In this document: positions 1-58,771 of the stretch, in pieces | How the letters are laid out: each line of letters begins with the position of its first letter | How positions within the stretch are numbered: the stretch's first letter is position 1 | IMG/VR virus record: IMGVR_UViG_3300031578_000039 | Coordinates: 1 to 58,771 of that record | Length of the DNA: 58,771 nt | DNA from: a virus | Strand: one strand, 5' to 3' | Notes under the pieces: generated by a model | Database searches by the model: none | What the model saw: only the letters and a program-made list of their open reading frames with translations | What the model was told of the DNA's origin: nothing | Position numbers and translations under genes: made by a program

Positions 1-468
1 TCGGGGCTTTTTGTAGTTACTCACAACTACTCTGTACAGGCAGTACATAATATAGTAATAGAATCAGAGTTTAGTTTACTTGAATTAACAATCCAAGAAC
101 AGTCTTTAACTCATGTCGATGTTTCTCAGAATCCAAACCTAGTTACACTGACCCTTATAGGTAACTCGTTAACTTCTTTGAATATATCTAATAATACTCT
201 ACTTGAAGGGCTTCTCGTAGGACATAATCAGTTAACTTCTATTATACCTCCTGCGTCTATAAATAATATGACATTCTTGAATGTTATTAACAATAAATTA
301 CCTGTTTCAGCTATCAATCAGTTATTGATACTGGCAGATAACAGCACAGCAGCTCTTCCTAATCTTTTTTCTTCTAATTCTCAAACACCATCCGCCCCCC
401 CATCAGGAGCAGGAATAACGGCAAAAAACAGTTTGATAGCCAAAGGATGGAGTGTTAGTACAGACTAA
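1..468 (+). CDS. C-terminal part of leucine-rich-repeat adhesin (continues from window end)
   Basis: The frame is open from base 1 and ends with TAA at 466-468. It carries LRR-like spacing (ELTIQEQSLTHVDVSQNP, LTLIGNSLTSLNIS, GLLVGHNQLTSI) as in BspA-type surface proteins, then a Ser/Pro/Gly-rich tail. The first residues (SGLFVVTHNYSV) complete the PKD-like WGDGT segment that ends the window, and the reading frame matches if the contig is closed on the shared tcgg. Inferred role: terminal receptor-binding or adhesin protein of the tail cluster. A terminator follows. Confidence 0.75.
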   Translation, partial: SGLFVVTHNYSVQAVHNIVIESEFSLLELTIQEQSLTHVDVSQNPNLVTLTLIGNSLTSLNISNNTLLEGLLVGHNQLTSIIPPASINNMTFLNVINNKLPVSAINQLLILADNSTAALPNLFSSNSQTPSAPPSGAGITAKNSLIAKGWSVSTD

Positions 469-503
469 TCTTATGTGATTGTTATATTATTAAAGAAAAA
501 ATA

Positions 504-535
504 CAAGGCTCATATCATTGATATTGAGCCTTTTC
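504..535 (+). terminator. Rho-independent terminator after the adhesin gene
   Basis: GGCTCA(tatc) and (gatat)TGAGCC form a stem followed by a T-rich tract. It lies just downstream of the last tail gene and so closes the late operon. Confidence 0.7.
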
Positions 536-540
536 TTATG

Positions 541-600
541 TGATGGTTATTTGATGCTTCTCGAAAACAGGTTGGTGACAGGTTGGTGACAGGCAATTAA
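541..600 (+). repeat. Short tandem duplication in intergenic region
   Basis: GGTTGGTGACA occurs twice in tandem about 570-592 in the gap between the adhesin terminator and the next gene. No gene is visible here. Confidence 0.6.
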
Positions 601-632
601 AAGAATAATTCAAAACATGACAAAAGTCATTG

Positions 633-660
633 TTTGTTTTTTTTAAAGCAGTGATATTTG
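633..660 (+). promoter_or_regulatory. Possible Bacteroidota promoter
   Basis: TTTG at 633-636 and GATATTTG at 653-660 resemble the -33 and -7 boxes. The spacing (16) is shorter than usual and the first -7 base is not T. It precedes the gene starting at 696. Confidence 0.4.
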
Positions 661-695
661 TACAGAAACTAATTTAACACTAAAATTGATAAAAG

Positions 696-1049
696 ATGAA
701 ACACATTAAATGCCCATATTGTGGGTTGGAAGATAACGAAAGCTATGAGTTTGACCAAGAAGACGGAACTGTTGAGTGTGTGGATTGCGAAAAAGAGTTT
801 AATGTATCTCGAACAATTGAGATTACTTACTCTACTTCCAAAATTGCTTGCGAAGATGATGAGCATGATTACAAAATAGATTGTTATTTTATTAGTAAAC
901 GAGAACGAGACTACACAGCAAAAGGTGGTTGGGTTAATTTACGGGAACACGATTGGACTTATTACAGAATTGAAATATGTTGCCATTGCGATGCTAAAGA
1001 TATTATCGAGATAACAAAAGATGAATGTGATTTTGCATTGGTGGTTTAA
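696..1049 (+). CDS. Small zinc-ribbon protein
   Basis: 117 residues. The N-terminus has a zinc-ribbon layout (CPYCGLED...CVDCEK) and a second CCHC-like CCHCDAKD occurs near the C-terminus. The acidic, tyrosine-rich middle is not recognised. It is the first gene after the adhesin terminator and probably opens the early/accessory region. No function can be assigned beyond metal binding. Confidence 0.7.
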   Translation: MKHIKCPYCGLEDNESYEFDQEDGTVECVDCEKEFNVSRTIEITYSTSKIACEDDEHDYKIDCYFISKRERDYTAKGGWVNLREHDWTYYRIEICCHCDAKDIIEITKDECDFALVV

Positions 1050-1057
1050 AATATTGT

Positions 1058-1137
1058 AACTACGTTTGGTTATGAAGCGTAGCCATTTAGAACGCTTCAA
1101 TTTATTTACTGCCTTATTTGGCTATGTTTTATTAGCC
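1058..1137 (+). other. Weak attC-like site
   Basis: AAC at 1058 is followed by GGTTATGAAGCGTAGCC (1069-1084), which can pair imperfectly with GGCTATGTTTTATTAGCC (1120-1137). The sequence just after it, TAGCCTTTATTATATGGCG, recurs at 13280. The crossover GTT is not clear. Confidence 0.35.
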
Positions 1138-1167
1138 TTTATTATATGGCGTTTTAATACTTAAATT

Positions 1168-1395
1168 ATGAGTTTAGATAAAATTAAAGAAAACCACGAA
1201 AGATTTACAAAAGAAAATGAAGCTATTGAAAAATTGAAAATTGCTTCTAAAAATACAGTTATACAATTTAAAGCTGCAACAAAAGCAATGAATGAACTTA
1301 AATACATTGCTGATTCATTAGGATATAAAGTTGATGAAGATAATGGAGAGCTACGATGTAGCAATAATATGCCAAAATCACCAGAGTGGCGCTGA
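1168..1395 (+). CDS. Small hypothetical coiled-coil protein
   Basis: 75 residues, Lys/Glu-rich helical N-terminus (DKIKENHERFTKENEAIEKL) and a short C-terminal tail. No family recognised. The same frame stays open after its TGA for another 64 codons (1396-1587), so the two pieces may once have been one gene or are adjacent cassettes. Confidence 0.55.
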   Translation: MSLDKIKENHERFTKENEAIEKLKIASKNTVIQFKAATKAMNELKYIADSLGYKVDEDNGELRCSNNMPKSPEWR

Positions 1396-1407
1396 TGTAG
1401 TAATAAA

Positions 1408-1587
1408 TTGCAGCCAATTAAGACAATAGGAATACATGGCAATAAATTCTATAATGATGGTAAATACTTTGGTGAAATAATAGAGAAAACAGACAACTAC
1501 TTTAGGGTTAGATGTAACAACGGCGATAAACATATGAAAGGGAAAATTATTACGGTAAATTTTAACCTAGATGCCGTGCATTGGTAG
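1408..1587 (+). CDS. Small hypothetical protein, TTG start, in frame with the preceding gene
   Basis: The open frame continues past the TGA of the preceding gene. The first plausible start is TTG at 1408. The product (about 60 residues, HGNKFYNDGKYFGEIIEK...) has alternating beta-strand character and ends in VHW. No family recognised. The 17-base string ACAATAGGAATACATGG inside it is repeated at the start of the gene at 7236. Confidence 0.4.
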   Translation: MQPIKTIGIHGNKFYNDGKYFGEIIEKTDNYFRVRCNNGDKHMKGKIITVNFNLDAVHW

Positions 1588-1649
1588 TTTTGCCCTACTA
1601 ACAGCACCGAAACTAATTACAATCACAAATTTATAAATACAGATTAAAG

Positions 1650-1886
1650 ATGAAAAAAATACTTAATGTTATGAAATACGAATTTGGAAACAGACTGATA
1701 GGAAAGGCTTCTGCTCAAATGATACAGCTAAAAACGAATATTGAAAAAGGGTTAAAATGTTCAGTAGCTACAATGAATCCAGAAAAGACAAAAAGAGACT
1801 TTGAATATATAACAGGGGCAAAACTTAATTTAGAATTGAGCGATGGAGGCAAGGATGTTTACAATGCTTCTTTAAATCCCATATAG
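1650..1886 (+). CDS. Small hypothetical protein
   Basis: 78 residues, basic, MKKILNVMKYEFGNRLIGK start after an A-rich leader. No family recognised. The following 120 bases look like a coding attC site. Confidence 0.5.
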   Translation: MKKILNVMKYEFGNRLIGKASAQMIQLKTNIEKGLKCSVATMNPEKTKRDFEYITGAKLNLELSDGGKDVYNASLNPI

Positions 1887-2010
1887 AATTGATTGTATGT
1901 TTAGTTGCGAAATATAAAAAACAAAATTATGATTAAAAGAGAAGATTACTTAAATGCGCTAGAGTTGATAGACCAATATCACCAGCAATTAAATTTACAA
2001 AATGTTAGGT
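1883..2010 (+). other. attC-like site with coding loop (degenerate left box)
   Basis: The right box GTTAGGT (2004-2010) lies inside the next gene and is complementary to that cassette's end box TACCTAAC (2242-2249). The left arm GTATGTTTAGTTGC (1895-1908) pairs imperfectly with GCAATTAAATTTAC upstream of the right box. GTT is read as Val. Confidence 0.5.
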
Positions 2011-2237
2011 GTATTTCTACTGTTAAAACACCCATTAATGAATGGGAATTTATTAACAAATGTAGCACAAGGCTTAGGAATATACTTTACCACAAGCCTA
2101 TTTATATGGGATGGGATAATCAAAAAAATCCAAATGGATTTGAATATATTGAAGATATATCGAGAAGTTTGTTTTTTTGGCAAAGAAACGCAGGAGAAGC
2201 AACATGGAATGAATTTATCAAGTTACGAGGGTTTTGA
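1929..2237 (+). CDS. Leader-payload cassette protein
   Basis: Start chosen at the ATG giving MIKREDYLNALELIDQYHQQ; an upstream in-frame ATG exists at 1905. About 25 residues of helical leader run to LQNV, where the cassette box GTTAGGT is crossed. The payload then follows (RCISTVKTPINEWEF... to FIKLRGF), with a Trp/aromatic-rich C-terminal half. The payload ends next to TACCTAACG, the complement of its own start box. Function unknown. Confidence 0.6.
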   Translation: MIKREDYLNALELIDQYHQQLNLQNVRCISTVKTPINEWEFINKCSTRLRNILYHKPIYMGWDNQKNPNGFEYIEDISRSLFFWQRNAGEATWNEFIKLRGF

Positions 2238-2241
2238 ATTA

Positions 2242-2278
2242 TACCTAACGTTGATATAAAAACACCTTTCAATTAAAA
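2242..2278 (+). repeat. Cassette-array boundary motif, copy 1
   Basis: TACCTAACG end box is followed by TTGATATAAAAACACC and TTTCAATTAAA, a divergent copy of the motif AACGATGGTATAAACACACC found after the last cassette of each block. Confidence 0.6.
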
Positions 2279-2306
2279 TTAAATTTTAAACATTAAAACT
2301 AAAATC

Positions 2307-2744
2307 ATGAAAACTTATTTAATAGCAAGAGCTAAGATAGAAGATCGTAGTAATAAAAGAGGAATTGATTCTATAATCAATCTAGCCTATATGGGTGCTT
2401 CTGAATATGAATGGGGTGCAATGCCTACTTCGTTATCTAATATTAGAAAAAATCTAAATGAATACATTTATTTAGATGTAAAAATTAAAGACCAGATAGT
2501 AACTGTTTTTTGTAAAGATTCTCAAAAACTAGATGTGAAAAAATACTTACAAGAAATTGCAAGTGGTAAAATGAATACAAAGAATGGAAATAACTTTGAT
2601 TGGTACATTAAAAACAATGAAGAAAGAACTTTATGCGTTAGAAATAGAGTTGACTTCTGGTGGGATATTGAGAATGATTTAATGTTTTGGATTAAATCCA
2701 CTGACTTTGAGGTTAAATTTAAAGAAAAAATATACAACTTTTAA
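2307..2744 (+). CDS. Phage hypothetical protein with YMGASEYEWG motif
   Basis: 145 residues, alpha/beta. The segment NLAYMGASEYEWGAMP resembles a small protein family seen in other phages whose function is not known to me. It follows a boundary motif rather than a cassette start, suggesting that it belongs to the phage backbone. The sequence after its stop duplicates its own 3' end. Confidence 0.65.
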   Translation: MKTYLIARAKIEDRSNKRGIDSIINLAYMGASEYEWGAMPTSLSNIRKNLNEYIYLDVKIKDQIVTVFCKDSQKLDVKKYLQEIASGKMNTKNGNNFDWYIKNNEERTLCVRNRVDFWWDIENDLMFWIKSTDFEVKFKEKIYNF

Positions 2745-2761
2745 AAAAAATATACAACTTT
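2723..2761 (+). repeat. Direct duplication across a gene end
   Basis: AAAAATATACAACTTT occurs twice in tandem, once as the 3' end of the gene ending at 2744 and once just downstream, leading into TTCAATTAAAC as at the array boundaries. Confidence 0.75.
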
Positions 2762-2789
2762 CAATTAAACAATAAACAAAAACACTATA

Positions 2790-3320
2790 ATGGATACTAT
2801 CATAAATGTAACAAATAAAAAAAAGTTTGAAAAACTAATACACAGTGTTGATTGTAGCAAAATGCACGGATACACAGGGAAAGCAGTGATCAAATTTAAA
2901 GCAAATAAATCAATACCTTTTAATGTTAGTTATGACAGAAAGGAATTTGAAAATAAATATGGGTTTATATTAGAAATAAATGGCAATGTTTTTGATATGT
3001 TAAAACATATAGATGTATGCTATTCCATTGGTGTTTCAAGAACTGTATTCAAGAGCATTGGTTCTGGATTAAACGCACTTGATTATTTTATAATCACATC
3101 AAAAGAGTACGAGGATAGTCTTTTAAATTTCGGATTAACATTTAAAGATTCAGAGGATAATAGATACAAAACCATTGAAAGAACTCTTACTGACGATGAG
3201 ATTAATATTTTCAAAAGCCTGCAAGATAATTTTGTGAAAATAATCCATGACAAAAATGGCAGGATTTATGAATTAAAAAATAAAAGTTTCAAGCGTTTTT
3301 ATCAATGTGGTACGGTTTGA
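2790..3320 (+). CDS. Hypothetical phage protein
   Basis: 176 residues, mixed alpha/beta, soluble, no recognised motif. It starts after an A-rich leader shared with the preceding gene. Probably a backbone early gene co-transcribed with its neighbours (45-base gap before, 28 after). Confidence 0.6.
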   Translation: MDTIINVTNKKKFEKLIHSVDCSKMHGYTGKAVIKFKANKSIPFNVSYDRKEFENKYGFILEINGNVFDMLKHIDVCYSIGVSRTVFKSIGSGLNALDYFIITSKEYEDSLLNFGLTFKDSEDNRYKTIERTLTDDEINIFKSLQDNFVKIIHDKNGRIYELKNKSFKRFYQCGTV

Positions 3321-3347
3321 TTTTACAAATTTAAAACACATAACAAA

Positions 3348-3590
3348 ATGGAACAAGATTTAAGAGATATATTAGAAAAATTTGCCAGTAAAATTTATAT
3401 AAACGCACAAGGCAAGAGTTGCTTAAAAGCCACTGATAGGAACAAATTTGCGCATAAGATAGTGAAATTATGCGATTCATACATTGCTAAAGAACGTGCT
3501 GTAAATAAATGGTTAAAGGCAATTAAATACATTGGATATTTTACAGCAGGTGCTTATGTCGGAGCAATTATATTTGGCGTGTTTTTATAA
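3348..3590 (+). CDS. Small C-terminally membrane-anchored protein
   Basis: 80 residues. A helical N-terminal half (ILEKFASKIYINAQGKS, FAHKIVKLCDSYIAKE) is followed by one transmembrane helix at the very C-terminus (YIGYFTAGAYVGAIIFGVFL). This tail-anchored layout suggests an inner-membrane protein; function unknown. Confidence 0.6.
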   Translation: MEQDLRDILEKFASKIYINAQGKSCLKATDRNKFAHKIVKLCDSYIAKERAVNKWLKAIKYIGYFTAGAYVGAIIFGVFL

Positions 3591-3605
3591 AATAAAAAAA
3601 CAGGG

Positions 3606-4226
3606 ATGAAAAAAAAGATAATATTACATTTATGTGCCGACATTGGGAGCGATAGTAGATTCTACCAATTAGATGACAATTATGAAGTTATTTTAATTGG
3701 TGAAAAGATAGGAGTTGAAAACTATGAGCCGCCTGAAAATGTACATGGAATAATTGCAAATCCTGTATGTACTGAATTTTCAACCGCTAATGGATTCCAT
3801 AAGCAAAACGACTATAAAAAAGGAATGGAAATGGTTAACCATTGCATAAGGATAATAGAAAAAGCAAATCCGAAATGGTGGGCGATAGAAAATCCTGCAA
3901 ATGGTAGATTAAGAGACTTTTTAGGAAAACCTATAATAACATACCAGCCTTGGAGATACGGAAGCCCTTGGACTAAAAAAACAGCATTATGGGGAAGTTT
4001 TAATATACCAATTCAGTTGTATGATAATTGGGAAGATGTACCAAAGATTGATGAACTTTATATAAGACCCGGCAGAACAAAACCAGCATTAGCATTTTTA
4101 CATAAAAGTGCTATTGATTTAATACCTGAAATGCAATGGGCGAAAGAACATATTAAACGTGATTCTGATATTAGGAGTATGTGTTCATCAGGATTCGCCA
4201 AAGCATTTTACGATATTAATCCTTAA
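3606..4226 (+). CDS. Minimal C5-cytosine methyltransferase-like protein
   Basis: 206 residues. An N-terminal SAM-site-like stretch (LHLCADIGSDSRFY) is followed by NPVCTEFSTANG, which resembles the catalytic Pro-Cys motif of C5 methyltransferases. AIENPANGRLRDFLG matches the ENV motif position. No recognisable target-recognition domain is present and the length is well below a full enzyme (over 300). Related short proteins are common in phages, annotated as cytosine methyltransferases. It may modify phage DNA against restriction, or may be a divergent relative. Starts 16 bases after the previous stop. Confidence 0.6.
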   Translation: MKKKIILHLCADIGSDSRFYQLDDNYEVILIGEKIGVENYEPPENVHGIIANPVCTEFSTANGFHKQNDYKKGMEMVNHCIRIIEKANPKWWAIENPANGRLRDFLGKPIITYQPWRYGSPWTKKTALWGSFNIPIQLYDNWEDVPKIDELYIRPGRTKPALAFLHKSAIDLIPEMQWAKEHIKRDSDIRSMCSSGFAKAFYDINP

Positions 4227-4300
4227 TTGTTTTGAAAAAACCAAAAAGCTTGGCAAAATTATAAAAAAATGAAAATATATTGAAAATAATTGCTTTTTTA

Positions 4301-4332
4301 TTTGGTTGATGCAAATATATAACGTATATTTA
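4301..4332 (+). promoter_or_regulatory. Bacteroidota promoter
   Basis: TTTG at 4301-4304, 20 bases, TATATTTA at 4325-4332. Matches the TTTG/TAnnTTTG pattern with one mismatch and precedes the gene at 4356. Confidence 0.65.
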
Positions 4333-4355
4333 CATTGTAATTAAAACCAAACGAT

Positions 4356-4574
4356 ATGAAAACTCAATTAACAGAAACAACAAGAACACTTCAGGGATGC
4401 GTAATTGAAACATCTATTGATAGAGAAAAAAAAGAAACACGTTATTTACTTACTTCTATTTGTGGAAAATATTATAATGTTTTTGATAATGAAGCAAAAG
4501 AGAATATTGAAATAGTAGGTAAAAGAGCATTTGACAAATGGGCAAAAAACAATGACTACAAAACAGACTTTTAA
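4356..4574 (+). CDS. Small hypothetical protein
   Basis: 72 residues, beta-rich (TLQGCVIETSIDREKKETRY, YYNVFDNEAKENIEIVGKRA). Expressed from the promoter at 4301. Its 3' end overlaps the next gene by 23 bases, indicating translational coupling. Function unknown. Confidence 0.6.
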   Translation: MKTQLTETTRTLQGCVIETSIDREKKETRYLLTSICGKYYNVFDNEAKENIEIVGKRAFDKWAKNNDYKTDF

Positions 4575-4839
4575 CGAAGAAATAATCAAACGCCACGCAC
4601 CTGATTGGGTGCGGTGGCATGACCATTGTAAACAACAAGTATTAAACGCTATGGCAGAGAAAGACACTATAATTGTATATAATTCGGAAATTCCTATTTT
4701 ATACGGGAATCTAAAAACTTTGTGTGAAGATTTAGATGTAAGTTACAGCACTTATAGTAAAAAACAATTTCCGTTTAATATTGGAAATATAGAAGTTTTA
4801 AAAATTGAAGTAAAAAGAGGGCATAGAAAAGCGAGTTAA
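4552..4839 (+). CDS. Hypothetical protein, overlaps preceding gene
   Basis: Start taken at the ATG inside the preceding gene (MTTKQTFNEEIIKRHAPDWV). About 95 residues, with LKTLCEDLDVSYSTYSKKQF possibly a DNA-binding helix pair. A strong stem (GCCACGCACC / GGTGCGGTGGC, 4592-4618) lies in its coding sequence. Function unknown. Confidence 0.6.
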   Translation: MTTKQTFNEEIIKRHAPDWVRWHDHCKQQVLNAMAEKDTIIVYNSEIPILYGNLKTLCEDLDVSYSTYSKKQFPFNIGNIEVLKIEVKRGHRKAS

Positions 4840-4948
4840 ACGAATTTCTAAAAAGTTGATTAAATGAACGAAAGTAGCCGATTGAACATGTAAGTTTTAC
4901 TTACAACTTGAAATATTTATTAACCGAATAATATTCCAAATACAAGCA

Positions 4949-5079
4949 CTGAAACGCTGAGTGTAAGTTGGCGTTGCGTATAGAAAGCACTAATATTCAA
5001 TAACTTAAATACTTTATAAAATGAAAGAAAATACGAATACCCACAAACCTAGCAATGCAATTTACACATTGTTAGCTGC
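4949..5079 (+). other. attC-like site with coding loop
   Basis: Left box with AAC at 4953-4955; GTGTAAGTTGGCGTTGC (4961-4977) pairs with GCAATGCAATTTACAC before the right box GTTAGCTGC (5071). The loop contains the start codon of the next gene. The crossover is in the less common phase (TTG TTA). Confidence 0.65.
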
Positions 5080-5308
5080 TTTTAAAAATAGGCAATTGAA
5101 ACGCTGGTTCTATGAATTTGAACATGGACACGAATTTCTATTGAAAGAAGAAGCCGATATAATTTGCGAAACTAGATTTGACGACAAATATAAGTGGATG
5201 AACGACACTATAATACAAGCACTAATAAAGACGAAAGTAAAAGCAATGTATAAAAAGAGATACCCAGATGCGAAACGATGGACGCTGCCTATTTTTTATT
5301 GCAGCTAA
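5021..5308 (+). CDS. Leader-payload cassette protein
   Basis: The ATG at 5021 lies in the attC loop and gives a leader (NTHKPSNAIYTLL) similar to that of the gene at 13618 (KQVGNAINTLL). The payload then follows (AAFKNRQLKRWFYEFEHGHE...). The cassette box GTTAGCTGC (5071) is complementary to GCAGCTAAC at the gene end (5301). The payload is charged and aromatic, with no recognised family. Confidence 0.6.
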   Translation: MKENTNTHKPSNAIYTLLAAFKNRQLKRWFYEFEHGHEFLLKEEADIICETRFDDKYKWMNDTIIQALIKTKVKAMYKKRYPDAKRWTLPIFYCS

Positions 5309-5364
5309 CGGTGGTAATATGTTGGCGTGGCTTTTCGCCATGCAATATATTACGTGTTAGCTGA
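5301..5364 (+). other. Compact attC-like site
   Basis: CAGCTAAC (5302-5309) pairs perfectly with GTTAGCTG (5356-5363). Inner arms GGTAATAT / ATATATTACG and GGCG / CGCC complete an imperfect hairpin of about 64 bases, the classic short attC form. The stop codon of the preceding gene lies in the left box. Confidence 0.8.
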
Positions 5365-5453
5365 CTGGCACGGATCATAAGCACAAATGTTGATTAAATG
5401 CACAACAGTAATATTTTTAAAAGCGAAGCGAGGGAATTTTTTAAATTTGAATT

Positions 5454-6635
5454 ATGAAAACTATAAAAAGAAACAACGGAAACGACATTAAGATTTATGC
5501 AACTACATTAGAAGATGTTGCATTTGAGCAAATTAAAGAACTTGGAGAGTTTGAACCTTACCAAGATTCTAAAATCAGAATTATGCCTGATTGCCATGCA
5601 GGAGCAGGATGCACAATTGGAACTACAATGGAGATTAAAGACAAAATTACACCTAATTTAGTTGGTGTTGATATTGGTTGTGGAATGCTTACAGTAATGT
5701 TAGCCGACAACGAAATAGATTTGCAAAAACTTGATGCTGTAATTAACGAATTTATTCCAAATGGGTTTAATATACATTCCGAGCAAAAAGCAGAATTTGA
5801 GTTTGGTAAACTGATTGCTAAAAACTTAAATATTGACCGAGCTAAATTATCAATTGGGTCGTTAGGTGGTGGAAATCATTTTATCGAAGTTGGTAAAAAT
5901 GGTAATGGAAATTTGTATTTAGTAATACATTCAGGTTCTCGAAATATTGGTGGACAGGTTGCGAAATATTACCAAAACATTGCCATTGATAATTTAACTG
6001 ACAATTCAAATGAACGTGAATTACTTATTGAAAACCTGAAAAAAGAAGGCAGGCAAAATGAAATAGGGAAAGAGTTGAAAAAACTTAAAAAACCAATTAT
6101 AAATAAAGATTTAGCCTACTTAACTGGAACTGATTTTGATAATTATATGCACGACATGAAGTTAATGCAGGAATACGCTGTATTAAACCGTAAAACAATG
6201 GCAACGATTATTTTAAAAGAAGCTGGATTAAGCGCAATGCACTCATTTGAAACAATACACAACTATATCGACTTTAATAGAATGATTTTGCGTAAAGGTG
6301 CTGTTTCTGCTGAAATTGGAGAAACTTTATTGATTCCAATTAATATGCGTGACGGTTCAATTATTGCCAAAGGAAAAGGTAATGCCGATTGGAATTACTC
6401 AGCACCGCATGGCGCAGGTAGATTGATGGGGAGAAAGGAAGCACATAGAAAACTTGATTTTGACGAATTTAAAGAGCAAATGAAAGATGTTTATTCCACT
6501 TCTGTTTTAACTGAAACATTGGATGAAGCTCCAAACGCATACAAACCGATGAATGAAATTTTAGAAGCTATTTCAGAAACGGCAGATGTTTTAGAAATAA
6601 TCAAGCCTATATATAACTTTAAAGCTCATTCCTAA
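5454..6635 (+). CDS. rtcB: RtcB-type tRNA-splicing/RNA ligase
   Basis: 393 residues, full length for the short bacterial RtcB form. Hallmarks visible: MPDCHAGAGCTIGT, GVDIGCGMLTV (metal-binding Asp/Cys), GGGNHFIEV (GNHF/E), IHSGSRNIGG, and the guanylylation-site region SAPHGAGRLMGR with its His. RtcB joins 2',3'-cyclic-phosphate or 3'-phosphate RNA ends to 5'-OH ends with GTP and Mn2+, in the cytoplasm. The gene sits in one cassette: GTTAGCTG at 5356 before it, and CAGCTAAC at 6725 after it. In a phage it could repair tRNAs or rRNA cut by host defence nucleases (inference). Confidence 0.93.
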   Translation: MKTIKRNNGNDIKIYATTLEDVAFEQIKELGEFEPYQDSKIRIMPDCHAGAGCTIGTTMEIKDKITPNLVGVDIGCGMLTVMLADNEIDLQKLDAVINEFIPNGFNIHSEQKAEFEFGKLIAKNLNIDRAKLSIGSLGGGNHFIEVGKNGNGNLYLVIHSGSRNIGGQVAKYYQNIAIDNLTDNSNERELLIENLKKEGRQNEIGKELKKLKKPIINKDLAYLTGTDFDNYMHDMKLMQEYAVLNRKTMATIILKEAGLSAMHSFETIHNYIDFNRMILRKGAVSAEIGETLLIPINMRDGSIIAKGKGNADWNYSAPHGAGRLMGRKEAHRKLDFDEFKEQMKDVYSTSVLTETLDEAPNAYKPMNEILEAISETADVLEIIKPIYNFKAHS

Positions 6636-6723
6636 TGGTTTTGAAAAAACCAACGTGCGGTGGGGCTTTTAAAAATATGGTCGAATAGCACTACACTTGA
6701 TTAAATGAATGGGTGTAGTGCTT

Positions 6724-6757
6724 GCAGCTAACGATTGTGTAAACGCACCTTTTAAAA
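6724..6757 (+). repeat. Cassette-array boundary motif, copy 2
   Basis: GCAGCTAACG followed by ATTGTGTAAACGCACC and TTTTAAAA. The end box complements the rtcB cassette start, but no right attC half follows. A hairpin CACTACAC/GTGTAGTG lies just upstream (6690-6720). Confidence 0.65.
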
Positions 6758-6785
6758 TAATCATTAAGACTAAAAAAACAAAGAA

Positions 6786-7055
6786 ATGGATAATATTAAG
6801 AAAATGATTTTAGAAGAAGAAGCAAAAGGAAACATTGTCGTTGCTGACGGTACAGGATTATATGCTACTTCACTAAAAGATATTATAAAAGAACCAATAG
6901 AGGGCATTCTTTACAATCTAAACAGAGGTAAAGCAACTGTACTAACATTCTTGCCTGATCCAAAATGGATTAACGACTACGCAGTGTGTAAGGTTATAAC
7001 CGCACTAAAAGAAAGAATAACCGAACTTGAAAAGCAGATTTTGTTGAATAAATAG
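6786..7055 (+). CDS. Hypothetical protein
   Basis: 89 residues; helical ends and a C-terminal coiled coil (VITALKERITELEKQILL). Follows a boundary motif, so probably a backbone gene. Function unknown. Confidence 0.55.
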   Translation: MDNIKKMILEEEAKGNIVVADGTGLYATSLKDIIKEPIEGILYNLNRGKATVLTFLPDPKWINDYAVCKVITALKERITELEKQILLNK

Positions 7056-7088
7056 AATTAAGTTATAATATTTTTTTATAGTTCGTTT

Positions 7089-7096
7089 TATTTTTG
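7089..7096 (+). promoter_or_regulatory. Possible -7 promoter box
   Basis: TATTTTTG matches TAnnTTTG in an AT-rich gap; no clear TTTG lies at the -33 distance. It would serve the small Pro-rich frame and the membrane genes downstream. Confidence 0.35.
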
Positions 7097-7136
7097 TTAA
7101 TTTTGAATTATTATTAATCACTTAAATTCAATTATT

Positions 7137-7208
7137 ATGCCAGTAAAACCGCCATCGCCGCCTCCAACGTCACCAGAGCCAGAAACTACTGAAACAGAAG
7201 ATGAATAG
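7137..7208 (+). CDS. Tiny proline-rich peptide
   Basis: 23 codons, MPVKPPSPPPTSPEPETTE and an acidic end. The Pro/Glu bias and the promoter-like box upstream suggest that it may be translated. No function can be given. Confidence 0.35.
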   Translation: MPVKPPSPPPTSPEPETTETEDE

Positions 7209-7235
7209 TTTTGAATAACTTAACAATAGGAATAC

Positions 7236-7619
7236 ATGGAAAATTTAATAAAATACAGGACTTCTTTGTTTATATATGGCTGTTTGTCATTGCTTATTAT
7301 ATACTTTAATGTAGGCATATACAAAAGTATTTTCTGGGATATTTTCTTTTATATTCCTATTGTTACTATTATTTCTTTCCTTTCTTATTTGGCATTAAAA
7401 AACGAGAAATATATTGTAAATAAAATTTCTATTATTATACTTTCATCTTTTTTCTCAGGCTTCTTTGTTTATTTTGCTTATTCAGGATTAATATCACAGA
7501 ATTATACTGAGTATGAAGTCTGTATTGGTAGCCATTATATTGGATTATTATTTTCTATTGTGCTATTTATTTTATTGTTTTCACTATTTCTTGTATTTGG
7601 AAAAGATGGCAGAGACTAA
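7236..7619 (+). CDS. Multi-pass membrane protein
   Basis: 127 residues with four hydrophobic helices (about 10-28, 33-52, 63-85, 100-122) and a short charged C-terminus. Overlaps the next gene by 14 bases, suggesting that they act together at the inner membrane. A holin-like or host-envelope role is possible but unproven. Confidence 0.6.
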   Translation: MENLIKYRTSLFIYGCLSLLIIYFNVGIYKSIFWDIFFYIPIVTIISFLSYLALKNEKYIVNKISIIILSSFFSGFFVYFAYSGLISQNYTEYEVCIGSHYIGLLFSIVLFILLFSLFLVFGKDGRD

Positions 7620-7998
7620 TATTGGTTGCAATAAAGAAAAAATGTCTTGTAAAACAGAAAAGGAATCAGCATCTATGATTTTTAAAATATTACTTGGCGT
7701 TGTTTTATCTTGTATTTCTATTGGTGTGGGACGTTTATTCGTAGTGATTGACAAGAAGGCAGATAAAATAGAAGTTGAAGCCAATAAAACAGAAATAGGG
7801 AAAAAGGCAAGTGAAGAAGCGTTAAAAATAGTTGATGAACGCGTTAATGGTTTAGAAAAAAGGTTTGATGAAAACGTTTCAAATATTTTATATGAGCTAA
7901 GAGAGTTGCGAAAAGACCTGAAACTAAAAGAAGATAAACGAACTTCATATATTATAGATAGTCTTTATATTCCTTTCGCATTAGTTGCTGATAAGTAA
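7606..7998 (+). CDS. Membrane-anchored coiled-coil protein
   Basis: Start taken at the ATG giving MAETNIGCNKEK, because upstream residues in this frame merely overlap the preceding gene. One transmembrane helix (about residues 25-44, ILLGVVLSCISIGVGRLFVV) is followed by a long coiled coil. This layout resembles spanin or other envelope-spanning proteins; assignment is tentative. Ends convergent with, and overlapping, the minus-strand gene downstream. Confidence 0.6.
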   Translation: MAETNIGCNKEKMSCKTEKESASMIFKILLGVVLSCISIGVGRLFVVIDKKADKIEVEANKTEIGKKASEEALKIVDERVNGLEKRFDENVSNILYELRELRKDLKLKEDKRTSYIIDSLYIPFALVADK

Positions 7999-8299
7999 AT
8001 TGATATATCTTCCATCCATTCATTTGAGCTAAATTAAGCTTGTTTAAATCATTCTCATATTGAGTTTGAACCATTCCCTTAACTTTACCTGCTCTGGTGT
8101 GTCTGCCATAAGAAAACTGCCCCCCATTGATCTCAATAATTATTTTTTCCTTTAAGATACAGTAATCAGCTCTGTACTGCCTTTTAGTTTGCATTATCTT
8201 ATTAAAGATTACTTCTTCCTTAACATCATGCCCTAATCCTATCAAATAAGCCTTAAGCTCTTTTAATAGAGCTAAATGTATCACATTCTTTCCTGCCAT
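7952..8299 (-). CDS. Small PD-(D/E)XK-type endonuclease
   Basis: 116 residues from MAGKNVIHLALLKELKAYL. The core YRADYCILKEKIIIEINGG shows the Asp then Glu-X-Asn(Gly) layout of Vsr/DUF559-like nucleases. It is followed by QYENDLNKLNLAQMNGWKIY, the conserved helix and strand of that fold. The start was chosen because the -7 box (CAAAGATA on the plus strand, 8304-8311) lies only five bases upstream, implying a nearly leaderless message. Transcribed divergently from the operator at 8316. Confidence 0.7.
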   Translation of the reverse strand: MAGKNVIHLALLKELKAYLIGLGHDVKEEVIFNKIMQTKRQYRADYCILKEKIIIEINGGQFSYGRHTRAGKVKGMVQTQYENDLNKLNLAQMNGWKIYQFTYQQLMRKEYKDYL

Positions 8300-8303
8300 A
8301 TAG

Positions 8304-8311
8304 CAAAGATA
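8304..8311 (-). promoter_or_regulatory. -7 box of divergent promoter
   Basis: Reads TATCTTTG on the minus strand. It abuts the palindromic operator and leaves almost no leader before the nuclease ATG at 8299. Confidence 0.6.
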
Positions 8312-8315
8312 CAAA

Positions 8316-8372
8316 ACATGCTGTACAACACATGGTTAAAATTTGCATAGTAAGATTTAATTTATAGATTTG
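8316..8372 (+). promoter_or_regulatory. Operator plus strong Bacteroidota promoter, copy A
   Basis: Palindrome ACATGCTGTACAACACATGG (8316-8335), TTTG at 8342-8345, 19 bases, TAGATTTG at 8365-8372. Nearly identical elements occur at 10119 and 17731. Drives the cassettes at 8.5-9.1 kb. Confidence 0.8.
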
Positions 8373-8546
8373 TTGATGAAATTAATAGGTTTTGGTATTA
8401 AATGTAGCACAACTGATACACTAAGCTATCGAACGAGAACATACATACTTTAAAACGAGAATAAAAGATTGAATTATTGACATAACTGCCTATAAATTAT
8501 ATACTTTGTTATATGCTTTTATAGTGCGGTGGCAAAACTTAGAAAA

Positions 8547-8711
8547 ATGTATAAAGTAAAAAGAGAAGAAGTAGAAGAGCAAATTGATTTGGCAACAGAG
8601 AGAATAAACAGTGATGAAAATTGCATGAATGGCATGACCTACGAACAAGGCGTTAAATATGCTCTTGAATGGATAATTGGAGATGCAGAAGAAAAGCCAC
8701 TTGATGAATAG
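8547..8711 (+). CDS. Small cassette protein
   Basis: 54 residues, acidic and helical (KREEVEEQIDLATERINSDE, TYEQGVKYALEWIIG). A GTG start at 8529 is possible; ATG at 8547 is preferred because related cassettes share the GTGCGRKGGC stretch as untranslated leader. The cassette is bounded by GTTATATGC (8508) and GCATATAAC (8726), perfect complements. Confidence 0.65.
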   Translation: MYKVKREEVEEQIDLATERINSDENCMNGMTYEQGVKYALEWIIGDAEEKPLDE

Positions 8712-8725
8712 CGTGTTGGCTAATT

Positions 8726-8860
8726 GCATATAACGATGACAATAAGAAATGTATGGGGATTTAAAAGCAGTAACCTATCCACATACACTGAATTAAATTA
8801 AAGGTACAACTGCACAATTTGGCACTAACACCCATATATTTTTTATTGTGTGTTACCGCC
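8726..8860 (+). other. attC-like site, non-coding loop
   Basis: GCATATAACG ... GTTACCGCC (8852). CAATAAGAAATGTATGGG (8738-8755) pairs with CCCATATATTTTTTATTG (8831-8848). The loop holds an ATTAAA-rich segment without a usable start. Confidence 0.8.
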
Positions 8861-8878
8861 AGTTAATTAAAAAGTCAA

Positions 8879-9121
8879 ATGAGAGACTCAATGGAAATTA
8901 GAAACAGAATTGTTAAAATTTTAGATAACAAAGGTGTGATAGCCGATGTTGACCTAGAACAAATAGCGGAGGATATAGTGTTTGAATTTGTTGAATATAC
9001 AAATTTTATAAATTCAAATTATAAGCCATTCGCAGGTGATTGGATAAAGATAAAAGATGATACAATTGTTTTTCATCCGCTTGTAATAGTAGAAGATTAT
9101 GCAGAATCGAAGCTGTCTTAA
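8879..9121 (+). CDS. Small cassette protein
   Basis: 80 residues (an internal ATG at 8891 is also possible); acidic, alpha then beta, no family recognised. The cassette starts GTTACCGCCAGTTAATT (8852) and ends TTAATTGGCGGTAAC (9118-9132), an extended perfect complement. Confidence 0.65.
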   Translation: MRDSMEIRNRIVKILDNKGVIADVDLEQIAEDIVFEFVEYTNFINSNYKPFAGDWIKIKDDTIVFHPLVIVEDYAESKLS

Positions 9122-9122
9122 T

Positions 9123-9160
9123 TGGCGGTAACGATTGTATAAACACACCTTTAATTAATT
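9123..9160 (+). repeat. Cassette-array boundary motif, copy 3
   Basis: TGGCGGTAACG followed by ATTGTATAAACACACC and TTTAATTAATTT, then the gene at 9175. Confidence 0.75.
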
Positions 9161-9174
9161 TAAAATCTTAAACC

Positions 9175-9441
9175 ATGAAGAATAAAAACAGCTTACTAAA
9201 AACATTAATTAGAACAGTACTTTTTATGGAAAATGAGGCTTTCGATAATCAGAAAAAAAAAGAAGAAAGTAAAAAAGAATTGCATAAAACGCCATCACAG
9301 GCTATTAATGCGAAGTTGATCGACAGATTAGAGACTAGAGTTTTTGAACTAAAAGAAGAACTGGAAGAAGTTAAAAAACTTAATGAAAGATTAATAAATG
9401 CAACATGTTCTTTTTTAAAAGAACTTGATAAAATAAATTAA
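9175..9441 (+). CDS. Coiled-coil hypothetical protein
   Basis: 88 residues, Lys/Glu-rich with a predicted C-terminal coiled coil (LETRVFELKEELEEVKKLNE). Backbone gene after an array boundary. Function unknown. Confidence 0.6.
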   Translation: MKNKNSLLKTLIRTVLFMENEAFDNQKKKEESKKELHKTPSQAINAKLIDRLETRVFELKEELEEVKKLNERLINATCSFLKELDKIN

Positions 9442-9474
9442 TTATAAAATAAGTTAATTAAAATATTAAACAAA

Positions 9475-9666
9475 ATGGGATGTAAAGAAGCAAACAGGGC
9501 GAGAGCCAATGAGGAACAATTCGATAAACGTAAAAAAGATTTTAACGGTCTCGAATTAGCTCGAGAACTTGAACAGAAAAGAGAAACAGACAATGAGCTT
9601 GTTAAGGTGGTTGAGAAAATACATAGTGGCTATAAAATAAAGTATGTTTCAAAACAATCTTTATAG
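9475..9666 (+). CDS. Small charged helical protein
   Basis: 63 residues, MGCKEANRARANEEQFDKRK, strongly charged; its end overlaps the convergent minus-strand gene by six bases. Function unknown. Confidence 0.5.
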   Translation: MGCKEANRARANEEQFDKRKKDFNGLELARELEQKRETDNELVKVVEKIHSGYKIKYVSKQSL

Positions 9667-10101
9667 CCCCGTTTTACGTCTCCACTCATTAAATAAATCA
9701 GTATCATTTCTATATGTTAGTGATTTTAGGTTTATTTTTTGCAAACCCATGTAATTACCGTATTTTTTAATCAATGATGGTGCTTTACTGTTAATATTTT
9801 CTAAAGAATATGTTAATACACTTTTCTTTACAAGTCTTATTCCATTGTAGTTTCCTCCTGTTAAATTTAGATCAGGAGTACCAAGTGTTGGGCGAGGGTT
9901 CTTTTTGTTTTTGAATGCTGCATAACTATTTCCTAGATAACTAGGCTCTATCGGTTTATCATTAGGCATTTCACCGTCAAGTAATTGATTTTGATTAAGC
10001 CTTATAGCAAAATCAGCATTTTTCATTATTATTTTATCGGCTTCTGCTTCAAAATTGAAAGCTCTTAATTTATCTGCCAGTTGTCTTCGTGTCTGTGCCA
10101 T
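9661..10101 (-). CDS. Phage protein, possible virion accessory
   Basis: 146 residues from MAQTRRQLADKLRAFNFEAE. The centre (SYAAFKNKKNPRPTLGTPDL, then LTGGNYNGI) resembles small proteins of Bacteroidota phages of unknown role. Start chosen because the minus-strand -7 box TACCTTTG (plus 10106-10113) lies five bases upstream, so the message is nearly leaderless. Divergent from the promoter at 10144. Confidence 0.6.
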   Translation of the reverse strand: MAQTRRQLADKLRAFNFEAEADKIIMKNADFAIRLNQNQLLDGEMPNDKPIEPSYLGNSYAAFKNKKNPRPTLGTPDLNLTGGNYNGIRLVKKSVLTYSLENINSKAPSLIKKYGNYMGLQKINLKSLTYRNDTDLFNEWRRKTGL

Positions 10102-10105
10102 ATAA

Positions 10106-10113
10106 CAAAGGTA
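10106..10113 (-). promoter_or_regulatory. -7 box of divergent promoter
   Basis: TACCTTTG on the minus strand, the same arrangement as at 8304. Confidence 0.6.
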
Positions 10114-10118
10114 CAAAA

Positions 10119-10174
10119 CATGTTGCACAACACATGGTTTAAATTTGCATCGTTAGATTTAATTTATAGATTTG
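10119..10174 (+). promoter_or_regulatory. Operator plus strong Bacteroidota promoter, copy B
   Basis: ACATGTTGCACAACACATGG, TTTG at 10144-10147, 19 bases, TAGATTTG at 10167-10174. The first cassette box GTTATAAATA begins at 10177, two bases after the -7 box, as if the cassette had been inserted directly behind the promoter. Confidence 0.8.
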
Positions 10175-10202
10175 TTGTTATAAATATTTTAAAATTACTG
10201 AT

Positions 10203-10451
10203 ATGAATACATTACACAACAATCAAAAAAGCGATGCAGTTACAATGTTCTTATGTGGCGTTTGTAACAACAAAAATAAAATAGCAGTAACAGTAGATGA
10301 AATATCCGTGTGCTATGACTGCTTACGATTTATTGAAAATCGAGCAAAGCAAAACGGAATTGATAAAACTGAGCAACTCGAAATAGATACGCTGTTATTA
10401 CGCCTTGTTTATAACGTTAAATGTATGATTAGTGGCGATTTAGACCACTGA
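10203..10451 (+). CDS. Zinc-ribbon cassette protein
   Basis: 82 residues with a CGVCNNK...CYDC zinc ribbon near the N-terminus and a helical C-terminal half. The last 13 or so codons lie inside the following attC site, whose left box (TTTATAACG, 10408-10416) complements the start box at 10177. First gene behind promoter copy B. Confidence 0.65.
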   Translation: MNTLHNNQKSDAVTMFLCGVCNNKNKIAVTVDEISVCYDCLRFIENRAKQNGIDKTEQLEIDTLLLRLVYNVKCMISGDLDH

Positions 10452-10540
10452 CTTACTAAATAAACACATAAATAAATAAAAGAAAATACAGTTAATAACC
10501 GCGCGTAAACGCCATTAATTATACATATTGTTAGGCTTTC
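10405..10540 (+). other. attC-like site overlapping a gene end
   Basis: TTTATAACG ... GTTAGGC (10530). ATGTATGATTAGTGGCG (10421-10437) pairs with CGCCATTAATTATACAT (10510-10526). Confidence 0.8.
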
Positions 10541-10560
10541 GTGCTTAAATTTATAAAAAC

Positions 10561-10824
10561 ATGTACAAATACAGAGCAATGTGGGAAAGAATCGAAAAAC
10601 TAGAAGTTATAAAAGAAACACCTAAGCAGGTAGTTTTTATAAATGAGCATGGGTTGCAAGACCGAGCGCTTAAAAAAACAAGTTATTTTTCATGGCATGA
10701 CACATTTGAAGAAGCCAAACAAGCTTTAATTGATGAAAAACAGTTTAACATTGATAAGCTTAAAAGACAATTAGAAAATGTAAATGATAGACTAAATATC
10801 GTGCGCGGGCTGCATGAAGCCTAA
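10561..10824 (+). CDS. Small cassette protein
   Basis: 87 residues: beta-rich N-terminus (YKYRAMWERIEKLEVIKETP, VVFINEHGLQDRALK), then a helical segment (FEEAKQALIDEKQFNIDKLK). Cassette bounded by GTTAGGCTTTC (10530) and GAAGCCTAAC (10816). No family recognised. Confidence 0.65.
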   Translation: MYKYRAMWERIEKLEVIKETPKQVVFINEHGLQDRALKKTSYFSWHDTFEEAKQALIDEKQFNIDKLKRQLENVNDRLNIVRGLHEA

Positions 10825-10855
10825 CGATGGTATAAACACACCTTTCAATTAAACA
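10816..10855 (+). repeat. Cassette-array boundary motif, copy 4
   Basis: GAAGCCTAACG followed by ATGGTATAAACACACC and TTTCAATTAAAC. Confidence 0.75.
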
Positions 10856-10870
10856 ACAAATTAAAATATC

Positions 10871-11128
10871 ATGAATACAGATAAACTAAAAGACCAAGTT
10901 GAGCAAATTATAAAGACCAAAAATAAAATAGTGAAATTAGCCGAACACCAAAAAGAATTATTAAGTCAATGTGTAGAGGCTATGTGCAGCTTAGAAATTG
11001 ATTTAAGAGTTAAAGATGTTAATTCAAGATTTGGATTCAGTAGCAACGTTTGGATATGCGCTGCTCTTATGGCAGGGTTTGTATTAGGTAGTCTTTCTTG
11101 CAGTCATTTAATTGATCTTTTATTTTGA
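10871..11128 (+). CDS. Helical protein with C-terminal membrane helix
   Basis: 85 residues: helical N-terminus (VEQIIKTKNKIVKLAEHQKE) and a hydrophobic C-terminal helix (IWICAAL-like stretch, about 60-84). Backbone gene after an array boundary; function unknown. Confidence 0.55.
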   Translation: MNTDKLKDQVEQIIKTKNKIVKLAEHQKELLSQCVEAMCSLEIDLRVKDVNSRFGFSSNVWICAALMAGFVLGSLSCSHLIDLLF

Positions 11129-11141
11129 AAATGTAGAAGAT

Positions 11142-11396
11142 ATGAGTAAAATAATCACAAACGAAGAATTGTGTCGTAGAAAATGTATTGATTGTAGTTA
11201 CGATGGATGCGATTTAGGCAAGGATTCATGTACTAACTGTGGTTGCAGATACGAACCAACATCAGATAATGAAAATTGCCCTAAATGCGGTCATGATGAT
11301 TACGACAGCCATTGTCCAAAATGTGATTCTGACCAGATATTCTATTGGGGCGATTATCTTGAGGTTAAAAGTTACTGGAAGTTTGATAATTACTAA
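11142..11396 (+). CDS. Cysteine-rich double zinc-ribbon protein
   Basis: 84 residues with repeated Cys pairs (CRRKCIDCSY, CTNCGCRY, CPKCGHDDYD, CPKCDSD), two to three zinc-binding knuckles. Start taken at MSKIITNEEL. It could bind nucleic acid or protein; nothing more specific is visible. A 38-base ORF-less unit and boundary motif follow. Confidence 0.65.
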   Translation: MSKIITNEELCRRKCIDCSYDGCDLGKDSCTNCGCRYEPTSDNENCPKCGHDDYDSHCPKCDSDQIFYWGDYLEVKSYWKFDNY

Positions 11397-11407
11397 ACAG
11401 TAGCTAT

Positions 11408-11470
11408 TTGTGGGCAATATGGTTAATTCTGTATTGCCCATAAACAATTGTATAAACACACCTTTAAATA
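11408..11470 (+). repeat. ORF-less mini-cassette and boundary motif, copy 5
   Basis: TTTGTGGGCAATA (11409) and TATTGCCCATAAAC (11432-11445) are complementary ends enclosing only about 10 bases. Then AACAATTGTATAAACACACC follows. It could alternatively be a terminator hairpin, although no T tract follows. Confidence 0.5.
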
Positions 11471-11479
11471 TAAATTCAT

Positions 11480-11515
11480 ATGAATATGAAAGTTAAAGAA
11501 TTAAAAAGTTGGTAA
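11480..11515 (+). pseudogene. Truncated copy of the HTH gene start
   Basis: MNMKVKELKSW then TAA. The first eight codons match the gene at 15864 (MNMKVKEL), including flanking sequence, and then diverge. It directly abuts the ATG of the replication gene, so it may now act as a translational leader. Confidence 0.5.
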
Positions 11516-12172
11516 ATGTCTGGATGGATAAAGATACATAGAACTATTCAAAATCATTGGATATTTTCAGATGAAGAAAAATTAAAGGCATGGATAATAA
11601 TTCTTTTTTCTGTAAACTTTGAACCAAAAAGGGTTAATATCAAGAATACTATTTTTGAATGCAACCGTGGTGAATCTCTTTTATCTTTAGATTCATGGGC
11701 TGAAAAATTTGGTAAAAACTGGAATAAATCAAAGGTTAGGCGTTTCTTTAAGTTGCTCGAAAACGATTCAATGATTGCGCTGAAATCCGAACAAAAAACG
11801 ACACGGATAACTGTCTGTAACTATGATACTTACCAAGATGAGCGAAACACAGATGAAACACAAGTGAAACGCAAACGAAACGCAAGTGAAACGCAAACGA
11901 CACCAACTAAAGAATGTAAAGAAGGAAAAGAATTAAAGAAAAAGAATATATATGTGGGTAGAAAAAAATTTACACCGACAATTGATGAAATTAAATCTTA
12001 TTGTCTGGATAGAAATAATTCAATAGATGCTGAAAAATTCTATGACTTTTATTCTTCAAAAGATTGGATGATCGGAAAAAACAGAATGACAGATTGGAAA
12101 GCTTGTATAAGAACGTGGGAAAGAAATAAACAAAAATCAACAATAAATAGAGATCAAGATGAATGGAATTAA
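11516..12172 (+). CDS. Phage replication initiator, DnaD/replisome-organiser-like
   Basis: 218 residues. The N-terminal winged-helix region begins GWIKIHRTIQNHWIFSDEEK and LKAWIIILFSVNF, the typical opening of phage replisome organisers. A basic, low-complexity linker (about 108-140) precedes a C-terminal domain ending WKACIRTWERNKQ. Such proteins bind the phage origin and recruit the helicase loader. It overlaps the DnaC-like gene by 14 bases, matching the usual initiator-loader pair. The linker repeats (KRKRNASETQ) may bracket the origin. Confidence 0.8.
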   Translation: MSGWIKIHRTIQNHWIFSDEEKLKAWIIILFSVNFEPKRVNIKNTIFECNRGESLLSLDSWAEKFGKNWNKSKVRRFFKLLENDSMIALKSEQKTTRITVCNYDTYQDERNTDETQVKRKRNASETQTTPTKECKEGKELKKKNIYVGRKKFTPTIDEIKSYCLDRNNSIDAEKFYDFYSSKDWMIGKNRMTDWKACIRTWERNKQKSTINRDQDEWN

Positions 12173-12833
12173 GAAAATTATTGAAAATGCTAAATTAGAG
12201 CTTAAAGAAGCTCGTAAAATAAATAGACATTTTTTTGATTGTTCGTCTAGCGATTTCAAAGAATTATTTACTTTAAATGCGAACATTCTTCTATCTAAAA
12301 GAAATAATAACCTTAAATTTATTGTTGATGAATCAAACAAAAATGTTATAAATCAACTATTCTATTATTTCATCGGGAGCGAGAAATTTAACGGAGATTT
12401 GAATAAGGGCATATTCTTAGGAGGTACACTAGGCACAGGCAAAACACTTTTAATGAAATCATTTTGCAATACATGGAACTCGTTCGGAAAAACTATAATA
12501 ACTCAATACACATCAAGAGAGGCGGCAGATTTGATAATAAAAAGAATACCTAGATTTGTAAAGTACGAAGACCTTAAATGTATAGATTACTTGAAAGCTC
12601 CGATATACATTGACGATATTGGAAAAGAGCCTTTAAAGGTAAACTATTACGGGACGGAGATTTGCCCTATGAATGATTTATTGAGCAAAAGATACGATAA
12701 ATTCGCATTAACATTTATAACAGGAAATTACACTATTAAAACACTTGGAGAAACTTATAACGAAACAATTTCAAACAGGATGATTGAAATGTTTAATGTA
12801 ATAGCATTAAAAGGAGAATCAAGGAGAAAATAG
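12159..12833 (+). CDS. DnaC-like helicase loader ATPase
   Basis: 224 residues, AAA+ type. Walker A is GGTLGTGKTLLM (about 86-97), Walker B-like PIYIDDIGKEP (about 150), then a sensor-like ALTFITGNYTIKTL and an arginine-finger region ISNRMIEMFN. Length and layout fit DnaC/IstB-type loaders, which place the replicative helicase on DNA. No phage helicase of DnaB type was seen, so it probably loads the host enzyme (inference). Confidence 0.85.
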   Translation: MNGIKKIIENAKLELKEARKINRHFFDCSSSDFKELFTLNANILLSKRNNNLKFIVDESNKNVINQLFYYFIGSEKFNGDLNKGIFLGGTLGTGKTLLMKSFCNTWNSFGKTIITQYTSREAADLIIKRIPRFVKYEDLKCIDYLKAPIYIDDIGKEPLKVNYYGTEICPMNDLLSKRYDKFALTFITGNYTIKTLGETYNETISNRMIEMFNVIALKGESRRK

Positions 12834-12916
12834 AATCTAAAAAAATAATGGTTTTGCATAAGAATTTAAGTAACGTTTTTGTAATTGGATTTTTTTAACG
12901 TATTAAATAAAGAATA

Positions 12917-13156
12917 ATGGATATTAAAAAAGCAATTAAAGTTTTAGATAATCACCAAAGATGGAGACTTGGTGACGAAAAAATAACGCAAACAAATCCA
13001 CGGGAATTAACAGAAAGCATAGACCTTATACTAAAGGAAGTTAAAAAATCACACTTGCATGGTATTAATAATATGTTTTCTAAACACTGCCCTTTATGCG
13101 AAGAAGAAACTACCCATAGAATCATTTACGCCTGTATAGAATGTGACCCTTATTAG
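12917..13156 (+). CDS. Small phage protein with C-terminal zinc ribbon
   Basis: 79 residues. The N-terminal part (KAIKVLDNHQRWRLGDEKIT, TNPRELTESIDLIL) resembles a common small phage protein family. The C-terminus carries CPLCEEE...CIEC. The stop is followed by the box TTGCTAACG. Function unknown. Confidence 0.65.
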   Translation: MDIKKAIKVLDNHQRWRLGDEKITQTNPRELTESIDLILKEVKKSHLHGINNMFSKHCPLCEEETTHRIIYACIECDPY

Positions 13157-13162
13157 AAAATT

Positions 13163-13284
13163 ATTGCTAACGATCTAGGCTATGAATAGGCAGGGATAAC
13201 GAGCGATACCCTTTCAGCCTACACAAATGATAAAACGAAGCTCACAGGCTTGATTAAGCACATGCGCCATGCTTATTTATAGCC
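13163..13284 (+). other. attC-like site
   Basis: TTGCTAACG; GGCTATGAATAGGCA (13178-13192) pairs with TGCTTATTTATAGCC (13270-13284). The right box lacks its G (TTTATAGCC). The downstream TTTATTATATGGCG matches the site at 1137. Confidence 0.6.
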
Positions 13285-13292
13285 TTTATTAT

Positions 13293-13553
13293 ATGGCGTT
13301 TATTCTTACTAAAATGTGTATAATTTGTGATAGTAACGAAATAGGAGATAAATATTTATCTGGAATGCAAGGGGCGATTAATTTATTAAAGTCTTGCGAA
13401 AAGCATTTATTATACCTATCAAATATAAAAAACATAGAATTTGAACCAAGTAAAGAAAAAGCCAAATATTATAATATGGCACATAAAAGACTTGTTAAAA
13501 TTAGAAAACAGTTGTCAGATGTCCAAAGGTTGCGGTCTGGAAATGCCCTATAA
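13293..13553 (+). CDS. Small cassette protein
   Basis: About 86 residues from MAFILTKMCIICDSNEIGDK (an ATG at 13269 lies in the attC arm and is less likely). It has a CIIC motif, then a helical basic C-terminus (MAHKRLVKIRKQLSDVQRLR). Ends at GCCCTATAACGG. No family recognised. Confidence 0.55.
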   Translation: MAFILTKMCIICDSNEIGDKYLSGMQGAINLLKSCEKHLLYLSNIKNIEFEPSKEKAKYYNMAHKRLVKIRKQLSDVQRLRSGNAL

Positions 13554-13680
13554 CGGCTGGTATTAGTTGTCGTTTCCGACAAAATTAACAGATAAATTAA
13601 CTTTAAAAACGGACATTATGAATACAGAATCAATTTCAAAAAAGCAAGTAGGCAATGCAATTAATACATTGCTACCTGCC
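13545..13680 (+). other. attC-like site with coding loop
   Basis: GCCCTATAACGG ... ATTGCTACCTGCC (13669-13680). GTATTAGTTG (13561-13570) pairs with CAATTAATAC. The loop contains the ATG at 13618. The crossover box has C in place of T (GCTACC). Confidence 0.6.
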
Positions 13681-13959
13681 GTTAATTTCCAATTCTTATA
13701 TCGCAAAAAAACAAACCAGGAATATGCACAGGAATTTTATTCCAAGAAAAAAACGATAAAAGAAGCGATGGACGATTTTTTAACCCGAAAACGAAACTTA
13801 TGTGATATTGACCCAGAAGTTGAAGTTACATATGAAGATGGCAGTCAGGAAGTTATTCAAGTTGATGCACGCCAAGATTGGGACTTAAGTTGGTATTTTG
13901 TTTATGAAAATCAAATGATTTGTGGCAATGGTTACTCATGTCAGTTTAATGGCGGTTAG
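13618..13959 (+). CDS. Leader-payload cassette protein
   Basis: The loop-encoded leader (ISKKQVGNAINTLLPA) resembles that of the gene at 5021. The payload (NFQFLYRKKTNQEYAQEF... EVEVTYEDGSQEVIQVDARQ) is beta-rich and ends GYSCQFNGG. Its start box CTACCTGCCGTTAA complements the end box TTAATGGCGGTTAG. Start taken inside the loop because nothing suitable lies after the box. Function unknown. Confidence 0.6.
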   Translation: MNTESISKKQVGNAINTLLPAVNFQFLYRKKTNQEYAQEFYSKKKTIKEAMDDFLTRKRNLCDIDPEVEVTYEDGSQEVIQVDARQDWDLSWYFVYENQMICGNGYSCQFNGG

Positions 13960-14085
13960 CGTTGAGTATAAGAAACGTAGCGTTTTGAAACACTGAACTA
14001 CAATAACTTACAAAAGTAAAATTGAAATAGAAAACTTAATATTAACCACTGACGGAGCTATGTTTTTTATACATTGTCACCGCCA
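13951..14085 (+). other. attC-like site, non-coding loop, mutated boxes
   Basis: GGCGGTTAGCG ... GTCACCGCCA (14076). GTATAAGAAACGTAGC (13966-13981) pairs with GCTATGTTTTTTATAC (14057-14072). The AAC/GTT core has changed to TAG/GTC, so the site may be inactive. Confidence 0.65.
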
Positions 14086-14103
14086 GTTAATTTTAAAAAC
14101 AAG

Positions 14104-14301
14104 ATGGCTAAACACATAGTAGAGATAGAAGGATTAAGGCAATACATGCTAGAAGATTATAGAACATATGCAAGTTCGTATGGTAAAGGTAGCCGCAAGG
14201 AACTTAGATGCAACTTGCGTGGCAGCTATGAGGTATGGCACAACAATGAACGAGTGCTTGAAACAATGCAAGCTATACATGCAGTTGATAAATATAACTA
14301 G
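14104..14301 (+). CDS. Small cassette protein
   Basis: 65 residues from MAKHIVEIEGLRQYMLEDYR; basic, aromatic (YASSYGKGSRKELRCNLRGS). Preceded by CACCGCCAGTTAATTTT and followed by TTAATTGGCGG, complementary ends shared with the cassettes at 8852 and 18682. Function unknown. Confidence 0.6.
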   Translation: MAKHIVEIEGLRQYMLEDYRTYASSYGKGSRKELRCNLRGSYEVWHNNERVLETMQAIHAVDKYN

Positions 14302-14310
14302 CTGCCTTAA

Positions 14311-14388
14311 TTGGCGGATGAAGTAAATTATTAACCAACAATGTTGATAGATGCACGATAAAATGGCATTTACATATTGTTATAAATC
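14311..14388 (+). other. Short attC-like site
   Basis: TTGGCGGATG ... GTTATAAATC (14379). GTAAAT (14323) pairs with ATTTAC (14368-14373). The left AAC is mutated. Confidence 0.5.
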
Positions 14389-14398
14389 TTATAAAATT

Positions 14399-14515
14399 AT
14401 GAAAACTTACAAAGTACTTTATTGGTGGCACAAAAGTGTAAGAAAACAGGAGTATGTTGATGCAATGAATTTAACAGTAGCACTTAGTTCATTTATAGCA
14501 AAATATGGTGAATAG
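14399..14515 (+). CDS. Very small cassette protein
   Basis: 38 residues, MKTYKVLYWWHKSVRKQEYV and a helical end. The frame is open upstream to an ATG at 14351 in the attC loop, so a 54-residue form is possible. Bounded by GTTATAAATC and TTTATAAC (14557). Confidence 0.5.
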   Translation: MKTYKVLYWWHKSVRKQEYVDAMNLTVALSSFIAKYGE

Positions 14516-14552
14516 GAAATTATAAGCATAGTAGAATGTGAATAATTTTATT

Positions 14553-14685
14553 TGTTTATAACGTTTTGGCTAAAGTGAGTTGCCATAAAACCCACTACAC
14601 TTTTAAATTACAATGACATGAGTAAAACACACGAACTTATCGGAAACCCACAAACAGGCAATTCACCTTTAGGTGATGTTATGGC
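14553..14685 (+). other. attC-like site with coding loop
   Basis: TTTATAACG ... GTTATGGC (14678). CTAAAGTGAGTTGCC (14571-14585) pairs with GGCAATTCACCTTTAG. The loop holds the ATG at 14618; GTT is read as Val. Confidence 0.7.
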
Positions 14686-14845
14686 TATGTTGCCTGACGG
14701 AATACTATGGAAGAAAGCAAAAGAATACGCACAACAATTTGCAATAAGAGATAAACCTGTTGAAAGTTCAAAACTTATGGCAGATGCACAAGACCATTAT
14801 TATAGAGGAATGATTGAAGCACGTAAAATGCTTATTGGCAATTAA
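14618..14845 (+). CDS. Leader-payload cassette protein
   Basis: 75 residues. Leader IGNPQTGNSPLGDV from the attC loop ends in GDV, as in the genes at 33580 and 44727. The payload follows (MAMLPDGILWKKAKEYAQQF... DHYYRGMIEARKMLIGN), helical. Ends at GGCAATTAAACACAACG. Function unknown. Confidence 0.6.
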   Translation: MSKTHELIGNPQTGNSPLGDVMAMLPDGILWKKAKEYAQQFAIRDKPVESSKLMADAQDHYYRGMIEARKMLIGN

Positions 14846-15189
14846 ACACAACGAAAATAATATGAACCTGTAAAAATAAAACGGCATGACAGAACAGAAA
14901 GCTAATAAAAAGATACTCATTTGCGGTGCAGGAGCGGGGGCGGGATTAGAAGCCGCTAGATTACTTGCAGAAATGGGAGAAACAAACGTTGAGATAGTAA
15001 CTGATATGGACGACATAAAAGAGCGTGGGATTACGATTAGAGAACCAATAACCATAGCAGCACCGCCAATGGTTGAACCATGGTATACCCCACCAGAAAC
15101 ACGTGCGGAGCGTAGGGCAAAGGCTCGAAAAAAGAAACGAAAGTAGTTTTATTTTTATGGTTTATATTTAGTGTTGTGTTTTAGTTGCC
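14836..15189 (+). other. attC-like site with an entire gene in its loop
   Basis: Left box GGCAATTAAACACAACG, right box GTTGTGTTTTAGTTGCC (15173). The arms (14850-14882 and 15146-15175) pair over about 30 bases with few mismatches. The complete gene 14886-15146 lies between the arms. Confidence 0.7.
14886..15146 (+). CDS. Small Rossmann-like protein carried in an attC loop
   Basis: 86 residues. KKILICGAGAGAGLEAARLL is a glycine-rich nucleotide-binding beta-alpha turn, followed by VEIVTDMDDIK as a second strand. The C-terminus is proline-rich then very basic (RAERRAKARKKKRK). It is far too short for a full dehydrogenase, so it may be a truncated or minimal nucleotide-binding protein. The gene is flanked on both sides by complementary attC arms. 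Confidence 0.6.
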   Translation: MTEQKANKKILICGAGAGAGLEAARLLAEMGETNVEIVTDMDDIKERGITIREPITIAAPPMVEPWYTPPETRAERRAKARKKKRK

Positions 15190-15243
15190 TGACTAATTCA
15201 CCTCATATTAAACCATAAACTTTTCAGGCAATTAAACACAACG
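15173..15243 (+). other. ORF-less mini-cassette
   Basis: About 70 bases between GTTGTGTTTTAGTTGCC and GGCAATTAAACACAAC, perfect-type cassette ends with no start codon or open frame between them. Confidence 0.6.
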
Positions 15244-15333
15244 TTCTTAATAAAAATCTGGCGGGGCAGTAGTAACCCGAAACTAAAAGCATAGCGTAAC
15301 ACCCCGCTTGTTTTTATTTATTGTTAGGGTGCG
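15226..15333 (+). other. attC-like site, non-coding loop
   Basis: GGCAATTAAACACAACG ... GTTAGGGTGC (15323). AATAAAAATCTGGCGGGG (15249-15266) pairs with CCCCGCTTGTTTTTATT (15302-15318). Confidence 0.8.
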
Positions 15334-15342
15334 TTAATTATT

Positions 15343-15465
15343 ATGGAAGAAAAATATAGACAATTACTAGAACAGTTTATTGAGCAAATGGAAGTGTTTA
15401 ATGAAACAGGCTTTGATGATGGCTTGCAAGAGCTAGAAGAAGAAGTTAAGGGTGTGTTGCTTTAA
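15343..15465 (+). CDS. Very small acidic cassette protein
   Basis: 40 residues, MEEKYRQLLEQFIEQMEVFN, one or two acidic helices. Bounded by GTTAGGGTGC (15323) and GCACCCTAAC (15467), perfect complements, which argues that it is a real unit. Function unknown. Confidence 0.6.
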   Translation: MEEKYRQLLEQFIEQMEVFNETGFDDGLQELEEEVKGVLL

Positions 15466-15466
15466 T

Positions 15467-15673
15467 GCACCCTAACGTTTAGGTATGGTTTGATTTTTAA
15501 CGGATTTGAAAAACGAAATATTATGAATTTAGAAAAAAGAGTAAAAGAACAATTATTAATTAGAGGCTTTTCAAGTGAGCTACAACTTAATAACAGGGGA
15601 TTAATTGGAGCAACTATTGATGAAACAACACTAGATTTAGTTAAAAATTTAACTATACCTGTTGTTAACGATA
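15467..15673 (+). other. attC-like site with long coding loop
   Basis: GCACCCTAACG ... GTTAACGATA (15664). GGTATGGTTTGATTTTTAAC (15482-15501) pairs with GTTAAAAATTTAACTATACC (15641-15660). The same arms recur at 32488-32700. The loop encodes about 45 residues of the next gene. Confidence 0.75.
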
Positions 15674-15828
15674 TGTTGCCTTTATCTGACTACGCTAAAG
15701 AAAAGCTAAAATATATTAACGGGCATTGGATGGTGCGTGAATTTCCTAAATTAGATAATATTGACCTACAATGGATAGGAGCTGTGCTTGATTTGTTAGA
15801 AGAACTAAAGTTAGGCAATTATCGTTAA
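15523..15828 (+). CDS. Leader-payload cassette protein
   Basis: 101 residues from MNLEKRVKEQLLIRGFSSEL. The helical leader ends in LVKNLTIPV, encoded by the attC arm and shared with the otherwise different gene at 32541. The payload is VNDMLPLSDYAKEKLKYING... ending LGNYR. GTTAACGATA at the junction is the exact complement of TATCGTTAAC at the gene end. Function unknown. Confidence 0.65.
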   Translation: MNLEKRVKEQLLIRGFSSELQLNNRGLIGATIDETTLDLVKNLTIPVVNDMLPLSDYAKEKLKYINGHWMVREFPKLDNIDLQWIGAVLDLLEELKLGNYR

Positions 15829-15855
15829 CATTGGTATAAACACACGTTTTAAAAC
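15820..15855 (+). repeat. Cassette-array boundary motif, copy 6
   Basis: TATCGTTAAC followed by ATTGGTATAAACACACG and TTTTAAAA; the HTH gene follows. Confidence 0.7.
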
Positions 15856-15857
15856 AA

Positions 15858-16118
15858 ATGCCTATGAATATGAAAGTTAAAGAATTAAATATTTCAGAAT
15901 CTGAAAGATTTAAAGAAAAATATCAAGAAATATTGCTTAATGTGAAAGAAAGATTTAGAGTAAAAGATGCTAAGTATATTCAAATATCAGAATCAAAAGC
16001 AAGTAGAATATTATCAGGAAATCAATTTGATATGCTAACACTTTGCGAAATTGCTTCTTTTGTTGGATACGATATTGATATTAAAATAACAGATAGAAAT
16101 AATAATAATTTTCACTAA
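15858..16118 (+). CDS. Helix-turn-helix DNA-binding protein
   Basis: 86 residues (start possibly at the second ATG, 15864). A helical N-terminus (NISESERFKEKYQEILLNVK) is followed by an HTH reading AKYIQISESKASRILSGNQF and DMLTLCEIASFVGYD, similar to the XRE/Cro class. A candidate regulator of the repeated palindromic operator (inference). Partial relatives of its N-terminus occur at 11480 and 34387, both behind boundary motifs. Confidence 0.65.
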   Translation: MPMNMKVKELNISESERFKEKYQEILLNVKERFRVKDAKYIQISESKASRILSGNQFDMLTLCEIASFVGYDIDIKITDRNNNNFH

Positions 16119-16128
16119 AATTATAATC

Positions 16129-16584
16129 ATGGATAAAAATCAATTAAGAGAATTAATCGAAGAAACATTAAAGGAAATTAATCTGTATTCAGAAGATGCG
16201 GTAAATCTTTTAATGGGTACTGCCGCACAAGAGAGCCATTTAGGAGTTTACATTCGTCAATTAGGATGTGGAGTAGCACAGGGAATATTTCAGATGGAAG
16301 CTGCAACATTGGAGGATATTAAACAAAACTATTTATCTTACAGACCTGAATTATCAGAGATCATTTTAAAAGCCTGTAATTCAATGAGTATTACACCAGA
16401 TTCTTTGCGATGGAATTTAAAACTTGCTACATGTATGGCAAGAGTTCATTATTTAAGAGTAGATGAGCCGCTTCCAGATGATTTACAGGGATATGCCGAA
16501 TATTGGAAAAAATACTACAATAGCTATCTAGGGAAAGGTTCTACTAGTGAGTTTATTCATAACTATAAAACATATGTATTATGA
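16129..16584 (+). CDS. Phage lysozyme/transglycosylase-like endolysin
   Basis: 151 residues. LLMGTAAQESHLGVYIRQLG, then GVAQGIFQME resembles the catalytic Glu region (QESH) and the GxxQ loop of lysozyme-fold muramidases found in phages. The rest is helical. Expected to cut peptidoglycan at lysis. Four-base ATGA overlap with the next gene supports a lysis cassette. No signal peptide, so a holin or pinholin would be needed. Confidence 0.7.
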   Translation: MDKNQLRELIEETLKEINLYSEDAVNLLMGTAAQESHLGVYIRQLGCGVAQGIFQMEAATLEDIKQNYLSYRPELSEIILKACNSMSITPDSLRWNLKLATCMARVHYLRVDEPLPDDLQGYAEYWKKYYNSYLGKGSTSEFIHNYKTYVL

Positions 16585-16850
16585 TGCAAGCAGTAATGTT
16601 ACTTGTAGAGTTAAATCAAGTCGGATTATCTTTGTTTTTTCTAATACTAGGAATAGCCTTAGACCAGATAGTATTTCCACGGAACAAAACAACAAATGTT
16701 TCAGGAGATCTAATAGAATCGCAGAAGAAGAAAGATAATTCTAAGGTAAAGACTAGGCGTGGCATATTTGGATGGCTTAAAAGAGATGAAAACAAGAAAA
16801 TAGCCAGAAAGCTAATGCGAATAAATAAAAGTTTGCCAAAACAAAAGTAA
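16581..16850 (+). CDS. Single-pass membrane protein of the lysis cluster
   Basis: 89 residues: one N-terminal transmembrane helix (about 3-31), then a basic cytoplasmic tail (GIFGWLKRDENKKIARKLMR). Starts on the stop of the endolysin. Position and topology suggest a holin, antiholin or spanin component. Confidence 0.6.
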   Translation: MMQAVMLLVELNQVGLSLFFLILGIALDQIVFPRNKTTNVSGDLIESQKKKDNSKVKTRRGIFGWLKRDENKKIARKLMRINKSLPKQK

Positions 16851-16894
16851 TTTTGTAATTTTATAATCTATTGTTATTCAAAAAATCATTAAAA

Positions 16895-17167
16895 ATGAAA
16901 AAATTTACCAAATTATTAGCAGTATTGATCTTTTTATTGGTAGCGTTTGCAGCTCCAATGATGGCTCAGGGCATTGCTGTTGAAACAGATTATAGTATGT
17001 GGTTGGAATTTATTCAACAGAATAGCATTTATTTAATTCCTATTCTTGTTTGGATTGTGAATAGATTTGTTCCAACAAAATGGAAAGATCCTATTGTAAT
17101 GTTATTGCAATGGTTAAATACTCGCATCCCTGATAAAAAAGCAGGAGGAGGTAAACACAATAAATAA
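16895..17167 (+). CDS. Putative holin-like membrane protein
   Basis: 90 residues from MKKFTKLLAVLIFLLVAFAA, a signal-like helix ending PMMAQG. A second hydrophobic helix follows (SIYLIPILVWIVNRFV) and a Gly/Lys tail. Start moved from the ATG at 16871 because the signal sequence begins at MKKF. The small two-helix topology next to an endolysin fits a holin; an exported protein is the alternative. A terminator follows. Confidence 0.6.
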   Translation: MKKFTKLLAVLIFLLVAFAAPMMAQGIAVETDYSMWLEFIQQNSIYLIPILVWIVNRFVPTKWKDPIVMLLQWLNTRIPDKKAGGGKHNK

Positions 17168-17247
17168 TTAGTAGTGTTTTCATGAATATTAGTTATATGG
17201 TTCTAATTTTCATGTAGTGTAGTTTCATTTATATTTAGTTTTAGTTT

Positions 17248-17278
17248 AGCCTCTCATTAATTTGGGAGGCTTTTTTAT
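17248..17278 (+). terminator. Rho-independent terminator after the lysis genes
   Basis: GCCTC(tcattaattt)GGGAGGC followed by six T. Confidence 0.85.
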
Positions 17279-17308
17279 AGCGTATTATTAAACGGCATAT
17301 CACATGTT

Positions 17309-17366
17309 ACATGTTGTATAACATGTCATTAAATAGCTGATAGTTAAAAAGTAATGCTTACGTTTG
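17309..17366 (+). promoter_or_regulatory. Operator and promoter, copy C
   Basis: ACATGTTGTATAACATGT (17309-17326), near-palindromic, then TACGTTTG (17359-17366) as -7 box. No good -33 TTTG is seen. Controls the gene at 17393. Confidence 0.6.
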
Positions 17367-17392
17367 TTGATAAACTAATAAATATTAAAAAC

Positions 17393-17722
17393 ATGGAGAA
17401 TTTTACAATCAAAAAATCTATTTACAAAGACGTAGAGACAAAATATTCTATTGATTCATACAATGAATTTTACGGAAAATTTTACAACTCAAGCAATTGC
17501 ATAGTATATATTGGTGGTTTTATTAAGGATAAAAAATCATTTTATATTCAAAAACTAGACAGATATTACAGTATTGAAATAAGAGATATTGTAAATGGAG
17601 GACGTGATAGTTTAAGATTAGAAATTGAACGATCTTATAGAGATTTTGAGTTTAAAAATAATATCACAAAATCAGAATTTTTAGATAAAATAAGTGATTT
17701 TAAATATATGTTAGATTTATAA
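17393..17722 (+). CDS. Hypothetical protein
   Basis: 109 residues from MENFTIKKSIYKDVETKYSI. An upstream ATG at 17354 lies before the -7 box and is therefore rejected. Beta-rich, Tyr/Asp-rich; no family recognised. It lies between two operator copies, so it could be part of the regulatory circuit (inference). Confidence 0.6.
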   Translation: MENFTIKKSIYKDVETKYSIDSYNEFYGKFYNSSNCIVYIGGFIKDKKSFYIQKLDRYYSIEIRDIVNGGRDSLRLEIERSYRDFEFKNNITKSEFLDKISDFKYMLDL

Positions 17723-17730
17723 ATGCGAAA

Positions 17731-17787
17731 ACATGTTGTACAACACATGGTTAAAATTTGCATAGTAATATTTAATTTATAGATTTG
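17731..17787 (+). promoter_or_regulatory. Operator plus strong Bacteroidota promoter, copy D
   Basis: ACATGTTGTACAACACATGG with a perfect TGTTGTACAACA core, TTTG at 17757-17760, 19 bases, TAGATTTG at 17780-17787. Drives the cassettes and recombination genes downstream. Confidence 0.85.
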
Positions 17788-17855
17788 CTTATGAAATTAA
17801 CGATTGAGCAAACACAACATTGATTAAACTACAAAAATAAATTAAACTTTGGATT

Positions 17856-18197
17856 ATGAAAATAGAAAATATTAAAACAATAACAGAATTTTATGAATTT
17901 GCAGACATTTGGCATCAGCGTTCGCATAGGCTGCGGGAGGTTTGGCAAAATATAATAAATACAGACGAACAAAGGGCAAAAGCATTTACACTATGGCTAA
18001 TAATGTATGATAGAGTAATGAAATTATTCGCAATTGCAACTAGGACAAACCAAGTTAAGCCACCTAAATTTGAAAACTGCAATTTGCATATTGTTGGCAA
18101 TAGCGAAGTGGCGTGTTGCGGAAATTGCCACTTGCCATTGGATAATATAGAAATGGTTAAAAAGGTGCAAATTGCTGACAAAAAGTATAACCCATAG
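17856..18197 (+). CDS. Leader-payload cassette protein with zinc site
   Basis: 113 residues. A long helical N-terminal part (FYEFADIWHQRSHRLREVWQ, about 1-78) precedes a cassette box GTTGGCAAT (18093), which is read as Val and complements ATTGCTAAC at the end (18205). The payload is short (GNSEVACCGNCHLPLDNIEM), with a CCxxC cluster. First gene behind promoter copy D. Function unknown. Confidence 0.6.
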   Translation: MKIENIKTITEFYEFADIWHQRSHRLREVWQNIINTDEQRAKAFTLWLIMYDRVMKLFAIATRTNQVKPPKFENCNLHIVGNSEVACCGNCHLPLDNIEMVKKVQIADKKYNP

Positions 18198-18204
18198 CAA
18201 CATG

Positions 18205-18302
18205 ATTGCTAACGTTGGTATATGGTTTGAAAGCCACGCACCGACATTAATTAATTGAACATAAACTTCCTTGGCTTTTTAACTACATACGTTGTTATAT
18301 GC
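18205..18302 (+). other. attC-like site, non-coding loop
   Basis: ATTGCTAACG ... GTTATATGC (18294). GTATATGGTTTGAAAGCCA (18218-18236) pairs with TGGCTTTTTAACTACATAC; the loop has the recurrent ATTAATTGAA segment. Confidence 0.8.
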
Positions 18303-18332
18303 TTTTAAAGTGCGAGGGCAAAAACTTGAAAG

Positions 18333-18554
18333 ATGAAAATATACACAATTGAACACGAGGAATTTAATTACGATGCCTACTTAGGGCACGTGATAGTTGC
18401 AAATGACAAAAAAGAGGTTAGGGAAATTGCGAAGAAAAGCTCTGCTGATGAAGGCAAAGAAGTTTGGGATAAAGCAAAAATAACAACCGAAGGAGAATAT
18501 ACAGGCAAAAAGAAAGAGCCGTTTACAATGCTAAGTGATTTTAGTGCGGGCTAA
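18333..18554 (+). CDS. Small cassette protein
   Basis: 73 residues: YTIEHEEFNYDAYLGHVIVA, NDKKEVREIAKKSSADEGKE, then a charged end. The fold looks like a small alpha/beta domain often found in phage and plasmid cassettes, unnamed. Bounded by GTTATATGC (18294) and GCATATAAC (18557). Confidence 0.65.
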   Translation: MKIYTIEHEEFNYDAYLGHVIVANDKKEVREIAKKSSADEGKEVWDKAKITTEGEYTGKKKEPFTMLSDFSAG

Positions 18555-18556
18555 TT

Positions 18557-18690
18557 GCATATAACGATGGTGGCAAGAAATCGTGACGGCTTACGAGCCA
18601 CAAAACTAAAATTACTGATAAATTATGAACGAAGATAAAACCTTGAATAACCCACAAACTCCGGCATGTTTTTTACCACGTGTTACCGCC
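18557..18690 (+). other. attC-like site with vestigial coding loop
   Basis: GCATATAACG ... GTTACCGCC (18682). GTGGCAAGAAATCGTGACGG (18569-18588) pairs with CCGGCATGTTTTTTACCAC. A 26-codon frame starting in the loop (18625) crosses the box as Val and then stops at 18705. Confidence 0.75.
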
Positions 18691-18705
18691 AGTACGGATT
18701 ATTAA
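18625..18705 (+). CDS. Vestigial leader peptide in an attC loop
   Basis: MNEDKTLNNPQTPACFLPRV crosses the box GTT in the valine phase and ends five codons later, before the real start of the next gene. Looks like a leader whose payload was replaced by a cassette carrying its own start. Confidence 0.35.
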   Translation: MNEDKTLNNPQTPACFLPRVTASTDY

Positions 18706-18723
18706 CATAAAAACTTAAATAAA

Positions 18724-19023
18724 ATGAGACACGAAAAAATAGTAAAAAGAGAAGATGGTACACAATACCAAATTTGCGTTAATGCCTACTTAGATTCATA
18801 CAGAAGTGAAAGTATGCAGTATAGAATAGATGTTTATTGCAAACAAAAAGGTAAACGCAAATGGTTTAATGTAGAAAAGGAAATTTGCGACCATGAGTAT
18901 AGAAGATTAAGCATGGATAAACGTAGAGAGTATGACGATAACAATAACCTTAGATTTGTAACCAAAGAGGAAATTTACGCTGCCAGAATTGAATTGTGGA
19001 ACTTATTAAAACCACAAATGTAG
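18724..19023 (+). CDS. Small cassette protein
   Basis: 99 residues: MRHEKIVKREDGTQYQICVN, beta-rich core, then basic helices (HEYRRLSMDKRREYDDNNNL). The cassette starts GTTACCGCCAGTA and ends GTATTGGCGGTAAC. No family recognised. Confidence 0.65.
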   Translation: MRHEKIVKREDGTQYQICVNAYLDSYRSESMQYRIDVYCKQKGKRKWFNVEKEICDHEYRRLSMDKRREYDDNNNLRFVTKEEIYAARIELWNLLKPQM

Positions 19024-19025
19024 TA

Positions 19026-19070
19026 TTGGCGGTAACACTGGTGTAAACACACCTTTTAATTAATTTATTA
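19026..19070 (+). repeat. Cassette-array boundary motif, copy 7
   Basis: TTGGCGGTAAC followed by ACTGGTGTAAACACACC and TTTTAATTAATTT. Confidence 0.75.
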
Positions 19071-19079
19071 ATAAAAACC

Positions 19080-19739
19080 ATGAAAAAACAAACATTTATA
19101 GAAGCTATTGATGCAATTGAAAAACAACATATGCTTGACATTGAAGCATCTAAAAGATTAGGATTTGTATTCCCAAACGCTGATACTACTAATTTAATTC
19201 CTGATAATCATTTAATATCAAATGCCTTAATTATGGTGTTACAGGATGAAATGAACGATACCGAATTATGCGAATATGGTCAATCTTGGATTGAATATTT
19301 TTGTTTTGAGCTTATTTTCGGCAAATTAAAATCATTAAAATCATTTGATAATGGGATAGAGATTGATTTATCAAGTGCAGAGAAATTGTATTATTTTTTA
19401 AAAAAACGAACTAAAAATAAAATTAAAATAATAACAACCGAAGAACTCACAAAGTTATTCAACGCCATTGAAATAGATGATTTAATCGACTTTGAAAAAA
19501 AACAGGTATCAAAAGAATACACAAGCATAGTAGTTGATGGGGACATTGAAATTGACATTACTGTTTTAGTCGAAAATGATCTTTTCGATGAAATACAAAT
19601 GAAAAATTTAGATGTTAATATACATGTATGGAATAAAGGTAGCGAGGAAAAATTCAGTTTAAATGTTAGTAATTTTTTAAATCAAAAGGAGAAACTTTAT
19701 AACAGATTAGCGAAAGAATATATAAACAGATTAACTTAA
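19080..19739 (+). CDS. Hypothetical protein upstream of recombination genes
   Basis: 219 residues. Helical N-terminus (FIEAIDAIEKQHMLDIEASK, ELCEYGQSWIEYFCFELIFG), then an alpha/beta acidic C-terminal half. Eleven bases separate it from the recombination gene downstream, suggesting one operon. Function unknown. Confidence 0.6.
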   Translation: MKKQTFIEAIDAIEKQHMLDIEASKRLGFVFPNADTTNLIPDNHLISNALIMVLQDEMNDTELCEYGQSWIEYFCFELIFGKLKSLKSFDNGIEIDLSSAEKLYYFLKKRTKNKIKIITTEELTKLFNAIEIDDLIDFEKKQVSKEYTSIVVDGDIEIDITVLVENDLFDEIQMKNLDVNIHVWNKGSEEKFSLNVSNFLNQKEKLYNRLAKEYINRLT

Positions 19740-19750
19740 AAATCCACACA

Positions 19751-20572
19751 ATGAGCGAAGAAGTACAAATCATGCAAGTAGAATCAATAGATGTTATTCA
19801 AGCAAGGGAAAAAGCATCATTGGACATACAAGTAGTAACAGCGAAGCAATATCCAAGAGATATTACTAAGGCAAAAAACAACTCTATAGCAATTGTTACA
19901 ATGGATAATAAAACTGCTGAAAGTTGCAGTTATTCTTTGCCTAGGGGCGGTAAAACAATTTCTGGGCCATCAGTGCATTTAGCTAGGATTATAGCCCAAA
20001 ACTGGGGGAATTTAAGAGTTGAGGCTAAAGTTGTAGAGATAACATCAACACAAGTGGTGTCACAAGCTATTTGTTTTGACCTAGAGACAAACTATGCTGT
20101 AAAAATTGAAGTACGAAAGAAGATAACAAATAAATTCGGTCAAAGATTCAATGATGACCTTATAACACTCACAGGCAATGTTGCTAATGCAATTTCTTAT
20201 AGAAATGCTGTTTTTAATGTAGTCCCTAAAGCAATTTCAGAAATTGTGTACAAGGAATCAAAAAACATGATAACAGGCGATATAAGCGATGAGGCTAAGC
20301 TTATCAAGAAAAGAAATAAAGTACTTAATCATTTTAGAGATACTTTTGCAGTTACAGAAGAAGAAATATTGAAAGTGCTTGGTATTGGCTCTATCAATGG
20401 GATTAAACAAGATCAAATTGTTGTACTCGTAGGACTTCATCAAGCTATTAAAGACGGTGATACTACTGTTGAAGATGCATTTAATAGGGAATCTGAACCT
20501 AAAAAAACAGTTTCAGAAAAAAAGGAAGAAATGAAAAAAAAACCTAATGAAGGTCAAATGGATATGCCATAA
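19751..20572 (+). CDS. Probable phage recombination (ssDNA-annealing-like) protein
   Basis: 273 residues. The core SYSLPRGGKTISGPSVHLAR and LTGNVANAISYRNAVFNVVP matches a conserved phage family that I recall near exonucleases and annealing proteins. The C-terminal tail is Lys/Glu-rich. It directly precedes a gene with a RecB-type nuclease domain, the usual partner of an annealing protein. The assignment rests on context and partial motif memory. Confidence 0.45.
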   Translation: MSEEVQIMQVESIDVIQAREKASLDIQVVTAKQYPRDITKAKNNSIAIVTMDNKTAESCSYSLPRGGKTISGPSVHLARIIAQNWGNLRVEAKVVEITSTQVVSQAICFDLETNYAVKIEVRKKITNKFGQRFNDDLITLTGNVANAISYRNAVFNVVPKAISEIVYKESKNMITGDISDEAKLIKKRNKVLNHFRDTFAVTEEEILKVLGIGSINGIKQDQIVVLVGLHQAIKDGDTTVEDAFNRESEPKKTVSEKKEEMKKKPNEGQMDMP

Positions 20573-20629
20573 ACATGTTACACAACATATAATAGGCTAG
20601 TTATTTTAATAAATGATTAGCCTATATTT
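20572..20629 (+). promoter_or_regulatory. Operator and promoter, copy E, overlapping a hairpin
   Basis: ACATGTTACACAACATA, then ATAGGCTA ... TAGCCTAT (20591-20624) hairpin, and TATATTTG (20622-20629) as -7 box. The hairpin could terminate the upstream operon while the -7 box starts the next gene. Confidence 0.55.
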
Positions 20630-20650
20630 GTTAAAACTAAATTTTTAAAA

Positions 20651-22777
20651 ATGAATACACAAAAACATAAATACTCTGATTTAACACTAGATCAATATGA
20701 GGAGCATTTCAGCAATTTTCTTATTGATTCATGGTCTTATTCCAAAGTAGCAACATTCACACGAAATGAGAAGGATTTCGAGATGAGATATGTTTATCGT
20801 GAAGATTATAAAATTTCAGCATCAAGTGTATCTGGCTCTGCCTATCACGAAGCTCTAAAGCTATATTTTGAAGGTTTAAAGCAAAATGTAGTGTGCGATC
20901 TTACAACACTTAACCAAGAGGCGTTTGAGTACATAGAATCAATACATGCTAATGAATGGAAATTACAGAAAACTACGCCAACAGTTGAAAATTGCATAGA
21001 GAAAGCATTTAAAAACTCTACAATCTTATTAAATAATTTCTACGCTGAAAAATCAATATACGAAAACGATATTGAAGAAGTATTGTTTGTTGAAGAAAGG
21101 TTCAACGAATGGATTTCACTTAACGGCGTTGATTTACCTTTGCCTTGCCATGCTGTAATTGATTTGGTTTATAGATCAAAAGATAATAAAATAGTTGTAT
21201 TAGATCATAAATCAAAATCATCTTATACCGATGAAAAAGATGCAAAATTCGTGATCGGGAAACAGGCAATTACATATGTTAAAGTATTAGAGGCAAGAAC
21301 TGGTTTAAACGTTGACAGGGTTTGTTTTATAGAAAATAAAGCATCAAAAAATAAGGATGGTTCTTCGCAATTAAAAAAGATTGATATTGAATTAGACAAA
21401 GATATAATAAGGCTGTATGAGGCAATGCTTTATGAGCCTATAAAAAGAATGACACAGGCTGTTTCTGACCCCGACTATGTTTACATAACAAATGACAATG
21501 ACAGTTTTGTAGATAAGGCTGAAATTTATCAATTCTGGACTAAAACAATGATTGCAGAAGTTGAAGATTTTAATATTCAGGATTCAAAAAAAGAATTAAT
21601 ACAAAAGAGATTAAAAAAGATACGTGATGCCTCAATTTCTTCAATTAACCCTAAAATTATCAGTGAATTTAATAAGAATGCCGCTGAATTTATCCAATAC
21701 AATCTAAACAATAAAAACATGACATCGCAAGAGAAGATAGAGCATATTTTAAGAACTTTCGGCATAGTCTCAAAGGTTCAGCACACATTTTCAGGATATT
21801 CAAGTAATACATTTTTATTAGATGTAAATGCAGGTATCCCATTATCAAAGATTCACAGGCATAAACTCGACATTGCAGCAGCTCTTAATGTTGGCAATAT
21901 TCGTATTATGAAAGATTTATTTGTACATGAAGGAAAATCATACCTTGCAATAGAATCATCAAAGAAAAGAGAAGATAATTTACTTTTCGATATAAAATAT
22001 TTAACTGGTGTAAAAATACCTATCGGATTAGATAACTTCGGAAATACGGTAGTATGGGACTTAGAAAACAATTCAACGCCTCACATGCTTGTATGTGGAG
22101 CAACGGGTTCTGGAAAATCTGTATGTCTTAAATCAACAATAGAATATGCGAAACACGCAGGGATAAATGACATTATTATTTTTGACCCTAAATTTGAATT
22201 TACTAAATATTCATCTAAAGGAATATCAGTACTTAATGACATTAAGGATATTGAACTAGAAATGAGGGAGCTTGTTGAAGAAATGCAGGAAAGAGTTAAG
22301 TCAGGCATAAATAGCAAGAAGCTTATAATTTTTGATGAGTTCGCTGATGCGGTTGCTAGTTCTAAAAAAGGCAAAGAACTAGATATTATCGAAAACATTC
22401 AAATCGGTACTTATGCGCCAAAAAAAGTAAAAGGATTATTCGGTGAACACACAGAACAAGGATTACCAAAAATGGCAATGAGGAAAGTCGGAGAGTTTAA
22501 ATCGCTAGAAGAAAACCTAAAAATATTGCTACAAAAAGGAAGATCAACAGGAATAAGAATAGTAGCAGCAACTCAAAGAGCATCTGTAAAAGTAATAACA
22601 GGAGATGCAAAGGTGAATTTCCCTGTTCAGGTTTGTTTTAGAGTTCCAAAAGAAGTAGATTCAAAGGTAGTAATTGATGAATCTGGTGCAGAAGTATTAT
22701 ACGGAATGGGTGACGGTCTTATTAAATCGCCAGAATACTTAAACGTTATTAGATTTCAAGGATTCTTTAAACCTTAA
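20651..22777 (+). CDS. RecB-type nuclease fused to FtsK/SpoIIIE-like DNA motor
   Basis: 708 residues. N-terminal PD-(D/E)XK domain: SGSAYHEALK with His66, then CHAVIDLVYR (Asp171) and IVVLDHKSKS (Asp185, Lys187). The middle (about 360-440: IEHILRTFGIVSKVQ, DIAAALNVGNIRIMK) matches the domain preceding FtsK motors. The C-terminal ATPase has Walker A GATGSGKS (483-490), DPKFEFTKY and Walker B LIIFDEFAD (about 560), then IRIVAATQRASVKVITG. Such a fusion could process and pump DNA ends. No transmembrane segment is present, unlike FtsK. Confidence 0.8.
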   Translation: MNTQKHKYSDLTLDQYEEHFSNFLIDSWSYSKVATFTRNEKDFEMRYVYREDYKISASSVSGSAYHEALKLYFEGLKQNVVCDLTTLNQEAFEYIESIHANEWKLQKTTPTVENCIEKAFKNSTILLNNFYAEKSIYENDIEEVLFVEERFNEWISLNGVDLPLPCHAVIDLVYRSKDNKIVVLDHKSKSSYTDEKDAKFVIGKQAITYVKVLEARTGLNVDRVCFIENKASKNKDGSSQLKKIDIELDKDIIRLYEAMLYEPIKRMTQAVSDPDYVYITNDNDSFVDKAEIYQFWTKTMIAEVEDFNIQDSKKELIQKRLKKIRDASISSINPKIISEFNKNAAEFIQYNLNNKNMTSQEKIEHILRTFGIVSKVQHTFSGYSSNTFLLDVNAGIPLSKIHRHKLDIAAALNVGNIRIMKDLFVHEGKSYLAIESSKKREDNLLFDIKYLTGVKIPIGLDNFGNTVVWDLENNSTPHMLVCGATGSGKSVCLKSTIEYAKHAGINDIIIFDPKFEFTKYSSKGISVLNDIKDIELEMRELVEEMQERVKSGINSKKLIIFDEFADAVASSKKGKELDIIENIQIGTYAPKKVKGLFGEHTEQGLPKMAMRKVGEFKSLEENLKILLQKGRSTGIRIVAATQRASVKVITGDAKVNFPVQVCFRVPKEVDSKVVIDESGAEVLYGMGDGLIKSPEYLNVIRFQGFFKP

Positions 22778-22780
22778 GAT

Positions 22781-23020
22781 ATGATAGAATATAATCATGA
22801 AGTTTGGCACGAATGCGAAAGCTGTGGATTTCAGTTTGATAGGAGAGTGTATGTAAAATGTCCTATTTGTAATAAAACCACACAAACACACATCCTTGAT
22901 ATATATTTGAATGGGCAATCAGTATATCAAGTTAATGGAGTTGTAAAAATCAAAAGGACAATTCCAGTTAAATTACACATGTTTATGATAATGTGTAGCG
23001 ATTATACTTTTTTAAACTAA
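22781..23020 (+). CDS. Zinc-ribbon protein
   Basis: 79 residues: HECESCGFQFDRR and VKCPICNKTT form one four-Cys zinc ribbon; the rest is beta-rich. It starts three bases after the nuclease-motor stop, so it is likely co-translated and may be a partner. Function unknown. Confidence 0.65.
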   Translation: MIEYNHEVWHECESCGFQFDRRVYVKCPICNKTTQTHILDIYLNGQSVYQVNGVVKIKRTIPVKLHMFMIMCSDYTFLN

Positions 23021-23038
23021 CTTTTATAAATAATAACT

Positions 23039-23902
23039 ATGGCAACTAAAATTGAATGGACAGAAGCAACGTGGAATCCTATTATTGGCTGTTCCAAAAT
23101 CTCACCGGGATGTGAGAACTGCTATGCTGAAAAAATGGCGGGTAGATTATCAAATATTGTAAGTACTGCACATTATTTAAGAGTTGTGGAGCAAAATGTT
23201 AGCGCACCATTCGTACATAGAGGGTTACAAATATGGAATGGACAAACTCATTTTGTAGAATCAGCATTAGATAAGCCACTAAAGCGTAAAAAGCCTACAA
23301 TGTACTTTGTGTGCAGCATGGGAGATTTATTTCACGAATCAGTTCCTTTTGAATGGATTGATAAAGTAATGGCTGTAATTGCTCAAACGCCACAGCACAC
23401 TTTTCAAATCCTAACAAAACGAGCTGACAGAATGAATAAATACTTTGAACGCTCAGAATATGATTTTGGCTATAAAATAACACCTAATATATGGCTTGGA
23501 GTAACTGTCGAAAACCAAGAACAGGCAGATAAAAGGATACCAATTTTATTAGAAATTCCGGCAGCAATTCGATTTGTAAGTATAGAACCTATGCTTGGGC
23601 AAATATATTTAACTGATTTTGAAAACCCTTTTTATAATTACATAGATAAAACCGAAAATATTAACAGCATTGACTGGGTAATATGTGGAGGCGAAACAGG
23701 AACTAAAGCTCGTCCTATGCACCCTGATTGGGTTAGATCATTAAGGGATCAATGCAAAGAAACTAATACGCCTTTATTCTTTAAATCATGGGGAGAGTAT
23801 GCACCATTTACGCATGAAAAAGGATTTGAGATGGTAAAAGTCGGCAAAAAGAAATCTGGTAATCTAATTGATGGAAAGCAATACAGAGATTTTCCCAAGT
23901 AG
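23039..23902 (+). CDS. Gp37/Gp68-family (DUF5131) phage protein
   Basis: 287 residues. EWTEATWNPIIGCSKISPGC followed by ENCYAEKMAGRL gives the family's three-Cys signature, resembling a radical-SAM-type cluster site. VICGGETGTKARPMHPDWVR, RDQCKETNTPLFFKSWG are further family hallmarks. The family is frequent in phages; its reaction is not established. The length is typical. Immediately upstream of small genes and the Cas9 operon. Confidence 0.85.
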   Translation: MATKIEWTEATWNPIIGCSKISPGCENCYAEKMAGRLSNIVSTAHYLRVVEQNVSAPFVHRGLQIWNGQTHFVESALDKPLKRKKPTMYFVCSMGDLFHESVPFEWIDKVMAVIAQTPQHTFQILTKRADRMNKYFERSEYDFGYKITPNIWLGVTVENQEQADKRIPILLEIPAAIRFVSIEPMLGQIYLTDFENPFYNYIDKTENINSIDWVICGGETGTKARPMHPDWVRSLRDQCKETNTPLFFKSWGEYAPFTHEKGFEMVKVGKKKSGNLIDGKQYRDFPK

Positions 23903-23942
23903 TTTAATATTGTATCTTTTTATAATTAATTTTAATAAAACA

Positions 23943-24251
23943 ATGATGAGTTTACTTGAGCGATTTGAAATAAAATCAGGAGAAGAAATATCAGTAAAAA
24001 ACGAAAATGGCACTTATTTTGTTGAGCTTCGTAAATCTGAAAAGGTTAATCTTAACCCTAATGATATTTACACAAGAGATATTATGCCGCATACAGGTAA
24101 TTATATCCGTATGGATGGATACACATTTCCAATGACAGATTTTAACATATCAGAATGGAAAGAAACAGGCGCAAAAGGAATGATTAATGACAGAATAGAG
24201 GTTAGTAAAGATCAGTTTTTAGAGATTTGTAACATTACAAAAACAAAATAG
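23943..24251 (+). CDS. Hypothetical protein
   Basis: 102 residues from MMSLLERFEIKSGEEISVKN. An upstream in-frame ATG at 23868 would overlap the preceding gene and give a hydrophobic, unlikely N-terminus. Beta-rich with YIRMDGYTFPMTDFNISEWK. No family recognised. Confidence 0.6.
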   Translation: MMSLLERFEIKSGEEISVKNENGTYFVELRKSEKVNLNPNDIYTRDIMPHTGNYIRMDGYTFPMTDFNISEWKETGAKGMINDRIEVSKDQFLEICNITKTK

Positions 24252-24334
24252 TTTGCTCGTGACACGATTGTCATTACCAAAAAGTAAATAGCTGTAATTC
24301 ACAAACTTAACCATACTTAAAAAACACTTACAAC

Positions 24335-24616
24335 ATGGCACAATACAGAGTAATTAAAACACCATTCGGATACGTTTGTCAGGTGAAAGTAACAAGACTT
24401 GTAAAACGTTGGATACTTCCTGATAAAATGAAAGATGAATTTGTTAATCTTAATAGGTTCGGTAAGCCATGCACTAAATTTAAACCCATTAAGGCTTATT
24501 ATCGACAGCCAAGTAGTATTTGCCATACTCCTTTTATAACAGAGAGAGAAGCAAAGGAATGGCTTAATAAAATAATAAAAAAACAGGGGGCATTTTCTCG
24601 CTCATGTGTTGGTTAA
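24335..24616 (+). CDS. Small hypothetical protein upstream of Cas9
   Basis: 93 residues, basic (CQVKVTRLVKRWILPDKMKD, FKPIKAYYRQPSSICHTPF), C-terminal helix REAKEWLNKIIKKQG. It ends 26 bases before cas9 and is probably in the same operon. No anti-CRISPR or Cas family was recognised. Confidence 0.55.
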   Translation: MAQYRVIKTPFGYVCQVKVTRLVKRWILPDKMKDEFVNLNRFGKPCTKFKPIKAYYRQPSSICHTPFITEREAKEWLNKIIKKQGAFSRSCVG

Positions 24617-24642
24617 AACATTAATTATAAAAACTTAAGACA

Positions 24643-27384
24643 ATGAACAAATTATCAATTTATTGCGATTTGCGAAGCATAGGATGGATTATAACAAACG
24701 GAAACAATATCATAAGAAAAGGAATTAAACGTATAAATGTAGATTTTGATACTTATTATGAGTTTATTTCTGGAAATGTTATAAGCAAAAGAGTTAATAG
24801 AAGATTAAAAAGAACCGCAAGGCGAAACAAATGGAGGCGAAACAGCCGCAAAGAAAGCCTTATTAATTTCCTTACATGTCTTAACATGATGCCAACAAAA
24901 GAAATGTTAAGCACTGACAAGCTTAGTCGTTATAAACTAAGAGTTAAAGCGTTATCAAAAATAGTTTCTGCAAAAGAATTAGGCTTAATAATGTTTGACT
25001 TACAGAAAAAAAGAGGTTATAAATCCATGCGTGGAGTAATGGCAGATGGCAGCGATTATTTAGACCAAATAAAAGAGCATGAAGAAAATTTAAAAAGCTT
25101 CCCTTCAATATCTGCATATCTTCTCACCATTGATAGCGATAAGGATGTAATATTTACAAGAGAAAGTTACGAAGCTGAATTTGACAAAATTTGTCAAAAA
25201 CAAATAACAGACTCAAAAATTACCGAAAAATTAAGAAGTATAATATACTTTCAGAGACCATTAAGGAAAGGTGCGATTTCTAATTGTAATTTGGAGAAAA
25301 ACAGAAAAGTAACGCACAAATCTCATCCTGATTATCAAACATTTAGGTGTTATCGTGATGCAAATAACATAACAATATTAGATAACCAAATGAAAGAAGT
25401 GCCGATCTCTTTAGAATTTAGATACAAGTGGGCTAACAATCTATTAAAAGGTAATGGATTAACTAAAGCTTCTTGCTGTAAAGATTTGGGAATTAAAAAA
25501 AGTACAGGCTATTCATGGTTAAGCGGTAAAAGATTAGAGCCTAGTTCCATGTGTCAGCTTAATGAATTTGACTTTAACTCATTTGATCTTTGGCATAACT
25601 TGTATTCTGCTACCGATGAAGCTAAATTAATTAATTTGCTTATACAAAAATCGGGATTTACAGATGAGCAAATAGAAAGGTTAATTGACATTGATTTTAA
25701 GGGCATGGGATGGGGTGAATTTAGCCATAAAGCAATTAACAGATTATTGCCTTATCTCCAAAAAGGCATGAAATTAAAAGAGGCTATATTAAAAGAGTAT
25801 GGAAGCGTTGATATGAGCAGTGATATTACTTTACGTAACCTTTTATTAGAGCAGGTATTTGAGAGTACTAAATCTCTGATTGAAGAAATTAGTAAACAAT
25901 ATCAGATTGGAGAAATGCAAATAGAACTTAATCAATCGCTGAAACAAGGCAATAAAATTAGAAAACGAATATCTTCAGGCAAACGTAAAAAAGAAAAGTG
26001 GGAAAAAGAGAATGAGCAAACAATAATTGATGCAGGAGCAGAACCAAGCTCATATAATTATCACAAATTAAAATTATGGGAGGAATGGGACGGTTACAGC
26101 CCGTATGATCCTGATATAAAAATTGATTTAAAAGACTTATTCACAGATGAGTATAACATCGACCATATCGTCCCAAAGTGTAAGATAATGGAACGAGGTT
26201 TTAATAATCAATGCTTGTCGAAAAAGAATCTTAATGAGCATAAAGATCAATTAACTGGAATAGAATTTGCTGAAAAAACAGGAATCATAGAAAAATATAA
26301 ATCATTGATAGAAAGCCTGAAAATATCAGATACAAAGAGGAAATTTCTATTTATGAAATCTAATGAAATCCCAACAGATTACGTAAGCTCAATGTCTGGA
26401 TCTGACTACAATACAAAATGCTTTTTAACACTACATGAAAATTCTACTTGTATCCCAAATAAAATAGTTAATCGCTATTATAGAGAGTGGAACTTCAACC
26501 AATTTAATGATGAAGATGCAAGAAGTAGTTTAATGAAAGCACTTGTATTGTGCAATATGAGCAATGAAACTGTTAAATACTTTGACAACTTGGTTGGATT
26601 AGGAGAAAAAAGCATTGGAAGATATAATTTAACTCCTGAAATTACAGATATTGGAGAAATGCCAAATATTTACATGCCGTCTATTAAGCTATATCGTAAA
26701 ATAAAAGGTAATTACTCACCTAGATTTCAGCTTCATAAAGAGACTGTTTACGGTTATCGACCTAAAAAAACAATTAACGGAAAAGGACAGGAAATAATTG
26801 AAAATTACTATAAGGTTAGAAAACCAATTGAAAGCCTAACAAAGCCAATGATGTCAAAAATTATGGATGGTGCTATTTCTAAAATTGTCAATGAAAGATT
26901 TAACGAATGTGGCACAATTGATAAATTCATTGAGAGTATTGAAGAAAATCCATTAATACATAACGGAAAACAAATAAAATCAATTTCTATTGAAGTAAAA
27001 AGTGATGCAGTTATGCCTTTACATTCTACCGATGGGAATGGTAATACTTTCGGGAAAAAACATCATGATAAAAAGATTGATTTTGTTTATAGTTCAGGGG
27101 CCGCATTCATGTATCTCGAAAAAGGCAAATATCGAACCATGCCATTGATGGAATATATTGATAGCCTGAACAATGGTACTATTCATAAATTTGAAAAAAC
27201 ATTTGCAAAAAACGATGTGGTTAAATTTGAAGGAAATCATTACTTCATTTGTGGTATTAGTGACGGAATCGTAGAAATAAGACCAACGCATCAGCTGAAT
27301 GCAGAAAAAGGGATAAAATGCAGTAAAAACAAGATTAGTGAGTTTGAAAAACTAATAATTAACCAATTAGGATATGTTATATAA
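24643..27384 (+). CDS. cas9: Solo Cas9-like RNA-guided nuclease homologue with degenerate RuvC-III
   Basis: 913 residues, closest in layout to small type II-C Cas9. RuvC-I LSIYCDLRSIGW with Asp9; arginine-rich bridge (about 49-70, SKRVNRRLKRTARRNKWRRN); LQKKRGYKSMRG (119-131); RuvC-II MQIELNQ with Glu428; HNH YNIDHIVPKC with Asp507 and His508, and Asn529 in SKKNLNEHKDQ. The WED/PI side has SPRFQLHKETVYG (692-704) and a C-terminal KTFAKNDVVKFEGNHYFICG. Where HHxxDA of RuvC-III should be, I read ARSSLMKALVL (626-636), lacking His and Asp. HNH strand cutting may persist while RuvC cutting is lost. No cas1, cas2, array or tracrRNA is seen. Overlaps the helicase gene. Confidence 0.88.
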   Translation: MNKLSIYCDLRSIGWIITNGNNIIRKGIKRINVDFDTYYEFISGNVISKRVNRRLKRTARRNKWRRNSRKESLINFLTCLNMMPTKEMLSTDKLSRYKLRVKALSKIVSAKELGLIMFDLQKKRGYKSMRGVMADGSDYLDQIKEHEENLKSFPSISAYLLTIDSDKDVIFTRESYEAEFDKICQKQITDSKITEKLRSIIYFQRPLRKGAISNCNLEKNRKVTHKSHPDYQTFRCYRDANNITILDNQMKEVPISLEFRYKWANNLLKGNGLTKASCCKDLGIKKSTGYSWLSGKRLEPSSMCQLNEFDFNSFDLWHNLYSATDEAKLINLLIQKSGFTDEQIERLIDIDFKGMGWGEFSHKAINRLLPYLQKGMKLKEAILKEYGSVDMSSDITLRNLLLEQVFESTKSLIEEISKQYQIGEMQIELNQSLKQGNKIRKRISSGKRKKEKWEKENEQTIIDAGAEPSSYNYHKLKLWEEWDGYSPYDPDIKIDLKDLFTDEYNIDHIVPKCKIMERGFNNQCLSKKNLNEHKDQLTGIEFAEKTGIIEKYKSLIESLKISDTKRKFLFMKSNEIPTDYVSSMSGSDYNTKCFLTLHENSTCIPNKIVNRYYREWNFNQFNDEDARSSLMKALVLCNMSNETVKYFDNLVGLGEKSIGRYNLTPEITDIGEMPNIYMPSIKLYRKIKGNYSPRFQLHKETVYGYRPKKTINGKGQEIIENYYKVRKPIESLTKPMMSKIMDGAISKIVNERFNECGTIDKFIESIEENPLIHNGKQIKSISIEVKSDAVMPLHSTDGNGNTFGKKHHDKKIDFVYSSGAAFMYLEKGKYRTMPLMEYIDSLNNGTIHKFEKTFAKNDVVKFEGNHYFICGISDGIVEIRPTHQLNAEKGIKCSKNKISEFEKLIINQLGYVI

Positions 27385-28993
27385 AATAAGATTAGATTTT
27401 GACAGATATATTAGTGAATTCGACGACAGCCACTTAGTTATTATTGATGGGAAAAAGGAATATATCCCGAAATCTATCATTCATTTATTAAAGAAGAAGC
27501 GTAAATTCGCTATCGTTCCTCGGTGGTATTTTGAGAAAAAAACAGATATTACGATTGAAAATATTGAGGAGACTAAATTTATCAGCATTGGAGGAAGCAT
27601 TTTAAATAGTCATAAAGCTGAAAAATGTAGTGTTATTGAAAGTAAAGTTTTTCCTTTAAGAAAAAAACAGAGAGAGCTTGTAAATCATTTTATAAGTAGC
27701 CGATTTATAGCTTGGTTGTGCGATGCAGGAACTGGTAAAACAATATGTACAACTACAATAGCTTATAGCCGTTGGAAAGCAGGATTAGTAAGCAATACAT
27801 TTATAATGTGTCCTGCACATTTAAAAACACAATGGGAAAAATTAATTCTTTCTTACTATCCAGATTTCTCCGATTTTCACATAGTGTCTATTGATTCTAC
27901 CAGTACCGATAATGGGCTTGAAAAAACATTGAAAAAATTCAATGATTTAGATGGTGAAATTCAGCTGATTATTGATGAGAGCCAATACTTAAAGAATAAT
28001 TCAGCAAACAGGTCAAGAAATCTTGAAAAAAACTTCAATGCCGAATACGTTCAGATAGCTACGGCATTTCCTATCGAGAGAAGCGCAGGAGACTTGTTCT
28101 ATCAATTCGGAGTAATGAGCCGTGAAATTATAGGGTGTGAGAATTATGGGCAATATGAGCAAAATTTTCTCATACTTGGCGGTAATGATGGCGAAAGAAT
28201 TGTCGCATATAAAAACACAGAGCAATTAAAGGAAAGGATCAGCCCATACATCGCACGGATGGAATTTAAAGAGGTAAACTCTGATATTCCACCAGTGGCA
28301 GAGAGGTACGTTTATTTCGATTTAAACAAAGAGCAGAAAGAAGCTATTGGCGCAATAGAGAATTTAATAGTTCAGATGCAGACAAAAACAGGATGGTTGC
28401 CAGAGAATAAAAAGTACATGATAGACACTTTTTTACACAAGATATGTAGCGGCTACGTTCCAACACAGGAAGAAATAAATACCACCTTTAAAGACTTCGG
28501 AAAGCTTGGCGAAAGCGCAGATAATATAAGGAAAATAGGACAAATAGCGTATAATCCTTATAATAATAGAATAAAAGCACTAAAAGAACAACTTGAAATA
28601 TTGAGAAATAAACAGGTTATAATTTGGTGCAAGTATATTGATGAAATCAAAACCATTCATTCAGAGATTGGCAATAGCATTGTAATAGATGGAAGTGTGA
28701 CAGGGAAAAAAAGAGATCAGGCAGAGGATGATTTTAAAAGCGGAAAATATCAGTATTTAATAATATCAATAGGCATAAATTCTGGTTTGAATTTTAACAA
28801 CTGCCACAAAACAATTTTCTTTTCTCAGGATTATTCAAGAACAAAGAGAGAGAACGCAAAATTACGAATACAGAGAGCAGATCAAATAAAACCATGTGAG
28901 GCTATATTTATTGTTGCAAATAATAGTCTAGACGTAAGGATATTTGAAAATGCAAAACACAAAAATAAAATTTGCAATATTTTTGAAAAATAA
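27374..28993 (+). CDS. SNF2-type superfamily 2 helicase overlapping cas9
   Basis: 539 residues. Walker A is CDAGTGKTICT (about 117), motif Ia FIMCPAHLKTQWEK, motif II LIIDESQYLKN, a motif III-like IATAFPIERSAGDL, motif V-like IGINSGLNFNNCHKTIFF, and motif VI LRIQRADQIKP. This order fits SNF2-like DNA translocases such as phage helicases. The first 90 residues are specific. Its start overlaps the end of cas9 by 11 bases, implying translational coupling. It could remodel DNA or R-loops for the Cas9 homologue (inference) or act in replication. Confidence 0.85.
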   Translation: MLYKIRLDFDRYISEFDDSHLVIIDGKKEYIPKSIIHLLKKKRKFAIVPRWYFEKKTDITIENIEETKFISIGGSILNSHKAEKCSVIESKVFPLRKKQRELVNHFISSRFIAWLCDAGTGKTICTTTIAYSRWKAGLVSNTFIMCPAHLKTQWEKLILSYYPDFSDFHIVSIDSTSTDNGLEKTLKKFNDLDGEIQLIIDESQYLKNNSANRSRNLEKNFNAEYVQIATAFPIERSAGDLFYQFGVMSREIIGCENYGQYEQNFLILGGNDGERIVAYKNTEQLKERISPYIARMEFKEVNSDIPPVAERYVYFDLNKEQKEAIGAIENLIVQMQTKTGWLPENKKYMIDTFLHKICSGYVPTQEEINTTFKDFGKLGESADNIRKIGQIAYNPYNNRIKALKEQLEILRNKQVIIWCKYIDEIKTIHSEIGNSIVIDGSVTGKKRDQAEDDFKSGKYQYLIISIGINSGLNFNNCHKTIFFSQDYSRTKRENAKLRIQRADQIKPCEAIFIVANNSLDVRIFENAKHKNKICNIFEK

Positions 28994-29032
28994 ATTTATT
29001 GGAAATCAGTTACTTACATAGAAAACTAAAAA

Positions 29033-29060
29033 AAACTTCACTTTTTCTTTGAAAAAGTTT
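29033..29060 (+). terminator. Probable terminator after the Cas9-helicase operon
   Basis: AAACTTCACTTTTT and AAAAAGTTT form an A/T-rich stem just after the helicase stop; it overlaps the next promoter. Confidence 0.5.
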
Positions 29061-29088
29061 GCAGAATCAGATATTTGTCGTATATTTG
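29058..29088 (+). promoter_or_regulatory. Consensus Bacteroidota promoter
   Basis: TTTG (29058-29061), 19 bases, TATATTTG (29081-29088), a perfect match. Drives the genes from 29124. No palindromic operator is attached. Confidence 0.85.
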
Positions 29089-29123
29089 TATTGAAGGTTA
29101 ACAACAACTAAAAAACAAATATC

Positions 29124-29420
29124 ATGACAAACACTACAACAGTATTTTTAAAAGAAAACAGAGAAGAAATAATTAACGTTTTAAATAACATTATTTCAAA
29201 CATGAGAGGCGTTACCCTTAAAGAAGCAATGGTAACTTTCAAAAATGAAATGGAAAAAACAAATAACAATAAAACTTTATCTTATTTCGCAGTTAAAGAG
29301 CTTCCGCAAACTCAAACCAAAATCGAAGTAGTATATTCTAAGCCTTACAGCCAAAGCAACCACGCTAAAATGGTTAACTATCACGGAAAAGAAAAAGCAA
29401 GACAATTAACCTCTTTATAA
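29124..29420 (+). CDS. Small hypothetical protein
   Basis: 98 residues: MTNTTTVFLKENREEIINVL, amphipathic helices (GVTLKEAMVTFKNEM), then a basic tail (HAKMVNYHGKEKARQL). Strong own promoter, so it is probably abundant. Function unknown. Confidence 0.65.
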   Translation: MTNTTTVFLKENREEIINVLNNIISNMRGVTLKEAMVTFKNEMEKTNNNKTLSYFAVKELPQTQTKIEVVYSKPYSQSNHAKMVNYHGKEKARQLTSL

Positions 29421-29464
29421 AATAAGAAATAAAAAAATAATTTTAAACACTAAAAACTAGAATC

Positions 29465-29671
29465 ATGAACGCAAGAACAGCAGTCCAAGAAAACGCAAGA
29501 TTAGCAAACGAAATATTTAATTCAGCAAAAGAATTTAGCGAAAGAAAAAACATCACAGTTGAAGAAGCAATAGATTTCAAAGTATCTTTGATGATAAAGC
29601 ACGCCGAAAATGATAACAATCGTGCAGCCATAGAAATTATGGGAAGAAACGCAAAAAAATTAATATTTTAA
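29465..29671 (+). CDS. Small helical hypothetical protein
   Basis: 68 residues, almost wholly helical (ARTAVQENARLANEIFNSAK, ITVEEAIDFKVSLMIKHAEN). Second gene of the operon from the promoter at 29058. Confidence 0.6.
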   Translation: MNARTAVQENARLANEIFNSAKEFSERKNITVEEAIDFKVSLMIKHAENDNNRAAIEIMGRNAKKLIF

Positions 29672-29683
29672 AATTAACAAGCC

Positions 29684-29857
29684 ATGCCAAGTGGAGGTAA
29701 AAGAGAAAATGCAGGAAGGAAATTAAAGTACGGAGAAGCTACAAAAACAGTAGCTTTCCGTGTTCCTGTTTCAATGATAGAAGATTTAAAAAAACATGTG
29801 AAAAATGAGTTTGAAAAACGCAAAAATAGCAATACTACACACTTTCAGCAGAAATGA
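29684..29857 (+). CDS. Small basic protein, MPSGGKRENAGRK type
   Basis: 57 residues. MPSGGKRENAGRKLKYGEAT followed by KTVAFRVPVSMIEDLKKHVK, a pattern seen in small phage and plasmid proteins whose second half resembles a ribbon-helix-helix (strand then two helices). Possibly DNA-binding. Its end overlaps the start of the radical SAM gene by 53 bases in another frame. Confidence 0.6.
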   Translation: MPSGGKRENAGRKLKYGEATKTVAFRVPVSMIEDLKKHVKNEFEKRKNSNTTHFQQK

Positions 29858-31058
29858 CAGTACGAGCATAGGTGCTTTGGTGATCAAAGATGAACTGGAA
29901 CGAAAAGGCTATCATGTTGATTTTTGCGACTATTCAAGTGCGTTTAACTATACACACGTACTAGTGTCAATGACCTCTACTGACGATATATTTCATATTT
30001 ATGCAGGGTGCAAAAAAAATAATTGGCAAAACAGAACATTTAAAGCACTTGTAGGAGGTTTTGGTTGCCAGAACCCTATTGCGCTATCCGATTACATTGA
30101 TTATGCTTTTTTCGGGCGTACTGATGGAATTATTGAAGATGTTTTGATTAATCATTTAAAATTCAAAGAGCATCTTTTTAAGATTTCAAAACCTCACATG
30201 GTATCTATTAGGCAGGTTTCAGAATGTTATCCTAATTCAATAAAACACAATGGGGCAAAATGGAGGGAAAAATCGATTGGATGCCCTGTTAAGTGCAAGT
30301 TTTGTTCATTTTCACACACGAGGGATTGGGTAAAAGGAGAATACGAAACTTTTGAATGGCTACTAAAAGGTAGAACACAGGAAGTTCTAATAAAAGATAT
30401 TCCAGAAAAAGTAATAAAAAAACAGGGATGGGTAAAAAGTGCGATTGATGGATATTCCGAAAGATTGAGGTTTAAATATGGAAAGAAATTTGCAACATGG
30501 GAAAACATAGAAAATGCTTTAGACCACTTATGTACATTTAAAGGTACAACTAAATTACAACTATACAATATTCATAATTTCCCAACAGAAACAAAAGAAG
30601 ACATCATAGAGTTTTTTGATTTTTTTAACAATTACGTGGAAGATGCTTACAAGGGCGATGGTAAGCTTATAGTAGAGATACATAATACTCCATTTAGACC
30701 GACATTGTGTACTCCAATGGAAAGGCAGGGTGCGAAATTATTTCCTGCTGCAAAACCTCAGGTAGGATTGTTAAATAATTATTTTAATTATTTGCCAGTA
30801 AAACCAAACTCTTTGACAATCGCATCTAAAAATAATATTCATGTTAAATTCAGCGTTTTTATTGAAAACCCATTTAAGCATTTAAAAGGGCTTATTAGTA
30901 TAAGGTACTCAGACAAGGATATAATAGAAGAAATACTTAGAATTGAAAGTATGTCAGGCGTTAAAGCTTTAGATTATTGTATTAAAAACATAGACATTAC
31001 ACCATATATCCGAGAATACAAAGAAAATGAAGACTTAAAATTCAAGTGGATTAAATGA
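29805..31058 (+). CDS. B12-binding-domain-type radical SAM protein
   Basis: 417 residues. The N-terminal part (IAILHTFSRNDSTSIGALVI) fits a Rossmann-like cobalamin-binding region without an obvious DxHxxG. The cluster motif is IGCPVKCKFCSFSHT, CX3CX2C, near residue 163. ATWENIENALDHL and NIHNFPTETKEDIIEFFDFF are typical of the barrel and of B12-type radical SAM enzymes (the latter ends the glycine/E-rich turn). Substrate unknown; DNA, RNA or peptide modification are possibilities. ATGA overlap with the next gene. Confidence 0.8.
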   Translation: MSLKNAKIAILHTFSRNDSTSIGALVIKDELERKGYHVDFCDYSSAFNYTHVLVSMTSTDDIFHIYAGCKKNNWQNRTFKALVGGFGCQNPIALSDYIDYAFFGRTDGIIEDVLINHLKFKEHLFKISKPHMVSIRQVSECYPNSIKHNGAKWREKSIGCPVKCKFCSFSHTRDWVKGEYETFEWLLKGRTQEVLIKDIPEKVIKKQGWVKSAIDGYSERLRFKYGKKFATWENIENALDHLCTFKGTTKLQLYNIHNFPTETKEDIIEFFDFFNNYVEDAYKGDGKLIVEIHNTPFRPTLCTPMERQGAKLFPAAKPQVGLLNNYFNYLPVKPNSLTIASKNNIHVKFSVFIENPFKHLKGLISIRYSDKDIIEEILRIESMSGVKALDYCIKNIDITPYIREYKENEDLKFKWIK

Positions 31059-31303
31059 GGTATAATAAATGGAAATTATCGCATGAAACAGCATTAAAAT
31101 GTTGGTATCCAGATATTTCAAAAATTATGAAATTTACAGGCAAAAGCTATGGTGCTATAATTAATAAAGCTTGGAGATCAGGATTAACAGGAAGCTATAA
31201 AGAAAGAAATTTTACAGGATATAAAAAAACGCCAACTGATGCTGACGTAACAGGAAATTCCCAACGGCTAAAGCCTTATTGTGATTTGCTATTACAAATG
31301 TAG
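31055..31303 (+). CDS. Small HTH-like protein coupled to the radical SAM gene
   Basis: 82 residues, with ALKCWYPDISKIMKFTGKSY and GAIINKAWRSGL resembling a homeodomain-like or sigma-4-like helix-turn-helix. Starts on the radical SAM stop (ATGA). Possibly targets that enzyme or regulates; unproven. Confidence 0.55.
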   Translation: MRYNKWKLSHETALKCWYPDISKIMKFTGKSYGAIINKAWRSGLTGSYKERNFTGYKKTPTDADVTGNSQRLKPYCDLLLQM

Positions 31304-31365
31304 TAAAAAAATAATACAATAATACTATTTGATTATTAAAAAATGAACGTAAAACTTAAATAACC

Positions 31366-31728
31366 ATGAAAGATTGTTGGATAAACCCGAATGGAGAGCT
31401 AATAAAGGTTGGACATTCTCAACACAACGAATATGCGTATGAATTGCTAGTGGAAGAAATGGGAATGAGACAGCTACGTAATTATATGAGAAAATATAAT
31501 TGCCTATCTTCTACTGAGGTGTTACATATGCGAGGATGGATCAGAATAAAATATAGTACACACTTAAAAATTATACAGATACTTGGTAATTGCATTGATT
31601 TAACTAGAGTTCAGAGGAATACGATTGATCCTAAAATGAATAGTAAACAACTGAAAGTAGCAAAACGATTGTGTAAAGAAAATAACACAACCCTACATAT
31701 GGCTGTAAACGACAAACGCTTCTGGTGA
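31366..31728 (+). CDS. Phage hypothetical protein
   Basis: 120 residues: MKDCWINPNGELIKVGHSQH, then YELLVEEMGMRQLRNYMRKY and EVLHMRGWIRIKYSTHLKII. The opening W-NP-G--I-V--H is reminiscent of small phage proteins of unknown function. C-terminal helix is basic. Last backbone gene before the second cassette array. Confidence 0.6.
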   Translation: MKDCWINPNGELIKVGHSQHNEYAYELLVEEMGMRQLRNYMRKYNCLSSTEVLHMRGWIRIKYSTHLKIIQILGNCIDLTRVQRNTIDPKMNSKQLKVAKRLCKENNTTLHMAVNDKRFW

Positions 31729-31847
31729 AGCACATGGTGTGACTGCATTCCTTATATACCTAACTGTTTTAATAAAAAATCGTTTTAATATTTTTTATTT
31801 ATTGTTAGCTTTTCGTTTTTGTGCGAGGGCTTAAAAACTTGAATATT

Positions 31848-32192
31848 ATGACAATAGAAGAATTAAGAAAAACTACATTCAGAAAAGGAGACAAAGCAAA
31901 ATACTATGACGTTATTGCTGAAATAATAGAAATTGAATATACTGAAGCATTATTGGGATTGCGACAAGGTAAGGATGAAATAGAATGGGTGAGGTGTGAA
32001 AATATAACATATATTCCGTGTGCGCTGGCAGAAACTTCGATCGTGCCACAAGCAAATGAATTATTACCGCTTGTTAGCAACCGAAGGAAACTGTTAATTG
32101 CCCATAACAAACATATACTTGATAGGCTAACAGAATATGAAGGCGATGAAATTTGCGATAAGATGGTAGATGATTTTATAGGCAATTTATAG
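31848..32192 (+). CDS. Leader-payload cassette protein
   Basis: 114 residues from MTIEELRKTTFRKGDKAKYY. The first 75 residues form a small beta-rich domain (KYYDVIAEIIEIEY, EIEWVRCENITYIPC). The box GTTAGCAACC at 32073 is read as Val and complements GTTGCTAAC at the gene end. The payload is a helical end (NRRKLLIAHNKHILDRLTEY). Another start box, GTTAGCTTTTCG, lies at 31803 with the conserved leader GTGCGAGGGC. Confidence 0.6.
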   Translation: MTIEELRKTTFRKGDKAKYYDVIAEIIEIEYTEALLGLRQGKDEIEWVRCENITYIPCALAETSIVPQANELLPLVSNRRKLLIAHNKHILDRLTEYEGDEICDKMVDDFIGNL

Positions 32193-32316
32193 TTGCTAAC
32201 GGTACGCAAGTATGAAACGTGCCAACACAAAGATTGATTGAAAAAATGAATTTTAAAATTAACATAAATATTAACTTAGATGCACTACAGGCATGTTTTA
32301 TACTTGCTGTTAGGCA
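32192..32316 (+). other. attC-like site with vestigial coding loop
   Basis: GTTGCTAACGG ... GTTAGGCA (32309). GCAAGTATGAAACGTGCC (32206-32223) pairs with GGCATGTTTTATACTTGC (32290-32307) almost perfectly. A 25-codon frame (32246-32323) crosses the box in the valine phase. Confidence 0.85.
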
Positions 32317-32323
32317 TCTGTAA
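32246..32323 (+). CDS. Vestigial leader peptide in an attC loop
   Basis: MNFKININI..., ending LQACFILAV at the box, then RHL and stop. The same layout as the loop frame at 18625; the real cassette gene starts at 32336. Confidence 0.35.
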   Translation: MNFKINININLDALQACFILAVRHL

Positions 32324-32335
32324 AAATTACGGATT

Positions 32336-32479
32336 ATGGCAACAGTTTATAAAGTAGAAGTAGTATCACATTGGATTAACTACACTGAGGAACAGTTAAA
32401 ACAAATGATTGAAGATGCAATTAAAGAGAAAGAGCGAAAAAAAGGTAACGAAATTCAGATAAAAGTAAAAAGGCAGTAA
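32336..32479 (+). CDS. Very small cassette protein
   Basis: 47 residues, MATVYKVEVVSHWINYTEEQ, strand then charged helix and strand. Bounded by GTTAGGCA and TGCCTAAC. The VYKVEVVSHW opening recalls MKTYKVLYWW at 14399. Function unknown. Confidence 0.55.
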   Translation: MATVYKVEVVSHWINYTEEQLKQMIEDAIKEKERKKGNEIQIKVKRQ

Positions 32480-32487
32480 TTTTTATT

Positions 32488-32700
32488 GTGCCTAACGGGG
32501 TTGGTATGGTTTGATTTTTAACGGATAAATAAATACAAATATGAAAGACGAAATTAATAATATTATTGACCACCTCGAAGAAACACTTAAAGGCTTTAAA
32601 CAAGCGTATAAAGATGAGGGGTATGATTTGGCAAATGAAACGCATCACGTTACAGAAGCATTAAAATTAGTTAAAAATTTAACTATACCTGTTGCTGTAA
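32488..32700 (+). other. attC-like site with long coding loop
   Basis: TGCCTAACGG ... GTTGCTGTAAATCCC (32691). Arms GGTATGGTTTGATTTTTAAC and TTAAAAATTTAACTATACC are the same as those at 15467-15673, but the loop sequence is different. Confidence 0.75.
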
Positions 32701-32789
32701 ATCCCGTTATTTGCCCTAACTGTGAAGAAGAATGTGAACCGATACCATTAGGGCAAATGTGCAATAAGTGTTACTACGATAAAATGTAG
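32541..32789 (+). CDS. Leader-payload cassette protein, zinc-ribbon payload
   Basis: 82 residues. A helical leader (INNIIDHLEETLKGFKQAYK) ends in LVKNLTIPV, the arm-encoded segment also present at 15523. The payload is a zinc ribbon (CPNCEEECEPIPLGQMCNKC). Payload ends complement each other (GTTGCTGTAAAT / GTTTACAAC). Shows the same arm joined to unrelated leader and payload. Confidence 0.65.
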   Translation: MKDEINNIIDHLEETLKGFKQAYKDEGYDLANETHHVTEALKLVKNLTIPVAVNPVICPNCEEECEPIPLGQMCNKCYYDKM

Positions 32790-32933
32790 GGCAAATTATG
32801 GTTTACAACGCTACAGATAAGATACGTTGCGATTTAATACATAAAATTTCGATAACAAATAAACCTTTATAAAATGAAAACACTTTTAAATTACTTACTA
32901 AATAAGCAATGGATTTTATCTATTGTTATGTGC
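32790..32933 (+). other. attC-like site with coding loop
   Basis: GTTTACAACG ... GTTATGTGC (32925). AGATAAGAT and GTTGCGATTT pair with AAATAAGCAAT and ATTTTATCT. An ATG at 32874 in the loop is in frame with the next gene. Confidence 0.6.
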
Positions 32934-33134
32934 TTTTTAAGCGAGGGCAAAAAAGAGCAAATATACATAGCAAAATTCAGGGCTGAATTAGCATTTTGTG
33001 GGCATGATGTTTCTGATATGACAGATGAAGAAATTAAAGAAGGAATTACTAAAATGGGTGAAATGGTGTCAAAATGCGGAATGACAACAGATGAAGTTGC
33101 AGAAGCATTTAAAGCGTTGGCAAATTGCACATAA
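32928..33134 (+). CDS. Small cassette protein, alternative leader start at 32874
   Basis: 68 residues when started at the ATG within the box GTTATGTGC; 86 when started at 32874 in the attC loop (MKTLLNYLLNKQWILSIV leader). Body: helical, acidic, HDVSDMTDEEIKEGITKMGE. Ends at GCACATAAC, the complement of its start box. Function unknown. Confidence 0.6.
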   Translation: MCFLSEGKKEQIYIAKFRAELAFCGHDVSDMTDEEIKEGITKMGEMVSKCGMTTDEVAEAFKALANCT

Positions 33135-33223
33135 CGTACTGCGGTATGAACTGACCGCATTGTAGACAGTTCAAAATTATACACAAGGTTGATTGCGGTT
33201 TGTTTATACCGTTTGTTAGCCAC
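33127..33223 (+). other. attC-like site, non-coding loop
   Basis: GCACATAACG ... GTTAGCCAC (33215). GCGGTATGAACTGACCGC (33141-33158) pairs with GCGGTTTGTTTATACCGT; the loop contains GGTTGATT. Confidence 0.8.
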
Positions 33224-33236
33224 TTTTATTTAAGCG

Positions 33237-33500
33237 ATGGCAAAATATAGAAAAAAACCAGTAGTAATTGAAGCATGGAAATGGGATGAAACCAAGGAGA
33301 TGTTTGATAAAATAGGCTGTAAAAGTATGAGTAGTAGTGGACATACTGAGCGACCAAACGAAATGACATCTTTAAGAATTAAAACACTTGAAGGAACAAT
33401 GAGAGTTGATAAAGGTGACTTTATTATAAAGGGAGTGAAGGGTGAGTATTACCCATGTAAGCCTGATATATTTGAAATGACTTATGAGTGCGTTGGCTAA
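33237..33500 (+). CDS. Common phage protein, GDFIIKGVKGEYYPCKPDIF family
   Basis: 87 residues. KKPVVIEAWKW and GDFIIKGVKGEYYPCKPDIF are strongly conserved in a widespread phage family of unknown function. It starts right after the conserved cassette leader TTTTATTTAAGCGATGG. Bounded by GTTAGCCAC (33215) and GTGGCTAAC (33503), so it is a cassette. Confidence 0.8.
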   Translation: MAKYRKKPVVIEAWKWDETKEMFDKIGCKSMSSSGHTERPNEMTSLRIKTLEGTMRVDKGDFIIKGVKGEYYPCKPDIFEMTYECVG

Positions 33501-33640
33501 TTGTGGCTAACGGATGGCAGCTATGCCCAGTTGGGCAATAAATAGCACTTAATTATCAAACTATAAATAACTTAATAAAATGGCAAAAAGTAAAAATAAC
33601 CAACAAACCGCCCAATTGGGTATAGGTGATGTTATGCACC
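33501..33640 (+). other. attC-like site with coding loop
   Basis: GTGGCTAACGG ... GTTATGCACC (33631). CAGCTATGCCCAGTTGGGC (33518-33536) pairs with GCCCAATTGGGTATAGGTG. The loop holds the ATG at 33580; GTT is read as Val. Confidence 0.85.
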
Positions 33641-33789
33641 GTTCTATTGATTTTGCTAAATATGCGAATAGATATTATGAACTTTGCTATGAAACAGAAC
33701 CTTGCTGGTTTAACAAAAACAACCACGAAAAATATACATCAAATCAAGTTTACAACGCTTTCGTTAAGTACCTAAAGAATGGTGCATAA
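33580..33789 (+). CDS. Leader-payload cassette protein
   Basis: 69 residues. Leader KNNQQTAQLGIGDV comes from the attC loop, and payload MHRSIDFAKYANRYYELCYE... HEKYTSNQVYNAFVKYLKNG from the cassette. Start box GTTATGCACC complements GGTGCATAAC at the end. Payload could also start at the ATG in the box. Function unknown. Confidence 0.65.
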   Translation: MAKSKNNQQTAQLGIGDVMHRSIDFAKYANRYYELCYETEPCWFNKNNHEKYTSNQVYNAFVKYLKNGA

Positions 33790-33917
33790 CGTTTTGGCTA
33801 TGTTGCGTAGCCTTTTAGATTAGAATTACAAACTTAAAAATTAAAAATATGATGCCAAAAAGCAGTAAGCGACCAGAAAAAGACGAGGCTATGCAATATG
33901 AGCCTGTGTTATGCACC
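33781..33917 (+). other. attC-like site with coding loop, minor phase
   Basis: GGTGCATAACG ... GTTATGCACC (33908). GGCTATGTTGCGTAGCC (33797-33813) pairs with GGCTATGCAATATGAGCC. Crossover is read GTG TTA, not GTT. Confidence 0.8.
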
Positions 33918-34061
33918 GTTATTATTACACAAAATGACTTTGATATGTTAAAGATTATTAGAGGCTACTTTGGTAAAAACGATGTAACAGGATTAGAACA
34001 CATGGCTTATGCAGTACTTGACAGGGTGATAAAACAACATGAAAACCCTAATGGTGCATAA
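33849..34061 (+). CDS. Leader-payload cassette protein
   Basis: 70 residues. Leader KSSKRPEKDEAMQYEPV from the loop, payload LCTVIITQNDFDMLKIIRGY and GLEHMAYAVLDRVIKQHENP. The ATG pair at 33849/33852 makes the exact start uncertain. Cassette ends GTTATGCACC / GGTGCATAAC are identical to those of the preceding cassette. Function unknown. Confidence 0.65.
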   Translation: MMPKSSKRPEKDEAMQYEPVLCTVIITQNDFDMLKIIRGYFGKNDVTGLEHMAYAVLDRVIKQHENPNGA

Positions 34062-34190
34062 CGCTATGCAGCTAAACGCTGTTGGCGATTTGGAACACGA
34101 AATTATCAACTTAAAATAAACTTAATATGGAACACGAAAATTTGAATACAGAAGAAACCGCCAATAGCGATTTAGGTGCTGTTAGGCGTA
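34053..34190 (+). other. attC-like site with coding loop
   Basis: GGTGCATAACG ... GTTAGGCGTA (34181). GCAGCTAAACGCTGTTGGCG (34068-34087) pairs with CGCCAATAGCGATTTAGGTGC region. Loop contains the ATG at 34127; GTT read as Val. Confidence 0.85.
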
Positions 34191-34345
34191 GTGCTTTGAC
34201 TTGGTGGAACTCAATGACATTTGAGGAACAATTTTATAAAACGATAGCTTGGTTGAAAAGCGAAAACAGGAATACAACAGAAAGGCATCCGCACCATTTA
34301 ACAGGTAGGGAGATTCAGCAGATTTATGAACTGCATTACGCCTAA
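34127..34345 (+). CDS. Leader-payload cassette protein
   Basis: 72 residues. Leader NLNTEETANSDLGAV from the loop, payload RRSALTWWNSMTFEEQFYKT, AWLKSENRNTTERHPHHLTG, EIQQIYELHYA. The payload resembles small phage proteins of the WW-M-FEE-F type, unnamed. Start box GTTAGGCGTA complements TACGCCTAAC at the end. Last cassette of this array. Confidence 0.65.
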   Translation: MEHENLNTEETANSDLGAVRRSALTWWNSMTFEEQFYKTIAWLKSENRNTTERHPHHLTGREIQQIYELHYA

Positions 34346-34372
34346 CGATGGTATAAACACACCTTTCGATAT
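34338..34372 (+). repeat. Cassette-array boundary motif, copy 8
   Basis: TACGCCTAACG followed by ATGGTATAAACACACC and TTTCGATATAAACACC. Confidence 0.75.
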
Positions 34373-34386
34373 AAACACCTGTAAAC

Positions 34387-34566
34387 ATGCAACTTATAAA
34401 AAACAATCTTTCAGAAAGTGAAATATTTAAAGCAAAATATAAAGAAGTATTGCAAAATTTGGAAGATAGATTTAGGGTGAAAGATGGGAACAATGGTGCT
34501 ACTCAACTTATGAAGACCCAACATATGAATGGATTGCATGGCGTAACTGTATTTCTTAATACATAA
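34387..34566 (+). pseudogene. HTH-gene N-terminus with divergent or frameshifted end
   Basis: NLSESEIFKAKYKEVLQNLE and RFRVKD align with the N-terminus of the gene at 15858, but the HTH is missing. After RFRVKD the annotated frame gives a low-complexity tail. The +1 frame gives WEQWCYSTYEDPTYEWIAW then stop, which looks more protein-like, suggesting a frameshift. Confidence 0.5.
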
Positions 34567-34578
34567 AGATTAAACAAT

Positions 34579-34606
34579 AAAACCCCCACCTCACAGTGGG
34601 GTTTTT
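34579..34606 (+). terminator. Rho-independent terminator before the packaging genes
   Basis: AAAACCCCCAC(ctcaca)GTGGGGTTTTT. Separates the cassette array from the late genes. Confidence 0.88.
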
Positions 34607-34647
34607 AATGCAAAATATTTTTATAAACAGTACTTTATTTTTTTTCG

Positions 34648-34655
34648 TATCTTTG
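34648..34655 (+). promoter_or_regulatory. -7 box of the late (packaging/head) promoter
   Basis: TATCTTTG matches TAnnTTTG, 22 bases before the small terminase ATG; the -33 region is T-rich without a clear TTTG. Confidence 0.55.
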
Positions 34656-34676
34656 TGTAAAATCAAATTATGCGAT

Positions 34677-35186
34677 ATGAGCGAAGAAAAAGTAAACAAA
34701 TGTGGGCGACCAACAAAATATAAAGATGAATATAATTTGCAAGCTGAAAAGATGTGCAAGTTAGGGGCAACCGACATCGAACTAGCTGATTTCTTTAATG
34801 TTTGCGAAGATACTATTTATGAATGGAAAAATGTTTATGTTGCATTTTCCGAGTCCATAAAAAAAGGAAAGGATATTTTCGACACAAGGAATGTTGAAAA
34901 CTCACTGAGAACTAGAGCGCAAGGTCTTACCGTAACTGAAGAAAGGCAAACAACAAGGAAACTAAAACTAGACGACCAAAACCCTGACGAAATAGAAGGT
35001 GAAATCATTGATACTACCATAACAAAAAAAGAATTACCACCAGATACCGCAGCAGCTATATTTTGGTTAAAAAATAGGGATTCTAAGAGATGGAAGGACA
35101 AACAAGATGTAGAGCATTCAGGAGAGATTACGAGTCGCATTGTAGATATTGCATATTCAGATATTAACGAATCTAATGATAGTTAA
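34677..35186 (+). CDS. terS: Small terminase subunit
   Basis: 169 residues from MSEEKVNKCGRPTKYKDEYN; an earlier ATG lies before the promoter and is rejected. GRPTKYKDE, KMCKLGATDIELADFFNVCE, DTIYEWKNVYVAFSESIKKG is the HTH that recognises packaging DNA. AAAIFWLKNRDSKRWKDKQD is the typical C-terminal motif of terminase small subunits. It overlaps the large subunit gene by 11 bases. Confidence 0.88.
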   Translation: MSEEKVNKCGRPTKYKDEYNLQAEKMCKLGATDIELADFFNVCEDTIYEWKNVYVAFSESIKKGKDIFDTRNVENSLRTRAQGLTVTEERQTTRKLKLDDQNPDEIEGEIIDTTITKKELPPDTAAAIFWLKNRDSKRWKDKQDVEHSGEITSRIVDIAYSDINESNDS

Positions 35187-36507
35187 GTTTGACCCAAGAA
35201 TATTCAATCCGATATACTGGCATTTGCAAGAGGCTATTGCAGACCCAGATATAAGATTTATATTTTTAATGGGCGGTTCTTCTTCTGGAAAAACTTATAG
35301 CGTTTCGCAAGCCGAAATAATCAATACCTTAGCGACAAATAATAATACTTTAATGATGCGGAAATGTGCCGTTGATATTAAAGATTCTATTTACTCGGAT
35401 GCAAAAACAATAGGACTTAAGATAAATAAATTTACAAATAATTTTGATATAATACAGAATGAAATAAGGATTGGTAGTGGTAAATTGAGGTTTAGAGGGT
35501 TAGATGATTCAGAGAGAATAAAAGGAATATCTAACTATATTCGTGTATGTTTAGATGAGATTACTGAATATAAAGAGGACGATTTCAAACAAGTTAAAAA
35601 ACGCCTAAGAGGAAGACCAAACCAAAAAATAATAGCTACTTGGAATCCTATCAGTAGGAATCATTGGATAAAAAAAAATGTAATAGACAAAGAATCTTGG
35701 GTTAATTTGCCTTTATTTATAAATGCCCCAAAATGCAACGGTGTTAATTTATCTCAATTAAATAATGAATTTGCATTTAAAAAGAAAAATACCAATGGTA
35801 ATACAATATTCATAAAAAATACTTATCGAGATAACTTTTGGGTTGTTGGACACCCAGCAGGAAGCAATTATGGGTTTTACGACAAACACATAATCGCAGA
35901 CTTTGAAAGAGATAAAATTCATGATATAAATAACTACAACATATACGCAAATGGTGATTGGGGTGTGATCTCTGATAGGTTAATAATGAAAAATTGGTCT
36001 GTTATTGACAAGATTCCAGAAGGCGCAAAGCAAATACCGTCAGGAATGGACTTCGGATTTAATCCAGACCCGTTAACACTAACAGATTTCCATATTCATG
36101 GTGATACAATGTATTGGGATGAGCGAATACATGAGACTGGATTAACTAATTTAGAAGTCGAAAACCCATTACAAGATAGCATTATAAAGAGATTAAAAGA
36201 TATAAACTTCAATCCAGATCAAACTATTATAGCAGATTCAGCAGAGCCAAAAAGCATTAGAGAACTCAGATGTGCTGGATATAATGTGAGGGCAGTAAAA
36301 AAACCAAGAATAGCCGAGAGTTTAAAATGGTTATTGTCTTATAACCACAAGGTAACAGCAAGATCAAAAAATATTATAAATGAATTTGAAAACTACCAAA
36401 GGCAGATAGACAGGGGAGGCATAATACTTCCAGAGCCAATAGACGAATATAATCACCATATTGATCCAGCTAGATATGTATTAGCAATGAAGGATAGATT
36501 GTGGTAA
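35176..36507 (+). CDS. terL: Large terminase subunit
   Basis: About 443 residues (an ATG at 35149 would add nine). ATPase: FIFLMGGSSSGKTYSVSQAE (Walker A), YIRVCLDEITEYKEDD (Walker B with Glu), ATWNPISRNHWIKK (coupling motif). Nuclease: IPSGMDFGFNPDPLTL and IIADSAEPKSIREL supply the metal-binding Asp residues. Packages DNA into proheads; resembles the terminase-6/PBSX-like class. Confidence 0.93.
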   Translation: MIVKFDPRIFNPIYWHLQEAIADPDIRFIFLMGGSSSGKTYSVSQAEIINTLATNNNTLMMRKCAVDIKDSIYSDAKTIGLKINKFTNNFDIIQNEIRIGSGKLRFRGLDDSERIKGISNYIRVCLDEITEYKEDDFKQVKKRLRGRPNQKIIATWNPISRNHWIKKNVIDKESWVNLPLFINAPKCNGVNLSQLNNEFAFKKKNTNGNTIFIKNTYRDNFWVVGHPAGSNYGFYDKHIIADFERDKIHDINNYNIYANGDWGVISDRLIMKNWSVIDKIPEGAKQIPSGMDFGFNPDPLTLTDFHIHGDTMYWDERIHETGLTNLEVENPLQDSIIKRLKDINFNPDQTIIADSAEPKSIRELRCAGYNVRAVKKPRIAESLKWLLSYNHKVTARSKNIINEFENYQRQIDRGGIILPEPIDEYNHHIDPARYVLAMKDRLW

Positions 36508-36593
36508 TTTAATGATTATAGATAGAATCTATTGGTATTTAAAATATTGTTATATTTACAAATAAAAATTGTAATTTTGATAAAAACATATAG

Positions 36594-37919
36594 ATGTTCG
36601 ATAGGTTAAAATATAATATTGCCAGAGGTTTATTAAATGCAGCTTTTAGACAAAATACAGTATTAAGAGCGCAGGATATTCAATGGAACGAAGGTAAGCC
36701 GCAATGGATTGCGTTGTCAACTCCTCTTCATTTTGAAGAAGCAGCAAGGCATAATCCAATAGTGAAGGCTTGTGTTAATTTATTATCAACAGCTGCCTCC
36801 AATGGAATAAAATATTTAGAAGATACTAAAACAGGCGAAGCAATACCGTGGACATCAAATAGGAGAGGAGTCAAAAATGCCGAAAGATTATTGACTGAGT
36901 TTCCAAATCCATTGCAGTCAATTCAGGAATTTAATCAACAAAGAGTATTTTATTTGAAAATATTCGGAAATTCATACGTTTATTTAAACGCCCCATTTGT
37001 ATTCCCTGACATTGATAATATATCAACAATAGTAAATCTTCCATCGCAGTTTGTTGAAGTAAAACAAACAGGTAAAATATATGACCAAATAAGTATTGAT
37101 GGGATAGTATCTCAGTACGCATTAAATAACACATCACCAGTAAAAACGTTTAGTCCTAATGAAATAATACACACCAACGAGGTTAATATATCTTCTGAAT
37201 TTCCATCAATAATGGGAATAAGTAAGCTTGAGGTTTTGCAAAAACCAATAACAAATATTCAGCTTGCATTTGAATTTATGAATACATTGATGGCTACAAG
37301 AGGCACAGGAGGTATTATAACTCCAAATTTAAAAGATGCAAACGGCACTGCATCCCTTTTACCTAAAGAGAAAACTGAATTGCAGGATAAATTTAAAAAA
37401 GATTATGGATTTCTTAACGGTCAGAATCCTTTCCTAATAAGCCCTATACCTGTTGACTATATTAAAACTGTAATGAACTCAAGAGAACTAGGTATATATG
37501 AAGATTTTTCAAAAAATTCTATTCTAGTATGTAATGAATTTGGAGTACGCCACGAACTCGTCAGCACATACATACAGGGAAGTACTTATGCAAATCAGCG
37601 AGAGTACGTTAAAAGTTTGTATCAAGACACAGTCATTCCAATGGTTGATGGCGATGATAAATATTGGACTTTTAGGTTGGGGTGTAAAAAGTATGGGTTT
37701 TCGATTAAAACAAGTTGGGATCATATCCCTGTAATGCAAGACAACTTCAAGGATAGAGCAACTGCTATTAATTTAAAAGGAAGGACAGCTAAAGATGCTT
37801 ATAATGAAAATATTATAACAAAGAATCAATATCTTGAAATGTTAGAATTACCAACAGTTACAGGAGCTGATAAATTAAAATCAGAATTAAATAATAATGA
37901 ATCGATAGATTTGAGTTAA
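36594..37919 (+). CDS. Portal protein, HK97 type
   Basis: 441 residues. ARHNPIVKACVNLLSTAASN opening, NPLQSIQEFNQQRVFYLKIF, GNSYVYLNAP, ISKLEVLQKPITNIQLAFEF and the C-terminal TAKDAYNENIITKNQYLEML are typical of phage portals. Forms the DNA channel at the capsid vertex. Position between terminase and protease is standard. Confidence 0.88.
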   Translation: MFDRLKYNIARGLLNAAFRQNTVLRAQDIQWNEGKPQWIALSTPLHFEEAARHNPIVKACVNLLSTAASNGIKYLEDTKTGEAIPWTSNRRGVKNAERLLTEFPNPLQSIQEFNQQRVFYLKIFGNSYVYLNAPFVFPDIDNISTIVNLPSQFVEVKQTGKIYDQISIDGIVSQYALNNTSPVKTFSPNEIIHTNEVNISSEFPSIMGISKLEVLQKPITNIQLAFEFMNTLMATRGTGGIITPNLKDANGTASLLPKEKTELQDKFKKDYGFLNGQNPFLISPIPVDYIKTVMNSRELGIYEDFSKNSILVCNEFGVRHELVSTYIQGSTYANQREYVKSLYQDTVIPMVDGDDKYWTFRLGCKKYGFSIKTSWDHIPVMQDNFKDRATAINLKGRTAKDAYNENIITKNQYLEMLELPTVTGADKLKSELNNNESIDLS

Positions 37920-37935
37920 ATTACAAATAGAAATC

Positions 37936-38034
37936 ATGAAAGATAAATTAACAGAAGAAGAAATAAAGAAGCTTAAGAAATTAAGAGAAGATAAAGCCAA
38001 GATGGTCAAAGATGAAAAATTAATATGTAAATGA
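37936..38034 (+). CDS. Tiny charged peptide between portal and protease
   Basis: 32 residues, MKDKLTEEEIKKLKKLREDK, one charged helix. The stop is one base before the protease ATG, so it is probably translated and coupled. Function unknown. Confidence 0.5.
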   Translation: MKDKLTEEEIKKLKKLREDKAKMVKDEKLICK

Positions 38035-38035
38035 T

Positions 38036-38908
38036 ATGTTTTACTGCAAGGAATTAGACAGGAATTTTGAAAACAAAACCGATCTCATAAAAGAGCTTCG
38101 GAGGCACAAAGATGATATTATTTCTTTCAAGAAAGCTAATATCTATAAGTCGGTCGACAAAGGTATTTCTGTTACGGCAAAGCCTCTTGATTCTTCAAAG
38201 ATAAATACTACGACTAAAGGCATTTCAATTGATGAAGATTATTACTATTTGGCTGTTAATTCAACTAAAGTATTAGATTCGCACCTCGACCTTCATGTAA
38301 ATGGTATTTGGAATAAAACGGTAAAAGAACATCAAGGGCGCAACTATTTAGTAGATACTCATGTGCTGAGCATCAAAACAACAATTGCAAGAAAAGAGTA
38401 CATCGAAATGCTTACCGCTGTTATTCCATTTGCACTATTAGGCAAGCCATACGATGGGGATACAGAGGTTTTGATTTATAAAATAAGAAAAGATAAAATC
38501 ATAAGCACCGAGGCTAAAGAATGGCTAGATAGTGGCGATGACATCGAATGCAGTGTGAGAATGCAATATGTTGATATTTCGTTTGCAGTAAACAGTGACG
38601 ACAAAGAAGACATTAAATTCAAAGATAATTACGATAATTACATTAATCAAATAGCCAATAAAGAAGATTTCGATACAGAAATAGTTTATTTCTGGATAGT
38701 TAAGCAAGCTAAAAATGTACTTGAAAGTAGTTTAGTGCTATTTGGAAGTAATAATGCTACTGGAATAATTGAAGAATCAGCAAAATTTCAGCCGTCAAAC
38801 GACACTGAAAAGCAAGATAGCGAGCCGTCAAACGACACTCAAAAAAACCAAAAAGAATTTTATTTAAACCTATTAAAAGCAACTGAAAATGAAAAAATGG
38901 ATAATTGA
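38036..38908 (+). CDS. Prohead protease
   Basis: 290 residues. NSTKVLDSHLDLHVNGIWNK, then YLVDTHVLS (candidate catalytic His), DIECSVRMQYVDI and VLESSLVLFGSNNATGI follow the layout of HK97/S78-type prohead proteases. The C-terminus is a low-complexity linker with a duplicated PSNDT. Cleaves scaffold during head maturation. Overlaps the capsid gene by 20 bases. Confidence 0.75.
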   Translation: MFYCKELDRNFENKTDLIKELRRHKDDIISFKKANIYKSVDKGISVTAKPLDSSKINTTTKGISIDEDYYYLAVNSTKVLDSHLDLHVNGIWNKTVKEHQGRNYLVDTHVLSIKTTIARKEYIEMLTAVIPFALLGKPYDGDTEVLIYKIRKDKIISTEAKEWLDSGDDIECSVRMQYVDISFAVNSDDKEDIKFKDNYDNYINQIANKEDFDTEIVYFWIVKQAKNVLESSLVLFGSNNATGIIEESAKFQPSNDTEKQDSEPSNDTQKNQKEFYLNLLKATENEKMDN

Positions 38909-40574
38909 TGGTAAATTCAAATCTCTTTTAGACGAAGAAATTAAAGAATTGAACCAAGAAGAATTGGCAGATTATACATCTGACAAAATGATCAATGATT
39001 TTAATTCAAAGATCGAAAAAGCCACCGAGGGATTTTTAAAAAATGAAGATATTGAAAAAATTAAATCTGATTTTGAAAATTCTCTTAAGAACATGCCGAT
39101 TGATGCTTTAAGAGATTATGAGAAAACAATCTCTGATCTTAAAAAAGAATCAAAAGAATCAAAAGAGGTATCTGAAGAAATTAGGGGAATCATCAAAAAT
39201 CAAGGTTCTCTAATAAAGGCAATGCAAGAGAACGGCTCTAATATTCCAGATGCAAGAAAGAAACTAACAAGGGATGAGCAATTTAAAGTTTTAGTTCAAA
39301 AAGCGTTTCAATCAAAAGAATTTGAAGACTTCCAAAACAGAGGCTTTAAAGGCTATTCTGAGAAGATGACACTTTCAAACGATAATAATGGCAAACTTGA
39401 ATTGCATGGATTAGAATCTAAAGCAGTTGTTCCAATTACGAGCCATACTGGAACTGTTATGATTTCTGAAATATCAGACATCGTAAGAGACGATGCTCCT
39501 GCAAGGAGAAAGCATGTAAGAGATTTGCTAAGCGTAGGTATGACAAGCCAAGCACAAATTGTTGGCGGTCAGGTTTATGACTGGACAGATGCCCTCACGT
39601 TAGGAGCTATAATGCTATCAGAAAATGGCGAAGCCCCTGAAAGTGTGTTTAAATCAAAAGAAAACACCTGGGGATTAAAGAGGATTGCAAACTCAATGCG
39701 AATTTCAAAACGTTGGTTAAAAACAAATGGATTACAATGGGTTGTCGATCACGTTTTAGCTAAATTACCTGATGCAACATATACTGTTGAAGATTTCCAA
39801 CTATTGTTTGGGGATGGTTCAGGAGAGAACGTACAGGGGTTATCTAAGGATGCAAAAGCTTTTAATTTGCAACCAAATACATATGTTGCAACTGCATTTG
39901 CTAGTATCGCAACGTATAACTCAGGAGCGCAAACTCTTGTTACATTTGCCGCAGCTCATGGAATTAAGAACGGTGATAGCTTAACATTAGCCAATACAAC
40001 AGGAACGACTTACGATGGAACATTCACAGCAGTTGAAGTTGTTAATGCTACACAGGTTATTATCGACCAAGCATATACATCAGATGCAAATGTGGCGGCA
40101 AACTGGACTGGCTCAAGTAAATCAATATTTTATCAGTCTATTGATGATGCACAAGAATATGATGTTTTGGCTGTTACAGAAGCTTTATTAGAGGCTGGCG
40201 AATATGCAGTAACAGGACATGTTGTAAATCCACAGCAAGCTATCCAAATGGGATTACTTAAAGCAACAGACGCCAATTATCTTAACATTCAAAAAGATGC
40301 TAACGGTAGAGTTGTTGGGGTAAATGGGATACCTATTGCTACAACGACTGCCGTTCCGTCTGGCAAGTTCTTTAGCGGTGATTTCTCAAGAAATGGAGCA
40401 GAATTGAAAGAGTACACGCCTTTCAATATTCAATTTGTTGAGGATGTCGAGACAGCCAAAAAGAATGAAATCGTAATTGTAGTTGAGGAAGAAATCATAT
40501 TCCCTATTTACAATCCATACTGGTTTATCTTTGGAAAGTTTGCAACTGCAAAAACACAATTAGAAACTCCTTAA
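38889..40574 (+). CDS. Major capsid protein, HK97 fold, with scaffold arm and inserted domain
   Basis: 561 residues. The first 125 are coiled coil (delta/scaffold arm, DALRDYEKTISDLKKESKES). The HK97 coat begins near RDEQFKVLVQKAFQ; VPITSHTGTVMISEISDIVR, VYDWTDALTLGAIMLSENGE and WGLKRIANSMRISKRWLKTN are coat landmarks. Residues about 335-410 (YNSGAQTLVTFAAAHGIKNG...) are a beta-rich insertion resembling a surface domain. DYNVDD-like end: VEDVETAKKNEIVIVVEEEI. The arm is presumably removed by the upstream protease. Confidence 0.88.
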   Translation: MKKWIIDGKFKSLLDEEIKELNQEELADYTSDKMINDFNSKIEKATEGFLKNEDIEKIKSDFENSLKNMPIDALRDYEKTISDLKKESKESKEVSEEIRGIIKNQGSLIKAMQENGSNIPDARKKLTRDEQFKVLVQKAFQSKEFEDFQNRGFKGYSEKMTLSNDNNGKLELHGLESKAVVPITSHTGTVMISEISDIVRDDAPARRKHVRDLLSVGMTSQAQIVGGQVYDWTDALTLGAIMLSENGEAPESVFKSKENTWGLKRIANSMRISKRWLKTNGLQWVVDHVLAKLPDATYTVEDFQLLFGDGSGENVQGLSKDAKAFNLQPNTYVATAFASIATYNSGAQTLVTFAAAHGIKNGDSLTLANTTGTTYDGTFTAVEVVNATQVIIDQAYTSDANVAANWTGSSKSIFYQSIDDAQEYDVLAVTEALLEAGEYAVTGHVVNPQQAIQMGLLKATDANYLNIQKDANGRVVGVNGIPIATTTAVPSGKFFSGDFSRNGAELKEYTPFNIQFVEDVETAKKNEIVIVVEEEIIFPIYNPYWFIFGKFATAKTQLETP

Positions 40575-40585
40575 AACAGTTTTAT

Positions 40586-40834
40586 ATGGAAATTATAATT
40601 TCAGGGTCTGACAATAATATCAAGAAGTTTCTTAAATTAAATTCATTGTTCATGAAAAGAAATGGGTTGATATTATCTAAAGATGCCAAGGCTAAAGATG
40701 CCAAGGCTAAAGATGTAATCGCTTTAATTGAATCAGTTGAAACTTTAGAAGATTTAAAGCAATTTGAATCAGACAATAGAACAACTGTGAAAACAGTTTA
40801 TGACAAAAAATTGCAAGAGTTAAGTCAAGATTAA
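40586..40834 (+). CDS. Small head-region protein with tandem repeat
   Basis: 82 residues. A tandem KDAKAKDAKAKD (DNA repeat about 40680-40714) separates a beta-type start from a helical end VIALIESVETLEDLKQFESD, as in small head accessory proteins. Between capsid and connector genes. Confidence 0.6.
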   Translation: MEIIISGSDNNIKKFLKLNSLFMKRNGLILSKDAKAKDAKAKDVIALIESVETLEDLKQFESDNRTTVKTVYDKKLQELSQD

Positions 40835-40849
40835 TCAATAAATAAAGCA

Positions 40850-41440
40850 ATGGCAAATCTAATTAATGAGGATTATTTTATCAGAGACATAAGTTTACCT
40901 ACAAGTAAAGAGGCTGATGTATCTAAGATAAAATCTGAAATTGAGAAACATCAAGAAGGTGTCTTAATACAAGTTCTTGGTTATGATTTGTATTCTAAAT
41001 TTATTGCAGATCCTGCCTCAGAGCAAAGATTTCTTGACATAATAGACGGTAAAGAGTTTGAATTTAATTTTTGTGGAAAAACTATAAAACGTAAGTATGT
41101 AGGCTTGGTAAATTCCCAAAAGGAAAGTATTATAGCCTATTATGCTTACTTTTTTATAGTTAGAAACAATGTGACTTTCACTTCAAACACTGGCGAGGTT
41201 GTTGCCGATAATGAAAATTCAAGACCCGCATCTTCTAATCAGAAACTTACGAGGGCTTGGAATAATTTTGTTGAGTTATCAGGAGATATAATGTGTTGTT
41301 GCTTCGATAAATTAGACACTTCATCTTACATTCACGTCAACGACCATCCGTCTTTATTTAATTTTCTGTTAGCAAATAAAGACGTATATCCTGAATGGGA
41401 ATTTACACCATCTGAAAAGATTAATATTTTCGGAATATGA
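40850..41440 (+). CDS. Head-tail connector protein (DUF6712-like)
   Basis: 196 residues: VSKIKSEIEKHQEGVLIQVL, YDLYSKFIADP, ESIIAYYAYFFIVRNNVTFT. Helical adaptor-like protein known from Bacteroidota phages at this position. Overlaps the next gene by four bases. Confidence 0.65.
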   Translation: MANLINEDYFIRDISLPTSKEADVSKIKSEIEKHQEGVLIQVLGYDLYSKFIADPASEQRFLDIIDGKEFEFNFCGKTIKRKYVGLVNSQKESIIAYYAYFFIVRNNVTFTSNTGEVVADNENSRPASSNQKLTRAWNNFVELSGDIMCCCFDKLDTSSYIHVNDHPSLFNFLLANKDVYPEWEFTPSEKINIFGI

Positions 41441-42132
41441 GCGATGCAAAATTAAGGATACCAACATTTGAGGCAGACTTTGAATCTATTGTAGATAAAA
41501 TTCGCAAGACAGGAATCATAACAGATGCCGTATTGTCTGGTGAAAACACTGTATTAACAACAGTTAACGATCTAAAGGAAAATAAAACATTGTTGATAAA
41601 CGGAATAAGCTGTAAGGTAATCTCTGCATCTTCAACAGAAATTACAGTTAATAAAGATGTTGTTGGTGCTACTGAGTGGAAAGCAGAATTTCCTTTTTTT
41701 ATGGACGGTCATATTTCTGAAATATCTAAAAGATTGAAAGGGAAAGATGAATCAAACGATTCTGTTTTAAAATGGCAGAAATATCCATTGATTATACTTT
41801 TACAGGATATTGATTACAAAAAAAACAGGATTAACAACACGGAAGCAACTATTGATTTTCTGATAGTAAATTCAACAGAACAGGACTATACAACGGTTCA
41901 GAGAAGGGAAAATAATTTTATACCAATACTTGATCCATTGTATAACGATCTTATTACGGCAATGAGAGACAATATGAAGTTTCGTATTTCAAACGATAGC
42001 TTTACAGCCTCTAGGAAGTATTTTTGGGGAGCGATACCGCAAAATAAAAATCCTTTCAACGATCGCCTTGATGCGATTGAGATAACAGGTTTAAAATTAG
42101 ATTTAATTACAAATTATAACTTAAATTGTTAA
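41437..42132 (+). CDS. Neck/tail-completion protein
   Basis: 231 residues. The N-terminal part has a small beta-barrel-like stretch (KTLLINGISCKVISASSTEI). The rest (WQKYPLIILLQDIDYKKNRI, QRRENNFIPILDPLYNDLIT) matches proteins between connector and tail tube in Bacteroidota phages. Assigned mainly by position. Confidence 0.6.
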   Translation: MSDAKLRIPTFEADFESIVDKIRKTGIITDAVLSGENTVLTTVNDLKENKTLLINGISCKVISASSTEITVNKDVVGATEWKAEFPFFMDGHISEISKRLKGKDESNDSVLKWQKYPLIILLQDIDYKKNRINNTEATIDFLIVNSTEQDYTTVQRRENNFIPILDPLYNDLITAMRDNMKFRISNDSFTASRKYFWGAIPQNKNPFNDRLDAIEITGLKLDLITNYNLNC

Positions 42133-42136
42133 AAAT

Positions 42137-43036
42137 ATGACATGCTCACAAATACCAATGCCAGCAGGGCTTCAAAAGACTTGCGGTGCTAATTTTGAGA
42201 AAGTAAAAAATATATTCATTGTAGATAATGTTACATTTGACAGTGTAGTAAAAGTACAAAGTCAAGCAGAATGGATTAAAGCAATAAGAGAAGATTTAAC
42301 AATCTGGGGGGGTAGAGTTTTGAACAGTTACGAGACAACTACCGATGACGCCAACACTGTTACATTCGATTCTACAAGAAAAAGAGATGTAACACGCCCT
42401 ATTCCATCAGGATTATTCTATTTTGATACAAATTTCTGTGACACAAAAGAGTTACTAAAAACTCTTAAAAATGTATCAAGAACGGTAGTATTTGAGCTTA
42501 ACAATGGAAGCTTGCATATGACAATGGGAATCGATGGAAAAATTAAAGGTTTTGCAGGAACTCTTAATGCCATTACAAAAGGAATTGCACAGCCTTCAGG
42601 CGTTGGCAATAATGCTCCTGTTAAATTTTACGGAGATAGTTATAATGAATGGGAAAATGGAGTATTAATTCCAATGGATTTCAGTTTGACAGACCTTATT
42701 GAAACGTATTCGCCTCTTGGGTTAACATTGCACTCTGTGGGGAAATATGATACAACCGCAGGTGAAATAGCAGTACATGTTGACGTGAGAGGACAAGGAG
42801 GTTTAGAGGGGCTTTCTGTAACAGATTTTGAGATAGTAAGATCAAGCAATATTGATACTCCTGACATAACAGGAATTGAGATAGTTGGAAACGGAGATTA
42901 TATACTTACTATTCAAAAGGGTGTTATTCCTGTTAATTTGGCGGTAGGTGATTTCGTTGTTGTTAGGGTAAAGGTTGCTGTTGGCTCTATTGTTAGCAAA
43001 GTTTCTAATGAAATTTATATATCTGTAAACGAATAA
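42137..43036 (+). CDS. Major tail (tube) protein candidate
   Basis: 299 residues. MTCSQIPMPAGLQKTCGANF resembles tail-tube subunits of Bacteroidota phages. The central part (FELNNGSLHMTMGIDGKIKG) is beta-rich. Residues after about 205 form an Ig-like C-terminal domain (GLSVTDFEIVRSSN..., VVVRVKVAVGSIVSKVSNEI), common as a tail-tube decoration. Confidence 0.65.
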   Translation: MTCSQIPMPAGLQKTCGANFEKVKNIFIVDNVTFDSVVKVQSQAEWIKAIREDLTIWGGRVLNSYETTTDDANTVTFDSTRKRDVTRPIPSGLFYFDTNFCDTKELLKTLKNVSRTVVFELNNGSLHMTMGIDGKIKGFAGTLNAITKGIAQPSGVGNNAPVKFYGDSYNEWENGVLIPMDFSLTDLIETYSPLGLTLHSVGKYDTTAGEIAVHVDVRGQGGLEGLSVTDFEIVRSSNIDTPDITGIEIVGNGDYILTIQKGVIPVNLAVGDFVVVRVKVAVGSIVSKVSNEIYISVNE

Positions 43037-43040
43037 TATT

Positions 43041-43235
43041 ATGGGAAAAATACAAATTAATCCTAGCCTAAAGAGGCTATCCAAAGATGAGTTTAGAAAA
43101 TGGTTTGAGGGCAGAAAAAAAGCCTCACCTAAACGCTACGGAGAAGCAAACTTGGAAGATCATTACAATGAATTACATCCGACAGTTAAAAAGGAAGTAA
43201 AAGAAGAAGTAAAAGAGAATAAAGCTGTTAAGTAG
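43041..43235 (+). CDS. Small basic tail-region protein
   Basis: 64 residues: LKRLSKDEFRKWFEGRKKAS then an EVKEEVKEN tail. Short helical protein after the tube gene; possibly a tail assembly factor. Terminator follows. Confidence 0.55.
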   Translation: MGKIQINPSLKRLSKDEFRKWFEGRKKASPKRYGEANLEDHYNELHPTVKKEVKEEVKENKAVK

Positions 43236-43251
43236 TAATTTAGAAGTACTT

Positions 43252-43287
43252 AAAAAAAGCCTTTCTGTATAAGAGAGGCTTTTTTAA
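43252..43287. terminator. Bidirectional terminator
   Basis: AAAAAAAGCCTTTC(tgtataa)GAGAGGCTTTTTT, with A and T tracts on both sides. Separates the plus-strand head genes from the minus-strand cassette cluster. Confidence 0.88.
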
Positions 43288-43341
43288 TTGTTTCCATATT
43301 TTCGTTTTAAAATAGTCATTAGCAACATGTTACGCTTTAAG

Positions 43342-43605
43342 TTAGTCTTCATTTGCCAATGCACTTAGTAAAGCATCAGCATATTCAACAGCTCTGGCAG
43401 AAAACGCTATTAGGTCACTTCCTTTTTTGTCATTTTCTTGTGGTCTTAATATATTAGGGTTGGCTTTGGCTATCATAGCCGCCATTGCTTGCCCTGCGTA
43501 ATATTCTCTAATTGTTAATCCTTTTTGCCAATAACAATCGTCAAGACCATATGCCACACTAGCAAAAGCTGGTTCATTTCCTATTTCTTTAATTCTATCT
43601 TCCAT
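43342..43605 (-). CDS. Common phage protein, GLTIREYYAGQAMAAM type
   Basis: 87 residues: EIGNEPAFASVAYG, QKGLTIREYYAGQAMAAMIA, then DLIAFSARAVEYADALLSAL. This is a widespread small phage family of unknown function. The 3' end of the minus-strand group. Confidence 0.75.
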   Translation of the reverse strand: MEDRIKEIGNEPAFASVAYGLDDCYWQKGLTIREYYAGQAMAAMIAKANPNILRPQENDKKGSDLIAFSARAVEYADALLSALANED

Positions 43606-43729
43606 AGTTTTTAGATTTATTATTTAATTAAAGATTTGTTTTTTGTTTCTGATTTCATGATTTATTTTAGTTTTGTACCGTCAACGCTAAAAAACGAAAC
43701 GGTAACAATATAATTAAGTTACTAGTCAC

Positions 43730-43918
43730 TCATGTTACACTTCTAAGCATTCGCAAACCATATAGGCAGATAGTTATTCCTGCTATTAAAAGCACATATT
43801 CATACCATATACGCTCCCATGTTACATTAATCATATCAGCTATTATAATTCCTGCTACAAATGCACCTAGTAAAGTCCAGAAGAATCCTAGCACAAATAT
43901 TCTGTTTTCTTTAGTCAT
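43730..43918 (-). CDS. Small two-helix membrane protein
   Basis: 62 residues with two transmembrane helices (about 7-28 and 38-56). Begins ten bases after an A-rich leader. A box GTTAGCATTAG lies upstream on the minus strand, but no matching end box was found. Function unknown. Confidence 0.55.
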   Translation of the reverse strand: MTKENRIFVLGFFWTLLGAFVAGIIIADMINVTWERIWYEYVLLIAGITICLYGLRMLRSVT

Positions 43919-43989
43919 TGTAATTTATTTTTTAGTTATTAAATCCGTACTAATGCTAACAAGAAAATATACGCTACTTCCCATAAACA

Positions 43990-44026
43990 AACAGCAAGGT
44001 GTGTTTACACAATCGTTATAAACAAG
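43990..44026 (-). repeat. Cassette-array boundary motif, copy 9, inverted
   Basis: On the minus strand TTGTTTATAACG is followed by ATTGTGTAAACACACC and TTG, the same motif that closes the plus-strand arrays. Confidence 0.7.
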
Positions 44027-44366
44027 GTGACTCTGGTAGTTCTGCCCAATATTTAACAGGGTTTTGTTTCCTAATATCTCCCATCGCTATATCCCACCAA
44101 CGCTTTGTTATATCAGAATATTCTAGTTTATGTATCGTATTGTTTTCTAAACAAGCCAAGTAGCTGCCCAGCGCACCCTCTGGCAATCTTTCGGAGCAAG
44201 CCACCCAGTTAATAACACTAAATAAACCCAAAGTTTTAACCTTACTTTGATGGTAATATTCAGCGTATTCAGCCATTAATATAGGTACAAATCCAGCAAT
44301 TCTACCTTTACCGTGTTCAGAGTTATTGAACCATTCTTCTGCTTTATCAAATTCTGTAAAATCCAT
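44016..44366 (-). CDS. Leader-payload cassette protein, DUF551-like payload
   Basis: 116 residues. The leader (EFDKAEEWFNNSEHGKGRIA ... SKVKTLGLFSV, about 51 residues) is encoded in the attC loop. The payload INWVACSERLPEGALGSYLA ... WAELPESP has the W-x-S-RLPE opening and LP-x-P end of DUF551, a small phage domain often found fused to different N-termini. GTT at the junction is read as Val. The role of the domain is unknown. Confidence 0.75.
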   Translation of the reverse strand: MDFTEFDKAEEWFNNSEHGKGRIAGFVPILMAEYAEYYHQSKVKTLGLFSVINWVACSERLPEGALGSYLACLENNTIHKLEYSDITKRWWDIAMGDIRKQNPVKYWAELPESPCL

Positions 44367-44419
44367 TTCGTGCTATTTAATTGGTTAAAAATCAGTGTTT
44401 ATTATTTACGTTATAAACC
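44205..44419 (-). other. attC-like site with long coding loop (minus strand)
   Basis: Minus strand: GGTTTATAACG ... GTTATTAACTGG. TAAATAATAAACACTG and ATTTTTAACC pair with GGTTAAAAC and GGTTTATTTAG. The loop encodes 51 residues of the gene above. Confidence 0.75.
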
Positions 44420-44421
44420 AT

Positions 44422-44661
44422 TTAGTGATAAATAAATCTACTGTGCGTTGAATCTATCACTATTTCTTGTATTGCCCGCCCACGTGTTCTTTTTCGGTTG
44501 TTATGTTGCGGAGTTGGTCTGTAATGGTTTACAGGTTGCTCAATAACTGGTTCAGATGCGGCTTGCGCTCCAGTTTGTTTTTTACTTCTAAATAAACGGT
44601 TTATAACATGCAACATAAACCATGCCTTTAGTCTGGCAAATAACATTGTAGTTGTTTTCAT
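44422..44661 (-). CDS. Leader-payload cassette protein
   Basis: 79 residues. A hydrophobic leader (MLFARLKAWFMLHV) from the attC loop joins a basic, Gln/Pro-rich payload (INRLFRSKKQTGAQAASEPV, NNRKRTRGRAIQEIVIDST). Start box GTTATAAACC complements GGTTTATAAC at its end. Function unknown. Confidence 0.6.
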   Translation of the reverse strand: MKTTTMLFARLKAWFMLHVINRLFRSKKQTGAQAASEPVIEQPVNHYRPTPQHNNRKRTRGRAIQEIVIDSTHSRFIYH

Positions 44662-44735
44662 AATTTAGTTTATTTTAAGTTGATAATTTAATTCAATTTA
44701 TACGGCACAGTTCATGTTACCGACCGTTATAGGGC
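44598..44735 (-). other. attC-like site with coding loop (minus strand)
   Basis: Minus strand: GCCCTATAACG ... GTTATAAACC. GTAACATGAACTGTGCC pairs with GGCATGGTTTATGTTGC. Confidence 0.8.
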
Positions 44736-44951
44736 ATTTACCCATATCTCATCCAATATTTCATACTCAGGGTCGTAAAGTGCTAATCTTTGCTTTCCTT
44801 CTTCATCGTGGTAGTTTTCTAAGCCTAGCTGTGTATCTTCAATGTCGTAACCTTCGTGCTTTTCTGTTTGTTCAATTAAAAAACGCCCTATAACATCACC
44901 TATATGTAATGCCTTGCCGTCTTTATCAAAAATCTCAATACTTGTTTCCAT
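44727..44951 (-). CDS. Leader-payload cassette protein
   Basis: 74 residues. Leader IEIFDKDGKALHIGDV from the loop, payload IGRFLIEQTEKHEGYDIEDT ... YEILDEIWVNAL, acidic. The leader reads like the start of a small beta-barrel (GDxxH-x-GD). Start box GTTATAGGGC complements GCCCTATAAC at the end. Function unknown. Confidence 0.65.
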   Translation of the reverse strand: METSIEIFDKDGKALHIGDVIGRFLIEQTEKHEGYDIEDTQLGLENYHDEEGKQRLALYDPEYEILDEIWVNAL

Positions 44952-45019
44952 TATTTCTATTATTAAAAGTTGGTGCAGTTTGGTAAAAAGGCACTACACA
45001 TAGCCTTACCGTTAGGCAC
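44885..45019 (-). other. attC-like site with coding loop (minus strand)
   Basis: Minus strand: GTGCCTAACG ... GTTATAGGGC. GGCTATGTGTAGTGCC pairs with GGCATTACATATAGG. GTT read as Val. Confidence 0.85.
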
Positions 45020-45413
45020 AATTAGCCCACTCAATTAGGTCTGCTATAAACATTTCAAGCTCTTGTTTTTCAATCTTAATTCCGTCAACTTCATATTCTT
45101 GCCAGTTATCAAACCAAGCACCCCTAATTGAGCCACCCCACTTCAACTTATCCGTCAAAAATGGCATGTTTACCATAGTCAGGTAATTAATGTATTGTTT
45201 CTCGTCTTTTTGGTATTCAAATGTAGTCTTGTCAAGTATGCACTTTAGTACCTCTATCATGTTTTTAGCAAACAATACATCTGCATCTTCATCGTAGGTT
45301 GTAAAGTCAAATAAATAAGCTCCTACATATGCCATTTTTGACTCAACCGCACAGCAACCATGTTCCTGTTGTTCTTTATAGTTACTTTCTATAAGTTTTG
45401 TAAATTTTCCCAT
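45012..45413 (-). CDS. Cassette protein
   Basis: 133 residues: MGKFTKLIESNYKEQQEHGC, DFTTYDEDADVLFAKNMIEV, IKIEKQELEMFIADLIEWAN. Alpha/beta, no family recognised. It starts behind GTTAGGCACTTTTATTTGAG and ends GGCTAATTGTGCCTAAC, very similar flanks to the plus-strand cassette at 33215. Confidence 0.65.
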   Translation of the reverse strand: MGKFTKLIESNYKEQQEHGCCAVESKMAYVGAYLFDFTTYDEDADVLFAKNMIEVLKCILDKTTFEYQKDEKQYINYLTMVNMPFLTDKLKWGGSIRGAWFDNWQEYEVDGIKIEKQELEMFIADLIEWANCA

Positions 45414-45426
45414 CGCTCAAATAAAA

Positions 45427-45545
45427 GTGCCTAACACCATATAAAATTAATAAGGGTGTTATGCTGGTTTGTGCAGTATTGCCTTTAATTTAGTTTCGAG
45501 TAGTAAGGTAGGCTACTGCTTTTAATCATTCATTCTTTTTGTTTT
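45427..45545 (-). other. Probable attC half at the start of the inverted array
   Basis: Right box GTTAGGCAC (plus 45427-45435) and the ACTGCACAA...TAACACCC loop segment resemble the site at 8726. A convincing left arm was not found. Confidence 0.4.
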
Positions 45546-45590
45546 CTTTAACGAAAATACACTGCCGAAATTTAGCAAACAAATATTATA

Positions 45591-45620
45591 ACATGTTGTA
45601 CAGCATATTTTGTATATTTG
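45591..45620 (+). promoter_or_regulatory. Operator and promoter, copy F
   Basis: ACATGTTGTACAGCAT followed by TATATTTG (45613-45620). Precedes the tail genes from 45646, linking late tail expression to the same operator. Confidence 0.65.
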
Positions 45621-45645
45621 TATAATAATGAAATAAATTAATGTA

Positions 45646-46305
45646 ATGAATTTCCACAATATAAATACAATGTCAGTGAAGCATTGCCAAGAAATGATAA
45701 CAACTGGTAATTATTTAATGATATGTAGATCAAAAACATTTAACCCAATAACAAGGATTAAAGCAATAAAAAAGTACTCTGGATTCATTGAAAAACTCCA
45801 AGAATTATTCGGAAACGAAGATTTTGAAAAGTTAATAGGCATTGATATTTTAATTCAGGGGATGAGATTAAAGCGTAATAATCTAACCCTATTGCATGAC
45901 GGTTTGAAATTATGTTATGATATAAAAGATACGCCAAGAAAGATTCAGTTACTTGACGGATTTAAGGAAAAACATCGTTTAATGTTGTTTCGTTATCCGA
46001 GTGTGGTAGATGCAGAAGCCGAGGCAGATGAGCAAAAAAAGCAGATAGATGATGTATTGAAGCCAATTAAATCAGAAATAGAGAGACTTGATTATAAAAT
46101 AAAGGAAAAAACGCCACTGCCAAATACTAATGAGGTTGAAAAAGAAGATAAACAGTTAGGTTTAGCGATGCACATAGCATTTATAGAGGCAGTTGAAAAC
46201 AATGGTTATTTAGATAGAGATATAACGGTAAACGAGCTTAAATTTAAGTACGATCAGGCTGTTCAAAAAAACAACAAATTAAAAGTAAAACAAGATGGCA
46301 GATAA
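45646..46305 (+). CDS. Tail assembly chaperone candidate
   Basis: 219 residues, helical. It sits immediately upstream of, and overlaps, the tape-measure gene (11 bases), the usual place of tail assembly chaperones. IEKLQELFGNEDFEKLIGID is followed by a charged coiled-coil end. No slippery frameshift site was verified. Assigned by position. Confidence 0.55.
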   Translation: MNFHNINTMSVKHCQEMITTGNYLMICRSKTFNPITRIKAIKKYSGFIEKLQELFGNEDFEKLIGIDILIQGMRLKRNNLTLLHDGLKLCYDIKDTPRKIQLLDGFKEKHRLMLFRYPSVVDAEAEADEQKKQIDDVLKPIKSEIERLDYKIKEKTPLPNTNEVEKEDKQLGLAMHIAFIEAVENNGYLDRDITVNELKFKYDQAVQKNNKLKVKQDGR

Positions 46306-49300
46306 TTTTAGCCCAATATCTAAGGAGCTTATTGATGAAATGAAAGCTTTTACGGAAGCTACGTTAAAAGCTATCGAGGCGACAGAGAAATTACTTACAT
46401 CAGGTGTTAAGCTTGTCGAAGCAAATAATAAACTTTCTACATCAGAAGAAAACAGCACTAATAAGAAACAAAAGTTAACAGCAGTTGAGCAAGAAGCTGA
46501 AAGAATAAGGAAACAGCAACTTCAAACACATGCTAAACTTGACGTGGCGAGGTCTAAGGCTGTTGTTGCGTTGACTAAATCAAAATTAGAGCTTCAAAAA
46601 ATTAATAAGGAAACAAAAGATAATATAATAGTAAATAATTCAGCAAAAGGAAGCTACGATCAGTTAAATGCAGAATTAAGACAAAACATAAGTAGATATA
46701 AATCGTTATCACCAGAACAAATAAAAAGCAAAACAAACGGAATTGCTCTAAAAAACGCCATAATTGCACAGCAAAAAGCTATAATGCGAGTAGATTCAGA
46801 ACTATTGGTACACAATAGAAATGTTGGTAATTACGGAAGTGCATTAAAAGGAGTGGCAGGAAACTTATTGGGTGCTTTTGGAGTTATTGGAGGCGTTACA
46901 GCATTTGCAGCGATTATTAAATCTTCTGTTTCAACAATAGTAAAATATAGTTCTCAAAATTCGCAATTAGCATCTATATTAGGAAAAACAAAAGCTGAAA
47001 TTGACGATTTAATAAAGAGTTCTTTAGAGTACGGCAGAACTACTCAATTTACATCTACGCAAGTATCACAGCTTCAAACAGAGCTTGCTAAGCTTGGTTT
47101 CACGCAAAAAGAGATACTTTCCTCAACAGAGGCTATATTAAATTTATCTGCCGCAACAGGTTCAGAGCTTGGAGATGCTGCACGTGTGGCAGGGGCGGCA
47201 CTTAGAGCAATGGGGCTTGAAGCTTCTGAAATGGATAGGGTTGCTTCTGTGTTGGCAGTTTCAACAACAAAAACAGCAGCATCATTTAGGGATTTTGACG
47301 GTAACCTATCAACTATATTACCAGTTGCAAGGGCGTTCAACTTTAGTATTGAAGATTCAGTTGCTTTATTTGGAAAATTAAGAGATTCAGGATTTGATGC
47401 TTCAAGTGCAGCAACTGCCACAAGAAATATATTACTTAATCTTGCTGATGCAAATGGTAAACTAGCCAAAGAGATAGGTAAGCCTGTTGATAATTTTGAT
47501 CAAATGATAGATGCTTTAGTAAAACTTGATTCAGAAGGATTCAATTTGGGCGAAACACTTGAATTGACTACCGTTAAAACAGTAGCTGCATTTAGTCAAT
47601 TTGTTGCAAGCGCAGAGGATGCAAGAACACTAAGAAATAGTCTTATTGACGTCAATGATGAGTTGAATACAATGGTTGAAACACGAATGGATAATGCAGA
47701 AAAAGCAGCCGTTGGACTTGGCTCTGCATGGAGTGGATTAATACTTAAATTAAAGGAAAGCGATGGTGTTATTGCAGATGTTTTAAGAAGCTTAACTGGT
47801 GTTATTAATTTTTTCACAGGTGATGATATATTGAAAGCATCAAAAGAAGGGGCAGGAAAAGTTTTTGATTCATGGAAAGAACAAGGTAAATTAACTGCTG
47901 ATTTCATAAGAAATCAAAAGGAGCAGTTAGATAAAGAGCTTGAAATATTAACACAGAAACAAAATACAGCATCTATAACAGAAAAAAGAGGACTAAGATT
48001 AGCTTATAACGAAAGGCTATCTTTAAAAGATGCTCTTAATAATGAACTTGAAAGATTAAATGAAGAAGAATTAAAAAACCAACAAAATGATTTAGCCAAA
48101 AGATTTGACATAGAAAATAAAAGTGTCGAAGACCTTAAAAAACTTCAAACTTCTTTTAGTTCATTTACTTCGGGTGAAATGAAGCGTAATGCTGATTTAA
48201 TACTTCCATTAATAGAGGAACAATTAAAACAAAGAAAGGCACTCGAAAGAGAAGCAAATAAAGAGATTGAAAAAGATCGTAAAAAATCAGCTGTAAATTT
48301 AAAAAAGGAAAAAGCTAAACAAGCCATAGAAATTGAAGGGTTTGAAAAAATAGTCACAGACAATCAAGAAAGGAATGCAAAAGAAAGACTAGATTCTGCT
48401 ATACAATTTGAAAAAGATGTAACAAAAGCAACACAGGATGGTGCCGATGCAAGGAAATTTATATCAGATGAGGAAGCAAAAGAAAGAAAAGAAAATCAAA
48501 AATTAATACGAGATGCAGCGATAGATTTAACAGCACAAGCAGCACAAGGCATTTCGGATGTTCTATTTGAAGCATCGGCACAACGCAGAGACGAAGAACT
48601 CGAAAAGTTATCAGAACAACGAGATGAAGATTTGGAAAGGCTCAACACTGAGCAACAAGAAGATTTACAAGCTGTTCAGGACAAACTTGATTTAGGGTTA
48701 ATAAATGAAGATCAGGCAGCAGCAAGAAGAAATGAAATCAACGATAAAGCAGCTAAGAATAAGGAGAAGATTGATGATGAAGCAGATAGAAAAGCAGCAG
48801 CCTTAAAGACGAAACAGGCTAAGGCGGATAAATCAGCTGCACTCATAAGTGTTGCTATTGATACGGCAGTTGCAGTAGCCAAAATTTGGGCGCAAACAGG
48901 AGTTTTCGGAACAATAGCACAACTCACAGCAATAGCCGCAGGAGCAATACAGGCAGGGATTATTTTAGCAACTCCAATACCTAAGTTTGCAAAAGGTACA
49001 GATTCTACACCTAGCGGATCATGGATAGCAGGAGAGGCAGGAAGCGAGGCAGTAATAACACCATCTGGTCAAATGTTCTTAACGCCCGATAAACCTACGC
49101 TATATTCTAATAAGCCTAACCACCAAGTTATACCACATGCTGAAACTCAACGAATGTTAGCAGAATTGGGAATGCAAAGAGGCTTTGAGTTTAGCGATAA
49201 TGGCATAAGATATGATTTGCAAAAGCTTATAAAAGTATCAAAGAAAACTAATAGCTCAAAACGCATTGATGACGTTACGTACACTACAAGGGGCAGAAGA

Positions 49301-49345
49301 AAACAAAGGGAACATCAATCTTTTTTAGATAGCATGAAGTCATAA
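46295..49345 (+). CDS. Tape measure protein
   Basis: 1016 residues. Long coiled coils (about 60-130 and 590-860), a tape-measure core (about 190-440: FTSTQVSQLQTELAKLGFTQ, LSAATGSELGDAARVAGAAL), and hydrophobic segments (AGNLLGAFGVIGGVTAFAAI; VAKIWAQTGVFGTIAQLTAI). The end has the common GSWIAGEAGSEAVITPSGQM motif. Sets tail length and is ejected into the envelope. The length would suit a tail of roughly 150 nm by the usual ratio (inference). Confidence 0.92.
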   Translation: MADNFSPISKELIDEMKAFTEATLKAIEATEKLLTSGVKLVEANNKLSTSEENSTNKKQKLTAVEQEAERIRKQQLQTHAKLDVARSKAVVALTKSKLELQKINKETKDNIIVNNSAKGSYDQLNAELRQNISRYKSLSPEQIKSKTNGIALKNAIIAQQKAIMRVDSELLVHNRNVGNYGSALKGVAGNLLGAFGVIGGVTAFAAIIKSSVSTIVKYSSQNSQLASILGKTKAEIDDLIKSSLEYGRTTQFTSTQVSQLQTELAKLGFTQKEILSSTEAILNLSAATGSELGDAARVAGAALRAMGLEASEMDRVASVLAVSTTKTAASFRDFDGNLSTILPVARAFNFSIEDSVALFGKLRDSGFDASSAATATRNILLNLADANGKLAKEIGKPVDNFDQMIDALVKLDSEGFNLGETLELTTVKTVAAFSQFVASAEDARTLRNSLIDVNDELNTMVETRMDNAEKAAVGLGSAWSGLILKLKESDGVIADVLRSLTGVINFFTGDDILKASKEGAGKVFDSWKEQGKLTADFIRNQKEQLDKELEILTQKQNTASITEKRGLRLAYNERLSLKDALNNELERLNEEELKNQQNDLAKRFDIENKSVEDLKKLQTSFSSFTSGEMKRNADLILPLIEEQLKQRKALEREANKEIEKDRKKSAVNLKKEKAKQAIEIEGFEKIVTDNQERNAKERLDSAIQFEKDVTKATQDGADARKFISDEEAKERKENQKLIRDAAIDLTAQAAQGISDVLFEASAQRRDEELEKLSEQRDEDLERLNTEQQEDLQAVQDKLDLGLINEDQAAARRNEINDKAAKNKEKIDDEADRKAAALKTKQAKADKSAALISVAIDTAVAVAKIWAQTGVFGTIAQLTAIAAGAIQAGIILATPIPKFAKGTDSTPSGSWIAGEAGSEAVITPSGQMFLTPDKPTLYSNKPNHQVIPHAETQRMLAELGMQRGFEFSDNGIRYDLQKLIKVSKKTNSSKRIDDVTYTTRGRRKQREHQSFLDSMKS

Positions 49346-49349
49346 TACT

Positions 49350-52148
49350 ATGATAGATAAATTTCAAAACACTCTAACGGGGCTAAAAATGACTCTCTAT
49401 AATACCAGTGAGGGGCAATTAGAATTATACCATGCACCTGACGGATGGGAAAAAGCAGGTTACACATTTAGCAGATCTGGCAAATATTCTGGTATATTCA
49501 GAAAAAATGCCATTGATAAATTAGGATTTGTAAAAGAGGGAAAGGCATTTATTGAAAAGGTAGTATCAGAACAAGGATTTGAAGCAGAAATAATACTAAC
49601 AATATACCAATGGGATAGTATTAATATAACCTATTACGAGGTTTTCAGAGGGATAGTCGATATTTTAAGCAAGGATGTTGATCGGTTAAAATATACCGTT
49701 GCTATTTCAGACAGCAGTTTTGAAAACAAGGTAATAAATAGAGATAGTCTGCCTGTTATCGTAACAAAGAAAACACCAGAAGAAAATTATAAATCACTTG
49801 ATGGAAAAACAATAATAGGGTTCGCAAATGAAGGCAATTTAATAACATTACCTAGCCGTATCGATTTCTTTAATTCTACATTTGAATCTGATAAATCACA
49901 GTCTTATGAATCTCAAGTAATAGAAACTATATTTAATCCTGTTATACCTGTATTAAATTTAACGAATACTGATTTTACAGATCAAAACACACCTGTAAAG
50001 ACTAATGATAACTCATTCAAAGATATTCAGGGAGCATTCTATGTAAATTCAACAGGTGTTTCAGTAGAGATAGATGTTAGCGGTTCTATTAATGGTACAA
50101 TATCTATTTTCCAATTAGACCCTTTGGATGTAACATTAAAATTATATGTAATAAATTCAACATCAGATACAATAGTAAGAGAAATAAACATACCACTTAT
50201 TAAAACATATTTAGGTGCATTCAGCGATTTAGGCGTAATATTTGGAATTTATTCAATAAGTGCAGATATAAATATATCTGAGATAATTGAAACAGGTAAT
50301 TACATACAGTTTGGAATATTTAATGCGCTAACATCTGGTTTATTAAACAAGATTGCCAGAATAAATCAAGGTTTAATTCTTGACTTCTCATTTAGAACTC
50401 AATCGGATTTCGTGCCAAGTAAGAATATTCAGTCAATGATGGTTCATGAATTATTTTCAAGGATCGGACAAAAGATAACATCTGGAAATAATCCTTTTTA
50501 TTCTGATTTATTTGGACGAAAAGATTCAGAGCCACGAAAATATCCATACACACAAGAGGCAGGGCTTTTAGCGTTTACAAATGGTGGTTTGATTCGTGAC
50601 TTCTCAATGACAAAAAGCACAGGAATTGATGAACCTATTTCTCCGCTATCTGTTAGCCTTGGTGATTCTTTCGATGCAATTAATTCAATTCGCCCTATTG
50701 GTATGGGTATTGAGACTATTGATGGCGAAAAGGTTATAAGAATTGAGGAACTACCATATTTCTACGACAAAAGAGTTTCTATATTAATAGATAATGCTAC
50801 TAATATAAAGACCGATTACAACAAAGATTTAATACACAACGAAGCAGAAATAGGATTTTCAAAGTCTGAAACTGACGAAAAAAGAGATGGCATGTATGAT
50901 TACAACACAAAATCAACATGGACTAATGCCATTGAATCTGACAAGAAAAAAGAGAATTTAGTAACAAAATATTCTGCATCCAACACCTCAATAAATGAAG
51001 CCAGAAAAATAACCAAAAAAGATAATCCAACGACTGACTCAAAATACGATTCTATAAATTATTTAATTGAGGTTGTTGATAATATAGGAGGAAACGCAGT
51101 CGCGAACGGAGATGCAGAGCAAGGTTTATCTGATTGGAATATTACATCAGGAGTTATAACTAAAAACATATTAGGCAGTAACAGATTTGTAATTCCTCAA
51201 AATAACACCGAAAATGAGTACATATATCAAATATTACAAGTTGTTGATGAGCCTGTAATGTCATTTTCTTATGCGTTAATAAGCGAAAACGAACTAACAT
51301 TAACGCCAAGATTTCAAATAACAGCAAGATTGAACGATGGTAGTTTTAAATCGTTAAATCAATATGGCGATTGGGTAGATGGGCAGTTAGATTTCCCTGT
51401 TACTCCAATAAAAGGAGTTAAAGAACAAAACTTACAATCTTTTAACAAATTTGAAATATCAGCAAAAGAAAAGCTTAATAACATAGAGAGAATAACAATT
51501 GCTTTTGATACAACGTTTTTAAACAATCAGCTCGGGGTTAACAAGTATGTTATTGACGATATATATTTAAGCGGCTCTGCAAGGCTTAAAGCAAGAACAA
51601 CAGAGGGTTTTTCTTCAATTACAGGTATTGTTAACGCAAATGATTCCTACAACATCAATTTGTCACCTGCCAGATCAAGAAATAGGCATGGGTTCAGGTT
51701 AAGAGCAGCACTTGATGGTAAGTTAAACACAAGTCTTGTTTTCGCTAATTCTGATAAAATAAGTACCTTAGTATCAAAGAAAACAAATGAAGATAAACCA
51801 GTTGCGGAGAGTTCAGATATTTTAATAAATGAACTTGATAAACCATTGTGGCAAATAGAAAGAGACAGTTTTGATACTGTTTTGACAGCACAACAAAGAA
51901 TTGAGCTAAACAGTAACTTTGGAGATGGAAAACCTAAAAAATTAGCACTGGTAGGTTACAGAGAAAATACAAATGAACCATATAGCTATGGATGGATAGA
52001 TGAATTCAAATCAGGGAAATTTAATGAAAAATCAAATTTTGAAATACGGAAAATCTCTAAATATGTGCAAATAGTTGAGCCAGCATTCGCAATTGACGAT
52101 GACGGAGCTAATTTTATTGATAATGACGGAGCTAAATTTATAATCTAA
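49350..52148 (+). CDS. Large distal-tail/baseplate protein
   Basis: 932 residues, beta-rich. N-terminus WEKAGYTFSRSGKYSGIFRK, FRGIVDILSKDVDRLKYTVA resembles the large protein following the tape measure in Bacteroidota phages. It contains a carbohydrate-binding-like segment (about 580-700: GNAVANGDAEQGLSDWNITS). The extreme C-terminus has the duplicated FAIDDDGANFIDNDGAKFI. Probably a tail-tip hub or side structure. Confidence 0.7.
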   Translation: MIDKFQNTLTGLKMTLYNTSEGQLELYHAPDGWEKAGYTFSRSGKYSGIFRKNAIDKLGFVKEGKAFIEKVVSEQGFEAEIILTIYQWDSINITYYEVFRGIVDILSKDVDRLKYTVAISDSSFENKVINRDSLPVIVTKKTPEENYKSLDGKTIIGFANEGNLITLPSRIDFFNSTFESDKSQSYESQVIETIFNPVIPVLNLTNTDFTDQNTPVKTNDNSFKDIQGAFYVNSTGVSVEIDVSGSINGTISIFQLDPLDVTLKLYVINSTSDTIVREINIPLIKTYLGAFSDLGVIFGIYSISADINISEIIETGNYIQFGIFNALTSGLLNKIARINQGLILDFSFRTQSDFVPSKNIQSMMVHELFSRIGQKITSGNNPFYSDLFGRKDSEPRKYPYTQEAGLLAFTNGGLIRDFSMTKSTGIDEPISPLSVSLGDSFDAINSIRPIGMGIETIDGEKVIRIEELPYFYDKRVSILIDNATNIKTDYNKDLIHNEAEIGFSKSETDEKRDGMYDYNTKSTWTNAIESDKKKENLVTKYSASNTSINEARKITKKDNPTTDSKYDSINYLIEVVDNIGGNAVANGDAEQGLSDWNITSGVITKNILGSNRFVIPQNNTENEYIYQILQVVDEPVMSFSYALISENELTLTPRFQITARLNDGSFKSLNQYGDWVDGQLDFPVTPIKGVKEQNLQSFNKFEISAKEKLNNIERITIAFDTTFLNNQLGVNKYVIDDIYLSGSARLKARTTEGFSSITGIVNANDSYNINLSPARSRNRHGFRLRAALDGKLNTSLVFANSDKISTLVSKKTNEDKPVAESSDILINELDKPLWQIERDSFDTVLTAQQRIELNSNFGDGKPKKLALVGYRENTNEPYSYGWIDEFKSGKFNEKSNFEIRKISKYVQIVEPAFAIDDDGANFIDNDGAKFII

Positions 52149-52160
52149 AAATAAGAAAAC

Positions 52161-52748
52161 ATGAAAAGGACATTTATTTCAATACTCGTAACATTATTGT
52201 TTGCATTTTCTCTAAACGCACAGGACAGGCTTTTATTTGATTTAAGCTTAAACGCAACGCCACCATTGACAAGGCGAATAGCCATAGGTGAGGCAGGGGC
52301 ATTATCAGAAAATATGACATTGCCTCAATTTGCTAATTTTGTAACATCTAATTTAGATGCGTACACAAAAGGTGAAATAAACTCGTTGCTGAATAATTAC
52401 CTTGCAAAGAATAACCTTGCCAGTTACACTCCATCGCAAAATTATCATCCCGCTACAAAAAAGTATGTTGATGACGAAATAGCAGGGGTTTATCTAACAA
52501 AAGGTGTTGTTAGCATTCCTGATATATCCGTAGATTCAAATATCCCAATAACATTCCCTTCTGCAATTTCAACAAATGATTACATTGTAGTTGGTCATTT
52601 GATTAGTAAGGGAACTAATTGGGACGATGACAACGATGTGATATGGATGGTCAGGGGCATGACAACAACAGGGTTTAACCTATTGCTCAGAGAGGTAAGC
52701 CCAACTACACAAGTTTTAGATTTCAAATACAAAATACTAAAATACTAA
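52161..52748 (+). CDS. Exported-type tail fibre protein
   Basis: 195 residues with a Sec signal peptide (KRTFISILVTLLFAFSLNAQ, cut after LNAQ). Then GEAGALSENMTLPQFANFVT and YHPATKKYVDDEIAG, a tail-fibre repeat unit (TKKYVDD). The stop overlaps the next ATG. A signal peptide on a virion protein is unusual. Confidence 0.65.
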   Translation: MKRTFISILVTLLFAFSLNAQDRLLFDLSLNATPPLTRRIAIGEAGALSENMTLPQFANFVTSNLDAYTKGEINSLLNNYLAKNNLASYTPSQNYHPATKKYVDDEIAGVYLTKGVVSIPDISVDSNIPITFPSAISTNDYIVVGHLISKGTNWDDDNDVIWMVRGMTTTGFNLLLREVSPTTQVLDFKYKILKY

Positions 52749-53965
52749 TGGCAAAGGCAACATTAATCATTAGCCCTTTAAACGGCATTACATACAAAGA
52801 AGTAAATAATTTGTTGCCAAATTTTGTCAACACGTTATCATGCGATGAAGATTTCAACGGAATCGTAAATGAGAATTATGTACAAAAATTCCTTACATCT
52901 GAAACAATAATAACTCAATTGTTTTCAGATTATGATACAATTGAAGCGTATTTAATTGATTCGTCAGGAACAAAAACAGAGCTTACTGTTTCATTGGTAA
53001 AACAATCAGTAGATAAAATAACATTTGAAGTTTATAGTTATTATGAGTTTTCAATCGTTGGACGTCCAGAGGGTAAATATTCGGTAGCTGTAAAAGGGAT
53101 TAAATCAGGCGAAGAAAACAAATATTTCAATTCAGAGCCTTTTGAGATAACCAAGGGAATTACGGGTTACAGATACGCACATGCAGATGGAACTAAAAAG
53201 GAATATCAATATATACCAAATCACATTAGAATCGTTGCATCAAATACAGATAGCGACTATGTTTATTGGGGAGAAGATAGGATAACAGGCAATCCTTTTG
53301 AAGTTAAAATGTGGATTCCCGGCACAAATAGAAAACAACAGCCGGGCGGAGAGATTGATGTTTACGATAATTTGGGAAACTTAGCTAAATTAGAGCAGAT
53401 TTCACAAAGGATTTATGAGTTAAAAACAGACGATATACCAGTTCATTTAGCATTAAAAGTAAATGAGCTTGCAGCACTTGACTTTTTCTCTATAAACGAT
53501 GAGTTTTATGTAAGTGAAGAAAACGGAGAAAACGAATATTTTGGAAATTATAACGGCAGTGTACTGACAATGGCACTTACTCAAAAATTTGTTGTCGGTA
53601 TCAATTCAGATGATAGAGGTTTCACAATAACAAATGAAAACGAAATGGCAAGTGTAGGAATAAAACAAGTGATTAATGCTAGTGGCTCGCAACAGCTCAC
53701 AGTGGATGGTGGTTATTCATTAAATCAAATAACGCTTGCTTTAGAACAAGGTACAAGTGCTGATATTACAATAGGAATTACACCTGGTGGAAATGAATTA
53801 ATGAGAACAGAAACTATCAATACGGCTAATCCAATAAAAAACATTGCACGAAACTACGTTAACTTAATAGATCAAGATGCTTCGTTTACAGTATATATTG
53901 ATATATCAGGAGTTGGCGCATCTGCAACAGTTATATTACAAACAATACTAAATAAACAACAATAA
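52748..53965 (+). CDS. Tail-associated beta-rich protein
   Basis: 405 residues. No signal peptide. Beta-sandwich-like segments (ATLIISPLNGITYKEVNNLL, GYRYAHADGTKKEYQYIPNH, GGEIDVYDNLGNLAKLEQIS). It lies between two signal-peptide fibre genes, stop-start overlap upstream and one base apart downstream. Probably a baseplate or fibre-base component. Confidence 0.6.
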   Translation: MAKATLIISPLNGITYKEVNNLLPNFVNTLSCDEDFNGIVNENYVQKFLTSETIITQLFSDYDTIEAYLIDSSGTKTELTVSLVKQSVDKITFEVYSYYEFSIVGRPEGKYSVAVKGIKSGEENKYFNSEPFEITKGITGYRYAHADGTKKEYQYIPNHIRIVASNTDSDYVYWGEDRITGNPFEVKMWIPGTNRKQQPGGEIDVYDNLGNLAKLEQISQRIYELKTDDIPVHLALKVNELAALDFFSINDEFYVSEENGENEYFGNYNGSVLTMALTQKFVVGINSDDRGFTITNENEMASVGIKQVINASGSQQLTVDGGYSLNQITLALEQGTSADITIGITPGGNELMRTETINTANPIKNIARNYVNLIDQDASFTVYIDISGVGASATVILQTILNKQQ

Positions 53966-53966
53966 G

Positions 53967-56900
53967 ATGAAAAAATTAGCATTATTATTTCTTTTGATAT
54001 TGCCGTATTTCGTGCAATCTCAAAGTGTTTCTGGTGATGAATTGCGAATATACGGCAAAGCTTCGATAGGAGAAGATGGAAGTGTCCAATTAGACATGAA
54101 TGGAAATCCTGTTAAAAATGTTCTTGACCCTGTGGACGATCAAGATGTGGTAACAAAAAAATACTTAGAAGATAATGTTGTTGTCGGGGACGTTCCGTTT
54201 GTTGATTTCCAAGTGAATGAAGATAATCCTGTATATAAACAGGCTCGTTTATGGTACGATTATTTAAGAGCAGAGATGGTTTTCTTTGACAGAGTAGAGA
54301 ATTTAGAATTTCGCACAGTTGGGGAATTATCTATAAGAGTTATAAATAATTCAGGAAGCACAATAAATAAAGGTAAAGCTGTTTATCCAACTGGTTCAAG
54401 TGGTGGATTTACAACAATAGATTTAGCGTTATCAAGTGATTATGAAAAGTCTCGACCAGTTGGATTTGCTAAAAATACGATACTAAACGGAGAGGAAGGA
54501 TGGGTTATGCTTCGTGGTGTTTTAGATAGTATAAATACGTCTTTATTATCAGGTGGTAAAATTTATTTGAGTCCAACAGAAGCAGGAGGAGTAACAAATA
54601 CATTACCGTCAAATGGAAATTTTATCATTCTAATGGGTGCTGTGGGTGTGGTTGATGCTATAAGTGGGGTTATAAATGTTGACCCATATATTAATGAATA
54701 TACCGCAGAAACTATCAGCCCAAGAGGCTGGGCTTCAACAAGCAATAGTATAGTAACTTTAAATCCAATCACAAGAACAGTAACAGTTGACCCGACAGGT
54801 GATACAGACTATATTTATGAAGATGGAGTTAAATATGAATTTGGAACAGTAAGCGAAACATGGGCAGATATTGAGGGTACTTTCGACATTTATTTTGACA
54901 AAGGAGAATTAAAAATAGAACATAATCGTACAACGTCACAAGTTAGAGAAATATATTCTACTAAAGCAGGAATAGGCAGGCATTATTGGGATGCTCAAAA
55001 TGACAGCATTGTTTTTGCTAATGACATGCAACATACATTTGATATGAATGGTAATACGTGGGCTACATTCTGGGACTTACATAAATGTACGGTACTAGAG
55101 GGTATTAACATTACTAACATATCTACCGGTGGCACGGGAAATGTTAATGCAGATGCTCAATTTGGAAACGGTGCAGGAATAATAAGGAATCAAGATATAA
55201 TAACTTCAGTTCCTGCGGTAGCAAGTACAATAGGATATGATGTTTTTTATAGAACGGGAGTATCAAACTGGCGGTTAGAAAATGTAATAGGTTTTCCAGT
55301 ATTCACAACAGGGACTGGACGTTTGGCATACAATCAAAACGTAGGTGGCGTTTGGCAGTTAACAGAATGCACAAACGGATATTATACATTGTGTCATCTA
55401 TTTACGTCTAATACCAGAAGCCAATACAGAACTGGTGTTGTTATGGGGCAAAGTCAATACGCTACAATAACAGCAGCAAGAACAGGTGCAGTAACGGAGA
55501 TAAAAAATTTAGTTTTCTCTCAATTTCCTATAAAAGAATTAGCTCCTGTTGCTACTATAATATATGAGACAAGAGATAATTACACAAATTTAGTTAATGC
55601 AAGAACAGTTCAAAGCTTAGATCAATCAGGCAATTTAGTTGATTTTATAGATTGGCGATTCTCTGGCGTTTCAGGCAGTGGAGCAGGAGGTGCGGGTGGA
55701 GGTTCATTTCTCGACGATTACGACACCCCAACAGTTTACACAAGTTCGGCGGGAAAAGGAGTAGTAGTGAACAGTACGCCTGATGGTTTGATATTTGACA
55801 ATGTAGTAACGAGCGTTAATGGAGTTGATTTAGCCTCGCCAAATTACAATATTGTTCTAACAGCTAATAAAGTAGGTGAGAATGTTACAGTAGGTACAGG
55901 AGGCACAGGAACAAGTGCAGTTGTAAATGTTGCAGATAATGACAATAATAGTTTAAATGAATTGCAGAGTTTAAATAACTCTAAGTTAAATAATAGCATA
56001 AATCTCACTATCTCCGGCGGTACTGGAACGACAGTAACGAATATTGCAAGAACTGACTTTGCAAATACTTTTACTACGAACCAAACTATTTCAGGAAATT
56101 TAACAGTTAACGGAACAGGTGCAGTTAAAGTAGCCTCTGGCACGACAGCACAACGCCCAACGCCTGTAAATGGTCAAATCAGATATGATACAGATTTAAG
56201 TAAAATACAGACTTATGAAAATAGTGCATGGAAAAACTTTGTCACCTCTACCGATCAAACAAATTTATCTAACTATCCAAAAAAGAATGGAATAGAAACA
56301 ATATCTGCACAATGGACTTATACGACCTCTCCGTTAGTACCTAGTGCTACGCTTCGGGAACAGGCAGCTAATTTAGGCAATATTTGGGATGCAGAAATGG
56401 GTTTATCATGGCAAGGTATTGTTATCAACTTCTTTAATCCAACAGGAGGTTTGCCAACAACGCCTAATGATGGCGATAGGTATATTTCGACAGCAACCGC
56501 AAACGGTTGGATTATAAATAATATTTATGAGTGGAAAGATAATGATTTGGTCTGGATAGAAGCTGTTTCCTTAAATGGATTTGCTGCATTTGTAAATAAT
56601 TTAGCTACATTTTACAATTACAATGGTTCAAATTGGATAGATTTCAGTGTATCCCCAACAGTTCACGCAACAACTCACCAAAACAACGGAGCAGATGAAA
56701 TTAATGTAGCAGGATTAAGCGGTGTTTTAGCAGATAATCAGCCGACAAATAGAAATCTTGATTGGACAGGTACGTTTGATGGACAAGAAGGCAGTTATTA
56801 CCTTAATTACGCTAATTTAACTAATAAACCTACCATTCTAACAATGGTAAATGGGGTTGACAACAGGATTGTCACTTCAACATCGGCAACAGGATTAAAT

Positions 56901-58076
56901 GGTGAGAGCGGTATGACTTACAACGGCAGTACATTTGCCGTAAATGGTGATATTAGTTGCGACCAAGAACTAAAATTAACAAATGCGTTTCTTCCTCTTT
57001 TATCATTTAATGATGGTTCTGGCGTATCTTGGAATCTCTCGCACAGCAGTAATTCTTTTAAAATAGAATACGGCTTAGAAACTTCAATTAAAGCTATTGA
57101 AGATGGAGGGACTGAATTATATTACAATAACTTAAAAAAAGCAGAAACTACCAGCACTGGTTTAGCCGTTACAGGAATTCAGAAGTTAGAATCAGGTGGA
57201 ATAGATGGGATATTAGCAGACAATATTTTATTTGCTCCTACTGGTTTTGCGACTACCGTAAATCATAGAATGCGATCTAGCCACTCTATAGTTCGAAATA
57301 GTAACTATCTAAATATAGAAACTAGTACGGGTACAACTGGTGTTTATAATAATAATCAATTAGTTTTGAGAGGGAATGGGTTTATCGGCATTGGTGTACT
57401 AAGTCCCTCAGTAGCTTTAGATGTATCGGGTGCAATAACCGCAACTGGTAACATTTCAATGAATCAATCATTGAACTCAGGTCTATTAATAGGCAATACG
57501 AGTGCAGCCAATAAATGGCTAATAGGCTCTAGGAATGCTATTGATGCAGGAAGTGATAATGATTTAGCATTATATTCAAGAGACGGACACGTAACTCTAT
57601 GGGACGATGGAGCGGTAAATCTTGCAACTACAAGCGCCGGAATAGCCGTTACAGGAACAATAACCGCAACAGGTGACATTACTTCAACCTCAGATATTAG
57701 AAAAAAGAACTTAAAATATTACCTTAATAATAACTATTTACCACATATTATAAGCCTAAGCCCAATTGCTTATACAATGAAAGATACTACTTTGAGCGAA
57801 AAAACTAATTTCGGTTTTTCAGCCCAAGAAGTACAGGCTTCATTCCCTGAATGGGTACATGAAGACGGCGAGGGTTGGCTATCTTTAGATTACGGAAAGA
57901 TGGGGGCTGTTTTAGCAGTTCAGGGAATAAAGGAGTTAAACACTAAACTCGAAAAAGAAAATAAGCAGCTAAGAGACGATATAAAGAGCTTGCAAGAGAG
58001 TGTTAAAATGATTAACCAGTTAATAACCTCTAAAGAACTTGATACTTTAATTTTCAAAACTAAAAAACAGCAATAA
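53967..58076 (+). CDS. Large tail fibre with signal peptide and S74 autoprocessing chaperone domain
   Basis: 1369 residues. Signal peptide KKLALLFLLILPYFVQSQS; fibre-type beta repeats (VTGTITATGDITS, SGAITATGNISM); DDQDVVTKKYLEDN. The C-terminal peptidase S74 domain begins TSTSDIRKKNLKYYLNNNYL (about 1240), followed by ISLSPIAYTMK, NFGFSAQEVQASFPEWV, SLDYGKMGAVLAVQGIKELN, and a coiled coil. Such domains trimerise the fibre and cut themselves off through a Ser-Lys dyad; Ser and Lys are present. Likely the main host-recognition fibre. Confidence 0.88.
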   Translation: MKKLALLFLLILPYFVQSQSVSGDELRIYGKASIGEDGSVQLDMNGNPVKNVLDPVDDQDVVTKKYLEDNVVVGDVPFVDFQVNEDNPVYKQARLWYDYLRAEMVFFDRVENLEFRTVGELSIRVINNSGSTINKGKAVYPTGSSGGFTTIDLALSSDYEKSRPVGFAKNTILNGEEGWVMLRGVLDSINTSLLSGGKIYLSPTEAGGVTNTLPSNGNFIILMGAVGVVDAISGVINVDPYINEYTAETISPRGWASTSNSIVTLNPITRTVTVDPTGDTDYIYEDGVKYEFGTVSETWADIEGTFDIYFDKGELKIEHNRTTSQVREIYSTKAGIGRHYWDAQNDSIVFANDMQHTFDMNGNTWATFWDLHKCTVLEGINITNISTGGTGNVNADAQFGNGAGIIRNQDIITSVPAVASTIGYDVFYRTGVSNWRLENVIGFPVFTTGTGRLAYNQNVGGVWQLTECTNGYYTLCHLFTSNTRSQYRTGVVMGQSQYATITAARTGAVTEIKNLVFSQFPIKELAPVATIIYETRDNYTNLVNARTVQSLDQSGNLVDFIDWRFSGVSGSGAGGAGGGSFLDDYDTPTVYTSSAGKGVVVNSTPDGLIFDNVVTSVNGVDLASPNYNIVLTANKVGENVTVGTGGTGTSAVVNVADNDNNSLNELQSLNNSKLNNSINLTISGGTGTTVTNIARTDFANTFTTNQTISGNLTVNGTGAVKVASGTTAQRPTPVNGQIRYDTDLSKIQTYENSAWKNFVTSTDQTNLSNYPKKNGIETISAQWTYTTSPLVPSATLREQAANLGNIWDAEMGLSWQGIVINFFNPTGGLPTTPNDGDRYISTATANGWIINNIYEWKDNDLVWIEAVSLNGFAAFVNNLATFYNYNGSNWIDFSVSPTVHATTHQNNGADEINVAGLSGVLADNQPTNRNLDWTGTFDGQEGSYYLNYANLTNKPTILTMVNGVDNRIVTSTSATGLNGESGMTYNGSTFAVNGDISCDQELKLTNAFLPLLSFNDGSGVSWNLSHSSNSFKIEYGLETSIKAIEDGGTELYYNNLKKAETTSTGLAVTGIQKLESGGIDGILADNILFAPTGFATTVNHRMRSSHSIVRNSNYLNIETSTGTTGVYNNNQLVLRGNGFIGIGVLSPSVALDVSGAITATGNISMNQSLNSGLLIGNTSAANKWLIGSRNAIDAGSDNDLALYSRDGHVTLWDDGAVNLATTSAGIAVTGTITATGDITSTSDIRKKNLKYYLNNNYLPHIISLSPIAYTMKDTTLSEKTNFGFSAQEVQASFPEWVHEDGEGWLSLDYGKMGAVLAVQGIKELNTKLEKENKQLRDDIKSLQESVKMINQLITSKELDTLIFKTKKQQ

Positions 58077-58420
58077 TGAAAAAAACAATTATCACATTTG
58101 CCTTTTTATTATCATGTATTACAGGATTTTGTCAATTACAATCATCGCCTCCAATTTCATTACTTGAAATAAGAGATATGCGAGGAGGCGAGGGTTCAAC
58201 AAGTTTAGAAAAAGAAGCCGAGTTATGGTATGCCAAAACAGGAAAGGAGAAATTCAACCTATCTGCAAATAGCAGTATTTACCTTTCGGCATGGAGTGGG
58301 GAAGATTATAAAAGCCATGAGGATAATAAAATAAAAAAGGCGATAATCGCTTTCTGCTTATTATTACTATCAATTATGGCAGGTATGGGAATATTAACCT
58401 TAAATGTAAATAAAAAATGA
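58076..58420 (+). CDS. Small exported protein with C-terminal membrane helix
   Basis: 114 residues. Signal peptide KKTIITFAFLLSCITGFC, then SPPISLLEIRDMRGGEGSTS and LEKEAELWYAKTGKEKFNLS, then a membrane helix (IIAFCLLLLSIMAGMGILTL). The middle motif is repeated in the next gene. It starts on the fibre stop codon. Perhaps anchors or assists the fibre. Confidence 0.65.
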   Translation: MKKTIITFAFLLSCITGFCQLQSSPPISLLEIRDMRGGEGSTSLEKEAELWYAKTGKEKFNLSANSSIYLSAWSGEDYKSHEDNKIKKAIIAFCLLLLSIMAGMGILTLNVNKK

Positions 58421-58771
58421 AAAGATTATTATTTATATTATTCGCGTTAATATCGCTAAACCTATACGCACAACTCCCCTCAACTCCTCCAATCTCATTG
58501 CAAGATATAAGGGACGAACGAGGCGGCACAGGTTCAACAAGTCTGCAAACAGAGGCTGCACTTTGGTACACACAAACAGGACAAGCAAAGTTTAATTTTC
58601 CTGTGAATGGGAGTATCAGTATTCAGGATTGGTTGGGGGAGATATGGGACTTACCCATCGAAACGTACATAACACAGTCACCGAGCCCGTCTATAACAAT
58701 ACAAAGAGCATTGAATGGGGGCAGAGTAAAGGTTTACTGGGGGGATGGCACAGAGAACAATTACCCATCGG
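58417..58771 (+). CDS. N-terminal part of PKD/LRR adhesin (continues at base 1)
   Basis: Signal peptide KRLLFILFALISLNLYAQ, then PPISLQDIRDERGGTGSTSL and QTEAALWYTQTGQAKFNFPV, paralogous to the previous gene. A PKD-like segment VKVYWGDGTENNYPS runs off the edge. Joined through the shared tcgg, the frame continues into the leucine-rich repeats at 1-468, total about 270 residues. Probable surface-binding tail protein. Confidence 0.75.
   Translation, partial: MKRLLFILFALISLNLYAQLPSTPPISLQDIRDERGGTGSTSLQTEAALWYTQTGQAKFNFPVNGSISIQDWLGEIWDLPIETYITQSPSPSITIQRALNGGRVKVYWGDGTENNYPS

Follow-up and report, generated by a model that had tools for sequence, protein, structure and literature searches.

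The stretch of DNA analysed here, referred to as the window, is the whole of the virus record IMGVR_UViG_3300031578_000039 of IMG/VR (58,771 bp). It carries arrays of cassettes delimited by short boxes, with hairpins that resemble the attC sites of integrons, and many of its open reading frames (ORFs) run through the GTT of a box, so that each consists of a leader upstream of the box and a payload downstream of it. Such arrays are carried by a group of viruses whose hosts are marine-type Bacteroidota, namely by flavobacterial phages. The box-crossing ORFs, the coding hairpins and the cassettes that have a start codon of their own are as follows (phase 0 means that GTT is read as a Val codon).

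1929..2237, plus strand: ORF crossing the box at 2004 in phase 0; no clear upstream arm
5021..5308, plus strand: ORF crossing the box at 5071 in phase 2
13618..13959, plus strand: ORF crossing a GCT-type box at 13671 in phase 2; stop TAG/CG
14618..14845, plus strand: ORF crossing a box in phase 0; attC at 14560-14680
15474..15666, plus strand: coding attC hairpin of the VKNLTIP type, consisting of X arm, ATG (15523), leader, Y arm and GTT box (15664)
15523..15828, plus strand: ORF crossing a box in phase 0; leader 76% identical to that of the relative G401, payload unrelated
17856..18197, plus strand: ORF with a 79-residue leader, crossing GTT at 18093 in phase 0; weak hairpin
31848..32192, plus strand: ORF with a VSNRRKLL payload after GTT at 32073; kept in the relative G397 with a 12-nt in-frame difference
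32494..32693, plus strand: coding attC hairpin of the VKNLTIP type
32541..32789, plus strand: ORF crossing a box in phase 0; payload with CxxC pairs (zinc-ribbon-like)
32874..33134, plus strand: ORF crossing a box in phase 0; attC at 32807-32927
33509..33633, plus strand: coding attC hairpin
33580..33789, plus strand: ORF crossing a box in phase 0; stop TAA inside the end box
33788..33910, plus strand: coding attC hairpin
33849..34061, plus strand: ORF crossing a box in phase 2; box sequence identical to that at 33631
34060..34183, plus strand: coding attC hairpin
34127..34345, plus strand: ORF crossing a box; payload matches a protein of Tenacibaculum phage PTm1 that starts near the box position
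44016..44366, minus strand: ORF crossing a box in phase 0; DUF551-like payload from three residues past the box
44422..44661, minus strand: ORF crossing a box in phase 0
44727..44951, minus strand: ORF crossing a box in phase 0; attC at 45013-44892; retained in G397
5356..6730, plus strand: cassette with its own start after the box; long ORF at 5454-6635
8508..8732, plus strand: cassette with a start codon after the box; homology with the cassette at 18294 continues across GTT
18294..18563, plus strand: cassette with a start codon after the box
33215..33509, plus strand: cassette with a start codon after the box
45013..45435, minus strand: cassette with a start codon after the box; attI-distal, conserved in G397

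Calling of cassettes by simple inverted repeats was too noisy, and was replaced by a test of box closure and by an arm-based hairpin caller that gave no matches in two reversed-sequence controls. When, for each of 22 cassettes, the seven bases after GTT were compared with the reverse-complemented end box of that cassette, 130 of 154 positions matched, compared to a mean of 63.7 and a maximum of 90 in 10,000 permutations of the box pairings; because the observed count so exceeds the permuted maximum, the boxes are taken to be genuine cassette ends. Closure is weak at 14678, 18093, 32691 and 44216. The paired boxes and imperfectly paired arms of integron attC sites are present at the window sites; indels between the arms are few, and mixed with respect to the extrahelical bases that set the strand, and G/A differences between the arms recur (a count made for Polaribacter phage P12002L is biased by the caller). 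The X arm of two window sites (GGTATGGTTTGATTTTTAACGGAT) matches six further viral contigs exactly; the Y arm, which reads VKNLTIP, is found in a larger number. In these contigs an ATG follows the A box at a distance of 43-52 nt (for those with a located X arm), and the frame passes through GTT in phase 0; leaders and payloads vary widely. A search of 395 genomes for the VKNLTIP-type arm pattern gave matches with three mismatches only.

The first-pass annotation had reported ORFs crossing the cassette box in a nearly constant phase, and had proposed that the attC sites themselves are protein-coding. On re-reading, the start codon precedes the box in all 15 ORFs and is located within or close to an attC-like hairpin, so that the start codon and an N-terminal leader lie in the hairpin and the frame continues through the box; nine of the 15 have their stop codon exactly at the end box (TAA/CG, or TAG/CG at 13959). 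GTT is a Val codon in 12 of the 15, the exceptions (5021, 13618 and 33849) being in phase 2. Crossing ORFs of at least 55 aa at called hairpins were in phase 0 in 18 cases out of 18; a call at 56888, within a structural gene, was false and is not counted. The excess of phase 0 has P = 0.0003 against three phases and P = 0.018 when the phase that often meets TAG or TAA in the box is excluded; because of the latter value and the common ancestry of the arms, phase alone is weak evidence. The annotation's "vestigial leaders" at 18682 and 32309 found no support.

It is very probable that the leaders are translated and constrained, judging from start contexts and codon substitutions. The initiation context of the leader ATGs distinguishes them from all ATGs with an AUC of 0.919, compared to 0.868 for long phage genes and 0.380, worse than chance, for alternative starts after the box; the leader ATG outscores the downstream alternative in 25 of 26 cases, and six ORFs have no alternative start within 30 codons. 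The box at 32073 is altered in G397, and the 12-nt difference there leaves the ORF in frame. The leader common to the ORF at 15523 and G401 has a dN/dS of 0.36-0.40 over 46 codons. These observations count against the very improbable alternative that the leaders are incidental open frame and that translation begins after the box, to which the presence of ATG inside several boxes (GTTATG...) and the leaderless homologue of the 34127 payload in the Tenacibaculum phage, beginning near the box position, would lend some weight.

A 23-nucleotide sequence, AACNNTKGTRTAAACACACCTTT, is present in nine copies in the window. Every copy closes an array on its right side and is followed at a short distance by a phage ATG; shuffled sequences contained none.

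2247..2269, plus strand: attI-like element 1, at an array end; match to the 23-mer
6730..6752, plus strand: attI-like element 2
9130..9152, plus strand: attI-like element 3
10823..10845, plus strand: attI-like element 4
11443..11465, plus strand: attI-like element 5
15827..15849, plus strand: attI-like element 6
19034..19056, plus strand: attI-like element 7
34344..34366, plus strand: attI-like element 8; different adjoining cassette in G397
43995..44017, minus strand: attI-like element 9; different adjoining cassette in G397

Its position and conservation suggest that this sequence is attI-like. Two copies of a variant are found at array ends in G401, and one similar element lies directly before the integrase start in each of the relatives G408 and Polaribacter phage Leef_1. 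An attI-like element adjoins the integrase gene in G408, Leef_1 and the Freya phages, as attI does in integrons, and the element in the window stands without one: no PF00589 recombinase gene was found in its 58,771 bp. A search for the element in 85k genomes returned chance or partial matches only. Of 20 related viral contigs, three have a gene for a tyrosine recombinase, and in all three it directly adjoins the array on the right. The proteins of these three have 268-280 aa (268-287 aa for the related phages taken together) and are best matched by models of the XerA/XerC/XerD type, and that of G408 is 68% identical to that of Leef_1. Against the IntI model TIGR02249 (cut-off 265) the enzymes score 86-131 bits, with the alignment split, and they do not have the IntI-specific insertion; no gene with these IntI features is present in the window either. 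Because the enzymes are so far below the curated cut-off, the system, integron-like in its operation, falls outside the definition of IntI. The Xer-like protein encoded beside the arrays of relatives is the candidate enzyme for these attC sites.

With two or more attC sites and no nearby intI, the window fits the definition of a CALIN. Qi et al. 2023 (PMC9892861) described phages with CALINs, among them P12002L, pointed out that the attC sites of the latter diverge in direction, and had IntI1 recombine one of these sites; the arm-based caller finds sites of the present class in the P12002L array, one of which is coding (gp37 region, 31313-31123, minus strand). The lack of an integrase in the window and this precedent would suit an ordinary CALIN, in which cassettes from a host chromosomal integron were mobilized by the host IntI and are passively carried. 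Such an origin is nevertheless unlikely, as in relatives the array is flanked by an integrase gene and an attI-like element of this kind, the genes of the cassettes have the opposite of their usual orientation, one phage holds nine attI-like copies, and the motif was not found beside the 30 intI loci examined (from sampled genomes that may not represent the host group). In the text of Qi et al., nothing was found on flavophage integrases, protein-coding attC sites or the turnover of cassettes.

The position of the crossover was read from 12 junctions: four between the window and G397, five among Freya phages, one in Danklef and two between Danklef and Freya. G397 (IMGVR_UViG_3300031539_000464, loci L002 and L015) is 97% identical to the window over 34.6-44.0 kb and carries other cassettes in both arrays. 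Homology between the two ends exactly in AACG at 32201, 34343, 44018 and 44725; cassettes distal to the TATAAACACACC element are kept and proximal ones are swapped. Polaribacter phages Freya_1-10 come from one host strain and have the same sequence throughout the compared region except for insertions of 842, 902, 472, 3198 and 307 bp directly to the left of the integrase gene, all with junctions at AAC beside the attI-like sequence ACCCCTATAACAACAATAAG and the integrase start. Danklef_4 is without one 781-bp methylase cassette, with AAC junctions on both sides, and a block common to Danklef_1 and Freya_10 has AACG at its start and end. As in integrons, cassettes come and go as whole units at the core box, on the attI side.

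The end box, RYYYAA/C, holds all 12 of these recent junctions; none falls between the G and TT of the other box, where the first-pass annotation had placed the integrase crossover. Its definition of a cassette as a payload plus the following attC fails for the same reason: because the 12 junctions are in the end box, the mobile unit is a hairpin plus a complete gene, with leader and payload moving together. The hairpin lies at the 5' end of the gene, rather than at the 3' end as in integron cassettes, and the crossover falls in the box that follows the stop codon. A primary reaction in which the integrase cuts at G/TT and thereby gives a payload a new leader whenever a cassette moves would explain the phase lock, including that of the 18 longer ORFs at called hairpins, as well as the leaders with unrelated payloads and payloads with unrelated leaders described below. 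It is quite improbable in view of the junctions, of the neighbouring boxes at 33631 and 33908, which are identical in sequence and read in different phases, and of the non-coding hairpins, in which homology crosses GTT into the 5' UTR (8488-8576 and 18274-18362). That the junctions arose by homologous recombination of mosaic phages at short conserved boxes is scarcely credible: phages recombine readily and the boxes are repeated, but whole cassettes are cleanly gained and lost beside the integrase in the otherwise identical Freya isolates, and the junctions share only a few bases.

In-frame chimeras of leader and payload that break at GTT nevertheless exist, as sequence comparisons indicate, on longer time scales; they are not products of the recent, observable reaction. 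Both kinds anticipated by the annotation were found. The same leader occurs with different payloads in the window ORF at 15523 and in G401: the leaders are 76% identical over 46 aa, the payloads are unrelated, and DNA homology extends exactly from AACG to GTT and then ends, the preceding cassettes being unrelated. The same payload occurs with different leaders in the VSNRR(E/K)LL proteins of the window (32073), G407 and Freya_10, which have three unrelated leaders; an identical 15-mer, GTTAGCAACCGAAGG, beginning at GTT, opens the payload in all three, and the payloads of the window and G407 align over 36 residues. For Freya_10 taken alone, chance similarity of a short payload could be considered, but with the box-anchored 15-mer in three phages it is unlikely (about 1e-3 by a rough estimate). 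A scan by leader alignment recovered the known relative only, and payload searches in 395 genomes found nothing. The match of the 44016..44366 payload to DUF551 has an E value of 7e-4, slightly below the curated cut-off, and a DUF551 payload in G408, considered as a second case of a shared payload, was dropped for want of Pfam support. A leader similarity between Freya2_67 and L082 continues past the box and was not used as a clean breakpoint.

The idea of a domain-shuffling integron therefore survives in part: coding attC sites, phase lock and chimeras are borne out, and a G/TT crossover that makes the chimeras is not, all 12 junctions being in the end box. Domain shuffling is real, yet the primary reaction of the system is probably another one. 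Since the arms are nearly symmetrical and without clear extrahelical bases, use of the other box is one possible origin of the chimeras; the cassette-creating process or homologous exchange in the arms are others. It is conceivable, though doubtful, that the near symmetry makes both boxes usable, the same recombinase swapping whole genes at the end box and occasionally rejoining leader and payload in frame at GTT, and that the phase and the arm codons were selected for this.

The arrays are very likely a phage-encoded integron-like system with reversed cassettes, protein-coding attC sites and an Xer-like recombinase. They share with integrons the GTTRRRY and RYYYAAC boxes that delimit cassettes, the complementarity of the arms, the attI-like element with gain and loss next to it, and the tyrosine recombinase that adjoins it. 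They differ in that the phage recombinases score below the IntI cut-off and do not have the IntI insertion, the cassettes are reversed, with a protein-coding attC hairpin overlapping the 5' end of the gene, and many attI-like copies are present in one phage. Reading frames across a recombination core are known from fused cassettes and from ORF-11 of attI1, but as isolated cases, and ORF-11 usually meets a stop codon in the core and acts by translational coupling (PMC8876359). XerCD-dif (pdif) modules are likewise small gene modules moved by an Xer-like recombinase; here, however, the boundaries are hairpin attC sites with AAC/GTT boxes and long hairpins and not flanking 28-bp dif-like sites. 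The isolation of Freya, Danklef and Leef was reported by Bartlau et al. 2021 (PMC8776804), with genome sizes of 44.0-48.9 kb and one Freya integrase, and the word "integron" is absent from that paper. No description of flavophage integrons, reversed cassettes or coding attC was found in a literature search that left subscription journals and preprints mostly outside its reach.

In the model proposed here, a small Xer-like tyrosine recombinase, encoded beside the array in some members of the group, would recombine a short attI-like element with attC sites that presumably work as single-stranded hairpins; in the window the enzyme would be supplied in trans or have been lost. Against this model stand the absence of a PF00589 gene from the window and from most related contigs, and the sites without clear arms. 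Each cassette runs backwards relative to its gene: the hairpin comes first, at the 5' end of the gene, and the box RYYYAA/C in which the crossover takes place adjoins the stop codon. The overlap of the hairpin with the 5' end of the gene places the start codon and the N-terminal residues in the loop and second arm, and GTT is the inner box, read as Val. In the longer term, hairpin-leader modules were joined in frame to new payloads at GTT, yielding chimeric proteins; this may have happened when cassettes arose, by crossover now and then in the other box, or by homologous recombination between arms. These phages probably possess their own integron-like gene exchange, with an Xer-like enzyme and several landing sites, and its turnover is visible in cultured isolates, which opens phage cassette capture to direct testing. 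The recombination site is here itself protein-coding and marks the joint between the N- and C-terminal halves of proteins, and through a coding attC new chimeric proteins may arise in a way not open to standard integrons.

A coding attC, in which the hairpin holds the start codon and N-terminal leader of a gene whose frame runs through the GTT box, is present at 31313-31123 (minus strand) of Polaribacter phage P12002L, within the CALIN published by Qi et al. 2023 (PMC9892861), and reads MNKEQLPLEI...LNLHV|VGSSFKL... In the window and its relatives, two recurrent positions of the hairpin core have G in the A-box arm versus A in the complement of the GTT-box arm, giving G.T wobbles on the gene strand and C.A mismatches on the other.

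Window cassettes that start after the box have a common 5' segment resembling CTTTTAAAGTGCGAGGGCAAAA between box and ATG:
8508
18294
33215
45435, minus strand

The cassette at 5356-6730 contains a 393-aa ORF (5454-6635), putatively RtcB-like.

Copies of one gene family (MKVKELNISESERFKEKYQEILLN...) follow three of the window's attI-like sites, a pattern that looks like duplication of a unit made up of attI and gene:
11442-11585, attI-like site then gene
15826-15969, attI-like site then gene
34343-34486, attI-like site then gene

Three copies of a 91-nt repeat, in which ACATGTTGTACAACACATG forms a near-palindrome, lie in the window and may represent operators or promoter regions:
8294-8384
10096-10186
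17709-17799

The integrase annotated in the cultured Polaribacter phages Danklef_1-5 is only ~44 residues long, yet Danklef_4 has lost the methylase cassette relative to Danklef_1; thus, the Danklef array may be served in trans.
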